DNA of 64,000 nt from assembly GCA_034620365.1 (NCBI GenBank), contig JAQGEQ010000077.1, positions 81,853-145,852 on the forward strand. Reading direction: 5' to 3'. The notes beneath the pieces were generated by a model. That model saw only the letters and a list, made by a program, of their open reading frames with translations, searched no databases and was not told where the DNA came from. This document shows, piece after piece, positions 1-64,000 of this stretch. Within the stretch, counting starts at the first letter, position 1, and each line of letters begins with the position of its first letter. The position numbers and the translations under genes were made by a program. Source of the stretch: Pegea sp. RAD2-039. Lineage: Eukaryota > Chordata > Thaliacea > Salpida > Salpidae.

Positions 1-2100
1 ACAACAATAAAATCTTTTTAAATTATCTTTTTATATTCCTTAGTTTCCTAAAAGTTTTAAACTATTTAGTTTACAACTGATAAACTAGAAAAGGGTTTTT
101 TACTTGATTGAAAATGTTGAATCTGTAAAACGTTAAAAAACTAGATGGTAATAAACTGATCTATTTTTTTTTTGTTTTTGTAAAAATAAAACAACCTGAC
201 AGGCTAAAACCCCCCAAAAATAACTTAACCTTTAGTAAAAATACCAAAACTGCTAAAAGTATTTTAAAAATTTCACAAAATCGTTTTGCTTTTACAACAT
301 TTTAGTATTTTTGAAAAAATAAAAGCAAATTTGCAAAATGTAAGAAATTTGTTTACCGAAGAAAATAATTTAGAAAACTTAAGTTTTAAATTAAAATTCA
401 GAATAATTAAATTAAAAACAATCTTTTTAAGTTTCCATTTTTACTGTTTCAACATTTAGCCAAAAAATTAAAGTAATTACAATCTAATGTATTTTAGAAA
501 TAGAATTTATGTTAAATTAATTAGAAAAAAGTAGATAAAAAATTAAATCTTTTTCCAAAAACTCATAATAATCAAAAAAAAATTTATCAGTTTTAAAAAT
601 AATTGTTAAAGTTTTTAAGAAAGCTTTTTGAAAGTAATTTTGATTTAAAAAAATTGTTGTTAAAAACATTTGAAATTTGTTTGAAAAAGGACTAGGAATG
701 ATAAATCCAGACTATCTACTTTTTACTAGAAAAAGTTATTGGCTAAATTTGTTTATATCCTAATTCCAAATATTTATTCTCTGTAAAACCTTTTTTTTTT
801 CTTTTTGCTTAATCAGCTTAAACTTTTACAAAAACCTTTTCAATAACAGATGAATTTTAAGTATTAAACAAATTATTTTCTTAAACTTTTACAATTTGGT
901 GCTGAATGTAGCAAATGTGCAATTCAGAAACTTCTTAATTCCCGAAATTTGAAAAGCTGTTGACTAGCTGAGCAACAATAACATAATTTCCAACAACAAA
1001 TATTCAAGCTTTGAATGGCCGAGGGTGCTGAGGTCGACTTTCAGCCGCAGCAGAGTACAAATGAAAAATTATTCAAAACTTTTCCGAAAGGTACTTAGTA
1101 ACAAAAGTTAGAAAAATGTTGATTATGCTGATTTCATTCAATAAAAGTTGATGGAAAAGTATTTAGAATAAAGAAAAAGTTCTCCAAAAATAAATTCCAA
1201 CTATTTTAATAAATTTCCAACTATTTTCTAATCAGAATTGAATTTGTAAAATTTTTACATCAGGTTTGACATAAAGCAAATAGTTTTAAATCATTAAGTT
1301 ATAGTTATATGAAAATCGGACATTTTTATTTTGAGTAGAACTGTTTAACCTAAAATACTCAATTAAAGATGCTTTATATTTATTTTAATGCCCATTACTT
1401 ATGAGTACATTTAAATAAATTACTTAAAGTTTAAACTAAAAATTAGACAAGGTGCGTAATTTTGTGCCTTTAATAATAACTCTTTAGTTTAAAAAGCTGT
1501 TTAAATGAATCTAATATTGTGGAAAAGTTTTTGAGCTTTTCATTACTTCTATATAAATTTAGAAAAGAAAATACTTCTACAAAACATATAGAGGGGTTTG
1601 TGTAGACAAATTATTAAAATGAAAAAATACCTACACTCAATCAAATATAAATTTGAAAAACTGTTTAAAAATTTTAAAGCTTATATATTTGAAAATAAAT
1701 TTTTAATTTTTATTATTTATCTACTTTTATGATTTGTAGTCGCAAAATTTAAAAAAAATTAAAAGTTATTTTTTAGGTGAATTCCCTCCAAGAGAGTTAC
1801 CTAGGTGATATCTTTTGCTTATAAAAAACACAAAAACCTTTTTGATTTTTTAAACTTTATTTTTAGAAATGAATTTTACTTTTAAAATTTAACTGACTTA
1901 TAAACCATTATAATCGAATGTTATTGAAATAGTGATAATTTTTGTTTGTTTAATCTATTATTTCAAAAAAATCAAAAATTAACTTCAAAATAACTTTTTA
2001 AATGATTACAAATAGATTCAAAAAGTTTATTTGCAGGAATTATAAGTTTAATTGAACATTAAAAATGTTAATTTAATGAAAGTTCCATTTATACTTTGCA
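1..2100. other. AT-rich intergenic DNA, no gene recognised
   Basis: No open frame with codon-like composition or recognisable product is visible on either strand. A polypyrimidine/AG sequence ends at about 2036 (tttatttgcag), 64 nt before the first start codon of the next gene, and could be a 5' splice-acceptor (cis or trans) for it. A short GC-richer patch near 1013-1062 is discussed under rejected items. Confidence 0.6.
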
Positions 2101-5100
2101 ATGATTGAACCGAACTATCAGTTTGAAAATTCTTATGGATTTGAAAATAAAAATTTCAAATCTGATCTTACAGATGGTTTCTTTGAGATGGAAGATATTA
2201 ACACTTTTAATAAACAATATAATCCTCTAAAAGAATTTGAAAATCTAAGTTCAATTTCACTCTTTAAAGAGGTTAGTGAAAAAAATGATTTTAAACTAAA
2301 TAATTAAAAAAATTGTTATTACAACTTTTATGATCTTAACTTGCCATAATTTAAATAAACATTTTCAGCCTGATATTGAAAAAAATGTCATCAAAAATGT
2401 TGATGAAACTGAGAGACCAATAACTCCTATAAATGATTCAATCACATTTTCTCCAACCTCATTCGAGTTGTTGTCAGAGTTTATAAGAAGAAGAATCCAA
2501 CCTCGAATTAGTTGGAAACATTTAAAAGAAGTGGAACAAGCCAACATGGTTTGGATTATCTTCCAAAACCTCACGTTGCTTTACATCTGTTTTTAGGCTT
2601 CAATAATTTTAGCTGAAGCCAGGTCAAGGTTTCGAACATTTTGTGAAATTGCAGATGATCCATTTCTATCTAAGAAACTAAACAAAGAACTAAAAAGAAG
2701 AATCACTGTAAAGTTTTGACACTCAAAATACCTTTTAAATCAACTTGTTTTTAGGTTCAAATTGTCTCAATCTGTGAACAATTATTTTTATATCATTCAA
2801 ATCATATAAAAGTTTTAAACAAGAAAGGGGTTTATAGCAACTCAGCAAACTTGACTCGTACATATATGCAATTAACAATTGATGCAGATAAATTGTGAGG
2901 ATTTTGAAACTTAATCAATTAAATGTTAAATCACAAATTTTTTATAGTTTGAACATCTTTGTGATCAGAAGAAGAATCTTGGAAGGCTTAAAACAAGAAT
3001 TGATTGATGGATATCGACCTGGAACCATTTGTAAAGATGAACGATTCTTGAAAAAACTTGACCCTGTAGTAGCAACCTTACCAACTGTAACTTTCATCTT
3101 AAATTATCTTCTTTTTTAAACTTCCTTTAATTTAGATCCCAAATCATTTATCTTTTGACTCTTTGATCAGAACAAATAGTTTAAGCTCAGATTCGAACAT
3201 AAAAACATTTACATTGATGAAGCAAATCCAGGATTTAGACAACCAAATCCCTCTGCTTCCATTCGATAGATATGAGGCGAGTTATTTTTAATCAAATCTT
3301 CAAAATTAACAAAAAAATTTAGATTTTCAAAGAGATAACTGAAAGGAAGCAAATAATCGAGAAAGATAAATCTGAGCCGGACATCTCGTCTTCGGATAGT
3401 GACGTCACTGAATCAATCAGTTTGCAATCTCAAGAACAAATGCTGCAAAGAAGATTGTAATTTCTTTCTTCAATTTATCGTCAAATTAAATCTTCTTCTG
3501 ATCAGAACACTCAGCAAATGTCCCTCCCATCCTAATCTCAAAACCTTAAAACTTCTTGATGAGCTCTCCAAAGAAGTAAAAGACTTTTCTGATCTTCATC
3601 TGATCTTCATCTGATCTTTTTAGCGAAGGGGAATCACCTACTTGTTGATGAGTTCATCTTCTTCAACTTCATCTTCAAGTGGATCTGAGGGACTCTCTAA
3701 ACCTTATCTCTGCAAATCCATCGATACTGCGCTCAACAGTGGGTTGTCATGACAACGATGATAATAACCCGATGACGTCATCTTCGACAGAGATCGGATG
3801 GGACCAGAAGATTAATAATAAGAAATCCGTCGATTACAACTCTGATCTTCGGGAAGATCTCAATCGCGTTACTAAGCAACTAGCGATTCGAAAACGCGAC
3901 CCTGAAGATGAAGATGGAACCATTCCTTCTCTTATACAAACCATCACTAGGTGACTTTGACTTTTAGTGAACAGCTGATGACGTCAGCGCTTGTAGAATT
4001 CAGAAGCGCGATCGACTGACTCGTGATGGAAACAAATTGGATGTCGGAATTGACGAAAGATTAAAACAAATCAAAGAAAATGAAAATTGGCAAATTCGCA
4101 AAACTAAACACCCCCAGCCTCCAATTTTACAAATTAAAATGGTAAAGTCATCTTCTGATCTTCTTCTGATCTTCTTCTGATCTTCGCAGCCACCAAAAAG
4201 TAATCCAGTCGATGGAAGCGAATTGATAACGCGAACCTGTGACGTCACAATCCCTAACAATGTCCAGCTGCCCGACTCCGAGCTGGCCAGGTGTGGTCCT
4301 ATATCTAACGTGTTAGCTGGTCACGTGCCCGCTGACGTCACAGACGAAATGGACGAAACAGTTAGAGGTGGTCGCGACATCGTCGAAGTTTATGACCAGT
4401 TGTGGGACACTCTTTCTTTTTTACATTTCAATCATGATTGTGATCCTTTGGTAGTTATTAAAATGGTCGTTTTCTGATGTGTCCTCATTCTGAGTCTTTC
4501 AGATCATCGTGCCTCCGAACAAAGTAGATCTCGATTTGATCCTAGCATCTTCAACTCTTTCTAAACCTCCTTCACAACAAATTATCAACACAGCACTCAC
4601 AAAAAAGTCTTTGGAGGTTGACAGGTGACCACTAGGTGGAGTTTTGTTAACGCGATGAGTTTGTAGATGAGACAAATTGCACGGAAACGAGAGAATGAAG
4701 ATTTTGATGATTTGGGAGATGTTTCTCAATTCTCATCTTGGTTAGAAAGGTGGAAATCGACGATAACTGCTGATGACTACATCAAATACCTTTCAACGCA
4801 AGTCTGTTGCTAAGCACAAATTGTTCAGTTGTCATGACGTCTGTTGCTAGGAAACCGACTATTTGAACGCAATCTTTCACTTCTATGAAAGTCCAGAGCA
4901 ATCTGTATCAAGTGCATCATCAGAAGAAGAAATTGATTCAATCAAGTAAAATCAACATCAACAATTTTTAGTTTCATTCATTTTTTGTTCAGGTTGTTTC
5001 AGAACAAATTATCTGCAATGCTGGGGGCAAAAACTGCTCAATGGAACGGGATGTGGAACGCACAGAGCGTGATTCTTGGAGGTTTAGGGGGTCTACCGGA

Positions 5101-7614
5101 TCCTAATAGTAAGTCTAATGATATTTATCTGATTCGTCTTAAAAATTTTCTTCATCTTCAGAATGGGAAGATTTTAATAATGAAGATTTGACTACTGAAC
5201 AACCGAACTCATCAGATATAAAGTAAATAATCTACATCTTATATAGTTATGATGAAAAATGTCTTCACAGAGAAGATTCTTCATCTATATTAGTAAAGAG
5301 TGATGCAGTCATTATCAACTCAGATTCATATGAGGAACTACCAGAAGCAGAGCCTTCTGTTAGTGAGATAGGCAAAATATTAAGAAAGTCTTTTGTAGAG
5401 AAAGAAAGACCTTCAAATAATACAGCAGATTATAATAATAGTTTCTCGACCATGTCGTCATTAGAAGATACTATGTTTGAAGATGGTTTGTTTCATTGCT
5501 TTTTATTTGCTTGCAAAATTGGGTTGGTTGTTGATTGGTTGTTGGTTGCTGGTTGGTTGTTGATTGGTTGTTGTTTTGTTAATCTGAGATTCTTTCAATA
5601 AAAGTTGTTTTGAGTTAGGTTCAAATCATCATTCATTTGATGAAGATCAGAAGCGAAGAAAGTCTTTTGTTGAAAATCCTGTAGAGTTTGATGTTTATGG
5701 AATTCGTGACCGAACAAGTAGTCCGTCCTCTATGCAGTCGAAAACCTTGCAAAAAAAATTTGAATCCAGTAAAACAAAAGAGTTTGATTTAGAAACTGTA
5801 TTGAAAAAACAAAGTTCAGTTGAAACTCCGAAAGATGATGAGGACATAAAATTGATGATTCCGAAGATCAAACCGAATATTCACATATCGGCTCTTGGGG
5901 AGAAGATTAGAGGTCCTGATGTCAAAGATAAGATCAGACGGACAAATTGGATTAATGAACCAGATGATGATGAGAAAGTTATTAAAAAAGATGAAGAAGT
6001 TGATGAAAGAAGAGATTCTATGGAAGATGAGATTGAGATGATGATAAAAGATCAGATTGAAGATTTGAAAAAGATAAATGCAGTCGAGAAGAAGGAAGCT
6101 GAAAATGAAGCTAGTGATTTGACGATTCACAAAATTAAGGATGTCTTGAAAGGTGATAAAGATTCTGGTGATTCTAGGAGTATTAAATCGGATTTTTTAC
6201 AGACACAGTTAAAAATGAAAATATTATGTTGCTTCCTTTCAAAAGTAAATCCATCAAAGGTGCAACGATCAGAAAGAAAACAAGATTTCAGGATTTTAAC
6301 AAAACCAACTTTTCCGACATCGATTTATCTGCTTTGATTGATGAAGAAGATCAGGAAGAAGATCAGGAAGAAAATCAGGAAAAAGATGAGGAGAAAGATC
6401 ATGAGGAGATTAAGAAAGATGAAAGGAAAAAAACGAAGAAATCTCAAGAAAAAGGTGGAGAAGTTGAGTTTAAAGATTATTTGAGAGATGAGCACAAAGA
6501 TGAGAAAGTTAGAGATCGGGACCAGGAAGATCAGGACCAGGAAGGTCAGGACCAGGAAGATCAGGACCAGAAAGATCAGGATCAGAAGGATAGAGGAGCT
6601 ATAAAAAGAGAAAGTGTGAATTGGTATTCTTCAGATATTTATCCAAATAATTATCGAACAAAGAGAATCCGTTTGTTGAGTAATTTCTTCCAAGACTTCA
6701 TGACGTGAGAACTTCTAAAGACTTTTTCATTTCTACATTTTATCGATTTTTTACAGAAATCAAAGAAAGAATGATTTGAAATTTCAAGAAGATAAAACTT
6801 TGATGAAATTACAAACAAGAGTTGAAGGAGTTTGGAGCTCTTTGAAGATGCAAGATAAAGACATGATGGACATGGCAGCTAAACTTTGTAGAAATCCTTT
6901 TAATCAATTCATAGAAAAGGTTTCTAAAGTCTTGAAGATTCTAGGGCACTTTTTAATAATATTTTTTAGGACGTAGAAATATGGGAAGAGATCTCGTCTT
7001 TGATTATCCGTCGCGAATCATATTTATCTGAATTGGAAGCGTTTGAAAGATTTGCATCCGATCCGAGAAGACTTTTCAACAAAGGTTTGTTGCTCAGAGG
7101 TTACTAAGGAGCTTCATGAGATGTTAGGGAGCTTCCTGAATTGCTAGGGAGCATTAAAATTTCAAGTTTTGATTCAAAATTATTCTGTAGTAGGAAGCGG
7201 GAGTGTTGGAAGATTGGAAGAGGCTAAAAGAAGATCGAAGCTTTATAAAAGTTTGGAGCATTTGGAAAAAAAGATAAAACCAAAATTAGAAGAAATTTGC
7301 AAAAAATTTAATTTTGTTGTAAAATACAATGGAAGAAAATACGCGGAAAAAATGGCTTCTGACAAGTTTGTCGTCAGTTTTTATTGTTTATTTACTAATT
7401 TGTTGTTTTTAGAGTGGAAATGTTATATTGGTTACAACAAGAAAGAAGGTGTGAAGTGGTTGGAGGAGAAAGAGGAAAGAATTTCTATCGAGATCTTCTA
7501 GATGTAAATCGAACAGCTTTTGATGAAGTTATTTACTTAAATAAATCTCAATTTCGACCCTTATCTACAATTCCATCAATTCCTACAATTGAGAAACGAA
7601 ATGATGTTTTATAA
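2101..7614 (+). CDS. CCDC87-like coiled-coil protein (multi-exon)
   Basis: About 17 exons can be chained with GT-AG junctions from ATG 2101 to TAA 7612-7614. Examples are exons starting at about 2370, 2615, 2755 and 2948, and a 52-nt intron at about 6151-6202 that restores the frame. Conserved-looking blocks are ARSRFRTFCEIADDPFLSKK (exon 3), VQIVSICEQLFLYH, a segment with QWNGMWNAQSVILGGLGG, and a C-terminal part with FERFASDPRRLF, RLEEAKRRSKLYKSLEHLE and KVEMLYWLQQERR. This order resembles my recollection of CCDC87, a sperm/ciliary protein; the family call is from memory. The region at about 6340-6600 is a low-complexity acidic D/E/Q/K repeat. The exon around 3743 contains the palindrome GTTGTCATGACAAC in frame (CHDND), and several exons carry TGACGTCA. 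An intron at 5517-5580 holds a GT-rich minisatellite. Some middle exon borders are uncertain. The alternative is an unrelated coiled-coil ciliary protein. Confidence 0.6.
5517..5580 (+). repeat. GT-rich 11-bp-type minisatellite (intronic)
   Basis: Degenerate tandem copies of a TTGGTTG/TTGATTGG unit lie in an intron of the CCDC87-like gene, in the same orientation as the larger arrays at 9640, 17915 and 55248. Confidence 0.7.
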
Positions 7615-8536
7615 AAGGGAAATTCCCTCAAGTGAATTTATGTTGTCGTTTTGAAGAGCAAATATTTGTTTGTAATGAAATCAGTAATTCCCTTCAACTC
7701 AAATTTGTTGAATGTTTCAACATGAAGTCGAATGTTGAATTCGAAATATTTGATTAGTTCCACTATGGAATTTACGCGTTTCAAATTTTCCTCATTTCAA
7801 AGAGTAAAATAAACAAAAAAGTTTTTGTAAAAACTCTTTTCTTCAAGTTTCTAATTTGAAACTTTTTGTTGAAATTTCAAACAAAATTTGAAGAAAATTT
7901 TCTTTTAAAAAATAATTTGAAAAATAGAAAGTTTCAAAATCAAATTTGAAATCAAATTTATTTAAATGTCGTTGAAAAGGAAGCAATTGTTGGAAATATG
8001 ATTTAGTGACTTGAAGTTCATTTTACAAAAGATTTTGAAATAAACTAAAGTTTCTAATTTGAAAGTTTGAAGTAAAAGATTATTGAAATAAATTCTCGAT
8101 TCGAAGTTTGTTTATTAAATACTAGATTCGATAATTGAGTTAAAAATCTTAAAGCAATCTTTTAGAGTTTTTCGACTTTGTAAAAAATATCTTCTCAAAA
8201 AAGTTTCAACATTTTTATTTTTTTATTTGGTGAGTCTTTCACTGATTCTGAGATTAAAAAAGATAAAAATCTAAAAATAGAAAAAAGAGAAAGAAGGGGA
8301 GAAGTCGAAATAGTGAAGAAAATTTTGATCTAAGGCAGAATACAAACTTGAATTTAATTTGAAGTAAATTAAAAGAATTTTTATGAATTAGAAAGTTTTT
8401 AGGCCATCTGAAAATTAGTTTTAATTGCAGACGTTTTGTTTTCAGTATTTCAAATTATTTGTAAACCAAAAAAAGCTGGGCCAGAAACCAATTCTGGACA
8501 TTTTAGTAATTTTTTTTGGAAAAGTTTTCATCCAAA
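7615..8536. other. Intergenic DNA between CCDC87-like and coiled-coil/MAM genes
   Basis: AT-rich, no coding signal. Two acceptor-like sequences end at 8430 (ttaattgcag) and 8445 (tttgttttcag), upstream of the ATG at 8537. They may mark a 5'-UTR cis intron or a trans-splice site. No clear polyadenylation signal for the upstream gene was fixed. Confidence 0.5.
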
Positions 8537-11500
8537 ATGAATTTATTTCAAATTTCTCTTCTTCTAATCTTCATCATCTGTATTCAAATCAATTTTGGAA
8601 TCACTCAAAAACCTGTAGCTCAGGTGAGACCTTTACCTGTAATCGCGATTACTTGATGACGTCACAAAGGATTGGCGTGACGAAGCCGGAAGTGATTGGA
8701 ATTTTAATAGCTCACTGATGACGTCAATTCAACTCAAATTGGCAAAGTTTAGAATTGTTACCCAAAAACGCTCACTGCAACGCTTCAGTGCATATGACGT
8801 GTTATCGCTACTTTTGTCATGACAACGACATTTTTTCTTATCAGGGAAATCCCCAAATACCACCAAGAGTCGCCCCTGCCGCGACACCGGAACACATGGC
8901 CCGTGCCCCGAGAGTCCGACCTTGGATGGGCCCCGTGGTCCACCGAAATGATTTGAATTGGTATTATGACAACATTATCAGGATGAGCAGCGGAATCCAA
9001 CAGATCACTGTCCAAGTCCAACAAATTGCGGCCCAGATGATGACTCTATCATCGGATCATTCATCAAATGATGACACTTCGAGTGAGTCCTTAGACATCT
9101 TAGATCTTCCAAGAGAGTGTTTCATCTGAAAGTTTGTTGAATAGTAAAGAAATTGATAGATAAAGTTGGTTAGATGTCATCTCAGTAATTTGAGTCTCTG
9201 AAAATATCTTAGCAACAAAATGAGAATTTTATTCTCTTTTTTAATTAGCTTTAAATCGCAAATTCATATTTCAATCTTTTAACATCAAAACTAGTTTAGT
9301 TTGAACAATAAAAATATTGAAGGCTATATAAGAACCAACTGTGTTGGGATCTTCTTCTAATTTGTGTCTTGTTTGAATCAGGATTACCCTCATCCGAAGA
9401 TATTCCTGGTGATAAATTAAGTGAACACAAAGAAATGATAGATTTGATCAATAAGGAACTGGGATATTTAAAGAATAGTAACGATAATATGCAACAAAGA
9501 ATTACTAACTTAGAAGGTGAATCATTTAAAGAAAAATGATAAATTAATAAATATTATTTGGACTGTAATAATTTCTTCATCTATTTAAAATCTAACTCAG
9601 TTTTGTATTTAACCATTTCATCTATAATAGATATTTATGTCAAGTAGTTACTGGTTAGTTGCTGATTGGTTATTTATTGATTGCTGGTTAGTTGCTGGTT
9701 GATTGTTGGTTGGTTACTGGTTGGCTATTGGTTGGTTCACAGCTGGTTGCTATTTGGTTGCTAATTGGTTACTGGTTAGTTGCTGGTTGGTTGCTGATTA
9801 ATTATTGGTTGGTTGTCAGCTGGTTGCTATTTGGTTACTGATTGGTTAACTGGTTGATTGCTGGTTGATTGCTGATTGGTTAAATTGCAAAAACTGTAAT
9901 TTAACTGAAATATTTTCTGATGAGAATCTTTAATCAAAAGCAAATCAAAACTTACTTTTTTAATTTTCAGATCTTCATCAGACACAAAAAACAGAGTTAC
10001 AAAGTGTACAAAGCAAAATTGAAGTGATGACGTCATCTTCTGACGTCACTTCAAGTAACCAAATATCAGGTTTGAAAATAATTTTTAGTTGTTCTTTCAA
10101 TTAAATCAAAAGTTTTTGAAAAAGTTTAAGTTTGATGATTGAAAATCGGATTTAAAATTAATTTGCAGAATCTTCAGAAGAAAAATTGAATCTTTTGGCT
10201 TCAGAAGTCGATATTCTAACTGCAAGAATCAATGTAACAAGTACAGGTGTTTATGAATTGACCAATTATGTAGAAAGGATGTCCACCGATATTGATGATT
10301 TAGAAAAACGTTCAAAGGTTTTAAAAGGTTTAGAACAAGTCTCTTTAAAATAGTTTTTTAAAATACTTCGTAAACAACAAAACTTTTTCGTCTAGACAGT
10401 ATCTTGTCGACTATAATTTTGTACTTCTAATATGTTGTCATCTACTTGTAGCCAAATATTTCGAAGTTTTTTTATTCAAAAATTATTTTCAAAACTTGTT
10501 TAGCAAAAACTGCTGCAAATAATCGTTTATCAAGCAAAGTGATCTTGTTGGAAAAAGATATAGAAAATTTGAAAGGTAAGTTTGACTTCAATTTCAAAAA
10601 AAACTGTTATCTGTAACTTTACTGAAAGTTATAATTTCGATGAATGAACATTTTTTTAGAAATTTTGGTTTTAGTAATTTGATAAGTTTAAAATAAAGGT
10701 CAAAGCAACCACGAAGCTTCAAACGAAGAAGAAGCCATTAAAAGACGATTGGTTGAAATCGTGGAAGTTCAAACATCACAAAAACTCGATTTAGAAGTAA
10801 GTTTCAAATCAAGCAAATTGAGAAAAAAAAATAAAAAAAATTTCAGGAATTGACAGAAAAAGTCGAAGAATTCGAAACAAGGTCAAAAAGCGACAAATCT
10901 GCGGATAATTTGCATAATTTCAATGATTTGTCAACCTCAATTCATCTCATTGAAGAAACCTTAAGGAGTACAAGAGGTAGAGATCTCTGAAAAACTCCTC
11001 AAACTAATATTAATCTTCATCAGATGACCAATTAATCAAATTTGACGGAATGGATGAAAACTTTCTTTCCTTGTCTCAAGAAGTCACCGAACTTCGTCGT
11101 CGCCTTGACAACCACGAAACGCTCGATGCTTCGATGTCAAAACAAACTGATATGAGTGGATTTGTTGAGGTGAAATCACTGAAGCGGAGCCTCGAGAAAA
11201 TCTTTTACGCTCTATTGATTTTCTTCACAGGATCTCTACTACAGAATTGATGACGTCAACAACACGTTACACGCGACATTAGGTTGGGGAATTCCCCTCT
11301 TGTGACTCTTTATCTGATGTTTTCCGGTTTCAGCGAAAAATTCTTCGAATTTTGATTTGAAAAATTTGAAAGATTTAAAAAATCGATTTTCGGAAGTAGA
11401 AAATCTCTTCTCAAACTTTGGGATTGTTCGCGCGGATTTAATGAATCAGAAAGTTCTGTTAAAAAATGCGAACAAACAAATCAATCTGTTGCAAAATAAG

Positions 11501-14500
11501 TAAGTCGTTCACGCCATTAAACTAGGTGCTAGAAGCAGGCGTCTCTTATAAGCAGCTTAGACCACTTTTAACTGTGAAGTTGCTAACCGGTTTGTGAGTT
11601 CAAATTCAATCGCATCGTCGAAGGCATCGCGCTAAATACTGCCACCTATCGAGCACTATGAGTTAAAGAACCACAAAGTTAGATTTGGGTCATCTAGGAC
11701 AGGAAAAGAACCTACACTCCGTTGATATTACTGTCCCAGGTCACTGGGCCACACCATTTGAAATCGAGTATAAAGAGTCGGAGATAGCTGAGCGAACGCT
11801 GCTTAGCAAAGCGCATGCGCAGATACAAGAGAAGTAAACGAGATAGCAGCAGACGAGTCCTCAGCACCTTAAAAAAGCTTTTGTAGCTTTCCTGGTCCAG
11901 CAGTTTTTACAAATTAGGGATCTGAACCACTTTCTATAAAACTTTTAAAATCTCGAAGTCGCGTCGCGTTTATTCGCGATTCAAAAATTGAAAAAAAAAT
12001 TTCCGATAATTTTTAAGCTTTTGAAAACAATTGAAAAATTTAAAAGATTCTGATTCATCAGAATCAACCAACCTCTAAACCACTATAATGACGTCATCGC
12101 GTCTTAGTCTCTAAGATCGAAGTTTTTCAGCCACAAAAGTTTGGAGCAGGTTGTGAGTGGAAGAAGCTCTGAGATCACTTTTGTAAAAGATTTAATGATG
12201 AACGCGACAGAGACACTCTCTGATATGAGTATGTCAATTGCAGAGCAGAAATTTGATATGGATCAACTTAATCAGGTGATTTTACGTGTTAATGAAGTCA
12301 TCAATTGACACATCATCCACACCAGGTGCTAATCCACACGACAGAAGCTGATCTAAGACTTCAGTATGATATCGAACAACTCAACATCACTTTAATGACA
12401 ATTGTTCATGGAAATGGTTGGAAAGGGAAAACCCCTGTTGTGATACAAAGTCGTTTGGAACGTTTAGAAGAAGATTGTCACGTGATTAACGCATCGATCC
12501 GGAACGAGATCAGATCGATTGATGAGAAGATTAATGAAGTTGATGTTCAAATGATGAAAACGAAACAAAAAGAAAGTCTGTTGATGTTAGAAAGTCAAAG
12601 ACGAAGAATACGGATTCTTGAAAGTAAATTAAAAAACTTTTATAATAAATATTATAATTTTTTTTATAAATGTTTTCTATTAATTAATTCCGAGTGCGTT
12701 GCTGAGATGGTTGCTAAGATAGTCGCTAAGCTTGTTACTAAGGTGATTGCTAAGGTGATTGCTAAGCTTGTTACTAAGGTGATTGCTAAGATGGTTGCTA
12801 AGCTAAGGTGATTGCTACTAAGCTTGTTACTAAGGTGATTGCTAAGATGTTACTAAGGTGATTGCTAAGCTTGTTACTAAGGTGGTGATTGCTAAGATGG
12901 TTGCTAAGTTCGTTACTAAGGTGATTGCTAAGAAGGTTGCTAAGATAGCTTTTGAGATAGTTGCTAAGTTTGTTACTAGAAGCAAACAGGCTCAAAATTT
13001 CTTGAATTTTTAAGTACTAAAAATTGGTAAACTTAACCAACTATTGTGACATCACAGGTCAAGATTATTCAGCTTTTGTTCGAAAACGCGATTTAGCGAC
13101 TTTAAATACTAGTTTGTCGGAAGATTTGATAAAGATGAGTGTTTGGATGAAAGAAGTTGCCTCAAGAGTTGATGGAATAGAAGAAAGAATCGAATCTTTG
13201 GAAATCCCCGATTATGAAGTGAGTTTGAGGAATCACGTGATACTAAGGTTGGTCACGTGATTATCGAAGACATGACGTCATCCCTTCGTCGTAGTTATTG
13301 TTAGTCATTTAATTAGATTTGTGAAATTATAAATTTAAATACTTTTATCAGTGAATAATTAACAATTTGACCGAATTTTAACGCTGAAATTACCGCAGAA
13401 AGCTGGAAATATTACTGATCCTAGTTTTGAAGTTGAAGTGATAGGAATTAATGATTATTGGTCAGAAGGAAAATCCAAAGATGAAAACTCGAACAGCCAA
13501 TTAAAAGAAATTGCCAATAAATTAAGTTTGATTCAATCACAGGTCAATAAATCGATTGAAAACGTGAAAAAAATTAACAAACTTGTTCAAATAGATAAAT
13601 TCGTTGACTCAAATCACTTCGAATGTTGATGAAATGAAGTTAAAAATTGAAACAATTTCACCTTTGAAGGAATTAGTTGTTCAAATATCCAATAGTATCA
13701 GTAGCATCGATTCAGATGTCTCTGATATCCAAAAAGCTATTAGCAAAAATGAAAACTTCAAAATTGAATTTTCAGGGAAGTTTCAAAGACTTCAAAATTA
13801 TTTCGAAGATTTAAAGTTAGTTTGAAGGTGATCTGGACACGTGAAAAGATCTAATTAGGTGTCTTCTGCAGTTCATCTTTAAACAACAGCAAATCAAGAG
13901 TCGATCTCTTAGATGATTCAGTTTTAAACCTCCGAAGGACCATAAGAACCAGCAACAGATGGTTGATTGGGAATTTTACTCAGTTCAGAGCCACTTTAGC
14001 ATATCAAGGAGCTGAAATGGGAGCTTTTGGTCAAGCTCTTCGACAATTAGTACATCAAAAAGACCAATTAGCTGCTGGTTACCTTCAAACTGGATCCAGA
14101 ATTGAAGTTATCCAGTTGAAGTTAAAAGATTTCAAATCTACCTTCAATCAAAGATATGAAAATCTTGAATCAAAGTTGATGGATCAAAATGACGCGATTT
14201 TAAACGTTTCAACGACTGTCCAGCAAAATCAGGGTCTTCCCGGTCTCAGTGAAAGTGATCCGGTGTTTACAAGAGCACTAGTAGGCGTACGAGAAAGTAT
14301 ACGAGACCTTCGCGAAGACGGTGACGTCACAAGAATGAAATTATCAAATTTGGTGATCAAAGATCGAAGTTTGTTAAAGAATTTGACAGATTTAAAAGAT
14401 GAATTCAAAATTATTCATTCCATCGTTTCCATAATTCGTAAAAATGAATTTCGTTTCGATGATGTCATAATGACGATGCAAGAACGCGACCAAGGTTTTG

Positions 14501-17500
14501 ACGCAAATTTGTTGTCGATAAACAGCCGAATCGACCAACAGGTAACTTTTCGATGCAATGACGTAATAATGACGTCATCAGTTTAGGTGGAAGAAGTTCT
14601 GTTGTTGAGACAAGACACAGAAGAAATTGAAGAAAGATTCGTCGGATTTCAAAGAAATATTAAAGTTAAAAAATTTCGTGAACTTTTTAGTTTCTAAATT
14701 TTTCTTTAATAGAATCAAGGATCACAAATGCGGAAGATTGAACAAAATCTTGAACAACATCAATTTGATATTTCATATATCCTTAATAGTTATTCTAATC
14801 AGTCTTTAACTCTACAAAAGTTACGAAGAAAATTCAAATCTCCACCAAGCGCCAGTAAATAAATCAAGTGATCTTCTTCTGATCTTCTTCTGATCTTCTT
14901 CTGATCTTCTTCTGATCTTCTTCTGATCTTCTTCTGATCTTCTTCTGATCTTCTTCTGATCTTCTTCTGATCTTCTTCTGATCTTCTTCTGATCTTCTTC
15001 TGATCTTCTTCTGATCTTCTTCTGATCTTCTTCTGATCTTCTTCTGATCTTCTTCTGATCTTCTTCTGATCTTCTTCTGATCTTCTTCTGATCTTCTTCT
15101 GATCTTCTTCTGATCTTCTTCTGATCTTCTTCTGATCTTCTTCTGATCTTCTTCTGATCTTCTTCTGATCTTCTTCTGATCTTCTTCTGATCTTCTTCTG
15201 ATCTTCTTCTGATCTTCTTCTGATCTTCTTCTGATCTTCTTCTGATCTTCTTCTGATCTTCTTCTGATCTTCTTCTGATCTTCTTCTGATCTTCTTCTGA
15301 TCTTCTTCTGATCTTCTTCTGATCTTCTTCTGATCTTCTTCTGATCTTCTTCTGATCTTCTTCTGAGATATGATCATACATACCAACGTCACAAACCGAA
15401 TTTTGGCGGATTTAGAATCTTTGAACCGACAGCAAGCTGAGTTCAGCAGTGAGCTTCAAACAACCAAACAGCAGCGAAGTCGCGACAGGGCGTCTCTACA
15501 AGACACTAAACAGCAATTGGGGCGTCTTTCCTTCAAGTCAGTCGCTCCAAATTTCTTCTGATCTTCTAAATTTCTTTTCAGAATCTTTAACGAAGAGCTG
15601 CAAAAGTCTTCAAACGCTCGCAGCCGACTTCGGGAAGATCTTGATCTAAAAATCCGGAAGTTAGAGATCATGTACAACGAGCAGAAGACTAGCATCGGGG
15701 ATTTAGAAACGGTTTTATATTCTTCATTTTCATGAGAATCATCTTCTCTAATCTCACTTCATCTGGTTGCTAGGTGGTTACGAGCAATCGAAATAAGTGT
15801 GCGTTGCTAGAGAGTGTTAGTAGCGGTCTGGAGAGTGTTCGGAGCAGCGTTTGGATGAATAGAGAGGAAAGTAGCAATCGAACTGTTGTCCTGAGGAAGA
15901 TTTTGCTAGATCATGAAGAACAGGTGGAAGATGTTGAAGGATTCAAGATTTTTAAAGAGTTTTATTTTAGATGAATCAAATCTTGTATCAAATTACTTCT
16001 CATGACAGTTTATTGATGACAATTAATGAAGAAAGGATTGGATTGGATCATCGGATTAAAGTCATTCGAAGAATTTCAAATAATCATGATGACAGTTTAA
16101 AGGAAGTTGCTACAGATTTGAAAACTTTAAAGACACAAACCGAACGTCTTCAAGAATCAAATGATCAAATACTAATGAGGTTTCGAATAAGTTTCTTCTT
16201 TCTAGATTCAATTCTTTAAACATCTGATTAAAATTTCTGATCTTCATCTTTTGGTTCAAACTTGATCTTCATCTGATCTTATAAAATCTTCATCTGATTT
16301 TCAGAGACTCAGAAAATGAGATTCGGTATGAATTGGATCAAAAACTCTCCTCAAATGAGAACAAGATTTCTGCCCTCCAAGAAACAATCTCTGCAATAAA
16401 TTCACTGATTGAAAAAACGCGTCAATCGATTCGAACGCGCGATGCAAACGAACAATTGCGAGCCATCCAACAGTCGAAGGACAATCAAAATCTCAGGGAG
16501 CAGTTGAGAAATCTTCATTCACAAAGCAGACTTGTTCAAGTGAGTCATTAAATCAATTAGAGTCACCTCATCAAGCTGTTACAGCTTCAAAAGCTTCGAG
16601 CGCTTTATAGTGACGTCATAGAAAGTTTGTAATCTGATCAACTGTTTAAAAACTTTAAATATCAAATTTGATTTCAATAATTTTGCAGCAAGAAATATTG
16701 GACTTTAAGCAACGGGGTTTGATTCGAAGGAAAGGAAACATGACAAGTTAGTTTCAAGCTCAAGTGATTAGCAAATTGTTGAATTGAAAACTTGTAGCTC
16801 AAGATGAAAATAGAAGAAGGAATCAGATTACATCAGAGATATTACAAACAAATCTCAATAACTATTTGAAAAAAAATATATTTGATGAAAAAATTGAGGA
16901 AGTAAACATTAAACTTTCAAATTTTACAAATTTGATCGAAAGTTTGAAAGATGATTTAAAAGTTCAAAGAAATTATGCTGATGAAGAGCTACAAGATTTA
17001 AAACAGGTGAGAAAATCAATCTTGAGATTACAGCTCTTTCAATTTCTCGTATAGAGATTCAAATATGGTTTCTTCTTCCAATTATTCTGATTATTGTTCT
17101 TCTTTTGAAGACTTTTTCTTCTGATGTTAATTTCTAGAAAGCTCTTCAAGATAAACAAGTTTTTTAAATTTATTAAACTCTAAAAATTTCTTACTCGCAG
17201 AAATTTTCCAAAATTGATTTAGAAAACATCAGATCAATTATAGAAAATCAGAATAATGTGATTATTTCACTTACAAACTCAACAGCAACAGTCCAATCTC
17301 AATTAAATAATAATATTCGAAGATGCTTTGCACTCAGTAGAGACACAGCTCAAACTGTCAGAGAAATACAATCTGCTCAAGGGTTTGTAAAATAATTTGA
17401 ACAAATTCAAACCATAAAACTTGAAATATTTGACAGATTAGCAAATAATAGAAACAAAACTGAAAATATTTCAATCTTGTTGAGTAATTTTTCAAGAAGT

Positions 17501-20500
17501 TTAGAAGAGGTAAATCTGAAATTAGAAGTTTTCGAAAATAGAAATTTCGAAGAAGAAATATTTGAAGATAAATTCAGCAACTTCAAAACACAAGTTGAAG
17601 AAAAGCTAGAGGTGAAAATAGAAGTGATGACGTCATGACATCTTTTTATTGTAAAGTATCAAACAGACGATGAAAAGACAAATCAATTTGGTGATTCAAA
17701 GTATAAACAACGCACGACAAACACTGGGAAGAAAAAGTGATATTGATCATGTACATGAAGATCAGGAAGAAGATGTTGAAAGGATCGTTGATGACGTCAC
17801 TGGTATCCGTAGCAACATCAGTTCGTTAATGAACAAAATTACTGAGATAAAAACTTTGACGAAAAATCATCAATTGAATGAAAACTATCTAAAGATTCTC
17901 GAAGAGGTTTGTTCATGATTGGCTACCGATTGGTTACTGGTTGGTTACTGATTAGTTGTTGATTAGTTGCTGGTTGGCTACTAAGCGGTTGTTAGTTGGT
18001 TACTGATCAGTTGTTGGTTGGTTACTGATCAGTTGTTGGTTGGTTACTGATTGGTTGCTGATTGGTTACTGATTAGTTGTTGATTAGTTGCTGGTTGGCT
18101 ACTAAGCGGTTGTTAGTTGGTTACTGATTGGTTGTTGATTGGTTTAAAATTGAACTTATTTAAAGAAAGTAATTTAGGTTCAGAAAATACAAACTTCAGT
18201 CCATGAGTTTGACGACTTGATTGATGATGAAGTGAAGAAGCTTCGTGGCGAATGGTCAGAAGAGCTTGTTGTAGTCTCCGACAATGTAATAGTCAATCGA
18301 AAGCGGATTGAAAGAATCCGTGATCAACTTGAAACTGTAAAAAGCTCTTCAGACACGGCAAAAGGTGGTTGTCATATAAACAAGAATTAGATGATCAATT
18401 TTGTTTGGTTGCTAGTCAACCGGTTGCTAGGCTCCGCAGCTGATCTTTCTGGAAAACTAGAGACGTACAGCGCACAAATGCATGACGTCATCAACGCGAA
18501 TTCTGACTTCCCTGGTTATCAAGTTTATAGTGAAGTAAATCCAACACTGAACGATACCGACGTTGTGAGCGGTAGCAACGCGATGCAAGGTTCTGCTTCA
18601 ATGAACACGTTACAAAACATCGTTGTCAACACAATCGATGCATTTTTGTTCGCGCTCAATGACGTCACAAGTATGTTGCTTGACAACGAGCAAGTTTTGA
18701 GTGGTGGTGGTAAAGATGAATGGTCACAACGCGCTGATGACGTCATTGAGTCGGAATCGAGTCTGAATCGTGAATTGGAATTAATTAAAACAATCGTTGC
18801 CAGGACAACAAAAAAAATGGAACGAAACTCGAAAGAGATTCGATTATTAAATGTGAGTGAAGAAATAAAATCCTGATTGCTGATTGGACGATGTTTCAAC
18901 AGGAAAAGAAACGACAAACTGAAGACTTGATCAACAATTTACTTTTTCAATATTTCCACATCAAATCGGAAACGATGAAATTAAATGAAACAGTTTTTGC
19001 GACTCAACCAACTCCGTCTGTCAGTTCAACTCTTTTCAGCGTTTCAGTTCTGATTGAATCTTTTCAGGTTGATACTTTAGCGTTGATGACGTCACAATCC
19101 ACAAATTCAGATCGATTACGATTAATTGAAGAGCAACAGATGTTGATGATGAAGAAGATGACCAACCAAAGTTCAGAGCTTGAAAAGAGTATTGATAATG
19201 TGAACAAAAGGTTGGAAGTTCTTCTGATCTTGTTCTGATCTTGTTCTGATCTTGTTCTGATCTTGTTCTGATCTTCTTTTGATCTTCTCTTTCAGGCTAA
19301 AACGAGAGTTGTCAAAACTTGATCTACTGACTAGAAAGAAGTTTGAAGACTTTGAAGATGAACTAACGGAAGCAGTTGATGATATTCATCTCAATAATGT
19401 CACTTTTAACAAAAAGTCTCTTTTCTTCGCTACTAAAAAAGGTGTTTTATTCAAAGCTCATAAACCTTATCTGTGAAGTTTATTTTTCTTAGATTTTAAT
19501 GAATGTGAAAAGCGAGGAAGAAGTTTAAATATTTCAATCAACAGAAATCTTCAAACAATAAACTTGATGAAGGCCAAATCGATTCTTAATTCAAAGTTGA
19601 GAGTTTGTTTGTTAAAACTCTTCAAGTTTTGAAGTTTCTTCTTTTAGCTCAATCAGTGAGTTTCAGGAAAGCTTGTTAAGAATCAGAGGAGAGAACAGAT
19701 TGTTATTCGGGAATATGACTCTTGTAAGATTGCTGATTGAACAAGTCGCGAGCAAAATTACTCTTCAAAATTCGCAGTTTCAAGATTTGAATGAGGTTGG
19801 TTCGAAACAAATTTGTTGTGAATGAAATAATTTGAAACTTTTGAAGGAAATTCAAAGTGCTGTTGGAAGTGTTCGGGTTGTTAATAGTGATCTCAGCAGT
19901 TTGTGGGATGCAGTAAGATTAAATGAAGATGTAGGATCTCAAAAGATGAAGAAGATCAACTCAACTTGTCAAAGATGCTTACAAACTATTGAAAATCTCT
20001 TGGGTACTAGTGAGCATCAAGTTGTTCCGAACCAACACAATTTTGAGACAACATTTGATGTAAGTTGTAAGAAAAAATTTTTTTATTGAAATTGGAATTT
20101 TTAGAACATCAATCTTCGAGTTGAACATTTGGCGGATGAATATAGCGCGTTTAAAAACGACGCGAAAGATCTACTTTTGTATCACAGCGAAAAATTACGT
20201 GAAGTCGTCTGGTTGTCGAACAACAATTCTCTGAATGTGAGAAGTTTTCCAACTTTTCTTAGAAAATCAAATTCTTATTTAAAAAGATTCCGTAAAAAAA
20301 TAAAAAATTTTGAATTTTTTATACATCACTTGGACTTTGTATAGGGGTTCCTAAATCATCAGGAATTTAATTTATGCATTTTCAAAGATCCGCAGACTCG
20401 GAGAGATTCTAAAGACTCGCGGAACGGTCAGCGTCGTTGTTCCTCGGGTCGAATCCCCCCCAACAACAGGTCAGTTAAGATAGGTTTGAAAATATCGAAG

Positions 20501-22779
20501 CTAAAAGCCGATTTTTGAAGCTGTTTTAGAGAAAGTCTTTCCACCGACTGGGATGCAGATTGAACTGGAAGCAGGAGATTTGATGGTGTCTTGGAGCTCT
20601 AGTAGAAATGCAGAGCAGTATCGAGTGATCTTAAAAGAAACCGGAAGACCTCCTGAGCAAGTTAGATTTATTAGCTTCAAATATTTGGTTGCAAAAAAGT
20701 TTTATTTTAGATTGACACTAGAAGCACGACAGTTTTGTATCCAAATCTGAAGCCTAACAGCCGATATATCGTCAGTTTGTACTCGATGAAAGGATCATTG
20801 TTGAGTCGTCCTGTTAGCAGAGAGATCATCACAGGTATGTAAGACACAAAGTTGACCTTGAGGCAGTAATTAAAGATTTTTAGGATCATTTGGACGGATC
20901 GTAAATTCGAGTCCGGAGCGTGTAATTGAAGATGTCCAGACTCAAACTAATCCGACTGATAATCGAGATTTCGGTAAGATAAGGTGAAAGTCAAGTTTGA
21001 GCAAATAGTTTTTCGCTTTTAGTTTTCCAGTGCGATTTTGAGATGGAAAATTCGTTATGTGGACTGATTAATGGCTCTAGAAGTAATTTCAGCTGGACTT
21101 TGAACCAGGGACCAACTCAATCGACCGAGACAGGCCCACAGAGTGACCATACAACTGGGGAAGGTACAGGATTAGTCACTTCATATCATGACGTCACTTA
21201 GTTACTCTTCAAGAGTTCTTAAATGAGTTTTTTGGGTTCTTAAAAATCTTAAATTGCTAAAACTGCAAAAGTAGGAAAAGCCATTTTGGATGAAAAAACA
21301 GTTAAATTTTAAAAGTGGCTACAAAATGACCAAATTGGCTTTTTGATAAAAATCCCCAATTTTATGACTTTTTATTTATTTTTTGATTAGTTTACTTCTA
21401 AATTTTTATTTGAAGAACATTTTTAGGCTTCTACATGTTTATCGAAACATCGAAACCGCGAGAGCCTGGAAACATCGCTCAATTGGTCTCTCCAATCTTA
21501 CAACCAAACCGAGGTGAGAGTTTTATGGGGTCGAAACCTCAGTAGTTGGTCTAATATGTCAATTTAGTGAGTCTATTGCTTGATTCACAAAAATGTTGTT
21601 GAATTTCGAATATAAAGAAGTTTATCAGGAAAGCTCTTCTACTATCAGCACCTTTGTTTGTGACACAAACTTCCTGTTTGTTAGTCGAGGAGTTTTTACA
21701 AGTGAAGGTGCTAGGCCGACTGAGCTAGCTTTATTTTGAAAATGATTTGAACGAGAGGGTGATAAATGTGAAATTACCAAATGTGAAATTACAGAAGGAT
21801 TATGTTTGACATTCTATTATCATATGTATGGAATCCACATCGGATCATTGAATGTATCCCTTGTTTCAATTGATGAAAGAAGACTGCTTGATGAAGTTTG
21901 GGTCTTGAGAGGCGATCAAGGCGATCTTTGGCGGAGGGTTCAGATCGCCATTGAAAGTCCTGAAATGTTCAGGGTTTGTTGAAAATTTCAAAAAATTGAA
22001 TCACAAATTGAAAAATGTTGAAATAGATTATGTTCGAAGCAACTCGTTGGGATGGTTACAGGGGTGATATCGCGATTGATGACATCACATTACAAACATC
22101 ACCATGTAGCGTTTACTTTTTGTGTACATTTGAAGAGAGTCATTTGTGCGGATTTGCTCAGGTTCTAATCTCAACTTTTTTCAAGAGATTTTTTAAGCAG
22201 TAAACCTTCAGGACTCAACGGACGATTTTGATTGGACAAAACATCAAGCACCAACACCATCAGCTGCTACTGGGCCAGATAATGACCACACCATCGGAGT
22301 TTTAGGCCATTTTCTCTACATTGAAGCATCAAATCCACGAAAAGTTAATGATATAGCCAGAGTAATTTCACCTGTATTTGAAGCTACTGAATCAAGTTGT
22401 TTACGGTTTTGGTTTCATATGTTTGTAAGTTGAGTTGTTGGCTAAAGTTTTATCGTTTGATTGATGTCTGGATGCAGGGAAAAGATGTAGGCTCTTTAAA
22501 TGTCCTTCAACGGAGGATTTCGGATCCAAACTTGTTCAGAAGACCGATCTGGTCGAAAGTTCAAGAAGAAGGTTTCTTTGTCACAAAATTTCAATTTCAA
22601 AACATTTTTTTTTACAAAATTTGGTTTCAGGGAATGTTTGGAAGATGGCATTAGTGGATATCAGTTGTGAAGAGAACTTCCAGATCGTATTTGAAGGGAT
22701 AAGAGGAGTTGATTACAAGGGAGATGTAGCAATTGATGATGTAGCGATGCTGATTGGTCCTTGCCCAGAAGCAACATAA
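8537..22779 (+). CDS. Large secreted coiled-coil protein with FN3 and two MAM domains
   Basis: The first coding exon (8537-8623) encodes a signal peptide with core ISLLLIFIICIQI. Dozens of short exons follow, many joined in phase 1 (for example 9382-9514 to the exon starting near 9971), with heptad-rich, charged sequence to about 20.3 kb, suggesting a long extracellular coiled coil. From 20.53 kb a fibronectin-III-like module appears (core LMVSWSSSRNAEQYRVILKE and NLKPNSRYIVSLYS), then two MAM domains. MAM1 runs from CDFEMENSLCGL to GDIAIDDITLQTSPC; MAM2 from CTFEESHLCGFAQ to GDVAIDDVAMLIGPC. The stop is TAA 22777-22779, with AATAAA at 22846. MAM domains mediate adhesion or oligomerisation, so an extracellular-matrix or cell-surface role is inferred. 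The link between the signal exon and the exon ending at 9082 does not keep phase as read, so a small exon may be missing. I do not recognise a named ortholog. Confidence 0.75.
9640..9890 (+). repeat. GT-rich 11-bp minisatellite
   Basis: Tandem degenerate units such as TTGGTTGCTGG and CTGATTGGTTA (11 nt) fill an intron of the coiled-coil/MAM gene. Units vary by substitution, so the array is not freshly expanded. Confidence 0.85.
11510..11910 (+). mobile_element. Candidate SINE-like insert
   Basis: This intronic stretch is clearly GC-richer than its surroundings and lacks an open frame. Near 11600 it contains GTTCAAATTC, close to the RNA polymerase III B-box consensus GTTCRANNC, and about 50-70 nt upstream a weaker A-box-like TAGGTGCTAG. 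The region ends with a run rich in A, C and T. A tRNA-derived SINE fits. No second copy is present in the window and no target-site duplication was identified. Confidence 0.35.
12700..12975 (+). repeat. 12-bp minisatellite (GTTGCTAAG type)
   Basis: Tandem units such as GTGATTGCTAAG, CTTGTTACTAAG and ATGGTTGCTAAG repeat about 20 times in an intron following the exon that ends in ..RRRIRILES. The unit resembles the 3' splice sequence GTTGCTAG used at other introns here. The frame reads through part of the array but the upstream donor (GAAA|gtaaat, about 12630) argues that it is intronic. Confidence 0.85.
14868..15366 (+). repeat. Near-perfect 11-bp minisatellite (TGATCTTCTTC)n
   Basis: About 45 head-to-tail copies of TGATCTTCTTC with almost no variation, in an intron of the coiled-coil/MAM gene. 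Three units make 33 nt, so the opposite strand has an 11-residue artefactual open reading pattern in two frames; these are not genes. The homogeneity suggests recent expansion or an unstable locus. Confidence 0.97.
17915..18150 (+). repeat. GT-rich 11-bp minisatellite
   Basis: Units such as CTGATTGGTTA and TTAGTTGCTGG repeat about 20 times. A block containing TTGATTAGTTGCTGGTTGGC occurs twice about 120 bp apart, showing a higher-order duplication. The array lies in an intron of the coiled-coil/MAM gene. Confidence 0.85.
19217..19290 (+). repeat. Short TGATCTTGTTC array (intronic)
   Basis: About five copies of the 11-mer TGATCTTGTTC followed by variant units lie directly upstream of the acceptor ctctttcag at about 19295. 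It is a variant of the unit in the 14.87 kb array. Confidence 0.85.
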
Positions 22780-22845
22780 CTTTCAAACTGTTCTTCTTCC
22801 TTCTCTGTTAGCTTATTTTGTTGAAGCTAAACATTTTAAATAGTA

Positions 22846-22851
22846 AATAAA
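22846..22851 (+). promoter_or_regulatory. Polyadenylation signal AATAAA
   Basis: Canonical hexamer 67 nt after the stop codon of the coiled-coil/MAM gene. Confidence 0.6.
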
Positions 22852-23294
22852 GATGAGTAAAGTAAGAACAGGTTGATGTCTGGAAGAGTTTTGAATAGAA
22901 TGACGTCATCTGTTAACATTAAGTATTTGTAAATAAAATCAAATAAAAAATAATCTAAGTAATTGTTACTATGTTTGTGAGGAGAAAAGCTCGTTTTTCA
23001 TATCCTTGTTACAAGAATTTGAAAAACCAAGAATTTATTGTAATAAAAAACTTTAAAAAGTTCGGTTTCTTTCATCTTCAATTAATAGCTTTATCATGCG
23101 TTGGGTTTCTCAAGAAGGTTTTTAGAACATAAATAAATCTTAAATATATTTGTTTTGCCATCGGTACTAAGAAGATTTCTGATTCTAAATCAACGCTTCC
23201 TACATCCCTCAAAAGTTTTGATCCTCTGCACAAATTCCTCTCATCTTGAAGAAGATTTATAAAACTTGAATCTGTTTAAAGGTCATTTACTAGG

Positions 23295-23775
23295 AAAGCT
23301 TTCCTTAGATGTGGCATTTGCTTTTCTTCATACAAAAACCTTCTATATGAGCTAAATATTAAATTCTTGTGATATCGAAACCTTTTCTCCGACCTTTTAC
23401 TACTATTTAAAATAATTATTTTATTTATTCAACGCGTGGCTGCGAATTACAAATTCTACAGCTCTTACAGCGAGTAAAAACTAAATATTACGAGCAAAGA
23501 GATAATTGGAAGGTCTTCTGTACCACAATTTAAAATTGTTTAATAGTTTTCATCATCTTAACTTCAATGACTTCTTTAAAGATCGCAATCTCTCATACGT
23601 CCTCAGAGGTTGATCATTCAAAATTAAACTACTCAACTGATTTAATAACAACCAGTGAAGTAACAGCTTTTCAATAGGGTCACAACGATTCGGAAACTCC
23701 TTCCCGACTTCATCAAATTCTGTTATGTCTTCACTTAAGTTGAAGATATTTTAGTAATCTTGTTGACAAGTAGTT
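23295..23775 (+). mobile_element. LINE-B 3' remnant (CR1/L2-like), interrupted
   Basis: Conceptual translation at about 23540-23720 gives a decayed LINE ORF2 tail (LNFNDFFKDRNLSYVLRG, then SQRFGNSFPTS). That matches the usual pattern near the end of CR1/L2-type reverse transcriptases: a (Y/N)LRG block followed by a WNSLP-like block. The same sequence recurs at 47.2-47.5 kb, including the upstream CTTCCTTAGATG and the downstream AACAAGTGATAT-type block. Stops and frameshifts show it is dead. The copy is split by the inverted tail at 23425-23520. Confidence 0.7.
23425..23520 (-). mobile_element. LINE-B 3' terminal fragment, inverted, nested
   Basis: The reverse complement of this stretch matches the 3' end seen at about 39625-39715 and 47819-47910: AAGGTCTTCC/T-type start, TTATAAGAGCT-like core, then GCGTTGAATAAATA. 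It lies inside the plus-strand LINE-B remnant. Confidence 0.75.
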
Positions 23776-25847
23776 GCCACTAGATTTTGCTTTTTATAAT
23801 TTGTGATTCTCAAATATGTTATACTTTTTCTAACTCATATATATGCGCAAATCCGGAATTGTTTTTCTGCAGTTGATGATTTTCTGTTCGCTTTAAGATG
23901 GTTTGTTATCTATATAGAGGTCACTTGTTATTTGATTAATAATCAAATTTTAACAAATCTATTTTTCGGAATTGAAACTCAAAATTTTCAATCAAAATTG
24001 TTTAAATAAAATTTAATTTTTTTGAAACTACTTTCTTTAAAAAGTTTAAAGTGGAAATAATTTTTTATTTCCTGTTTATTTCATTTTTGATAATTAGAAA
24101 TTAATATTAGTAAATCAGATTTGAATCAGAATTAAATCTTAAAAATTTATGTTTGTTTGAAGTTGAACAACGAAAAAATCGATAAAAATATTTAATGAAT
24201 AAACATTTCAAGAAAAAACAAATATTAGTTACAGCAGCAGAAATTTAAATGTTTTTTTTACAAAATTTTCCATTTAATCATGTTTGTCCATTAAAGTTTT
24301 TTTGAAACTTTATTTTAAGTTATTTTTAAGAATTTTATTTTAACCATAACTACACTTTCATGTTGCTATTAAAGTTTTCATAAATAATTTATAACAGTTT
24401 TTAAATGTGTTGAAAATAAGATTTTATTCATTATTTAACCTATTTTAACTATAAAGTAAAAAATAAAAAAATTATCTTTTAATATTTCTAAATTAAAAAA
24501 CTTTGTTTATCATCACAAATCAATAATTTAAATACATTTGTTCAAGGAAGATGTTCAACCTAAAATTAGTGGTTTAATTATGCAATTATATTTTGTCGAT
24601 TTTAATAAAGATGTATTTTTACTGCTTAGTAATCCATTTAGCAAAATCTTATAAACAAATTACTAAATATAAAATTAATCTTACTATTTTTTGAAATAAA
24701 ATATTTATTTTCTTTGTATATTTTGAAATTAAATGTTCAAAACTTTTTTATAAATCTAGTACTTGAAAGTTACAAAATAAAAGTTACAAATGTGAAAATT
24801 TAACTTTTTTTAAAATTAGTTGTTATGCAATCGACAATATATAAATATTTTATTAAGCTTTTATATCTACAAACCGTTTTAACTAAATCATTTATAAAAT
24901 AAAAAAATTATTAAGTAATTTATTCTTTTCGATAAACTGATCGAACAAATATTTATGAAATTGATGAAGTGCAAATTAAAACTTTCAATTGTTCCGTCAA
25001 AATTACAAATCTTGCATGTAGATGAAACCTCAAAAACCAGGTTAGTAAACATTTTTTGTTTGTTTTTAATTGTTTTGTGGCATTCTTTGTGTTTATTTAC
25101 CAAATTTTGGCTAGACAATCTATATTAATTCGTTTTTAGTAGACATTTCTTTTGAAATAAAATAAAATGTTTCGCTTTTTGCAAATTATTTTGCAATAGT
25201 GATTAATTAGTTTCGCTAAAAGTTTATTCAAATTCTGTTGATAAAAAGTAATTATTTTATAAGATATTTTAAATTTTACTTTTATGAATTCCTTTAAAGT
25301 TGTAATATTTTTAATTTGAGTTAAATATAACGATTTTTGAGTTTTTAGAGTTTATGAAATATAATAGGATTTTAAGTTAAAAGAATTATATAAGAAATTA
25401 ATTTAAAAGTTTTTAAAAGAGTTTACAAAGTGTAAAGCACTATATCAAGTTTATCAAAAATTAAAGAAAAATAAATATAAACTACTAAATATTAATTTAT
25501 GATTTGAAGAATTAGATAAGATAATGGAACTTTCTCATGCGATGACGCCCCTATTTCGACCAATAGAAATTTACCTGTTTAATATTTATTGAGAAAAAAG
25601 CCAAATTGGTCAGTGTGAGATAAGTTGAGTGCTGGTAGGAAGAACTACAAACATATTTCTAAAGTTCATTTTATAATTCTGTTTATAAAACATTAAAATT
25701 GTTTTAACATTTTTTAATGATTTCATTATTTTTTTACTTTTATTTTAATGATTAAAGAAGAATTTTCTCCTAAAAATTCTGAATAAACTTATTCATTATT
25801 TTTTGCAGAGAATTATTTGTCTATTTAAATACAAATTCTGTTCACAA
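23776..25847. other. AT-rich intergenic DNA
   Basis: Very AT-rich with many short homopolymer runs and no supportable gene. An acceptor-like sequence (attttttgcag) ends near 25808-25810, about 40 nt upstream of the CBS start codon. Confidence 0.6.
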
Positions 25848-28519
<2,672 letters not shown>

Positions 28520-29224
28520 ATATAAATATTCGTGAAAACTTTAAAAACTTTTTTTCAAATTAGTTAAAGATGCTGAAATGTAGTTGTTTTGCTAAATCAA
28601 CAAATTTTCTGGTAATGTTTCAAAACTGAACAAACAAATCTGGTTAGTTAAAATAACTTGACAAAAAGTTTGAAGATTTCTACTGTAATCGACACCTTTA
28701 ATTTCTCATTTGCATAAATTGAATTAAAGAATTGAAGTTACGTGACCAAAATTTTGTTTGAAGTTTACTATTATTAGATTTTCAAATATTTTATTTCAAA
28801 CATTAGTAATTGATTAACTTTAGAGACTGATTACTTCTAAATCAGAAATATAATTTTATTTTCTGGCATAAAAGTAAGTTTTAAGAATAATCTGAAGATT
28901 TAGTTTATCTAAAAGAGCAAGGCTGAAAAATATTTAATAAAAAATTTACTTTTAGGAAGATTGTTTGTTGATGAGTACTTCAGTTGTTTAGATAATAGAA
29001 AAGTTTAAAATAATATTAAAAAGACTAATGAAGATGAAAGCTTGGTTAAAAATATTTTGAATCAATAATTTTATTCGTATGAGAGATTTTATATAAGGAC
29101 TTTTAATAACAATTGTCAGAAATAATTTACTCAGCGAACACCGGATACTAAATTGATTGAAAATATTTGTAACAAGCCTCATGTGACCAAATATAAATTT
29201 GTAAAATAAAAAAACAAACGCGCG
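28520..29224. other. AT-rich intergenic DNA
   Basis: No gene or repeat recognised between the CBS stop codon and the LINE-A fragment. The junction at 29225 is preceded by an A-rich tract and CGCG. Confidence 0.55.
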
Positions 29225-30461
29225 TGTTTGCGTAATTTACAAAACATTGCTTGCACCCAAGATTTCCAGAATTCAGATCGATGCCATTAATTTTCCAGGA
29301 TTTGAGATTACCGCTTTCGATTTTCATTACTCAAAGTCCAAATTTTCTTGTTTGAAATGTACCTACCTACCACCCTCTAAAACTAATGACGGAGGTTACT
29401 TTTAAGACTTTATTGAAGGTTTTGAAGAGTGTTGTGTGTTCTTAGTTATATATTTTGGGGGATTTTAATTTTAGTAAAATTGGTTGGAATAATCCGAATT
29501 TAGAATTTATGGGAAAATCGTTTAACTTGGATAGCAACAATCGTAACTCATCCATTTTAAGTCATGCCTTTGTAAGCTTCCTCGATGCCAATAATCTATC
29601 TCAGATGGTTACTTTTCCGACCCAAGTTAGTGGTAATACTTTGGATCTTCTTATCACATTAAAACCCGAGAACATTATCTACGTTGATCAAAAAGAGCGT
29701 TTTGCTCCGACATGATTGAACTCAAGTTTCATCAAACTTTTTCCATGGATGCTAAAACTCCAAGCAAGTAGAATTTTTAGCGTGGAAATTATAATGCTAT
29801 CAACCGGTCTCTATCAGGTGTTGACTGAATTTCTGTTTTCAACTCTTCCGAAGATATCAATACTATTTACTGAAGGTTTACTAACATCGTTACAGAGTCA
29901 ATTGAGAAATTCATCAGTTTTTATCGAGTCAACAAAAAGCCACATTTGCCAAATATTTAAGGAATTTACAACATTTAAAAAACCTCCTATACAAACAAAC
30001 TAAAACAGACCCTTCCATCAAATCTCTGTACAAATATCTTTATATAGTTTACAAGAAATCTATTTCTAATTTCTACTTAGGGAGAGAAAGAGCAGTTTTA
30101 TCTTCACCTTGCAAGAAAACGTTTTTGGGTTTCATAAATCACAATCTTAAGGCGAGATCTCAAATACCTCCCTTACTTGATAACAGCGACCAGCTTATGA
30201 TGGAACCAGAGAATAAAGCTGAATTGCTAAATAATCAATTTAATAGCGTTTTTATAACCGATAATGCCAATACTCTTTCATACTCTGACATTTTCACAAA
30301 TGTCTCTGAGATGATAGATCTTGACATAACGGTCGATATGATAACTAAGGCTATTTTGTCTTTAAAATCATCAGCTTCCAACACCCCTGATCAGATGCCT
30401 ACTTTGTTTTTAAGAAGAAGTACTTCCTCTTTATCACTACTCTTTAACATCACTATGAGAC
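29225..30461 (+). mobile_element. LINE-A fragment (endonuclease to early RT), defective
   Basis: This 1237-bp stretch matches 48837-50073 with a constant offset of 19612 and only about nine differences by eye. It encodes the LINE-A endonuclease domain in pieces (GDFNFSKIGWNNPNLEF, SQMVTFPTQVSGNTLDLLIT) and the linker to the reverse transcriptase (TPDQMPTLFLRR). Frame breaks, including the TAA after GGYF near 29403 and the stop at 29713, are shared with the 48.8 kb copy, while the minus-strand copy at 40-41.5 kb is open there. It has neither the LINE 5' end nor its 3' end. Confidence 0.9.
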
Positions 30462-30817
30462 AAAATTTCTTAAATGAAAATTTTATTGGAAATCTTTTCA
30501 CGATTACGCGATGACGTCATTGTAGCTTTAAACAAAAAACAATTTTTTTTTATTTCTTTTTTAATTTGCTGCAAAATTTTAATGAAATTCAAAATTGTGC
30601 TGATGACGTAATCTGATTAGTTGGCTAATTTGCATATTTCGTGAAGATTTAAATAGGAAGGAAATTTTTTCTGATTTCTTTTTTTAGTTCAGTGATTTGA
30701 AGATGAAAATCGAAAAATAGAAAAGTTGTGAAAAAGTGGAAATAAAGTGATTTGATTGGTGCAAAAAAAAGTTGAAATCTTCGTGATGATAGAGACACAA
30801 AAATGACGTCACAATGA
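30462..30817. other. 3' flank of minus-strand gene
   Basis: AT-rich, with TGACGTCA at about 30513 and 30804. It contains candidate 3'-UTR sequence for the gene whose stop codon lies at 30818-30820; no exact polyadenylation site was fixed. Confidence 0.4.
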
Positions 30818-33269
30818 TTATTTGTTGATATTTCGAAATAATCTCCGGAAACTTCCGTGATGTTTTCGTTTCACTCCGACATCTTCACTTCCGGTGATGA
30901 CTTCATCAGTTGCTTTCGACTTCCGGCCGAACGATAAGACTCGACCCAAACCTTTTCGCTTCTTCTTCGTCTTCTTTATACTGGTGACGTCATCAGTAGA
31001 AATATGAAGACTTTGCGTTCTTCGGATTTCGTTGAAGCCCGGAACTTCAAGTTTATTCGACGATAATGTCGTCGTGACGTCATCAGCTACTTTTGTGACG
31101 TCATCAACTGCTTTTGTGACGTCATCAGCTATTTTTGTGACGTCATCAGCTAATTTAGCGACGTCATCAGCTACTTTTGTGACGTCATCTAGCTGCTTAG
31201 CAGCACTACTTGATTTGTTGATGACGTCATCCTTCGTAAGACTTGTGACGTCATCAGTAGCATGATCGAAAAGTTCCGCTGCGGATCTTTCTTCACTGCA
31301 AACAACGATTTGAATCTTCTTCAAACTTCCAGACATCTTCTGCTTTTCAACATCTTCAATAAAACTGGCTGAAACTGGTTTCTCTGATATTCTAATCTCT
31401 GTAAGAAATAGAAGATTCGCGTAAAAGACGCGATTTGGATCGCCATAAGAAATCTACCTTTCAATCCAGGTGAAGTTCCAGGTGACTTCAAAAAAGTCCT
31501 CACTTCCGTCATTTCACTACAAAAATGTGAATAAGATCTCGATCTGATGACGTCATCACCTCACCTTGTCACATCGCTTACGTCATCACTTACTGATTCA
31601 ACTTGTTGTAAAGTGATGACGTCACAATCCAGAATAACGTCAACGGTATCATTAAATGTCATCAAATCGATTTGACGACTTGAAATAATTGCAGAATCTT
31701 TAATCGATTCAACGCAAAGATATTGTGACGTCATCGGCAGCGTGACTTCAATGACGTCACCAACTTCATAGATTTTCTATCAAATTGAAAAGTTGAAGTC
31801 CTGTTGCACCTTATAACGCGGCGAGGATTTTTTACCTGCTTTTCACTTCCATTTACTGATAAATAAAATTCGCGAGTTGATGACGTCATCGAAGATTTCA
31901 TCGCTACAACTTTGATCAACATTTTCCTTTCTTCAAAACTCACTGCAACATAAATGACGTCATCACTTTGATCGTGACATCATCACTTCGACTTTTACCT
32001 TCGTCGCTTGTATCAGAAACTGAAAAGTTGTTGATGACGTCATCATCGCGAACATCATAAAAAGATCGCAAACTATCGTCTTCGTCAACGACGTCATCAG
32101 TCTCGTGTTCAACGATGCAGAACGAAAATTGAGCTTGAAGAAGAGCTTCAAAGACATGATTAGAGATGACCTCAGGGATTGTAGATATGATCTTTTGTGA
32201 TTGGTTGAGAGACTTCATTCGAAGATCAGAAGTTTGTTTGTGTCCTGATGACGTCATCACCACTTTGATGACGTCATTTACGTCGCGTTCAAATGTGACG
32301 AGATACTAAAGATGAAGATTAGAAGATGACTGAAAAGATTTAGAAGAAAACCTCATTTCGGAATTTATTGAAGATTAGGACATAGGACGAAAGAGAAGTT
32401 TCCGGAATCTTCTCTGTGACGTCAATCAAAAGCCCGAAGTCAGAAGTCCCAACTGTAACCTTTAGTTGATGCTGCAAAAGATGAAGATCAGGTAATGAGG
32501 ATCAGAATATGAAAATCAGAAGATAAAGATCAGAAGATGAAGATCTGATGATAAATATCAGATGATGAAGATTAGAAGATAAAGATCAGAAGATGAAGAT
32601 CTGATGATAAATATCAGATGATGAAGATTAGAAGATGAAGATCAAATGATGAAGATAAAAAAATGAAGATCTGATGATGTAACTAACCAAGAGATTTTCT
32701 GATTCAGTTTCTTCTATTTTTTCAATCCATGGACAAATAGTTCCTTCGCGAAAACCTTTTACAAAAACTTCATATTCATTCTACAAAGGTAAAAAGATGA
32801 GAATTGTGTCTTTAGATGTAGGGATGTTTAGACCTGCTGCAGTTGAAGATTTTCATTAATTCTCTGCAGCCACTGTTCCACACAAAATGGTCTTTTGTGA
32901 ACTGGGTTTATACAGGCCCATCTTATAATTTTATTTATCCAATTCAAATTTTCATAAATTTCTTTCTCATTTTTAACTAAAATAATTAAAGAGTAATTTG
33001 TGATCATGTGACAAGTTTACTCACAATGGGGTATTTCCCTTTTCCGTTCCAACTCTCGCCTGTAAAATAACAAAAAATTAATTCTTTAGTCGATATGAAG
33101 AGATAGAAACAAACTTTTGACTGATGTAAAGATGATAAATACAGAAAGAAGCTAATGAAATGATAATAAGCTGACAGAACTGAAAATTCCATTTAAACGA
33201 AGCTAAATCGTAAATATTTGAAACAAAATAATAATAAAATCGTTGAGTGATGGAAGCCAAAATCGCCAT
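30818..33269 (-). CDS. Membrane-anchored SMP/C2-type protein, possibly C2CD2/TMEM24-like
   Basis: Read on the minus strand from ATG 33267-33269. Exon 1 has one hydrophobic segment (FCQLIIISLASFCIYHLYIS), an N-terminal anchor. Later exons give WACINPVHKRPFCVEQWLQR, then YEVFVKGFREGTICPWIEKI, then a beta-rich block (HQLKVTVGTSDFGLLIDV), then IPEVISNHVFEALLQAQFSF, resembling the end of an SMP lipid-transfer domain. A C2-like block follows (KMLIKVVAMKSSMTSS, KIYEVGDVIEVTLP). The C terminus is very basic (TKKKRKGLGRVLSFGRKSK, GSFRRLFRNINK). This order fits C2CD2/TMEM24-type ER-plasma membrane tethers; the assignment is inferred from layout and short resemblances. A 21-bp coding minisatellite (31073-31195) gives DDVTKVA repeats. 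TGACGTCA occurs about 17 times in the gene. It starts 33 nt after the POLR1B stop. Some exon borders are uncertain. Confidence 0.55.
31073..31195 (-). repeat. 21-bp coding minisatellite, one TGACGTCA-type core per unit
   Basis: Six tandem units of about 21 bp (GTGACGTCATCAGCTACTTTT on the plus strand) lie in the last exon of the minus-strand gene. Five units carry TGACGTCA; one has CGACGTCA. They encode a seven-residue period, DDVTKVA with variants, compatible with a heptad helix. Confidence 0.92.
32475..32685 (-). repeat. CTGATCTTCATC-type repeat (intronic)
   Basis: On the plus strand the units read GATGAAGATCAGAA or GATGAAGATCTGAT; on the gene's own strand they are pyrimidine-rich CTGATCTTCATC. 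The array sits upstream of an acceptor (cttttgcag) of the minus-strand gene, so its orientation follows transcription. A block of about 60 bp is duplicated inside it. Confidence 0.85.
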
Positions 33270-33302
33270 TAAATCAACGGCCTTAAACCTAAAAGAGATA
33301 TT
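33270..33302 (-). promoter_or_regulatory. 33-nt intercistronic gap with splice-acceptor-like sequence
   Basis: On the minus strand the POLR1B stop codon TAA is followed by AATATCTCTTTTAG and then 19 nt before the next ATG. The pyrimidine tract plus AG is in the position expected for a spliced-leader trans-splice acceptor in a polycistronic unit. The spacing is too short for a usual promoter. Confidence 0.55.
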
Positions 33303-36300
33303 TTAGTCAACCTTCAAAACAGTTTTAATATTCATCGCAGCAAACTCATTAATTAAATACAAATACACAAAAGGAACGTCGACAACACACATATGTTCCG
33401 ATGTCTCACAGATCTTACAAATCCATTGTTCTTTACTCAACTTCGCGTTTCCTTTAATATTCTGACTTTTGGTCGTATTATTCAAATGAGGTGACAATAA
33501 GCTTCCACATTTCCGACACAAATAAGTTTGTGAATAATCTGAGCTAGTTAGGAGGCGATCATGGATCAACATCGCGCATCCATGAGCTAGCAACGCGTCA
33601 CGTTCCATTTCACCAAATCGAACACCTCCATGACGCTTTCGCCCACCAACTGGTTGTTGCGTCAAAGCATCGACTGGTCCCGTGGTTCGAACTTGGAATT
33701 TATCAGACACCATATGACGCAACCGTTGGTAGTACACAACACCAACAAAAATCTTTGCTTCAAGTTCGAGACCGCTAACTCCGCTGTACATGGTTTCAGT
33801 ACCATGATAATTGTACCCAGCCTTGACCAGAAGTTTACCAAAATGGTCGATCGCACGATTGTCTTCATTAAAATTAAAGGGGGTTGCATCGTAGCAGTGG
33901 CCGTGCATCGAAGCACTTTTTCCCGCCATACTCTCAATCATCATTCCGATGGTCATACGTGATGGGAAGCCATGCGGATTGAAGATGATATCAGGAACCA
34001 TCCCACCCTCTGTAAAAGGCATACTTTCAGTGGGCCACATTTGTGAACAAACCCCTTTCTGTCCATGTCTGCTGGCAAACTTATCACCTATTGTCGGGTT
34101 TCTTTGAACTCTTAAAACAATTGAAACTTTTTTATAATTTAAATTTCCGCTGTTATTCCCAATAGCTCTGACGCTATCTACATAAGCAGTCTCGTGACTT
34201 CGATATCTCACAATTGTCATCTCGCCGGTGGTATGTTCCACGTAACTATAGTAAGCATCATCTGTTTGTAACCTTTGACCTACATAAGGAAGTCCATCAC
34301 TTCCTAAATCCATCTCAGAAGTTCTAGGATCTCTATTATTAACACCAAAAGTGATCCTGTTTGATCTATCTCCACATTTCTTAGCTAAATCAATTGTTTC
34401 AGTTTTATAGATACATCCGTATGAGAAACCTCGATCAAAACTTCCCTTGTTAATAATCATAGCATCTTCCATGTCATATCCAGTGTAGCTGATCACAGCG
34501 ACGATCGCGTTTGTACCTGGCGCATAATCATCACCTTTTATATGATCATACATGAAAGGTCTCACTAAACTTGTCTGCGGAGTTTCCAACCAGTACAACT
34601 TGTTATCAGCTCGGTATTTGATGGAATGACAAGGTGTCCCCATGGTTTGTTTGCCCATCTGACACTGGTACATGTTCCTGGGAGATTGGTTGAAATCGGA
34701 GAATGGTGTTTGAGCTGCAGCAACACTTAAAATGCTATTCTCACTCAATTCTTGATGAGTTGTCAGCTCATGACTTTCATCTTCAGTGATACAAATGTTT
34801 AAATAAACTTGTTCATAAGTTCCAATCATTTCCACTGTTGATGTCTCAATGTTCCAAACTGGTCGAATTAGTCTCGCTAATTCATCAAACAAATATAACC
34901 CAGGATATTGAGTTGATTTTCCTGTGTGAGGCACTAAACAGACCTCCAGCGTTGAGCTAATCTCACCAAGTGCCTTCTTCTTCCTTAATAGATAAGCGAC
35001 ATCTTGAGCAAGATCAGAAGCTAGCCATCCAAGTAATTTGCCATTTAATAAAACTGGGTAGTGATCAGAATCTGATTTACTATCAACTAAATCATGACTG
35101 ATACCTTGCTCGTATAAGATCGTTTTAATTTGATTATCAGCTTTCACTTCGTTGACAACTTCACAGAGATAACTCATATGGTTCATCAGCCCACAAGGAT
35201 TTCCATCAGGGGTGTGTACAGGGCAAATAAAGCCCCAAGATTCGGGAAGTAGTTTACGGACCCCAGTTGTTCGCATTGTTGAAAAGAAAGCTCCCCGATG
35301 GACACATCTAAAATGTGAAACATATCTCATAAAATTCAGTTTATCACCAATAATTGCTAATCCAGCAAACTGCATTAAACCCAGACCTGTATGTGTGCTC
35401 AAATTCCCAGTTGCTAACATAAAGCTAATTTGTTGAGAGACTACATCAGGAACAGAAGGAAGACATTGATATAAAAACTTATCATCGAAAACAATTAATC
35501 TATTTGTTAAGATGGTTGAGTGGATAGATGCTTTACACTTTTTACTAATCACTTGTCGTAGTCGATACAACCACAATTCAAGCTTTTCTTTTAACACCAT
35601 GGTGAATAAATGTCCAGGAGTTAAAACTTCTTGATGTTGGATTGAATCTGGGTTGTCAGGAAGTGCCTTTCCTAAAGCTACATCAAACAATTTACGAACC
35701 ATCAAACAAATGAACCTAAACTTATCAACATTATCTTCTAAATGAATTAAGAAATATTTTCTGAGGTAATATTCTCCAATCATTTTATCTGAATACCATT
35801 CAGGTAGAGTGAACTTCACCCGGAATTTGCTACCAATAAAAGCCAGATATTGATGCTGATTTTTCAATCCATAATTTTGAAGTTGTCTTAACATGTTTTT
35901 CATACAACTTATATAATAAGAATCACTACTTTTAGCATGAGTAAGCTCTTTTACAATTTCTGAATCACTTTTATCAACAAGTGATTTGATTATTAACATC
36001 AAAGGAAAGAAGAATATTTCCTTGTTGTAAAACAAACAGACATTTACAGTTCCATTTACAAGGTAATGAAAAACTGAATTTGCTGTAGACTGATCTTGTG
36101 TCATTGAACGAATCGAAACACCAAAAGCTGAATAATTAAGACCTCTATTAACAAAAGAAGGTCTATTAATAGCGAGTGGATAGTTTCGTCTCTGCATAAT
36201 CAATAATCTCATCACTTTCTCATTTCCATTTACTATAAAGTAACCTCCCATCTCATTACATTCTTCATTATGAGCAACCAACTCTTTAGGAGTCAAATTT

Positions 36301-36752
36301 TTCAAGTTGCAAGCTTTACTTTGGACCATGATTGGTATTGGTCCAATATAGTTGGACAATCTGCCAGCTGGTTGACCATCAATTGTAAGTTTCATTTCGA
36401 TATGTAACTTTCCATTATAAGTGGAACTTCGTTGTCTACATTCAGTTGGGTATACATCAGTTAATTTACAATTTTTAGCATTATCAGAAATCTTTGGTTT
36501 GTTGATATTTATATTAGTCAAACAAATTGCAATTTTCTTTCCATTAATCATTAATTCGATTGGATCAATCCCTTTAACCATCAATTTCAATCCTTCAGTT
36601 AGAAACCAGTTAAATGACTCAACATGAGCTTTTGTGAGATCTTTCATTGGTTTATAGGTTTTTGAAGCCAATTTTCCATAATTCTTTGAAAGATTTTGAA
36701 AAGCAGGTTTATTAATTGAAGGTAATTTCGATTTCAAACTTATTTCTGGCAT
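33303..36752 (-). CDS. POLR1B: DNA-directed RNA polymerase I subunit RPA2 (second-largest)
   Basis: A single uninterrupted 1149-residue frame, close to the family length (about 1135 in vertebrates). This is the Pol I paralog of Rpb2, forming half of the active-centre cleft in nucleolar rRNA transcription. Visible signatures are WGFICPVHTPDGNPCGLMNH, GYDMEDAMIINKGSFDRG, GDKFASRHGQKGVCSQM at about residues 885-901 (the Rpb2-type catalytic hybrid-binding segment), FNPHGFPSRMTIGMMIE, and GGVRFGEMERDALLAHG. A C-terminal zinc-binding module has CRKCGSLL and CKICE. The start at 36750-36752 lies 20 nt after an acceptor-like TTTTTTTTCAG. It has no introns although every confident neighbour has many. 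It contains no TGACGTCA. It is followed at 33 nt by the SMP/C2-type gene on the same strand. Confidence 0.97.
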   Translation of the reverse strand: MPEISLKSKLPSINKPAFQNLSKNYGKLASKTYKPMKDLTKAHVESFNWFLTEGLKLMVKGIDPIELMINGKKIAICLTNININKPKISDNAKNCKLTDVYPTECRQRSSTYNGKLHIEMKLTIDGQPAGRLSNYIGPIPIMVQSKACNLKNLTPKELVAHNEECNEMGGYFIVNGNEKVMRLLIMQRRNYPLAINRPSFVNRGLNYSAFGVSIRSMTQDQSTANSVFHYLVNGTVNVCLFYNKEIFFFPLMLIIKSLVDKSDSEIVKELTHAKSSDSYYISCMKNMLRQLQNYGLKNQHQYLAFIGSKFRVKFTLPEWYSDKMIGEYYLRKYFLIHLEDNVDKFRFICLMVRKLFDVALGKALPDNPDSIQHQEVLTPGHLFTMVLKEKLELWLYRLRQVISKKCKASIHSTILTNRLIVFDDKFLYQCLPSVPDVVSQQISFMLATGNLSTHTGLGLMQFAGLAIIGDKLNFMRYVSHFRCVHRGAFFSTMRTTGVRKLLPESWGFICPVHTPDGNPCGLMNHMSYLCEVVNEVKADNQIKTILYEQGISHDLVDSKSDSDHYPVLLNGKLLGWLASDLAQDVAYLLRKKKALGEISSTLEVCLVPHTGKSTQYPGLYLFDELARLIRPVWNIETSTVEMIGTYEQVYLNICITEDESHELTTHQELSENSILSVAAAQTPFSDFNQSPRNMYQCQMGKQTMGTPCHSIKYRADNKLYWLETPQTSLVRPFMYDHIKGDDYAPGTNAIVAVISYTGYDMEDAMIINKGSFDRGFSYGCIYKTETIDLAKKCGDRSNRITFGVNNRDPRTSEMDLGSDGLPYVGQRLQTDDAYYSYVEHTTGEMTIVRYRSHETAYVDSVRAIGNNSGNLNYKKVSIVLRVQRNPTIGDKFASRHGQKGVCSQMWPTESMPFTEGGMVPDIIFNPHGFPSRMTIGMMIESMAGKSASMHGHCYDATPFNFNEDNRAIDHFGKLLVKAGYNYHGTETMYSGVSGLELEAKIFVGVVYYQRLRHMVSDKFQVRTTGPVDALTQQPVGGRKRHGGVRFGEMERDALLAHGCAMLIHDRLLTSSDYSQTYLCRKCGSLLSPHLNNTTKSQNIKGNAKLSKEQWICKICETSEHMCVVDVPFVYLYLINEFAAMNIKTVLKVD

Positions 36753-36785
36753 TTTGAAACCTTTAACTAAAACTGAAAAAAAAAT
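36753..36785 (-). promoter_or_regulatory. Splice-acceptor-like sequence before POLR1B start
   Basis: On the minus strand, a run of Ts followed by CAG ends 20 nt before the POLR1B ATG. With an intronless coding region this is either the end of a 5'-UTR intron or a trans-splice acceptor. Confidence 0.45.
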
Positions 36786-37089
36786 TAAAATTATTAATTG
36801 TGAAAATTTATACTTATTTGAAAATATTTTTATTTATCTTAAAGTTGAAAGAAATAAAAATATAAAGAGATTAGATGAAATAAATTTGCAGTTGTATCAA
36901 CAATATGCAAACATTCCAATTCCTTTTTGGAAGATTTAAGTTTACTTGACATAGATTCCACTATTCTTCTACATTTAAAGGATTCTGCTTTTAACACATT
37001 TTGGATTTTACAACAAATTCTCTAATTCAATTTACCAATCACTCATTTATTAAAAAAGTCACATCTTAGACCTTTTATTTTGTTAATAG

Positions 37090-37570
37090 TTTAGATTTTC
37101 ACTATCATCCATCTTCACCTTTCAGGATTTAAAATAGACTCACCACATAAATTAATTGTTCACAATTGGTTTGTTAGAAATTCTCAAATATTTGGACAAA
37201 AACCCAAATTCAACTTTATATAAACCTTACATCTTTTTTAAAAAGGTCACAAAAGTTTGAAATTTTCTTCCAAACTTTATCACTGCATCTAAATTTATCG
37301 AAATTTTTTTTCAAAATATGGTTTAAGTAATTTTATTAACAAGTGATATACAATGATGCCAGCTTCCTCATTTTCTTCACTAATTTTGTACTTTTGATTC
37401 ATAATTTATATCTTACTTCTTCAGTGTTTCTACTATTTCTACATTATTAATGCTCAATTATTGAACTTAAGACTTTTACATTATCTTTCTGCTCATATTG
37501 TTTTGTTTTTTTCAATATAAGAGCTGTAGCTTTTGCCTTGCGTTGAATAAATGAATAATTTTTAAACAAA
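37090..37570 (+). mobile_element. LINE-B 3' remnant, decayed
   Basis: The block near 37335 (TTATTAACAAGTGATATACA) aligns with 47550 (TTATCAAGTGATATGTAA). The end near 37525-37560 (ATAAGAGCT, then GCGTTGAATAAATG) matches the LINE-B terminus. Frames are broken. Confidence 0.65.
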
Positions 37571-38164
37571 TTGTCAAACAAAATTCAAAAAAATTATTTT
37601 AAGCAAGACCATTTAAATATTCTAAAAAACTTTTAAAAACAAAATTTTGGATAAAAAATTTAGAAGAGAAATAACTTTACAAAAAAATATAAATAATTAT
37701 AAATAATTATAAATATCAATAATAATTTAGATTATTTATACAAAATTCCATAAACTTGAAAAAAGTTATTTTTTAATGAAACTAGAAAAAAATAGATCAA
37801 AAATTCTTAAAAATACAAAAAAAATATATTTTCAACTAAATCAATCTGTTAAAGTAAAAGTCGTTTTAAAATATTTAAGTAAATTGATAATATTCAATTT
37901 AAAACTTTAAATTAAAACTAACTTTTGGCATGCCAGCTTAAGACTATTATTTTATTCTAAGCTCGTTATTTAAAAAAACTTATCGCCATTCATCTTCGAG
38001 ACAAAAAAAACGGAAAAGGTAACAAAAAAAAACGGAAAAAACAATGCCTTTAGCACAAATACTTCAAAAATAATAAAAATTAATAATTTTTCGGCAATAA
38101 TGGTATTTTATTACTAAAAGATAAGAAAAAGTTTGATCAAATTTTCTTTCGTTTAAGCATATAT
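37571..38164. other. AT-rich DNA between repeats
   Basis: Homopolymer-rich, no gene or further repeat recognised. Confidence 0.5.
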
Positions 38165-38328
38165 TATTTATTTATTTATTTATTACAATAAATGTGAAGG
38201 AGGGTGCCTAAAGAGAGCACCTCTCGCTAACACACATTCTCACAAATTAGATCTATTTGACGTGTAAACGAAAAAGTATATGACAATGAAGAATTGCACA
38301 GAATCATAGTATTGTAAAAGAGAAAAAT

Positions 38329-39408
38329 TCACAGTTTAGAAATGGCAATGTTGGCGATATTATAACAATTCAGCTTTTTCTTGAACAGCATAAGTGATTT
38401 TGACATGACAATCTCTGATGGCAGATTGTTCCATGTACTGATTGTGCGGTATGAGAAAAAACTTAATCTGGTTAACGTAGCTGGTGGAGTGGGCTTATTA
38501 AGATGTAATTTATGTCTTCTAAGTTGATATAACTTGAGGGAGGGACTAATGGAGAAAAAGTCATCAAACTGAAGATCAATTAGGTTGTGAATAATTTTAA
38601 AAATCAGAATAAGGTCGTATTTAATTCTTCGGATTTCCAAAGTATCTAGATTGAAGAAGCTGAGACGATGCTTATAACTCTCGTATTTAATATTAAGTTT
38701 CCTGCAAACCAATCTCGTAAATTTTGCCTGAACAGATTCGATTTTTCTGATATCACCAACTTGATATGGCATCCATGCACTGACATTGTATTCAAGAATA
38801 GGGCGTATGTACAGTTTGAAAAGGTTCACGTAAAACCATGGATTTTTAGAATTAAAAGTCTTTATGATGAGGTGGACAAGCTTGATAGGTTTTCCAAAGA
38901 TTCTGGAAACATAACTGTACCATTTGAAGTCAGATGTCAGAGTAATGCCGAGGTCTATGACTGAGGATACTCGTTCAAGAATAGATCCATTGATGTAGTA
39001 TTGGTTGCTGAAGTTGGCAGCTGGCTTACGGGAGAATGTTATAACTTCAGACTTTGTTGGCTGGATTTTAAGTTGCCAATTCGCAGACCAGTTTTCTACA
39101 ATATTTAGTGCAGTTTGGAGTTTTGAGTGAGAACCAGATAATAGCTTGATGTCGTCTGCATACACAAACACCTGACATTATCTACTGTTATTAGTCTTCT
39201 GATGAGGTCTTCAATGAAAATCAAAAAGAGAAGTGGACCCAGAACGGAACCCTGAGGAACGCCGCTGGTGACTTTACTAGGAGTAGATAAAGATCTTTCT
39301 ACACGGGTTCGTTGGGTTCTACCTGATAAGAAATCTTCAATCCATTTTAAGATAGAGTTGCTGATTTTTATGTTTTTCAATACAGTAATGAGCTTGTTGT
39401 GTGGAACA
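38329..39408 (-). pseudogene. LINE-A ORF2, reverse-transcriptase C-terminal part
   Basis: It begins at FSVPHNKLITVLKN, so the RT fingers and the motif A aspartate region just upstream are missing. GVPQGSVLGPLLFLIFIEDL (RT motif B region) is in one frame and FVYADDIKLLSG (catalytic YADD) in the next, with a one-base shift near 39165. The tail ends with a WNNLPSEIV block typical of CR1/Jockey-group elements. The protein cannot be functional as it stands. Confidence 0.92.
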
Positions 39409-39411
39409 GAA

Positions 39412-40181
39412 AAATTTTTAATTCATATTTCATTATGTCACTGCAGTGTTTATATTCTTTATATTTAAGCTTTAATTTGCTATACACAAGACCTTCCAAT
39501 TACCTCTTTACTCATACTTCGGCATAAAAATAAAGTTAAAATTAAATTAGTTGTTTCAATTTTATATGTAATAATCTTAAATTGTAAAATACTATTAACA
39601 ACCTTAAATTGCAATAGAGAAGACCTTTCAATTATCTCTTTGTTCGTAATATTTGGTTTTTATTCGTTATAAGAGCTAGAGAGAATTTGTAATTCTCAGT
39701 CACGCGTTGAATAAATACAAAAATATAAAATAATTATCATAAATCAATTCTTTTTAACAAATTTTACATTAAAAGTAAATCATAGATCATTATGAGGGTT
39801 TTTCAAACTTTTGAAGTTTGAACATCTTAAAGACATTTGTGACTTGATAGTAACAATAAAAAGCATCACAGCATATATATAGAAATATATAGAGATCATT
39901 TAAATAAATGAACCAAAACTATCAAGGACCTAAAAGTTCAGGAATGGGTGAACAATTTTAGTTTTATTTTCGCCGCCGACAATTGAATAAAAGCCGATGT
40001 GCTGTCTAATCAACTAGCGAAAGCTGTGATACAAATTTTTAATAATTTAAGTTAAATAAAATTGATGAAACTTTTAGTCATTTGTTGTCAAATTGGGACA
40101 TTTTTAAATAGAAACTCCAACAGGTAAGCATAATAATATGTGTGAAGATGATTGCTTAGAAAATAAGCGTTTTCTAAAAAG
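39412..40181. repeat. 770-bp duplicated segment, copy 1
   Basis: Matches 47604-48373 with a constant offset of 8192, no net gaps and only about five differences by eye. Its first 300 bp are a LINE-B 3' end (GCGTTGAATAAATA near 39705); the rest is unrecognised sequence ending in the inverted repeat TTAGAAAA/TTTTCTAA around 40157-40178. It replaces part of the LINE-A reverse transcriptase. Confidence 0.93.
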
Positions 40182-41520
40182 AAATATGAGATCTCGCCTT
40201 AAGCTTGTGATTAATGAAGCCAAAAAACGTTTTCTTGCTAGGTGAAGATAAGATTGCACTTTCTTTTCCTAAATAGAAGCTATAAACTGATTTCTTGTAG
40301 ACTAGACAAAGATCTTTGTATAGAGGTTTGATGGAAGAATCTGCTTTAGTTTGTTTGTATAAGAGGTTTTTCAAATGCTGTAAATTCCTTAAATATCTTG
40401 GCAAGTGTGGTTTTTTGTTGACTCTATATAAAGGTATGAACTTTTTAATTGACTCATTAACAATGTTAGTAAACCTCGAGTAGATATCATTGATGTCTTC
40501 GGAAGAGTTGAAAACAGAAATCCAGTCAACACCTGATAAAAACTTGTTTATACTGTTATAATTTCCACGATAAAAGTTCCGTATGCTTGGAGTTTTAACG
40601 TTCGTAGAAAAAGTTTGATGGAGCTTGAATTCAATCATGTTGTGATTGCATGTCATAGCAAAAGGTTCATTTTGATCAACGTAGATAACGTTCTCAGGTT
40701 TTGATGTGATGAGAAGATCCAAAGTATTACCACTAACTTGGGTTGGAAAAGTAACCATCTGAGATAGATTATTGGCATCAAGGAAGTTTACAAAGACATG
40801 ACTCAGATTGGCTGAATTAGTTTTGTCTCCATTCAAATTAAACAATTTTCCATTGAATGCTAAATTTGGGTTATTCCAATCAATTTTACTAAAATTAAAA
40901 TCCCCAAGAATATAGATCTCAGTACAAACTAGGCTTTTCAGAACCTTCAATAAGGCCTTAATAGTAACCTCATCGTTAACTTTAGACGGTGGTAGGTAGG
41001 TACATATAAAGCGGGAAAACTTAGACTTTGAGTAATGAAAATTGAAAGCAATAATCTCAAATCCTGGGCAATCAATGGTATTTATCTTAATTCTTGAAAT
41101 CATGGGTGCCAGTGATGTTTTATAGATTACACAAACACCGCCGCCTCTATCAAACAGTCTATCACAGCGCAAAGCACGAAAAAGATCACTGTCATCCAGA
41201 AAGGAGTCAGGATAAAAGGGTTTCAACCAAGTTTCGGTAATGAAAACAAATGTAAAATCTTGAGAAAGCAAAAGAGCTTTCAATTCGAAAATTTTGTTGA
41301 CAATTGACCGTGCATTGAAAAACAGACCTAATATAATAGAAAAATTGTCTTTTTGACACTTGTAAGATTTGGTGGTAGGCTTCTGTGTACTGGTATCTTG
41401 AGCTGGAAGCATAGTATTAATAATTTTGTGCGAAGAGAGGTTGAATAAGGATGATGTGGGTCCAGTGGTTATTTTGCACTTCCGTTTTTTGAAAAGACCT
41501 TCACAATCTTTAAAGCCCAT
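40174..41520 (-). CDS. LINE-A ORF2, endonuclease part
   Basis: An open frame of 448 residues truncated at its C terminus by the inserted segment. AP-endonuclease-type blocks are visible: LGLFFNARSIVNK, FITETWLKP, DRGGGVCVIYK, LGDFNFSKIDWNN and SGNTLDLLITS. These contain the Asn, Glu, Asp/Asn and Asp residues usual for non-LTR endonucleases. The start overlaps the end of ORF1 by 52 nt in another frame. It ends at KARSHISF, where the last residues already come from the junction. Confidence 0.92.
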   Translation of the reverse strand: MGFKDCEGLFKKRKCKITTGPTSSLFNLSSHKIINTMLPAQDTSTQKPTTKSYKCQKDNFSIILGLFFNARSIVNKIFELKALLLSQDFTFVFITETWLKPFYPDSFLDDSDLFRALRCDRLFDRGGGVCVIYKTSLAPMISRIKINTIDCPGFEIIAFNFHYSKSKFSRFICTYLPPSKVNDEVTIKALLKVLKSLVCTEIYILGDFNFSKIDWNNPNLAFNGKLFNLNGDKTNSANLSHVFVNFLDANNLSQMVTFPTQVSGNTLDLLITSKPENVIYVDQNEPFAMTCNHNMIEFKLHQTFSTNVKTPSIRNFYRGNYNSINKFLSGVDWISVFNSSEDINDIYSRFTNIVNESIKKFIPLYRVNKKPHLPRYLRNLQHLKNLLYKQTKADSSIKPLYKDLCLVYKKSVYSFYLGKESAILSSPSKKTFFGFINHKLKARSHISF

Positions 41521-42464
41521 GGTGGACCTCGTACTTTGTATTTGAAATCAGTTGGTTGCTCTTTCTGATTTCGGCTGTACGCCTCTTTTAGAAGACGCTT
41601 ATTTTCTGAGCGATCATCTTCACACATATCATGTGCTACTCTGATGCCCTGGAATTTTTCGTCCTGCTTAAGCTTATACAGCTTAGCAAGAAACTTACGT
41701 TTGTCCCATCTTTCCTGAAAGGACACTTTTAACGGTCTTTTATGATTTGATCTTTTTGCCCCGAGTCTGGTCATTGAAACCTTTGGAGCGTCCACAAAAC
41801 CAAGGCTTTGAGTGCTCATTTGATTAAAAGTCTTGATGTCATCGTCTTTATCAGTCTCGGAGACACCAAAGATGATGACATTGTTTTCTCTATCCTCCCT
41901 GTCCAAAGTAAGTTTTTTGTGCGTGTCAGTAACCTTCTTGGCAAGAAGTTGCACCACGCTAGTATTTTTTTCGGATCCAGAATTACCAACAACTGAGGCC
42001 CATGTGAGAGGCTTCTTTGTGGAGGCATCCAGTTCATCCATAGATTTTGATAAGATAGAAATCTTTTCATTGATTTTGGCAACATCGTTGCCAATTTCGG
42101 ATTTTAATTTGGCCAATTCAGTGGATATGGTGTTGCTGATGTCGGACAATAAGCTTTTGTTAGTGTTGGACGAGGTAGTTGTTTTGTCCATAGATCTACA
42201 TTTAATGCAGAACCAACAAAATCCCACTTGCTGCATTTTATTATTTTCAAATATATCATATAATTTTTTATTCACATCACTACAAGTGAGGTGAAACCTA
42301 GAGAGGCATTTGATGCAATCTATTGCCATATCTTCACCAGAGCAAGTTTTGTTACAAGCTTGGCAATTGCCATTGCAAGCTTGTTTTGAAGAACTTGGTT
42401 TGCTTGGGTTTTTTGGAGCTTTTGACCGCAAGGTCCTGCCATTTGTATCTACCATAGTTTCCAT
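41469..42464 (-). CDS. LINE-A ORF1, PHD-type zinc finger nucleic-acid-binding protein
   Basis: A complete frame of 331 residues. A Cys/His-rich PHD-like finger lies at about residues 33-90 (CQACNKTCSGEDMAIDC, CLSRFHLTC, CWFCIKC). A coiled-coil stretch follows, then an RRM-like part with NVIIFGVSETDKDDDI, SMTRLGAKRSNHKRPLKVSF and LYKLKQDEKFQGIRVAHD. This matches the ORF1 layout of CR1/L2-type elements with a zinc finger and L1-like domain. No internal stop is seen, so this copy is young or recently active apart from the damaged ORF2. Confidence 0.9.
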   Translation of the reverse strand: METMVDTNGRTLRSKAPKNPSKPSSSKQACNGNCQACNKTCSGEDMAIDCIKCLSRFHLTCSDVNKKLYDIFENNKMQQVGFCWFCIKCRSMDKTTTSSNTNKSLLSDISNTISTELAKLKSEIGNDVAKINEKISILSKSMDELDASTKKPLTWASVVGNSGSEKNTSVVQLLAKKVTDTHKKLTLDREDRENNVIIFGVSETDKDDDIKTFNQMSTQSLGFVDAPKVSMTRLGAKRSNHKRPLKVSFQERWDKRKFLAKLYKLKQDEKFQGIRVAHDMCEDDRSENKRLLKEAYSRNQKEQPTDFKYKVRGPPWALKIVKVFSKNGSAK

Positions 42465-42837
42465 GATAGATTTTTAGTAACTCCCACCAAACTATGAAAT
42501 TTATAAGTCAGATAAATGTATGTGATATGTATATAAATAAATATATAAACAAATATACCAAGTTAATAAAATATAATAAATAATAATAAATAAATACACC
42601 ACAAAACTTAATCACAGCTTATTAGCAGTTATTCAAATAGAGTATATAGAAATTGAAGATGATAAAAAGTCCAAATTGATTTCTAATCCAGATATGATCA
42701 CAAAAAATATACAAATCCTTTACTGAAAACAGTTTTATCAAAGCTTATAAGCAATATCAGAATAAACTTGTTATCCTAACGTTGTTATCCTCAACAGAAT
42801 TCTGAATTCTTTTTATTTCTCTCAATTTGCAAATTGA

Positions 42838-43689
42838 TTATTTTCATATCCACTCACAAATTACATGATGTATTGTGCTCGTACTGGTGATGCGGTGGTT
42901 CCCCTCCAACTGACTCTCTCTTTAAATGTGGAGTATCCCAGTTCCTTCTTCTTGGAGGGTCGCAAGCCCAGTATCACGCTGCAGCTGACCTCTAACCCAG
43001 AGCAGCTCGGTAGGCTGAGAGATTACCTCAAGGCTCGACTGCTGAGATCTGAGGGCAATATAACATCGACGGATGTGACCAGATATGTCGCCTCCGTGCT
43101 GGTCAACAAGACAGAGTCACTGCTTGAAGATTGGAAGTCGCATGGGGTGCTCATTGGGAGAAAGGGCGCTGCTATATCGATTCTGGATCTTTTGGAGCCT
43201 CATTATATTGACTGGGTTGAGCCTGAGGTCACAAACCAGGACTCCACTGAGGAGGATGACTCCTGGTTGGTGCTGCTTTTGTTGGGTTACTCGAGGATGA
43301 CCGGTCAGGGGTATCTCCACGAGTCCTACGGGGATAAGTTGAAGAAATCCTTGGATGAAATGGTTCTGTCCAAAACTGAGGCCATCAGTCGAATCCCACA
43401 TTACAATCGATTTGGGAACTGGATGTTAGATACCAACTTCCAGAGACTAGTGGCCGCTGTAGACATGTTCCTCTGCCACTTTCCGAAGTCGGTGTGGTCG
43501 CCCATCCGCTTCGGTACCGTGGTCAGCAGGTACCGGGACTGTGCTGTACTGTCCTCCATCATTCACTTGCTCGAAATCACCGGTCTGGGTATGATCGAAA
43601 TACAAGATTGGATATTCCTTGATCGCGTCTCTGAGGACTATAAACGGGCCATGAAAGCGAATATAAGGAGACACATAAATAAAAACTGA
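42838..43689 (+). CDS. Endogenous rhabdovirus-like nucleoprotein fragment
   Basis: An open frame from at least 42838 (first ATG 42865, giving 274 residues) to TGA 43687-43689. The C-terminal half has the arrangement of rhabdovirus nucleocapsid proteins: LLLLGYSRMTGQGY, AAVDMFLCHFPKS, GTVVSRYRDCAVLSS at about residues 217-231, then HLLEITGLGMIEIQDWI. Rhabdovirus N proteins are usually about 420-450 residues and coat genomic RNA, so the first third or more is absent and there is no other viral gene nearby. No internal stop or frameshift is seen. Base composition is near 50% G+C, against about 30% for the flanks, and there is no intron, fitting cDNA capture of a viral mRNA. The LINE-A copy ends about 360 bp away in the opposite orientation. 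The genus cannot be fixed. Whether it is expressed is unknown. Confidence 0.85.
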   Translation, partial: LFSYPLTNYMMYCARTGDAVVPLQLTLSLNVEYPSSFFLEGRKPSITLQLTSNPEQLGRLRDYLKARLLRSEGNITSTDVTRYVASVLVNKTESLLEDWKSHGVLIGRKGAAISILDLLEPHYIDWVEPEVTNQDSTEEDDSWLVLLLLGYSRMTGQGYLHESYGDKLKKSLDEMVLSKTEAISRIPHYNRFGNWMLDTNFQRLVAAVDMFLCHFPKSVWSPIRFGTVVSRYRDCAVLSSIIHLLEITGLGMIEIQDWIFLDRVSEDYKRAMKANIRRHINKN

Positions 43690-44879
43690 TGTTTTTGAAA
43701 AGTTTAAATTTAACTTTTAAAAATTTTAGACAATAAAAATAAAAGTTTTCATTTAAGTAAAAAAGTAATACAAACAAAATTAAATACTTTGTAAAGTTTG
43801 CAACTAACTTTACTTAAATTGATTTTTTCAACCAAATTCAAGCTTATGTTGTAATGTCAAAACTCTTTCAACGTGATTAAATTGCTAATTTATTATCAAT
43901 TTTATAAATGATTTTTAAAAAACTTTTGTTTTTGCTATAAAATTTTTGATCTTTAAGGTTACCCAGATCAATTTATTTTAACTTTATTAAAGCAGATAGA
44001 TGGTTTAAGCTGTCTAAAATGGAGCCTATAACAGCTAGATTTTCTTTAAAAACATCTTTATAATAAAAGGTTAAAAGTTTTTTTTTGAGTATTTTAGAAA
44101 AGGTTTGCAAATAAATAAAAGTAAAAAATTGTGATAAAAGTTTTAATAATTAAATTAAGTCTTTTTTAGTGAAATTCATGAAGATAATATTTTGTTGAAG
44201 TGACAAATTTAAAATATATTTTATTAGATGAGTATTTTATAAGGTTATTAATAAATCATAGAAAACATTTTTATCTCTAATTATAATACATAAAATAGTT
44301 TGTATTTTCCTAATGACGAATAATAAAGAGTCCTTAAATCAAGTTTAATGATAAAAATAGTTTTAAGTAGTTTTTAAACAGGTAATTATTCCGCCTCCAC
44401 AAAATCTGAAGTTTGTTGGGAAAAAAGTGAAAAATAAACTCTTTAAAAGAAAAATATATAATTATTTATAATTAGAAGAAGAAAAAATAGATAATATTAC
44501 AAAAAAGTAAAATAAAAATAATAAAATTGTGTAAAAATATTGTTTAATTTTAAAAAGTCAAAAAAGAACAAACGCATAAAAGGTAAATTTATAACTTGAT
44601 GAAAGTAATATTTTTTTTGTAATTAATTCTAATACATTTTTTATAAAATATAATATTTTGAGACCTGTAAAAGTACTGAAAGAATAAGATATTATTTCGA
44701 TAATAAACCTTTGATAACTACTTACACATTTCTTTTTGAATATAGATATACTGTAACTTGATTTAATTATATTTTTTAAGATCAAGTAGTCCTAACACAT
44801 GGCTACAGATAATAAACTTTGCGGCTCTTCAGGCGTAAAAAATACAACATTAGAAAAGTAATAAAAGGTCACCGTGAGT
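43690..44879. other. AT-rich intergenic DNA
   Basis: No gene recognised. Short frames here lack any composition or domain support. Confidence 0.55.
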
Positions 44880-45330
44880 ACAATAATTTAACTTAAGTAG
44901 AGAAACAAATAGAGCACTGCAGAGGTATAAGTAAAGGCAAGCTACGAACAGAAAAGGTAGAAACGGAAGTTATGAGACTGGAAGCATTTAATTCACTTGT
45001 TAAAGAAATTATTGAAATCATATTTTCATTAACAAAGGTTTAAAAGAGATGATAGATTTTGATGTAAAAATGGAGTCGAGAAGAAACTTTCAAATCGTGG
45101 TTAGGGTTTCTGAGTGGCTTAATTTTAACTTCTAAGCATATTTGAAAGATTAAAATGTTTAAAGAAATCATTGAAGTTAAGATAGGAAAACCATTAAAAG
45201 TTTTAGTTGTAATATACGGAGAAAGGGTTTGGATACTGCAAGAAGTTTATAGTAAGCTTATAGAAACGGTATTTTTATGACAAAAAGCTTTTCAAATGAT
45301 CAATCTTTAAAAAGACTCTATTTGATATCT
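44880..45330 (-). mobile_element. LINE-B 3' remnant, decayed, minus strand
   Basis: On the minus strand about 45180-45110 reads SYLNFNDFFKHFNLSNMLRS, aligning with LNFNDFFKDRNLSYVLRG of the 23.5 kb LINE-B copy. Several stops follow, and downstream sequence (CTCTGCAGTGCTC near 44915) resembles the LINE-B 3' UTR (CACTGCAGTG). Confidence 0.55.
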
Positions 45331-46007
45331 TTTTCGAGATAGGGACTTCACACGGAAAGAGTTGAACTCTAATTTAGGACAGAAAATTTTTTACAAGTGT
45401 CCAAATATTTCTGGTCTTAAAACAATTGAAAATTTGATATGAAGTAACTGAACCAATTCTGAATAAGTGATTAATTCTAAACTTTATTTTTGACTTAATA
45501 TTACATTCAAGTTAAAAATATTAAATAAAAAATATATGTTCTAAATTAATTCAAAAGAAGTTGTTCAAGTTAAAAATAAAAATCTTAAAAAGCTTATTTT
45601 TGACATTAATATTTTTTAACCATTTCTAGTATACTTCGTGTCATAAAACTTCCCCTAAACTGAATATTCATCCTATTATTGATTTGCAACAATATTGTTT
45701 CTTTTACTTTCTTTGAAATTGAATGTACAAAAAACGTTTTAAATTATTTAAATTATAAAAATGTTTTTATATCTAAAATAATTAAACTTTTCCCAAATAT
45801 ATTCAGTTTAATTAGTCGAAAAATTTTATCTTAAATCAGTGAATTTGATAAAAATTGTTGAAATTTAAATAAAAAGTTTCTTTCAACTAATTGAAACATT
45901 TTTTATATTGAAGTTTTTTTAATTTCTTTTTTTAAGTTATTATTTTGAAATTAATTTTATAACAACTTAAAATATTCATAAATTTTATTTTCTTTAAATT
46001 TCAGATC
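45331..46007. other. AT-rich intergenic DNA, upstream of UFC1
   Basis: No gene recognised. An acceptor-like tttaaatttcag ends at 46004, three nt before the UFC1 ATG. Confidence 0.5.
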
Positions 46008-46718
46008 ATGTTAGATTCAGCTCTACAAAAAAATTTATCTGAGATTCCTCTGTTGAAGACAAAAGCTGGTCCCAGAGACACTGAGGCTTGGTTGCCGAGG
46101 TTGAAAGAGGCTTGGTACCAAGCTCTAATTACTGTAAGAAATGATTTTAAAAATTATTTTTTCAACTTAAACTTTCTTTGCAATAATATTTTGTAAAAAC
46201 CTGATTAAAAATTAGTTTTTTAAACTTTTTTTAGTATGTTAAAAATAATAAAGAGAAAGATAATGATTGGTTTCGATTACAATCTAACAAAGAAGGAACA
46301 AAATGGTTTGGGTCTTGTTGGTATGTGATTGATCTGAAAAAATATGAATTTAAAATTGAATTTGATGTAAGTTGAAAAACATTGTGATCTTTTTATTAAA
46401 TCAAAATATTTTGTAGCTTCCAATAACTTACCCAACAACTGCTCCCGAAATTGCTCTTCCAGAATTAGATGGGAAAACTGCTAAGATGTATAGAGGAGGA
46501 AGAATCTGTTTAACAGATCATTTCAAACCTTTATGGGCGAGAAACGTCCCAAAGTTTGGAATAGCTCATGCGATGGCATTGGGTGTAAGTTAATGTTTAG
46601 GTCTTTAAACTTTTTGTTATTTAATGATTTTTTTTAGCTTGGACCTTGGCTTGCAGTTGAAATACCAGATTTAGTTCAGAAAGGTTTAGTTCAACATAAT
46701 GATGATAAAACTGATTAA
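46008..46718 (+). CDS. UFC1: UFM1-conjugating enzyme 1
   Basis: Four exons join in frame: 46008-46133, 46235-46366, 46417-46584 and 46638-46718. UFC1 is the E2-like enzyme of ufmylation; it takes activated UFM1 from UBA5 onto its catalytic cysteine and passes it on with UFL1 at the endoplasmic reticulum. The catalytic Cys is in [14 protein letters not shown]. Also seen are [16 protein letters not shown] near the N terminus, [38 protein letters not shown] and the C-terminal [16 protein letters not shown]. The length of about 168 residues equals the family norm. Introns are 101, 50 and 53 nt. An acceptor-like AG lies only three nt before the ATG, pointing to a 5'-UTR intron or a trans-splice site. 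It lies between repeats and contains no TGACGTCA. Confidence 0.97.
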
Positions 46719-47179
46719 CATCTTATGTCATTGTTGGATGTTTTGTTGAAACTGTTTGCAGATGTAAATAAACTTTTTTGTTGAATTTAAATTTTTTGGA
46801 ATTAAATTCTTGAAGTTCTCAACTAAATTCTAAATCTTATCAGAAGTCAGAAAAATTTAATTTTTTTAATTTTGTGTCTCATTTAAAGCAATTAAAACTT
46901 ATTTAATGATGAAATTTGAGATATCCAAAAATGTTCTTATTTCTTTTAACCTTAAAATAACTTTTTAGCTAAGTGGTCAAAAAAATAAATTATTAATAAT
47001 TTGAAAACAAGTTTATGATTTAAATAATCAACGTGACGTCATTTTTGTGTCTCAATGATGATGATCAACTTCCTGCATCAATCAAATTGTTTTATTTTTA
47101 CAATTTTTCAAATTTCACTGAAAATAACTGAAGTTAAGATTTTCGAAAAAATTTTGTTACACTAAGAATCCTTTCTTTA

Positions 47180-47915
47180 AAAAAAACTTTGAACAAAATC
47201 TTCCTTAGATGCGAAATTAAAGATGCTTTCCATCATAAGAAAACCGCCTCTATGAGCTCAATATTCAACCATAATATTGAACAACTTTTTTTGAACTTGT
47301 GCTACTGGTTAAAGTTAATGATGGTTTCTGTCATCTTAACTTCAATAATTTCTTTAAAGATCGCAATCTCTCATACGTCCTCAGAGGTTGATCATTCAAA
47401 ACTAAACTACTCAACTGCTTTAATAACAGCCAGTAAAGTAACAGCTTTTCAATAGGGTCACAATGGTTCGGAAGTCTCTTCCTGATTCCATCACTTCATC
47501 AAATCTATTACATCTTTAAAATTTTGTTTTAAAAACAAGATTTAAGTAGTTTTCTTATCAAGTGATATGTAACATTCACTTTCTTCTTCTATTTTGTCAT
47601 ATCAAATTTTTAATTCATATTTCATTATGTCACTGCAGTGTTTATATTCTTTATATTTAAGCTTTAATTTGCTATACACAAGACCTTCCAATTACCTCTT
47701 TACTCATAATTCGGCATAAAAATAAAGTTAAAATTAAATTAGTTGTTTCAATTTTATATGTATTAATCTTAAATTGTAAAATACTATTAACAACCTTAAA
47801 TTGCAATAGAGAAGACCTTTCAATTATCTCTTTGTTCGTAATATTTGGTTTTTATTCGTTATAAGAGCTAGAGAGAATTTGTAATTCTCAGTCACGCGTT
47901 GAATAAATACAAAAA
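47180..47915 (+). mobile_element. LINE-B 3' fragment, longest copy
   Basis: It covers the decayed C-terminal RT region (AACTTCAATAATTTCTTTAAAG to CAATAGGGTCACAATGG) and a 3' UTR ending near 47895-47910 in GCGTTGAATAAATA. Stops and shifts are present, so it is inactive. Its last 310 bp form the beginning of the 770-bp duplicated segment. Confidence 0.75.
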
Positions 47916-48373
47916 TATAAAATAATTATCATAAATCAATTCTTTTTAACAAATTTTACATTAAAAGTAAATCATAGATCATTATGAGGGTTTTTCAAAC
48001 TTTTGAAGTTTGAACATCTTAAAGACATTTGTGACTTGATAGTAACAATAAAAAGCATCACAGCATATATATAGAAATATATAGAGATCATTTAAATAAA
48101 TGAACCGAAACTATTAAGGACCTAAAAGTTCAGGAATGGGTGAACAATTTTAGTTTTCTTTTCGCCGCCGACAATTGAATAAAAGCCGATGTGCTGTCTA
48201 ATCAACTAGCGAAAGCTGTGATACAAATTTTTAATAATTTAAGTTAAATAAAATTGATGAAACTTTTAGTCATTTGTTGTCAAATTGGGACATTTTTAAA
48301 TAGAAACTCCAACAGGTAAGCATAATAATATGTGTGAAGATGATTGCTTAGAAAATAAGCGTTTTCTAAAAAG
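47604..48373. repeat. 770-bp duplicated segment, copy 2
   Basis: Counterpart of 39412-40181. Here it continues leftward into LINE-B as expected and ends on the right exactly where LINE-A (plus strand) begins, so this looks like the source arrangement. Confidence 0.93.
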
Positions 48374-51300
48374 GTGTATAACCAAAATTAGAAGGAGCAA
48401 CCAACTAACTTCAAATATAAAGTTTGAGGTCCACCATGGGCCTTGAGAATTGTCAAGGTTGTTTATTTTCTCAAAAAAAAATTTTCAAAGAAAAAATAAA
48501 AAAAAGTGGCAAATAGCTACTGGTCCACATCTTCTTGTTTCACATTCTTTCCGCACACAATTGTGAATACCATCCCTCCAGCCCAAGATATCAACTCACA
48601 GAAGCCTATCATCAACTCTCATAAACATCAAAAATACAATTATTTTTCATTAGATATGTTCTTCAACGCACAGTCGATTATAAACAAAATTTTCCAATTG
48701 AAAGCTCTTTTGCATTCTCAAGATTTGTTTTGATTATAGAAACTTGGTTGAAACCGTTGTGTCCTGATTCTTTTCTGGTTGACGATAATCTTTTTTGTAT
48801 TTTGCGTTGTGAGAGACTGTATGATAGAGGCAGCGGTGTTTGCGTAATTTACAAAACATTGCTTGCACCCAAGATCTCCAGAATTCAGATCGATGCCATT
48901 AATTTTCCAGGATTTGAGATTACCGCTTTCGATTTTCATTACTCAAAATCCAAATTTTCTTGTTTGAAATGTACCTACCTACCACCCTCTAAAACTAATG
49001 ACGGAGGTTACTTTTAAGACTTTATTGAAGGTTTTGAAGAGTGTTGTGTGTTCTTAGTTATATATTTTGGGGGATTTTAATTTTAATAAAATTGGTTGGA
49101 ATAATCCGAATTTAGAATTTATGGGAAAATCGTTTAACTTGGATAGCAACAATCGTAACTCATCCATTTTAAGTCATGCCTTTGTAAGCTTCCTCGATGC
49201 CAATAATCTATCTCAGATGGTTACTTTTCCGACCCAAGTTAGTGGTAATACTTTGGATCTTCTTATCACATTAAAACCCGAGAACATTATCTACGTTGAT
49301 CAAAAAGAGCGTTTTGCTCCGACATGATTGAACTCAAGTTTCATCAAACTTTTTCCATGGATGTTAAAACTCCAAGCAAGTAGAATTTTTAGCGTGGAAA
49401 TTATAATGCTATCAACCGGTCTCTATCAGGTGTTGACTGAATTTCTGTTTTCAACTCTTCCGAAGATATCAATACTATTTACTGAAGGTTTACTAACATC
49501 GTTAAAGAGTCAATTGAGAAATTCATAACTTTTTATCGAGTCAACAAAAAGCCACATTTGCCAAATATTTAAGGAATTTACAACATTTAAAAAACCTCCT
49601 ATACAAACAAACTAAAACAGACCCTTCCATCAAATCTCTGTACAAATATCTTTATATAGTTTACAAGAAATCTATTTCTAATTTCTACTTAGGGAGAGAA
49701 AGAGCAGTTTTATCTTCACCTTGCAAGAAAACGTTTTTGGGTTTCATAAATCACAATCTTAAGGCGAGATCTCAAATACCTCCCTTACTTGATAACAGCG
49801 ACCAGCTTATGATGGAACCAGAGAATAAAGCTGAATTGCTAAATAATCAATTTAATAGCGTTTTTATAACCGATAATGCAAATACTCTTTCATACTCTGA
49901 CATTTTCACAAATGTCTCTGAGATGATAGATCTTGACATAACGGTCGATATGATAACTAAGGCTATTTTGTTTTTAAAATCATCAGCTTCCAACACCCCT
50001 GGTCAGATGCCTACTTTGTTTTTAAGAAGAAGTACTTCCTCTTTATCACTACTCTTTAACATCACTATGAGACGAGAAAAAGTTCCACAAACTTGGAGAA
50101 AAGCAATCATTACTCCTATTCATAAAAAGGGTCCCAAAAGTTTTGCTGACTTCAGTTATCTGCAGAACTCAAGAACATATCATTCACAATCTTATGGCCA
50201 GTCATTTGATGGAGCACCATCTAATATCTGATGTTCAGCATGACTTTGTGAAACGGAAATCTTCTTGACTCAATATCTTACTTAAATAAAACTTATGTTG
50301 AAAGATCTTTATCTACTCTTAATCAAGTCACCAGTGGTGTTCCTCAGGGTTCCGTTCTGAGTGCCGTTACTCTTTTTACTTTTAATTGAAGACCTCATCA
50401 GAAGACTAGTAGCAGTAGATGATGTCAGTGTGTTTGTATATGCAAAAGACATTAAGCTATTATCTTGCAATTCTTCAAAACTTCAAACTGTACTACACAT
50501 TGTACAAAAACTGGTTTATGAATTGGCAGCTTAGAATCCAGCCCACAAAGTTTGAACTTAAACTTTTTCTCGTCAACAACCTGCATTTATTATTTCACGA
50601 ATATCCTCGGTCCTAGACCTTGCCATTACCATATCATCTGACTTTGAATGGCACAATCATGTTTTTAAAATATTTTAAAAATAAATCAAGCTTGTCAACC
50701 TGTAAATCTTAGGATTCATACTTCTTTATCAATCTCTTCAAATTGTACGCACGTCCGATTCTTAGATACAAGGTTACTGCATGGATGCCATATCAAGTTA
50801 GTGATATGAAAAAAATCGAATCAGTTCAAGCAACATTTATGAGATTATAAAATACGATAATTATAAACATCGTCTTAGTTTATTAAATTTAGATACTTTG
50901 AAAATTCGGCCAATTAAATACGACTTAATTCTTATTTTAAAAATTATCAACAATTTAATTGACCTTCAGTTTGATGATTTCTTTTCATTAATCTTTCTCT
51001 AAAGTTATATCAACTCAGACAATACACATTACATCTTAATAAGCCCACATTACCTGGTACGTTAATCAGAGCAATTTTTTCCCATACCACAAAATTAGTA
51101 CATGGAACCAGCTGCCATCAGACATTGTCATGTCAGAATTACTCGCGTTGTTCAAGCAGAAGTTGAACCGTTTCAATATTGCCAACATTGTCATTTCTAA
51201 ATTGTGATTTTCCCTCTTTTTATATTATCAATATTCTATATATTTGTATTCTACTGTTATATGTTTTGGGGACAACTGAAATGTCATGTGTTACATCTTT

Positions 51301-51405
51301 TTCTTTCTATATTTCTAAATTAATTGATGTCATTTGTGAGAATGTGTGTTAGCGAGAGGTGCTCTCTTCAGGTACCTTCCTTCGCATTTATTGTAATAAA
51401 TAAAT
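48374..51405 (+). mobile_element. LINE-A copy, defective, plus strand
   Basis: It starts in the end of ORF1 (GGTCCACCATGGGCCTTGAG corresponds to PPWAL), continues through the endonuclease in broken frames (48506-49327), the RT (49737-50231, then GGTGTTCCTCAGGGTTCCG near 50336) and the 3' UTR. The end is TTTATTGTAATAAATAAA at about 51390-51405. There are many stops, frameshifts and a deletion after about 50180, so it is inactive. A 1237-bp part is duplicated at 29.2 kb. Confidence 0.9.
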
Positions 51406-51988
51406 TATCAAACTGAAATTATACCAAAGGACATTTTTACTTCACATATCTTATAAGGTCTTTGAAAAAGGTTTCTGGGAAAATATCTCAACTGACTGAT
51501 GACGTAATTAGTCGATGACGTCATCACTTCTACGAAACTGATTTTCAAAGTTCATTTTGAACATTAAACGATGACGTGTTTGTGTTTCAAAACATGAACC
51601 TTGAAAAATTTTAACTTTTCTGCCTTAAACGTGATGTGACATGAAAAGTGTTTCAAATATAAAAAGAAAATTTAGAAACTTCAAAATCACAAATCATTTT
51701 TTAAGGGTTTCATCTTCTATATTTCAACAAAATTTTATTGAAAATAAAAAAGATTTTTTTGAAGGTGTGTTTTCATTCATAAAATTTTTTAATAAATAAT
51801 TTCTCTGTTTTAAATCGAATTTTGATTAAAATTTTTTTAAACTTTTAAATAATTTTTCATTCAATTTAAAAATTTCAATTTTTCTTTTTAGATTCAAATA
51901 ATTTCAAAAAACTTCGAATTTGAGCTTTATTGACGTCATCATTTCTTGTCGTTAACTGACTGTATAGTGACGTCATCACTTCTCGAGG
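51406..51988. other. Region upstream of the C-type-lectin-like gene
   Basis: AT-rich with four TGACGTCA or close variants (51515, 51931, 51968 and TGACGTAA near 51500). No signal-peptide exon was confirmed here. Confidence 0.45.
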
Positions 51989-52823
51989 ATGTGTGAAAGA
52001 AGCTGTGAGCTGCGAAACCAGTTATTTACTTTCCACCACATCTTTCTCGATTACGTTGCGTCTCAACGTTTTTGTAAACAACTCGGTGGTCGCCTAGCAA
52101 CTTTCAAATCTGGCGTTTCGTCGTGGAACGCGATTCGTAATTGTTGTCATGGAAACGACATTTATCGAATTGGGTTGAAGCGATGTGAAAATGGGAAATA
52201 TCGATGGGAAGAAGCGAAAGAGTGCGATGATGAGGAACTGATCCCTTCATTTGCATCAAATCGCAAATGTTTAGTTGCTAACGTCCGATTGGCTAATCGA
52301 ACGGGATTTCCCCTTAGAGGATTGTCTGACTGTACTCAACTGAAGCCGTTCATTTGTGAAAAGTCTCTTGGAAGTTCGCTGCCTAATGATACAACTTCTC
52401 TTCCTGATTCAAATGATCTTTTGGATTCAAATGATCTTCCTTTTTATTTTGTGATCTTTGGAGCAATCTTGCTTTTCATTATCTTGCTCCTTCTCATTTT
52501 TGTGATCTTGAAGAAGAAGAAGAAGAAAAGGAATAAGAAAGAAGTGAAACTTTCACATTTCAACTTTTATGATTCAGCAAATAAAGAAGAGAGAAGAATA
52601 TCTAGATTATTTCGGAGGTTTGTTAGCTCGCCGCTGATTGGTTGTTTGAACTTTCAAATTGTTTTTCAGAAAATCTGAAGACGAAAAACTTTCCAACAAG
52701 TTCTATCTCCCGACTTATTTCGCTTCCACAAAACTAAAAACTTTCAAAAACAGCGACAAAGTGAACAGCGAGAATAGTGACGTCATCATCACTGACGTCA
52801 CCTCTTTAAAATCTTGTGAATGA
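51989..52823 (+). CDS. C-type-lectin-like single-pass membrane protein
   Basis: Two exons are visible: up to 52617, then 52670-52823 (intron 52 nt, phase 2). The extracellular part has C-type-lectin spacing: ASQRFCKQLGGRLATFKS (helix region), CC and CENGKYRWEEAKECDDEE in the middle, and CTQLKPFICEK at the end. The calcium-binding EPN/QPD and WND motifs are not seen, so sugar binding is doubtful. A transmembrane helix follows (FYFVIFGAILLFIILLLLIF), then a basic stop-transfer stretch of lysines and a short cytoplasmic tail. No signal peptide precedes the domain at the first ATG, so an upstream exon is likely missing and the start is provisional. The domain exon includes GTTGTCATGGAAAC, and exon 2 has two TGACGTCA in frame (DVI and DVT). 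AATAAA follows at 52907. Confidence 0.7.
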
Positions 52824-52906
52824 AGTTGAAAATCTTTGACAGAAAATTCATTTTTTTTTTTATAATTGATTTTTTGGTGTTTAAAAAAGTTGTAAAGAAA
52901 TTTGTT

Positions 52907-52912
52907 AATAAA
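52907..52912 (+). promoter_or_regulatory. Polyadenylation signal AATAAA
   Basis: Canonical hexamer 84 nt after the stop codon of the lectin-like gene. Confidence 0.55.
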
Positions 52913-55247
52913 AAGTTTTTGAGTTTAAAAAAAATCTTTAATTGGATTTTAATTATTTAGATTTTTTAGTCAATTTCAAAAACTCTTTTTTTTTTAATAA
53001 TCTTTTTTTAAAGAGAAAATTTGAAATCAAATTTTGTTGGAAAGGAAATTTTGAATTTTTTGAAATTTAATAAAGTCTGAAAATTTGATCTTTTCATTTT
53101 CAATATCTACAAATTAATGATTATTAGTAATTAGCTAAAAATCCATTTTCACTTTAATTTTCTAGAATTATTTTTTTAATTTAAAATTCACAAATTTCCG
53201 TAGAAATAAAATCTTAACAAAAAGTAGAAAAAGATTTTTAAATTCCCAAGTTTCGTTACTTTCAAAATTTCTGAAGACCTTCCGGAACATTTCTACCGCT
53301 TGATGACGTCATCAACATTTGTTTATTCACTGATTTATGCGATGAAACGGAATTGACCGATGACAAAAACTCCCCGAAATTCCACCAATATGTCCAATTA
53401 ACTTTTTACGCTTTTATTTTTAATCCAATTTAGTGTTTGGGTTCCAACAGCGTCCAATGGCGCCCAATCGCTTCTAACGAGCGATGCGTCTTCACAAAAG
53501 CGGATATGACGTCATCAGTTGTCAATTTGTTGATGTCATTTGCATTATTCAAAAGTTTGAAACTGGAAAATTTGTTTAAACAAATTTATTCATTTTTTTT
53601 AATAAAATCTAAAATGAATAAAAAAGAATGGAATAAATTACAAACTGATTTTATTTCTAAATGAATGATTTGATATAAAAAATGTAAAATAATATTTTAG
53701 AAATTATCCTAAAATTGATTTTGTGCAAAATATCAAAAAATGAATATTCGAAATTTAATCTGAAAAAAAAGAAAAAAATTTAAGCATTAAATTAAACGGG
53801 GAGTTCTTCTAGATTCTACCAGCTGTGGACGTGCTTATAGAAGCTTTTTGGTGAATTAAAAAAGCTCAGCTGCAAGCGCAGGTGCCGTCCAAACAAAACA
53901 TATATTTCTTTCATTAACGTTTCAACTGAGGTGTGTTCATTGAAGCGTGTTATGACGTAATTGCGCTATATAATATGACGTCTGAAATTTTTTCGAAGTT
54001 AGTTGAGATAAAATATCGAAGAATGTTAGAAGTTTATTTGTTAAATAGAATTTATTGTAATTAAAAATAGTTAATAACAATAGTTAGTTAAGTCGTTAGT
54101 TAAATATTAATTATAAATAGAAATTAATTTCTATTTTATAAAATATTTGTCAAATTTTTTTTGAAACTTTCAAATATTTTTAAATGATTTAAAAAATTGT
54201 AAAATTTTAATAACTTTAAATTTTATGATATTAAAAAAATATAAAAAAAAGTTTTTTAAAGCAAACCTTGTTTGTCGAAAAATTTTTATGATAAAAAAAA
54301 GTTTATTAAAAAAAATTTGAATAAAAAATTATTAAAAAAGAAATTTGCAAAAAGCAGAAAAAATTATTTTAATTTAATTTTCTGCAACGAATTAATTGAA
54401 AATTGAATTTTTCTAGATTTCAAATTTTCAAACTTTTACAGAAATGAAGTAAGTAAAAAAGATTTTCAAATCAATTTGTTGAAACTGTTTTTGAGTTGAA
54501 ATTTGATTTGAAAAGTTTTTCACACTCATACAGGTGTTCAAACATCACGTCACTATTCTTTCAGCCTTTCATCTATTTTAATTAAAACTTTTCAAATTAT
54601 TCTCACCTTTTTTTGTAATGTTTTTAAAAGTGAGAAATTTTTACTACAAGAAAAGTGAATTTATCAAAACTAATCACAAAATTTTAATATCTTTTTTTTG
54701 AACAAATATTTTTATTTGACAAATATTAAATTTCAAACTTTTTTAATTCTTTTTTTAAATATTCACCTCTTTAAAAAAGTCCTTCCAAAAAAATGTGGAA
54801 TGTTCATCATTTGAAATTTTAAACATCAGATTGGTGATCATTAAGAAGCTTAACAAATAATCAAAGACTTTTTTTTTGCCCTTTTACGTTTCCAGGTCGT
54901 TTTTCGTTTGTCACGCTTCAGTAGTTTCGAGTAAGCGAGAACTTATCTTTACTTTTTAGTAGTTTTCAATTTTGCTGGTTCTAGCTGTTTTTCTGCAAAT
55001 TGTTTTAGTTGTTAAATTTCCAGATTGTTATTAAAATTTGATGTCTTTCAGCTTCAATTATTAATAGAGTTGTTGTCTATTAGCTTCCTGCTACAAAATA
55101 TTTTGCTATTTTTTAAGTTTTTTTGCTTTTTGTTTATTTAATTATTCTTTTTCCTGAAAGTTTTTGCAAAATTTAAAATAAAATTTTGAAAATATGAAAA
55201 AAAATATTTTTTTTCAAATTTTTTTCAAATTTTTCATTATTTATTTT
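52913..55247. other. Intergenic DNA
   Basis: Mostly AT-rich; TGACGTCA at about 53303 and 53507 and a GC-richer patch at 53800-53980. Short frames around 53437 have no supporting features. Confidence 0.5.
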
Positions 55248-55556
55248 CTGATTGGTTGCTGATTGGTTGTTAATTGGTTGGTAGTTGGTTGTTTGCTGAT
55301 TAGTTACTGATTGGTTTCTGATTGGTTGTTGGTTGGTTGTTGATTGGTTACTGATTGATTGTTGATTGGTTGCTGATTGGTTACTGATTGATTGTTGGTT
55401 GGTTGCTGATTGGTTGCTGATTAGTTACTGATTGGTTGTTAATTGGTTGGTGGTTGGTTGTTGGTTGGTTACTGATTAGTTACTGATTGGTTGCTGAATG
55501 GTTGTTGGTTGGTTATACTGATTAGTTGCTGGTTGGTGATTAGTTGGTTGTTGGCT
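55248..55556 (+). repeat. GT-rich 11-bp minisatellite
   Basis: About 28 degenerate tandem units (CTGATTGGTTG, CTGATTAGTTA, TTGGTTGGTTG) upstream of the RGM gene, same strand and same unit family as the intronic arrays at 5.5, 9.6 and 17.9 kb. Confidence 0.9.
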
Positions 55557-55939
55557 CTATCATTATAAGATTTTTGTTTCTAATTATATATTTTTTTATT
55601 TGTTGTAAAATAAATAAAAGAGCTTTGTTGTTACGAATGCACTGATGACGTCACACTTTTGATGACCGCGTAGTAACCTCAGAATGTGCGAAACTGACAA
55701 TAGTGTCTATGACGTCATCAGGCTCATTTTACAGCTGTGTTTATTGAAGTGTGACTGAGCAATCGATCGTGTTCAATGAAGCGGAACAAATCAGCTGACA
55801 AGCTGATCAAGTGACAAAATCGCGTTTTAAATTCGCGATTTTTTTTTGTAGATTTCTGCGCTTTTTTGTTGGAGATTGTTTAAATTTTACAAGATTTGAT
55901 TTTTTATCATCTTTAAAAAATGGAAAAGCGATAGTTGCT

Positions 55940-57782
55940 ATGTTACGTCATCAATTGCCAACTTCATCGCTTTCTTACATCATCATACTGCTGCTTATGT
56001 TGACCGGTAAGTTAGCGTGTTATGACGTCATATTAATTGTTAGGTGATGACAAAAGTAAAAGATGACGTCATTATCATCTGAACTCTATTCAGCTGAGCA
56101 CACTTGGGTGATGACGTCATCAGCCTGTGTGACGATTCAAAGTTTTAATATTTTAAAAAGAAAACAAAAAATCGTGACTTTGTCGATTAAACGTCACGTT
56201 TGGATGTTGACTGAGTAATTGACGGGATTTGGGGGTCGATTTGCCCGCTGAAAATTGACATAAGCCTCGTTGGTGAAATTAATTTAGAACTTTTTGCTTT
56301 TTTAGTTGAAATAGGAGCTCGGAGAGATTGCCTCGCGACGAAATGTTTGAAAGAATATAATAAAATAAATCCTCCTCGAGTTGAGTTGGATAATGCAGAA
56401 ACTAATTTGTCTCTTTCCAAATCAAATGATGAATTTTATGAAAGTCTGAAGGTTGCTTGTAGAGCTGTAAGGACTTTATCGAGATGCTTTCGGAAAGTCG
56501 AGAAAGTTTGTCATGGAGATCTTTACTTTCATTCTTATAAAAGGACTTTGACGATTGAAAAAAAGAAACATAAATGTAAAATTATGAAGAAATATTTTCG
56601 GAAGAAAACTCTTCAACAAACAACAGCAACAACAAACACAATAACAACAACAAACACAACAACAAACAAATCGATTTACGAGATGGGACCTTTTGTTCAT
56701 TGTTCCTTATTTGGTGATCCGCATCTTAGGACTTTTGATGATCAATTCTTCACTTGTAAGATACAAGGGACTTGGACATTGGTGGAAAATCGCCATTTAG
56801 CTGTCATGGTAACAAACGCGCCGATATACGAAGGAAGTGCCGCGACGATTACTACAAAAGTAAATGACAAATTCTTTTTCTATTTTCAATCAAATTTTAA
56901 TTCTTTAAACTTCGGAAAATTCCCCAAAATGGAAATTAAATGAAGCAGAACGATGACGTCATTACTTCTTTACAGATCACGATCTTAATTAAAAGCGACG
57001 AAAACCGCTTTTACGTAGCTACGTCATCAGCACCGCTTCCAAACGCGTTTAAAGACGGAAGTACTCGTAATAAGCGCGTTATTATTCGACCAATCACTTC
57101 CGGTCGTCACGTGCAAATCGATGTGGTTGTCATGGCAACCACAATTGTCATACGTCACGTGGGCAATTATTTGACGTTTGCAATCCGAATGCCTCAAGTT
57201 TTGACTGACACAAAAACTACGGGTGCGCTTTGCGCCGTCGGTTGTCCCAAATCAAATCAACTTGAAACGCCTTCAAGCGGTCAAATCGATGAAAAAAGCG
57301 CGCGACATCACTGTCGTGTCACTTTGCTGACGTCATTGGGTCGTAGTGAGTTGGATGATGACGTCACAGTGGCGTCACGTGTCGATCAAGCAACTGTGAC
57401 ATCATTTGAGGATCCATCTTCGTTTTCGTTTCGATTATTACAAGCTGCTAGCGACGTGACGTCATCAAAACGACGACGACGTAAACAACGCGATGTGATG
57501 ACGTCATGTGATAATTTTTATTTTGATTCGTGCGTGTTTGATCTGATGACGTCAGGAGATACCAATTTGACTCTAACATCAGGAGTAGCATTACTAGATG
57601 TCCGTGATCTTCATCATTTGGGATCATATGCTCCAGGAGCTGATGTCCGTGTGATTGAAAGATGGCCGGATGCTGATCTGTGTCATCTTCAACATCGTAA
57701 ATCTTCTTCTTCGTCATCTCAAATTATTTCATCTCATTTTTTTGTCTTCTTATTTTTCCCATTTTTTATGCTAATTACGTGA
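55940..57782 (+). CDS. Repulsive guidance molecule (RGM) homolog
   Basis: Three exons: 55940-56005, 56306-56859 and 56976-57782. RGMs are GPI-anchored BMP co-receptors and neogenin ligands. Exon 1 encodes a signal peptide (SLSYIIILLLMLTG). The N-RGM part has Cys-rich helices (RDCLATKCLKEY, LKVACRAVRTLSRCFRK, CHGDLYFHS). The C-RGM/partial von Willebrand D part has CSLFGDPHLRTFDDQFFTCK with the Gly-Asp-Pro-His autoproteolysis site, VMVTNAPIYEGSAATIT, VIRHVGNYLTFAIRMP and FYFDSCVFDLMTSGDTNLT. The C terminus is a Ser-rich stretch and a hydrophobic tail (FFVFLFFPFFMLIT) as for a GPI signal. Exon 3 is unusually rich in CpG palindromes: several TGACGTCA and CACGTG, and GGTTGTCATGGCAACC. An inserted low-complexity part (about residues 180-230 of exon 3) has no vertebrate counterpart that I recognise. 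Confidence 0.93.
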
Positions 57783-59404
57783 CACCTTATGACGTCACTA
57801 AATCACATTTACAGCATAGCAACGTCAAAGATTCTCCTAGCCACGTGACGTCATCCCTTCTAGATACAATTGTTGTTGTCTTTTTTTGAGAAATTTTTTT
57901 ATTTTTTAGAAAAAATCTTCAGAATTTCTTGAAACTTTTTTTTTGTCGATTTTTAATCGTTTTTTTTTCTTCACTGTTTCTTTGATTAGAGCTGCCTGAT
58001 GACGTCATCAGCTGATGACGTCTTTATTTGATAATTGTGAAGAAGTTTTTTTTTGTTGAAATATTTTTGAGAAATTTTCTTTTATTTGAAAATTTGAATA
58101 AAAAATTTGCTGAAAAAAATTTTGAAGATTTCTTCGAGATTCAGTTAAAATTTCAACAAATATTTTAACTGATAATTATTTGGTGATTTTCTTTAAGATT
58201 CAATTCAACAAAGAAATAAATTTCGATTTAATCAGTTTTAAAAAAAGATTAAATTTTTTGTAAAAGAGTTTTTTGAATAAAAAGAATTTATTGAAAAGAT
58301 TTCGAATTAAAAAATGAAATTTGGAAACATTTTTATGAGAATTTTCCAAATCTGATTTTCCTCCTTTTTTAGAAACACAAAAAATCTTTTTGAAAGAATT
58401 AAATTAAAAAAATAACTTTTTTTTGGTTTCGAAATAAATTTGATTAATAAAAACTTCTCTGAAGATTCAATGAAATAAAAACAAAGAATTTTTTAACTTG
58501 ACATTTTTTCAATTCTAAATTTTTTGTGGGAATTTTTGACTCATAAAAATTTTCTTATATCAAATTTCAAAAAGTCATAAAAATAAAAATTCGAAATAAT
58601 TATTAGAACCTCTTTTCTACTCTTTGAAATTTTTTTCGACCTTTTTTCATTTTCCAATTCCTAGCCACAAATTTTCTCAGCAATTAAGTTCTAAAATGAG
58701 ATAATAGAAAAAATATTTTACATCTACCAGCTCACTCTTATGACGTCATCACAACGTCGCGAAGGTCTCTTTATGTCTTTATGACCTTTTTAATTAAATT
58801 ATTGACAAATTTGAGGAAAATTACTTCTTTTAGAAATTACTTTTATTTGAGTTTCAAATTTCATGCTTCGCTGACTTTCTTATTAATTCTAATTATGATT
58901 CATCTGAAAAAAGAAGTTTTGTCAACACCAAAGTTCGAAAGGAAACTCAAAAACTTTTCGAGTTGAAATTAAACCCCCAAAATTTCCCATTTTACAAAAA
59001 ACTTCTTTTGACAAAATTTTCTCAATTTGCAGATTGGATTTTTTTCAACTTTTTTTTCGAAGATTCGATTTTCTCGATTTGGTTTCAAAAACTTTCAAAT
59101 AACTTTTTTATCAAAAAGTTTAAAGAAATTAAAAATCTGAAATTTCTGACATTTTAATATTTTGAAATTACTTAAAAAAGTTAGAAAAAGTTTTTAAACA
59201 AAGTTAAGTAAATTCACAAATAGTTTTAAAGATGTTTAGGACTCTGCAAAAATGTTTTCTCATTTTCTCCCTTGATCTCCCAGACTGTCAAATCAATTGG
59301 AAGAACAACTTTCGAAAATTTTAAAAAATCGAAAATAAATTTTGGAATTTTAAAGTTTGTTTTAAAATTACAAGTGTGATTAAAATTCAGAAAAAATGGT
59401 TGAT
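57783..59404. other. Intergenic DNA downstream of RGM
   Basis: AT-rich; four TGACGTCA within 57789-58745. Two short Phe/Lys-rich frames at 58781-59157 have no domain or exon context and are not called. Confidence 0.5.
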
Positions 59405-61290
59405 AAGCATGTTTAGATCTTTAAAAGAAGAGATGGGAAGATATGAGAAGGAACTGATGTAACTCTGAGACAAGTTGTTAGAGAGTTTGAAGATCAGAAT
59501 AATTAGAAGATGAAGTCATGTTTAGATCTTTAAAAGAAGAGATGGGAAGATATCAGAAGAAACTGATGTAACTCTGAGACAAGTTGTTAGAGAGTTTGAA
59601 GATCAGAATAATTAGAAGATGAAGTCATGTTTAGATCTTTAAAAGAAGAGATGGAAGATATCAGAAGAAACTGATGTAACTCTGAGACAAGTTGTTAGAG
59701 AGTTTGAAGATCAGAATAATTAGAAGATGAAGTCATGTTTAGATCTTTAAAAGAAGAGATGGAAGATATCAGAAGAAACTGATGTAACTCTGAGACAAGT
59801 TGTTAGAGAGTTTGAAGATCAGAATAATTAGAAGATGAAGTCATGTTTAGATCTTTAAAAGAAGAGATGGGAGGATATCAGAAGAAACTGATGTAACTCT
59901 GAGACAAGTTGTTAGAGAGTTTGAAGATCAGAATAATTAGAAGATGAAGTCATGTTTAGATCTTTAAAAGAATAGATGGAAGATATCAGAATGAACAGAT
60001 GTAACTCTGAGACAAGTTGTTAAAGAGTTTGAAGATCAGAATCATTAGAAGATGAAGTCATGTTTAGATCTTTAAAAGAAGAGATGGGAAGATATCAGAA
60101 TGAACTGATGTAACTCTGAGACAAGTTGTTAGAGAGTGTGAAGATCAGAATCATTAGAAGATGAAGACATGTTTAGATCTTTAAAAGAAGAGATGGGAAG
60201 ATATCAGAAGAAACTGATGTAACTCTGAGACAAGTTGTTAGAGAGTTTGAAGATCAGAATAATTAGAAGATGAAGTCATGTTTAGATCTTTAAAAGAAGA
60301 GATGGGAAGATATCAGAATGAACTGATGTAACTCTGAGACAAGTTGTTAGAGAGTTTGAAGATCAGAATAATTAGAAAATGAAGTCATGTTTAGTTCTTT
60401 AAAAGAAGAGATGAGAAGATATCAGAAGGAACTGATGTAACTCTGAGAAAAATTGTTAGAGAGTTTGAAGATCAGAATAATTAGAAGATGAAGACATGTT
60501 TAGATCTTTAAAAGAAGAGATGGGAAGATATCAGAATGAACTGATGTAACTCTGAAACAAGTTGTTAGAGAGTTTGAAGATCAGAATAATTAGAAGATGA
60601 AGATATGTTTAGATCTTTAAAAGAATAGATGGGAAGATATCAGAATGAACTGATGTAGCTCTGAGACAAGTTGTTAGAGAGTTTGAAGATCAGAATAATT
60701 AGAAGATGAAGTCATGTTTAGATCTTTAAAAGAAGAGATGGGAAGATATCAGAATGAACTGATGTAACTCTGAGACAAGTTGTTAGAGAGTTTGAAGATC
60801 AGAATAATTAGAAAATGAAGTCATGTTTAGTTCTTTAAAAGAAGAGATGAGAAGATATCAGAAGGAACTGATGTAACTCTGAGACAAATTGTTAGAGAGT
60901 TTGAAGATCAGAATAATTAGAAGATGAAGACATGTTTAGATCTTTAAAAGAATAGATGGGAAGATATCAGAATGAACTGATGTAACTCTGAAACAAGTTG
61001 TTAGAGAGTTTGAAGATCAGAATAATTAGAAGATGAAGATATGTTTAGATCTTTAAAAGAATAGATGGGAAGATATCAGAATGAACTGATGTAGCTCTGA
61101 GACAAGTTGTTAGAGAGTTTGAAGATCAGAATCATTAGAAGATGAAGACATGTTTAGATCTTTAAAAGAAGAGATGGAAGATATCAGAATGAACTGATGT
61201 AGCTCTGAGACAAGTTGTTCGAAAGTTTGAAGATCAGAATTATTGGAAGATGAAGTCATGTTTGAATATTCAAAGTAAGAGATGAGAAGA
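59405..61290 (+). repeat. 109-bp satellite with 4-unit higher-order repeat
   Basis: About 17 tandem units of 108-109 bp, each with CATGTTTAGATCTTTAAAAG, GATGTAACTCTGAGACAAG and GATCAGAATAATTAGAAGAT. Marker variants (TAGAAAATGAAGTCATGTTT followed by AGTTCTTT) recur at 60385 and 60821, exactly 436 bp or four units apart, with the same order of variants between, so part of the array has expanded as a four-unit block. Confidence 0.96.
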
Positions 61291-61299
61291 TATCAGATA

Positions 61300-61795
61300 T
61301 AAATACGACTTAATTCTTATTTTAAAAATTACCCACAATTTAATTGACCTTCAGTTTGATGATTTCTTTTCATTAATCTTTCTCTAAAGTTATATCAACT
61401 CAGACAACACACATTACATCTTAATAAGCCCACATTACCTGGTACGTTAATCAGAGCAATTTTTTCTCATTCCACACAATTAGTACATGGAACCAGCTGC
61501 CATCAGACACTGTCATGTCAGAATTACTCGTGCTGTTTAAGCAGAAGTTGAACCGTTTCAATATTGCCAACATTGTCTTTTCTAAGCTCTAATTTTTTAT
61601 TTTTTTTTATATTATCAATATTCTATGTATTTGTATTCTACTGTTATATATTTTGAGGACTACCGAAATGTCAAGTGTTACATCTTTTTCTTTCTATATT
61701 CCTAACTTAATAGATGTCATTTGTGAGAATGTGTGTTAGCGAGAGGTGCTCTCTTCAGGCACCATCCTTCGCATTTATTGTAATAAATAAATAAA
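61300..61795 (+). mobile_element. LINE-A 3' end fragment
   Basis: From AAATACGACTTAATTC to the family tail TTTATTGTAATAAATAAATAA it matches 50907-51405 with few differences, including the same frame damage near TTCATTAATCTTTCTC. The left border is within the last, broken satellite unit. Confidence 0.9.
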
Positions 61796-62769
61796 CATTT
61801 GAAGAGTTTTTTAACTGATTAATTTGTAAAGTTTTTTTCATTTCGAAATTAATATCTAAAAATTGAAAGAAACGTCGAAACCAAAACGAAACTTAAAAAA
61901 ACGTTTTTATTTATTTTAAATTGAAAAATAATTTTTAGAATTTTTTCAAATCAAAATGTTTTTTTAAATGTTTATTTATTTGAAAAGAGTTATTTACAGT
62001 TTCCCTGGAAAATTTCATTTGGTGGAACAACCATTTCGAAATGAAATAAAAACTTTTTTAGACTTGTGGTCGGTGATTTTGAGAAATTCTTTTCAATTTG
62101 AGATTTCAACTTATTAGCTGCTAGAAAGAAGTTTAGAGAAATGAAAAGTTTTTTTGTTTAATTCTGATAACAAATTTTCTTCACCTTTTGTTTAAAAATT
62201 TATTTATTTGAATGTCTAATTTTTTATTTAACTTTTTATAATAATTTGTAAAACTTAAATTAAACATTTTATTTATTGTATGATTTTTTCAGTTCTTTTT
62301 TTTTACCTAATAAACAAAAAGTTAATTGAAAAAATTGAAAATGTTCTCAGTTTCTTTCTTGTTGAATTCAGAAGCTTCCATTAAACAACCTCTCACAAAT
62401 ATTTACAAACTTCATGAGTTGTTCAACTTCTGTCTTTACTCAATATAAAAATGATTCATTTTCGATAAATATTAATTAAAAAAAGTTTTATTAATAAATA
62501 TTTTCAAACCTTTAAAATATTAAAGTTTAAAATTGACTTTATCTTATTAAAAAGTTCTTTCAATAATATTTATATAATTTAATATTTTTATTTTTGAGTT
62601 TTATATTTTATATAATCTTCAAGTAATATTTATCTTTTTGTTTAATCATATTCTTTCTTTAGTAATAATTTTATACATAATAAAGTATTTGGTAGATTTA
62701 TATATTGTTATGAAATATATTAAATTGAAAAACTTTTTTAAAGATTAGAATTCATTAAAAGTTTTGAAA
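61796..62769. other. AT-rich intergenic DNA
   Basis: No gene, palindrome cluster or repeat recognised. Confidence 0.55.
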
Positions 62770-64000
62770 ATGATTTTTAAACATTTCATGATGTTGTTGG
62801 TGTTTTGTGTTTGCACTAATGGTGGTGAGTTCAATTTCATAATAATTATTTGATTTCACAACTAATTACATCCTGCTGAAATTTGAAACTTGTTCAGCTG
62901 AAGAAACAGTGACAGCTTTGCAAGGTTCCGGAGTTATTGAAGGGACATCTGCTGAGTTTAATTGTAAAATGGAAAACTATACCTACGACTTTTGGCGAAA
63001 AGAAGACAAATTTATGATCAGTCTCAACGACAAGATAATGAATTCAAGGTTCGTTGTTTTAAGATCTTTAGAATATCTTCAAAATTGTTTTTCAGATTTA
63101 GTTTTTTAAAACGCACAAACACTGAAAGTAATATAGTGTTAGAAGAAGTAACTCTACAAGATGCTGGAGAATATTCCTGCAAATTTGGAGATGGGGTTAT
63201 GGAAGTGACACAGACAGTTGTACTTGTTGTCAACAGTTTAGTTTTATTTTTAATTTCATTTAAGTTATTTCAATCTGTTTCTTTCAGAAGCACCAAAAGT
63301 TTCAGTTGAAAAATTCACTGATGACGTCATTGAAGGCGAGAAGATGACACTCGGGAAATGCTTTGCCCAAATGTCCAAACCTAAATCCACTATCAAGTAA
63401 CTACTCGAAACAAATCAACTTTTTTTGACTTTTATTCAATTAGATTTATTGATGAAAACGGAAATGAGGTTGAGTCTCTAGATGAGGAAGAATCTGAAGT
63501 TTTTAAAGTTTATAATACTGAAGTGACTAACACTTCAAAACAATTGACTTTAGTTTGGACTAAACAAATGGATAAATCTGTTTTTAGTTGTCTTGTAGAA
63601 TATCCAGAAGTGAAATCCATCAAAATAGAGCTTGGTTCTGTTAATGTTAAATGTAAATTTGTTTTTAAAACTTCAAATATAAATAATTTTATGAAATTTC
63701 AACAGATAAACCTTCAGTTAGTTTTGATGGAAATGTTGAAGATATTATGATTCAATTTGAAGATAGCTCTTTAGATATTTTGTGTCTTGCAACTGGAAAC
63801 CCGAAACCACATCTTTCTTGGAGTTTTAAACCTTTTGCAAACTCAACGGACCTCCTATTTTCAAATGGTTCATATTTTAATTGATTTTAACTTCAAATTT
63901 TTCATCAGATATTTTACAGAAACAAAACGTTTAAATATCCTCAGCTTACCATTGGGTGTTAATGGGACTTTCCAATGTACTGCTTCAACTGATCTGTTTA
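62770..64000 (+). CDS. Immunoglobulin-superfamily protein, 5' part
   Basis: Exons 62770-62824, 62898-63048, 63096-63235, 63288-63396, 63444-63652, 63706-63867 and 63920 to the window end join in frame. Exon 1 is a signal peptide (HFMMLLVFCVCTNG). The first Ig domain has AEFNCKMENYTYDFWRKED and LQDAGEYSCKFGDG, that is Cys, Trp and the D-x-G-x-Y-x-C hallmark. The second has a Cys in LGKCFAQM and FSCLVEYPE. The third begins LDILCLATGNPKPHLSWSF and continues FQCTASTD, with an I-set-like ring. This resembles cell-adhesion molecules such as the basigin/neuroplastin or NCAM groups, but the truncation prevents assignment. TGACGTCA is inside exon 4, giving TDDVIEGEK. No stop codon in the window. Confidence 0.85.

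What the first reader, a model, noticed from the sequence alone, without database searches (positions are those of the whole stretch)
3390..63335. The palindrome TGACGTCA is about 100-fold over-represented in this window
By hand count about 70 copies occur in 64 kb, where about 0.5 would be expected at roughly 30% G+C. Many extend to TGATGACGTCATCA. They are found in introns, intergenic DNA and coding exons, and on genes of both orientations, so they are not promoter-bound CREB/ATF sites in the usual sense. They are absent from 33.3-47.0 kb (POLR1B, LINEs, viral ORF, UFC1), from both long LINE-A copies, and from the satellite. Possible explanations are a self-spreading short palindrome, a conversion or recombination signal, a host-DNA tag, or a chromatin or DNA-elimination signal.
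Basis: partly seen in the sequence, partly recalled or inferred. Interest (0 to 1): 0.93.

Follow-up and report, generated by a model that had tools for sequence, protein, structure and literature searches.

The report
Iterated CRE palindrome in tunicate genes
One animal genome, from a small-genome tunicate, carries the exact eight-letter palindrome TGACGTCA about thirty times more often than its mirror-order control, packed into gene-sized islands that include protein-coding exons, as if something reads or spreads this exact word; what does so is not yet known.

Summary
The window has 69 TGACGTCA (0.54 expected from base composition). The 105.7-Mb genome has 27,792, against 969 for the reversed word. 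The host is a tunicate.

Copies cluster in islands a few kb long. In the RGM gene they lie in the 5' flank, introns, a coding exon and the 3' flank. They are absent from the LINE-like ORFs, the satellite and several other genes. The pattern is nearly all-or-none: in island DNA 162 exact copies face 82 copies of all 24 one-mismatch words, a shape close to cyanobacterial HIP1, not to uptake sequences or Chi. Three coding sites lie in conserved, ungapped protein motifs, so they arose by substitution, not insertion. In two island proteins, close relatives keep all 26 residues coded wholly inside sites while flanking residues change (P=0.005 in stretches I chose, 0.058 overall). Density rises from 0.04 to 4.6 per kb with CpG o/e.

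My reading: a dimeric, ATF/CREB-like protein reads the palindrome in gene bodies kept free of CpG methylation, and copies are maintained at the DNA level. Whether selection or a conversion/repair drive maintains them is open. Reader, methylation state and function are inferred, not shown.

The parts
3400..32424 (.). Dense stretch with 45 of the 69 TGACGTCA copies, 3400 to 32417
   Evidence: Exact positions
31074..31198 (.). 21-bp minisatellite with 5 exact TGACGTCA copies and one unit that has lost it
30818..31336 (-). Coding sequence of a DDVT-rich protein with 8 in-frame sites (GAC GTC read as D-V)
   Evidence: relative P0136 starts at the same Met
33303..36833 (-). POLR1B, single open frame, no site: site-free gene
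47034..47041 (.). Single site at the edge of the site-free stretch
51516..58748 (.). Dense stretch with 22 sites, 51516 to 58741, including the RGM gene
55646..55717 (.). Two sites (55646, 55710) in the 5' flank of RGM
56023..56119 (.). Three sites (56023, 56064, 56112) in intron 1 of RGM (intron bounds inferred from P0121)
56954..56961 (.). Site in intron 2 of RGM, just upstream of the inferred 3' splice site
56974..57782 (+). RGM coding exon 3 with five sites: 57328, 57359, 57457, 57499, 57547
57547..57554 (+). Site inside the conserved motif VFDL-L/M/I-TTGD, here VFDLMTSGD; no gap, hence gained by substitution
57790..58007 (.). Three sites (57790, 57846, 58000) in the 3' flank of RGM
63322..63329 (.). 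Last site of the window

Best explanation
TGACGTCA, best extended as TGR-TGACGTCA-YCA, is a highly iterated double-strand recognition site in this tunicate. A dimeric protein of the ATF/CREB (bZIP) type binds it with strict demand for both half-sites. Binding takes place across the bodies of a subset of genes that stay free of CpG methylation in the germ line, and helps to keep those bodies open and unmethylated. Copies arise by point substitution anywhere in an island, coding or not, and are then retained because bound copies keep the island working. Shown: over-representation, exactness, islands, presence in several gene compartments, gain by substitution in three cases, link to CpG o/e. Supported but not proven: retention across a split between close relatives. 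Inferred: the bZIP reader, the methylation state, and selection as the retaining force.
For: Genome count 27,792 vs 969 reversed control. Island DNA: 162 exact vs 2.0 expected (Markov of 4-mers, sites masked); one-mismatch words 82 vs 40 expected. Flanks, symmetrised, prefer R at -1 (A 0.69, G 0.24), G at -2 (0.48) and T at -3 (0.64); R-CRE-Y is the bZIP preference as I recall it. AP-1 spacing TGASTCA is only 1.3-fold. Site density 0.04/kb at CpG o/e <0.3 (24 bins) rising to 4.6/kb at >1.4 (5 bins), 244 one-kb bins, Spearman 0.43. Site-poor sequence shows no CpG-decay remnants (TGATGTCA/TGACATCA 5 vs 5.4 expected), so islands attract sites and are not just survivors. Three coding sites in ungapped conserved motifs. 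Close relatives keep 26 of 26 residues coded wholly within sites vs 118 of 152 others in the same stretches. The genome has DNMT1-type methylases and bZIP exons. Ciona has sharply bounded methylated and unmethylated gene bodies (PMC3827831, sections 6 and 7 read).
Against: No methylation, binding or expression data. bZIP exon matches number only 12, so nothing singles out a reader. Transcription factors usually leave many degenerate sites; here near-misses are few. The relative comparison is protein-level only; P is 0.058 over whole proteins and 0.005 only in stretches I chose after seeing the alignment. Site-bearing minisatellite units do lose the site (3 of 19 units in L025, 1 of 5 shown in the window). 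PDH E2, expected to be housekeeping, lies in an island, against a clean tissue-specific split. Island and site-poor samples were defined by site density, so their CpG and GC contrast is partly circular.
Confidence: 0.4

Rival explanations
1. DNA-level drive with no benefit to the host. A repair or gene-conversion step tied to the exact palindrome favours alleles that carry it, so copies pile up in recombination-active, GC-richer islands, as proposed for HIP1 in cyanobacteria through methyl-directed mismatch repair.
For: Mismatch profile close to HIP1: excess one-mismatch over exact is 0.37 here and 0.30 for Synechocystis HIP1, against 1.98 for an uptake sequence and 6.16 for Chi (comparator counts from PMC1939737 Tables 6-7). 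The HIP1 repair model is in PMC4390886 (abstract and first part of section 3.4 read). Sites sit in coding exons at high density. Island sample GC 0.33 vs 0.28 in the site-poor sample.
Against: No candidate enzyme found: no N4/N6 methylase match; the C5 methylase compared with solved structures is DNMT1-type, and the two DNMT1-like loci fetched carry no site. No mechanism known to me that favours the motif-bearing strand in an animal.
Confidence: 0.3
2. The site marks meiotic recombination hotspots, as ATGACGT does through Atf1-Pcr1 in fission yeast.
For: ATGACGT lies inside ATGACGTCA; the fission yeast M26 hotspot is a CRE-like heptamer bound by Atf1-Pcr1 (PMC9775316, passages seen). The island sample is GC-richer, as biased conversion would give.
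Against: Broken chromosomes are repaired from the partner, so hotspot motifs tend to be lost, not gained (established knowledge). The same review says that a full CRE in ade6 is not bound by Atf1-Pcr1 and does not facilitate recombination. No recombination map.
Confidence: 0.1
3. The word acts in RNA (UGACGUCA in transcripts), for splicing, stability or duplex formation.
For: In RGM, sites follow the gene: introns, an exon and the 3' flank.
Against: Sites also in the 5' flank; a palindrome gives no strand test; no RNA reader known to me.
Confidence: 0.06
4. Ordinary CREB/ATF promoter and enhancer sites.
For: TRTGACGTCA is reported in Ciona notochord enhancers (PMC11001920, one passage seen).
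Against: 15 sites in 3.7 kb and 14 in 1.9 kb elsewhere in the genome, five inside one RGM exon, exactness far beyond usual binding-site degeneracy.
Confidence: 0.05
5. CpG survival alone: unmethylated genes simply keep CpG words.
For: Density tracks CpG o/e.
Against: The site is 214-fold over composition in islands; after masking it the highest 8-mers are 19-fold (CACGTGAC, also 13-fold in site-poor DNA) and 15-fold (CGTCATCA, a piece of the extended site).
Confidence: 0.03
6. A short mobile palindrome or transposon footprint inserted many times.
For: Uniform core with variable flanks.
Against: Three coding sites lie in ungapped conserved motifs; an 8-bp insertion would shift the frame; the flanking TGA/TCA is graded, not a fixed duplication.
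Confidence: 0.02

Closest known systems
HIP1 (GCGATCGC), highly iterated palindrome of cyanobacteria
   Same: 8-bp palindrome, very high copy number, sharp mismatch profile (0.30 vs 0.37 here)
   Different: Animal; sequence is a CRE; concentrated in islands; no prokaryote-type cognate methylase found
DNA uptake sequences of Pasteurellaceae and Neisseriaceae
   Same: Short exact word accumulated in a genome
   Different: Near-misses strongly enriched in the one compared (1.98 vs 0.37); not palindromic; no uptake known to me in tunicates
ATF/CREB response element (CRE, TGACGTCA)
   Same: Same 8-mer, R..Y flanks; found in Ciona enhancers
   Different: Not promoter-bound; gene-sized islands; several per kb
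Fission yeast M26/CRE meiotic hotspots
   Same: Contains ATGACGT, bZIP-read, M26 lies in a coding sequence
   Different: Not known to me to be iterated through that genome; hotspots should lose motifs
Periodic An/Tn clusters (PATCs) of C. elegans
   Same: A DNA signal in genes that protects germ-line expression from silencing (PMC7725773, abstract)
   Different: Non-coding A/T periodicity, not an exact palindrome
Mosaic gene-body methylation of Ciona
   Same: Sharply bounded gene classes there; here gene stretches differ strongly in CpG o/e
   Different: No iterated palindrome is mentioned in the abstract and two sections read

Membership tests
HIP-type iterated palindrome | Exact palindrome far above expectation, coding DNA included | tested here: met
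HIP-type iterated palindrome | One-mismatch words little enriched relative to the exact word | tested here: met
   0.37 vs HIP1 0.30
HIP-type iterated palindrome | Cognate sequence-specific DNA methyltransferase in the genome (PMC4390886) | tested here: inconclusive
   N6/N4 methylase 0 matches. C5 methylase 11 matches, of which I read two: L155 is DNMT1-type and L156 is 52% identical to it. The other nine were not read and no specificity was measured
HIP-type iterated palindrome | Spread over the whole genome (recalled) | tested here: not met
   Clustered: 48 of the first 100 sites of contig C1 lie in clusters of 4 or more spanning 34 kb of 1.54 Mb (mean 3.7 sites if uniform)
DNA uptake sequence | Graded enrichment of near-misses | tested here: not met
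   0.37 vs 1.98 for the A. pleuropneumoniae sequence
DNA uptake sequence | Preferential uptake of site-bearing DNA | not testable with these tools
   Needs experiment
ATF/CREB CRE | TGACGTCA with purine 5' and pyrimidine 3' | tested here: met
ATF/CREB CRE | Location mainly in promoters and enhancers | tested here: not met
   RGM: 2 in 5' flank, 4 in introns, 5 in coding exon 3, 3 in 3' flank
ATF/CREB CRE | Bound by bZIP protein | not testable with these tools
   Needs DAP-seq or CUT&Tag
Meiotic hotspot motif | Elevated crossover or DSB rate at the site | not testable with these tools
   No recombination data
Mobile element | Arises by insertion | tested here: not met
   Three sites in ungapped conserved coding motifs. 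Only these three were tested

The most novel reading that the evidence does not exclude
An animal genome carries its own highly iterated palindrome: a CRE-shaped 14-bp word that is written by point substitution through the bodies of a defined set of unmethylated genes, overrides amino-acid choice in exons, and is actively maintained by a sequence-exact process (a distributed chromatin mark or a conversion drive) not described in any eukaryote that I know of.
Probability: 0.4. Interest if true: 0.92.

Novelty: new variant of a known kind. Interest (0 to 1): 0.8.

Why it matters
If sites are held by selection, a simple DNA word may decide which gene bodies stay unmethylated, an open question in invertebrate mosaic methylation. 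If they are held by drive, it would be a eukaryotic case of a process proposed for HIP-like words in bacteria, strong enough to change protein sequence. Either way, one genome with population data would separate the two.

Tried and rejected
Helical periodicity of spacing: 215 non-tandem pairs up to 200 bp apart; those up to 150 bp tested, spectral power 1.0-1.4 at 10-10.5 bp, highest 2.6 at 8.25 bp, so no sign. Site-targeted tandem duplication: 11 of 78 arrays hold a site, 10.5 expected from random placement, so no enrichment ('two or more sites' looks enriched, 11 vs 4.0, but tandem copies make that trivial). Core more conserved than flank inside site-bearing minisatellites: units inspected by eye, no clear difference. 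Allelic or paralogous copy of the RGM island for a DNA-level comparison: only self plus three overlapping short hits (81%) at one place. Paralogues of window 3000-14800: 194 matches; the listed ones fall in two minisatellites. Prokaryote-type methylase: N4/N6 none; the two C5 methylase frames read are DNMT1-like. bZIP expansion: 12 exon matches, nothing unusual to my eye, no other tunicate compared. Mitochondrial cox1 for species naming: no match. Rfam on the window: nothing at gathering score. Literature: in the rows listed I saw no report of an iterated TGACGTCA in an animal; TGACGTCA with 'tunicate' gave 2 papers, one opened at its single passage, an enhancer motif, the other seen in the listing only. 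The library is open-access only and most listings were cut at 6-20 rows.

Mended: the k-mer ranking tables applied the site-poor background to island DNA by a scripting slip and overstate island enrichments (270-fold for the site, 4.7-fold for CGCGA); one search repeats them correctly (214-fold, also; CGCGA 3.2-fold). The counts and its list of named words are not affected.

Dropped rows and choices: dense and site-poor samples were defined by site density, so comparisons of CpG and GC between them are partly circular; loci L015, L017, L018 and L021 (5, 2, 4 and 1 sites) were left out of both sets; L008, L009 and L011 were picked because pattern listings showed clusters there. One search uses the window and 18 loci, these included. 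In one search I aligned 5 of the 15 RGM hits. In one search the first 14 residues of the RGM frame (intronic) were left out and the variable stretches were chosen after seeing the alignment. clusters use only the first 100 sites listed (contig C1).
Full report
Observation. The window contains 69 exact TGACGTCA; base composition predicts 0.54. Six extend to TGATGACGTCATCA. The genome that holds the window (105.7 Mb, 387 contigs) has 27,792 copies against 969 of the reversed word and 1,972 of the 14-mer against 0. The feature is therefore genome-wide, about 29-fold over the control, and this window is a dense part of it.

Host. The single-frame POLR1B at 33,303-36,833 has as best-scoring named relatives Clavelina lepadiformis (62% identity), Ciona (60%), Phallusia (60%) and Styela (56%), with an unnamed 63% match among them; the other animals listed score lower (120 of 1,165 hits listed). 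The host is a tunicate; I could not name the species. An 18S gene is present.

Islands. Among the first 100 sites listed on contig C1, 48 lie in clusters of four or more (gaps up to 4 kb) that together span 34 kb of 1.54 Mb; uniform placement gives 3.7 on average, 21 at most in 2,000 runs. Further listings show 15 sites in 3.7 kb and 14 in 1.9 kb. Islands hold genes: RGM and a weak, below-cut-off C-type lectin match, PDH E2, a formin FH2 exon, SAM-domain and SEFIR-domain exons, and a weak CUB match. Site-poor sequence holds genes too: POLR1B, and in samples without any site an MFS transporter, an HVSL-domain exon (USB1 type, as I recall the family), an amino-acid permease and a cadherin-like exon. 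Samples L010 (diphthamide-synthesis exon; 1 site) and L017 (GHKL-ATPase exon; 2 sites) are sparse but not empty. Gene classes are from small, partly chosen samples.

Compartments. In and around RGM there are 2 sites in the 5' flank, 3 in intron 1, 1 in intron 2, 5 in coding exon 3 and 3 in the 3' flank, with none in exons 1 and 2 (intron bounds inferred from relative P0121). The DDVT protein on the other strand has 8 in its coding sequence. No site lies in the LINE-like ORF stretches counted or in the 109-bp satellite.

Exactness. In TRF-masked island DNA (86.0 kb) there are 162 exact copies, 214-fold over composition; in site-poor DNA (92.8 kb) there is 1. A Markov model of 4-mers trained without the sites expects 2.0 exact copies in islands. 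The two CpG-transition words number 22 against 7.2 expected, and the other 22 one-mismatch words 60 against 32.7. Genome-wide, one-mismatch words number 37,125 against 27,699 for the reversed control. Of these 11,070 are the CpG-transition pair, control 2,673, which leaves 26,055 against 25,026. That control has GpC where the site has CpG, so this comparison understates the excess. The ratio of excess one-mismatch to exact is 0.37; the published counts give 0.30 for HIP1, 1.98 for an uptake sequence, 6.16 for Chi and 0.64 for a C. elegans 9-mer (PMC1939737, abstract and one results section read). If sites decayed neutrally at steady state, one-mismatch copies should be about as many as intact ones (my estimate). 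The excess found is about three to five times smaller, depending on the background model, so sites are either young or maintained.

Gain by substitution. RGM VFDLMTSGD aligns without gap to VFDLLTTGD in a solved RGMB chain and VFDLMTTGD in amphioxus; the site spans the changed residues. In PDH E2, sites at L024:5885 and 5795 fall in VDVNVAVST and IADDVKDL, aligned without gap to VDVSVAVST and IANDVVSL of a solved E2 chain. A third E2 site, L024:5721, lies in a stretch that the alignment skips, which I read as an in-frame intron. Insertion of a mobile palindrome cannot explain the ungapped cases.

Maintenance. Two short JGI contigs encode close homologues: P0121 for RGM (94% over 83% of the query) and P0136 for the DDVT protein (79% over 82%); whether both come from one species is unknown. 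Residues coded wholly inside sites are unchanged in 26 of 26, other residues in 340 of 389 (P=0.058); within the variable stretches 26 of 26 against 118 of 152 (P=0.005). Against the distant RGM P0122 only 2 of 10 site residues match while 115 of 250 others do; against three more distant RGMs 1 of 4, 2 of 5 and 1 of 4. These RGM sites are thus probably younger than those splits but older than the split from P0121. DNA of the relatives was not available, so protein-level constraint is not excluded, above all for the DDV repeats. Some site-bearing minisatellite units do lose the site.

CpG. Over 244 one-kb bins with 215 sites, density runs from 0.04 per kb where CpG o/e (sites masked) is under 0.3 to 4.6 per kb where it exceeds 1.4; the end bins are few (24 and 5) (Spearman 0.43; 0.48 within GC 0.28-0.36). 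Several site-poor gene frames are CpG-depleted (for example 0.15 for the MFS transporter), others are not (cadherin-like exon 0.91, late L010 frames 1.29). Ciona has sharply methylated and unmethylated gene bodies, methylated ones being broadly expressed (PMC3827831, sections 6 and 7). The genome encodes DNMT1-type methylases. I infer that islands are unmethylated. Site-poor DNA lacks decay remnants (5 against 5.4), so methylation does not explain why the rest lacks sites. With the site masked, the strongest 8-mers in islands are 9 to 19-fold, and the top one, CACGTGAC, is nearly as enriched in site-poor DNA.

Reader. The symmetrised flank is TGR-TGACGTCA-YCA. That flank preference and the preference for CRE over AP-1 spacing (TGASTCA 1.3-fold) fit an ATF/CREB-type bZIP dimer; the name rests on recalled binding preferences, and Ciona enhancers use TRTGACGTCA (one passage). 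The genome has 12 bZIP exon matches.

Verdict. A real, sharp, genome-wide iterated palindrome, written by substitution (three cases tested) into gene-sized islands including exons. It works like HIP1 in shape, but it is not spread evenly and no cognate methylase was identified, so I do not file it as a HIP. Whether selection for a bound gene-body mark (0.4) or drive (0.3) holds it is open.

Noticed in passing
L155:1180-3738 (-) and L156:49-2391 (+); also five more places: Seven long uninterrupted DNA-methylase frames (832-873 aa) in this genome. The two read carry BAH plus methylase domains; L155 is DNMT1-like and keeps the PPCQ motif, L156 is 52% identical and has lost it. This suggests an expanded, partly decayed DNMT1 family.
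   Followed up: partly
window:42838-43689 (+): Rhabdovirus nucleoprotein-like open frame (Pfam PF00945, E 2e-50) in the site-free stretch, likely an endogenous viral element.
   Followed up: no
window 14869-15366, 9647-9881, 17916-18144, 55248-55537: Tandem repeats of 11-bp period in several sequence families (TGATCTTCTTC perfect for 45 copies). Arrays like the one at 9647-9881 recur on many contigs.
   Followed up: no
window:30818-31453 (-): Protein with a run of DDVT/DDVI units, part of them encoded by site-bearing 21-bp repeats; one homologue found, on a JGI contig.
   Followed up: partly
island sample: CGCG-containing words such as CGCGA (3.2-fold, 0.4-fold in site-poor DNA) and AAATCGCG (13 copies vs 0) are enriched in islands.
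   Followed up: no
samples L006-L021; island and site-poor sets: The E-box words TCACGTGA (18 found, 1.16 expected) and CACGTGAC are enriched in island and site-poor DNA alike.
   Followed up: no
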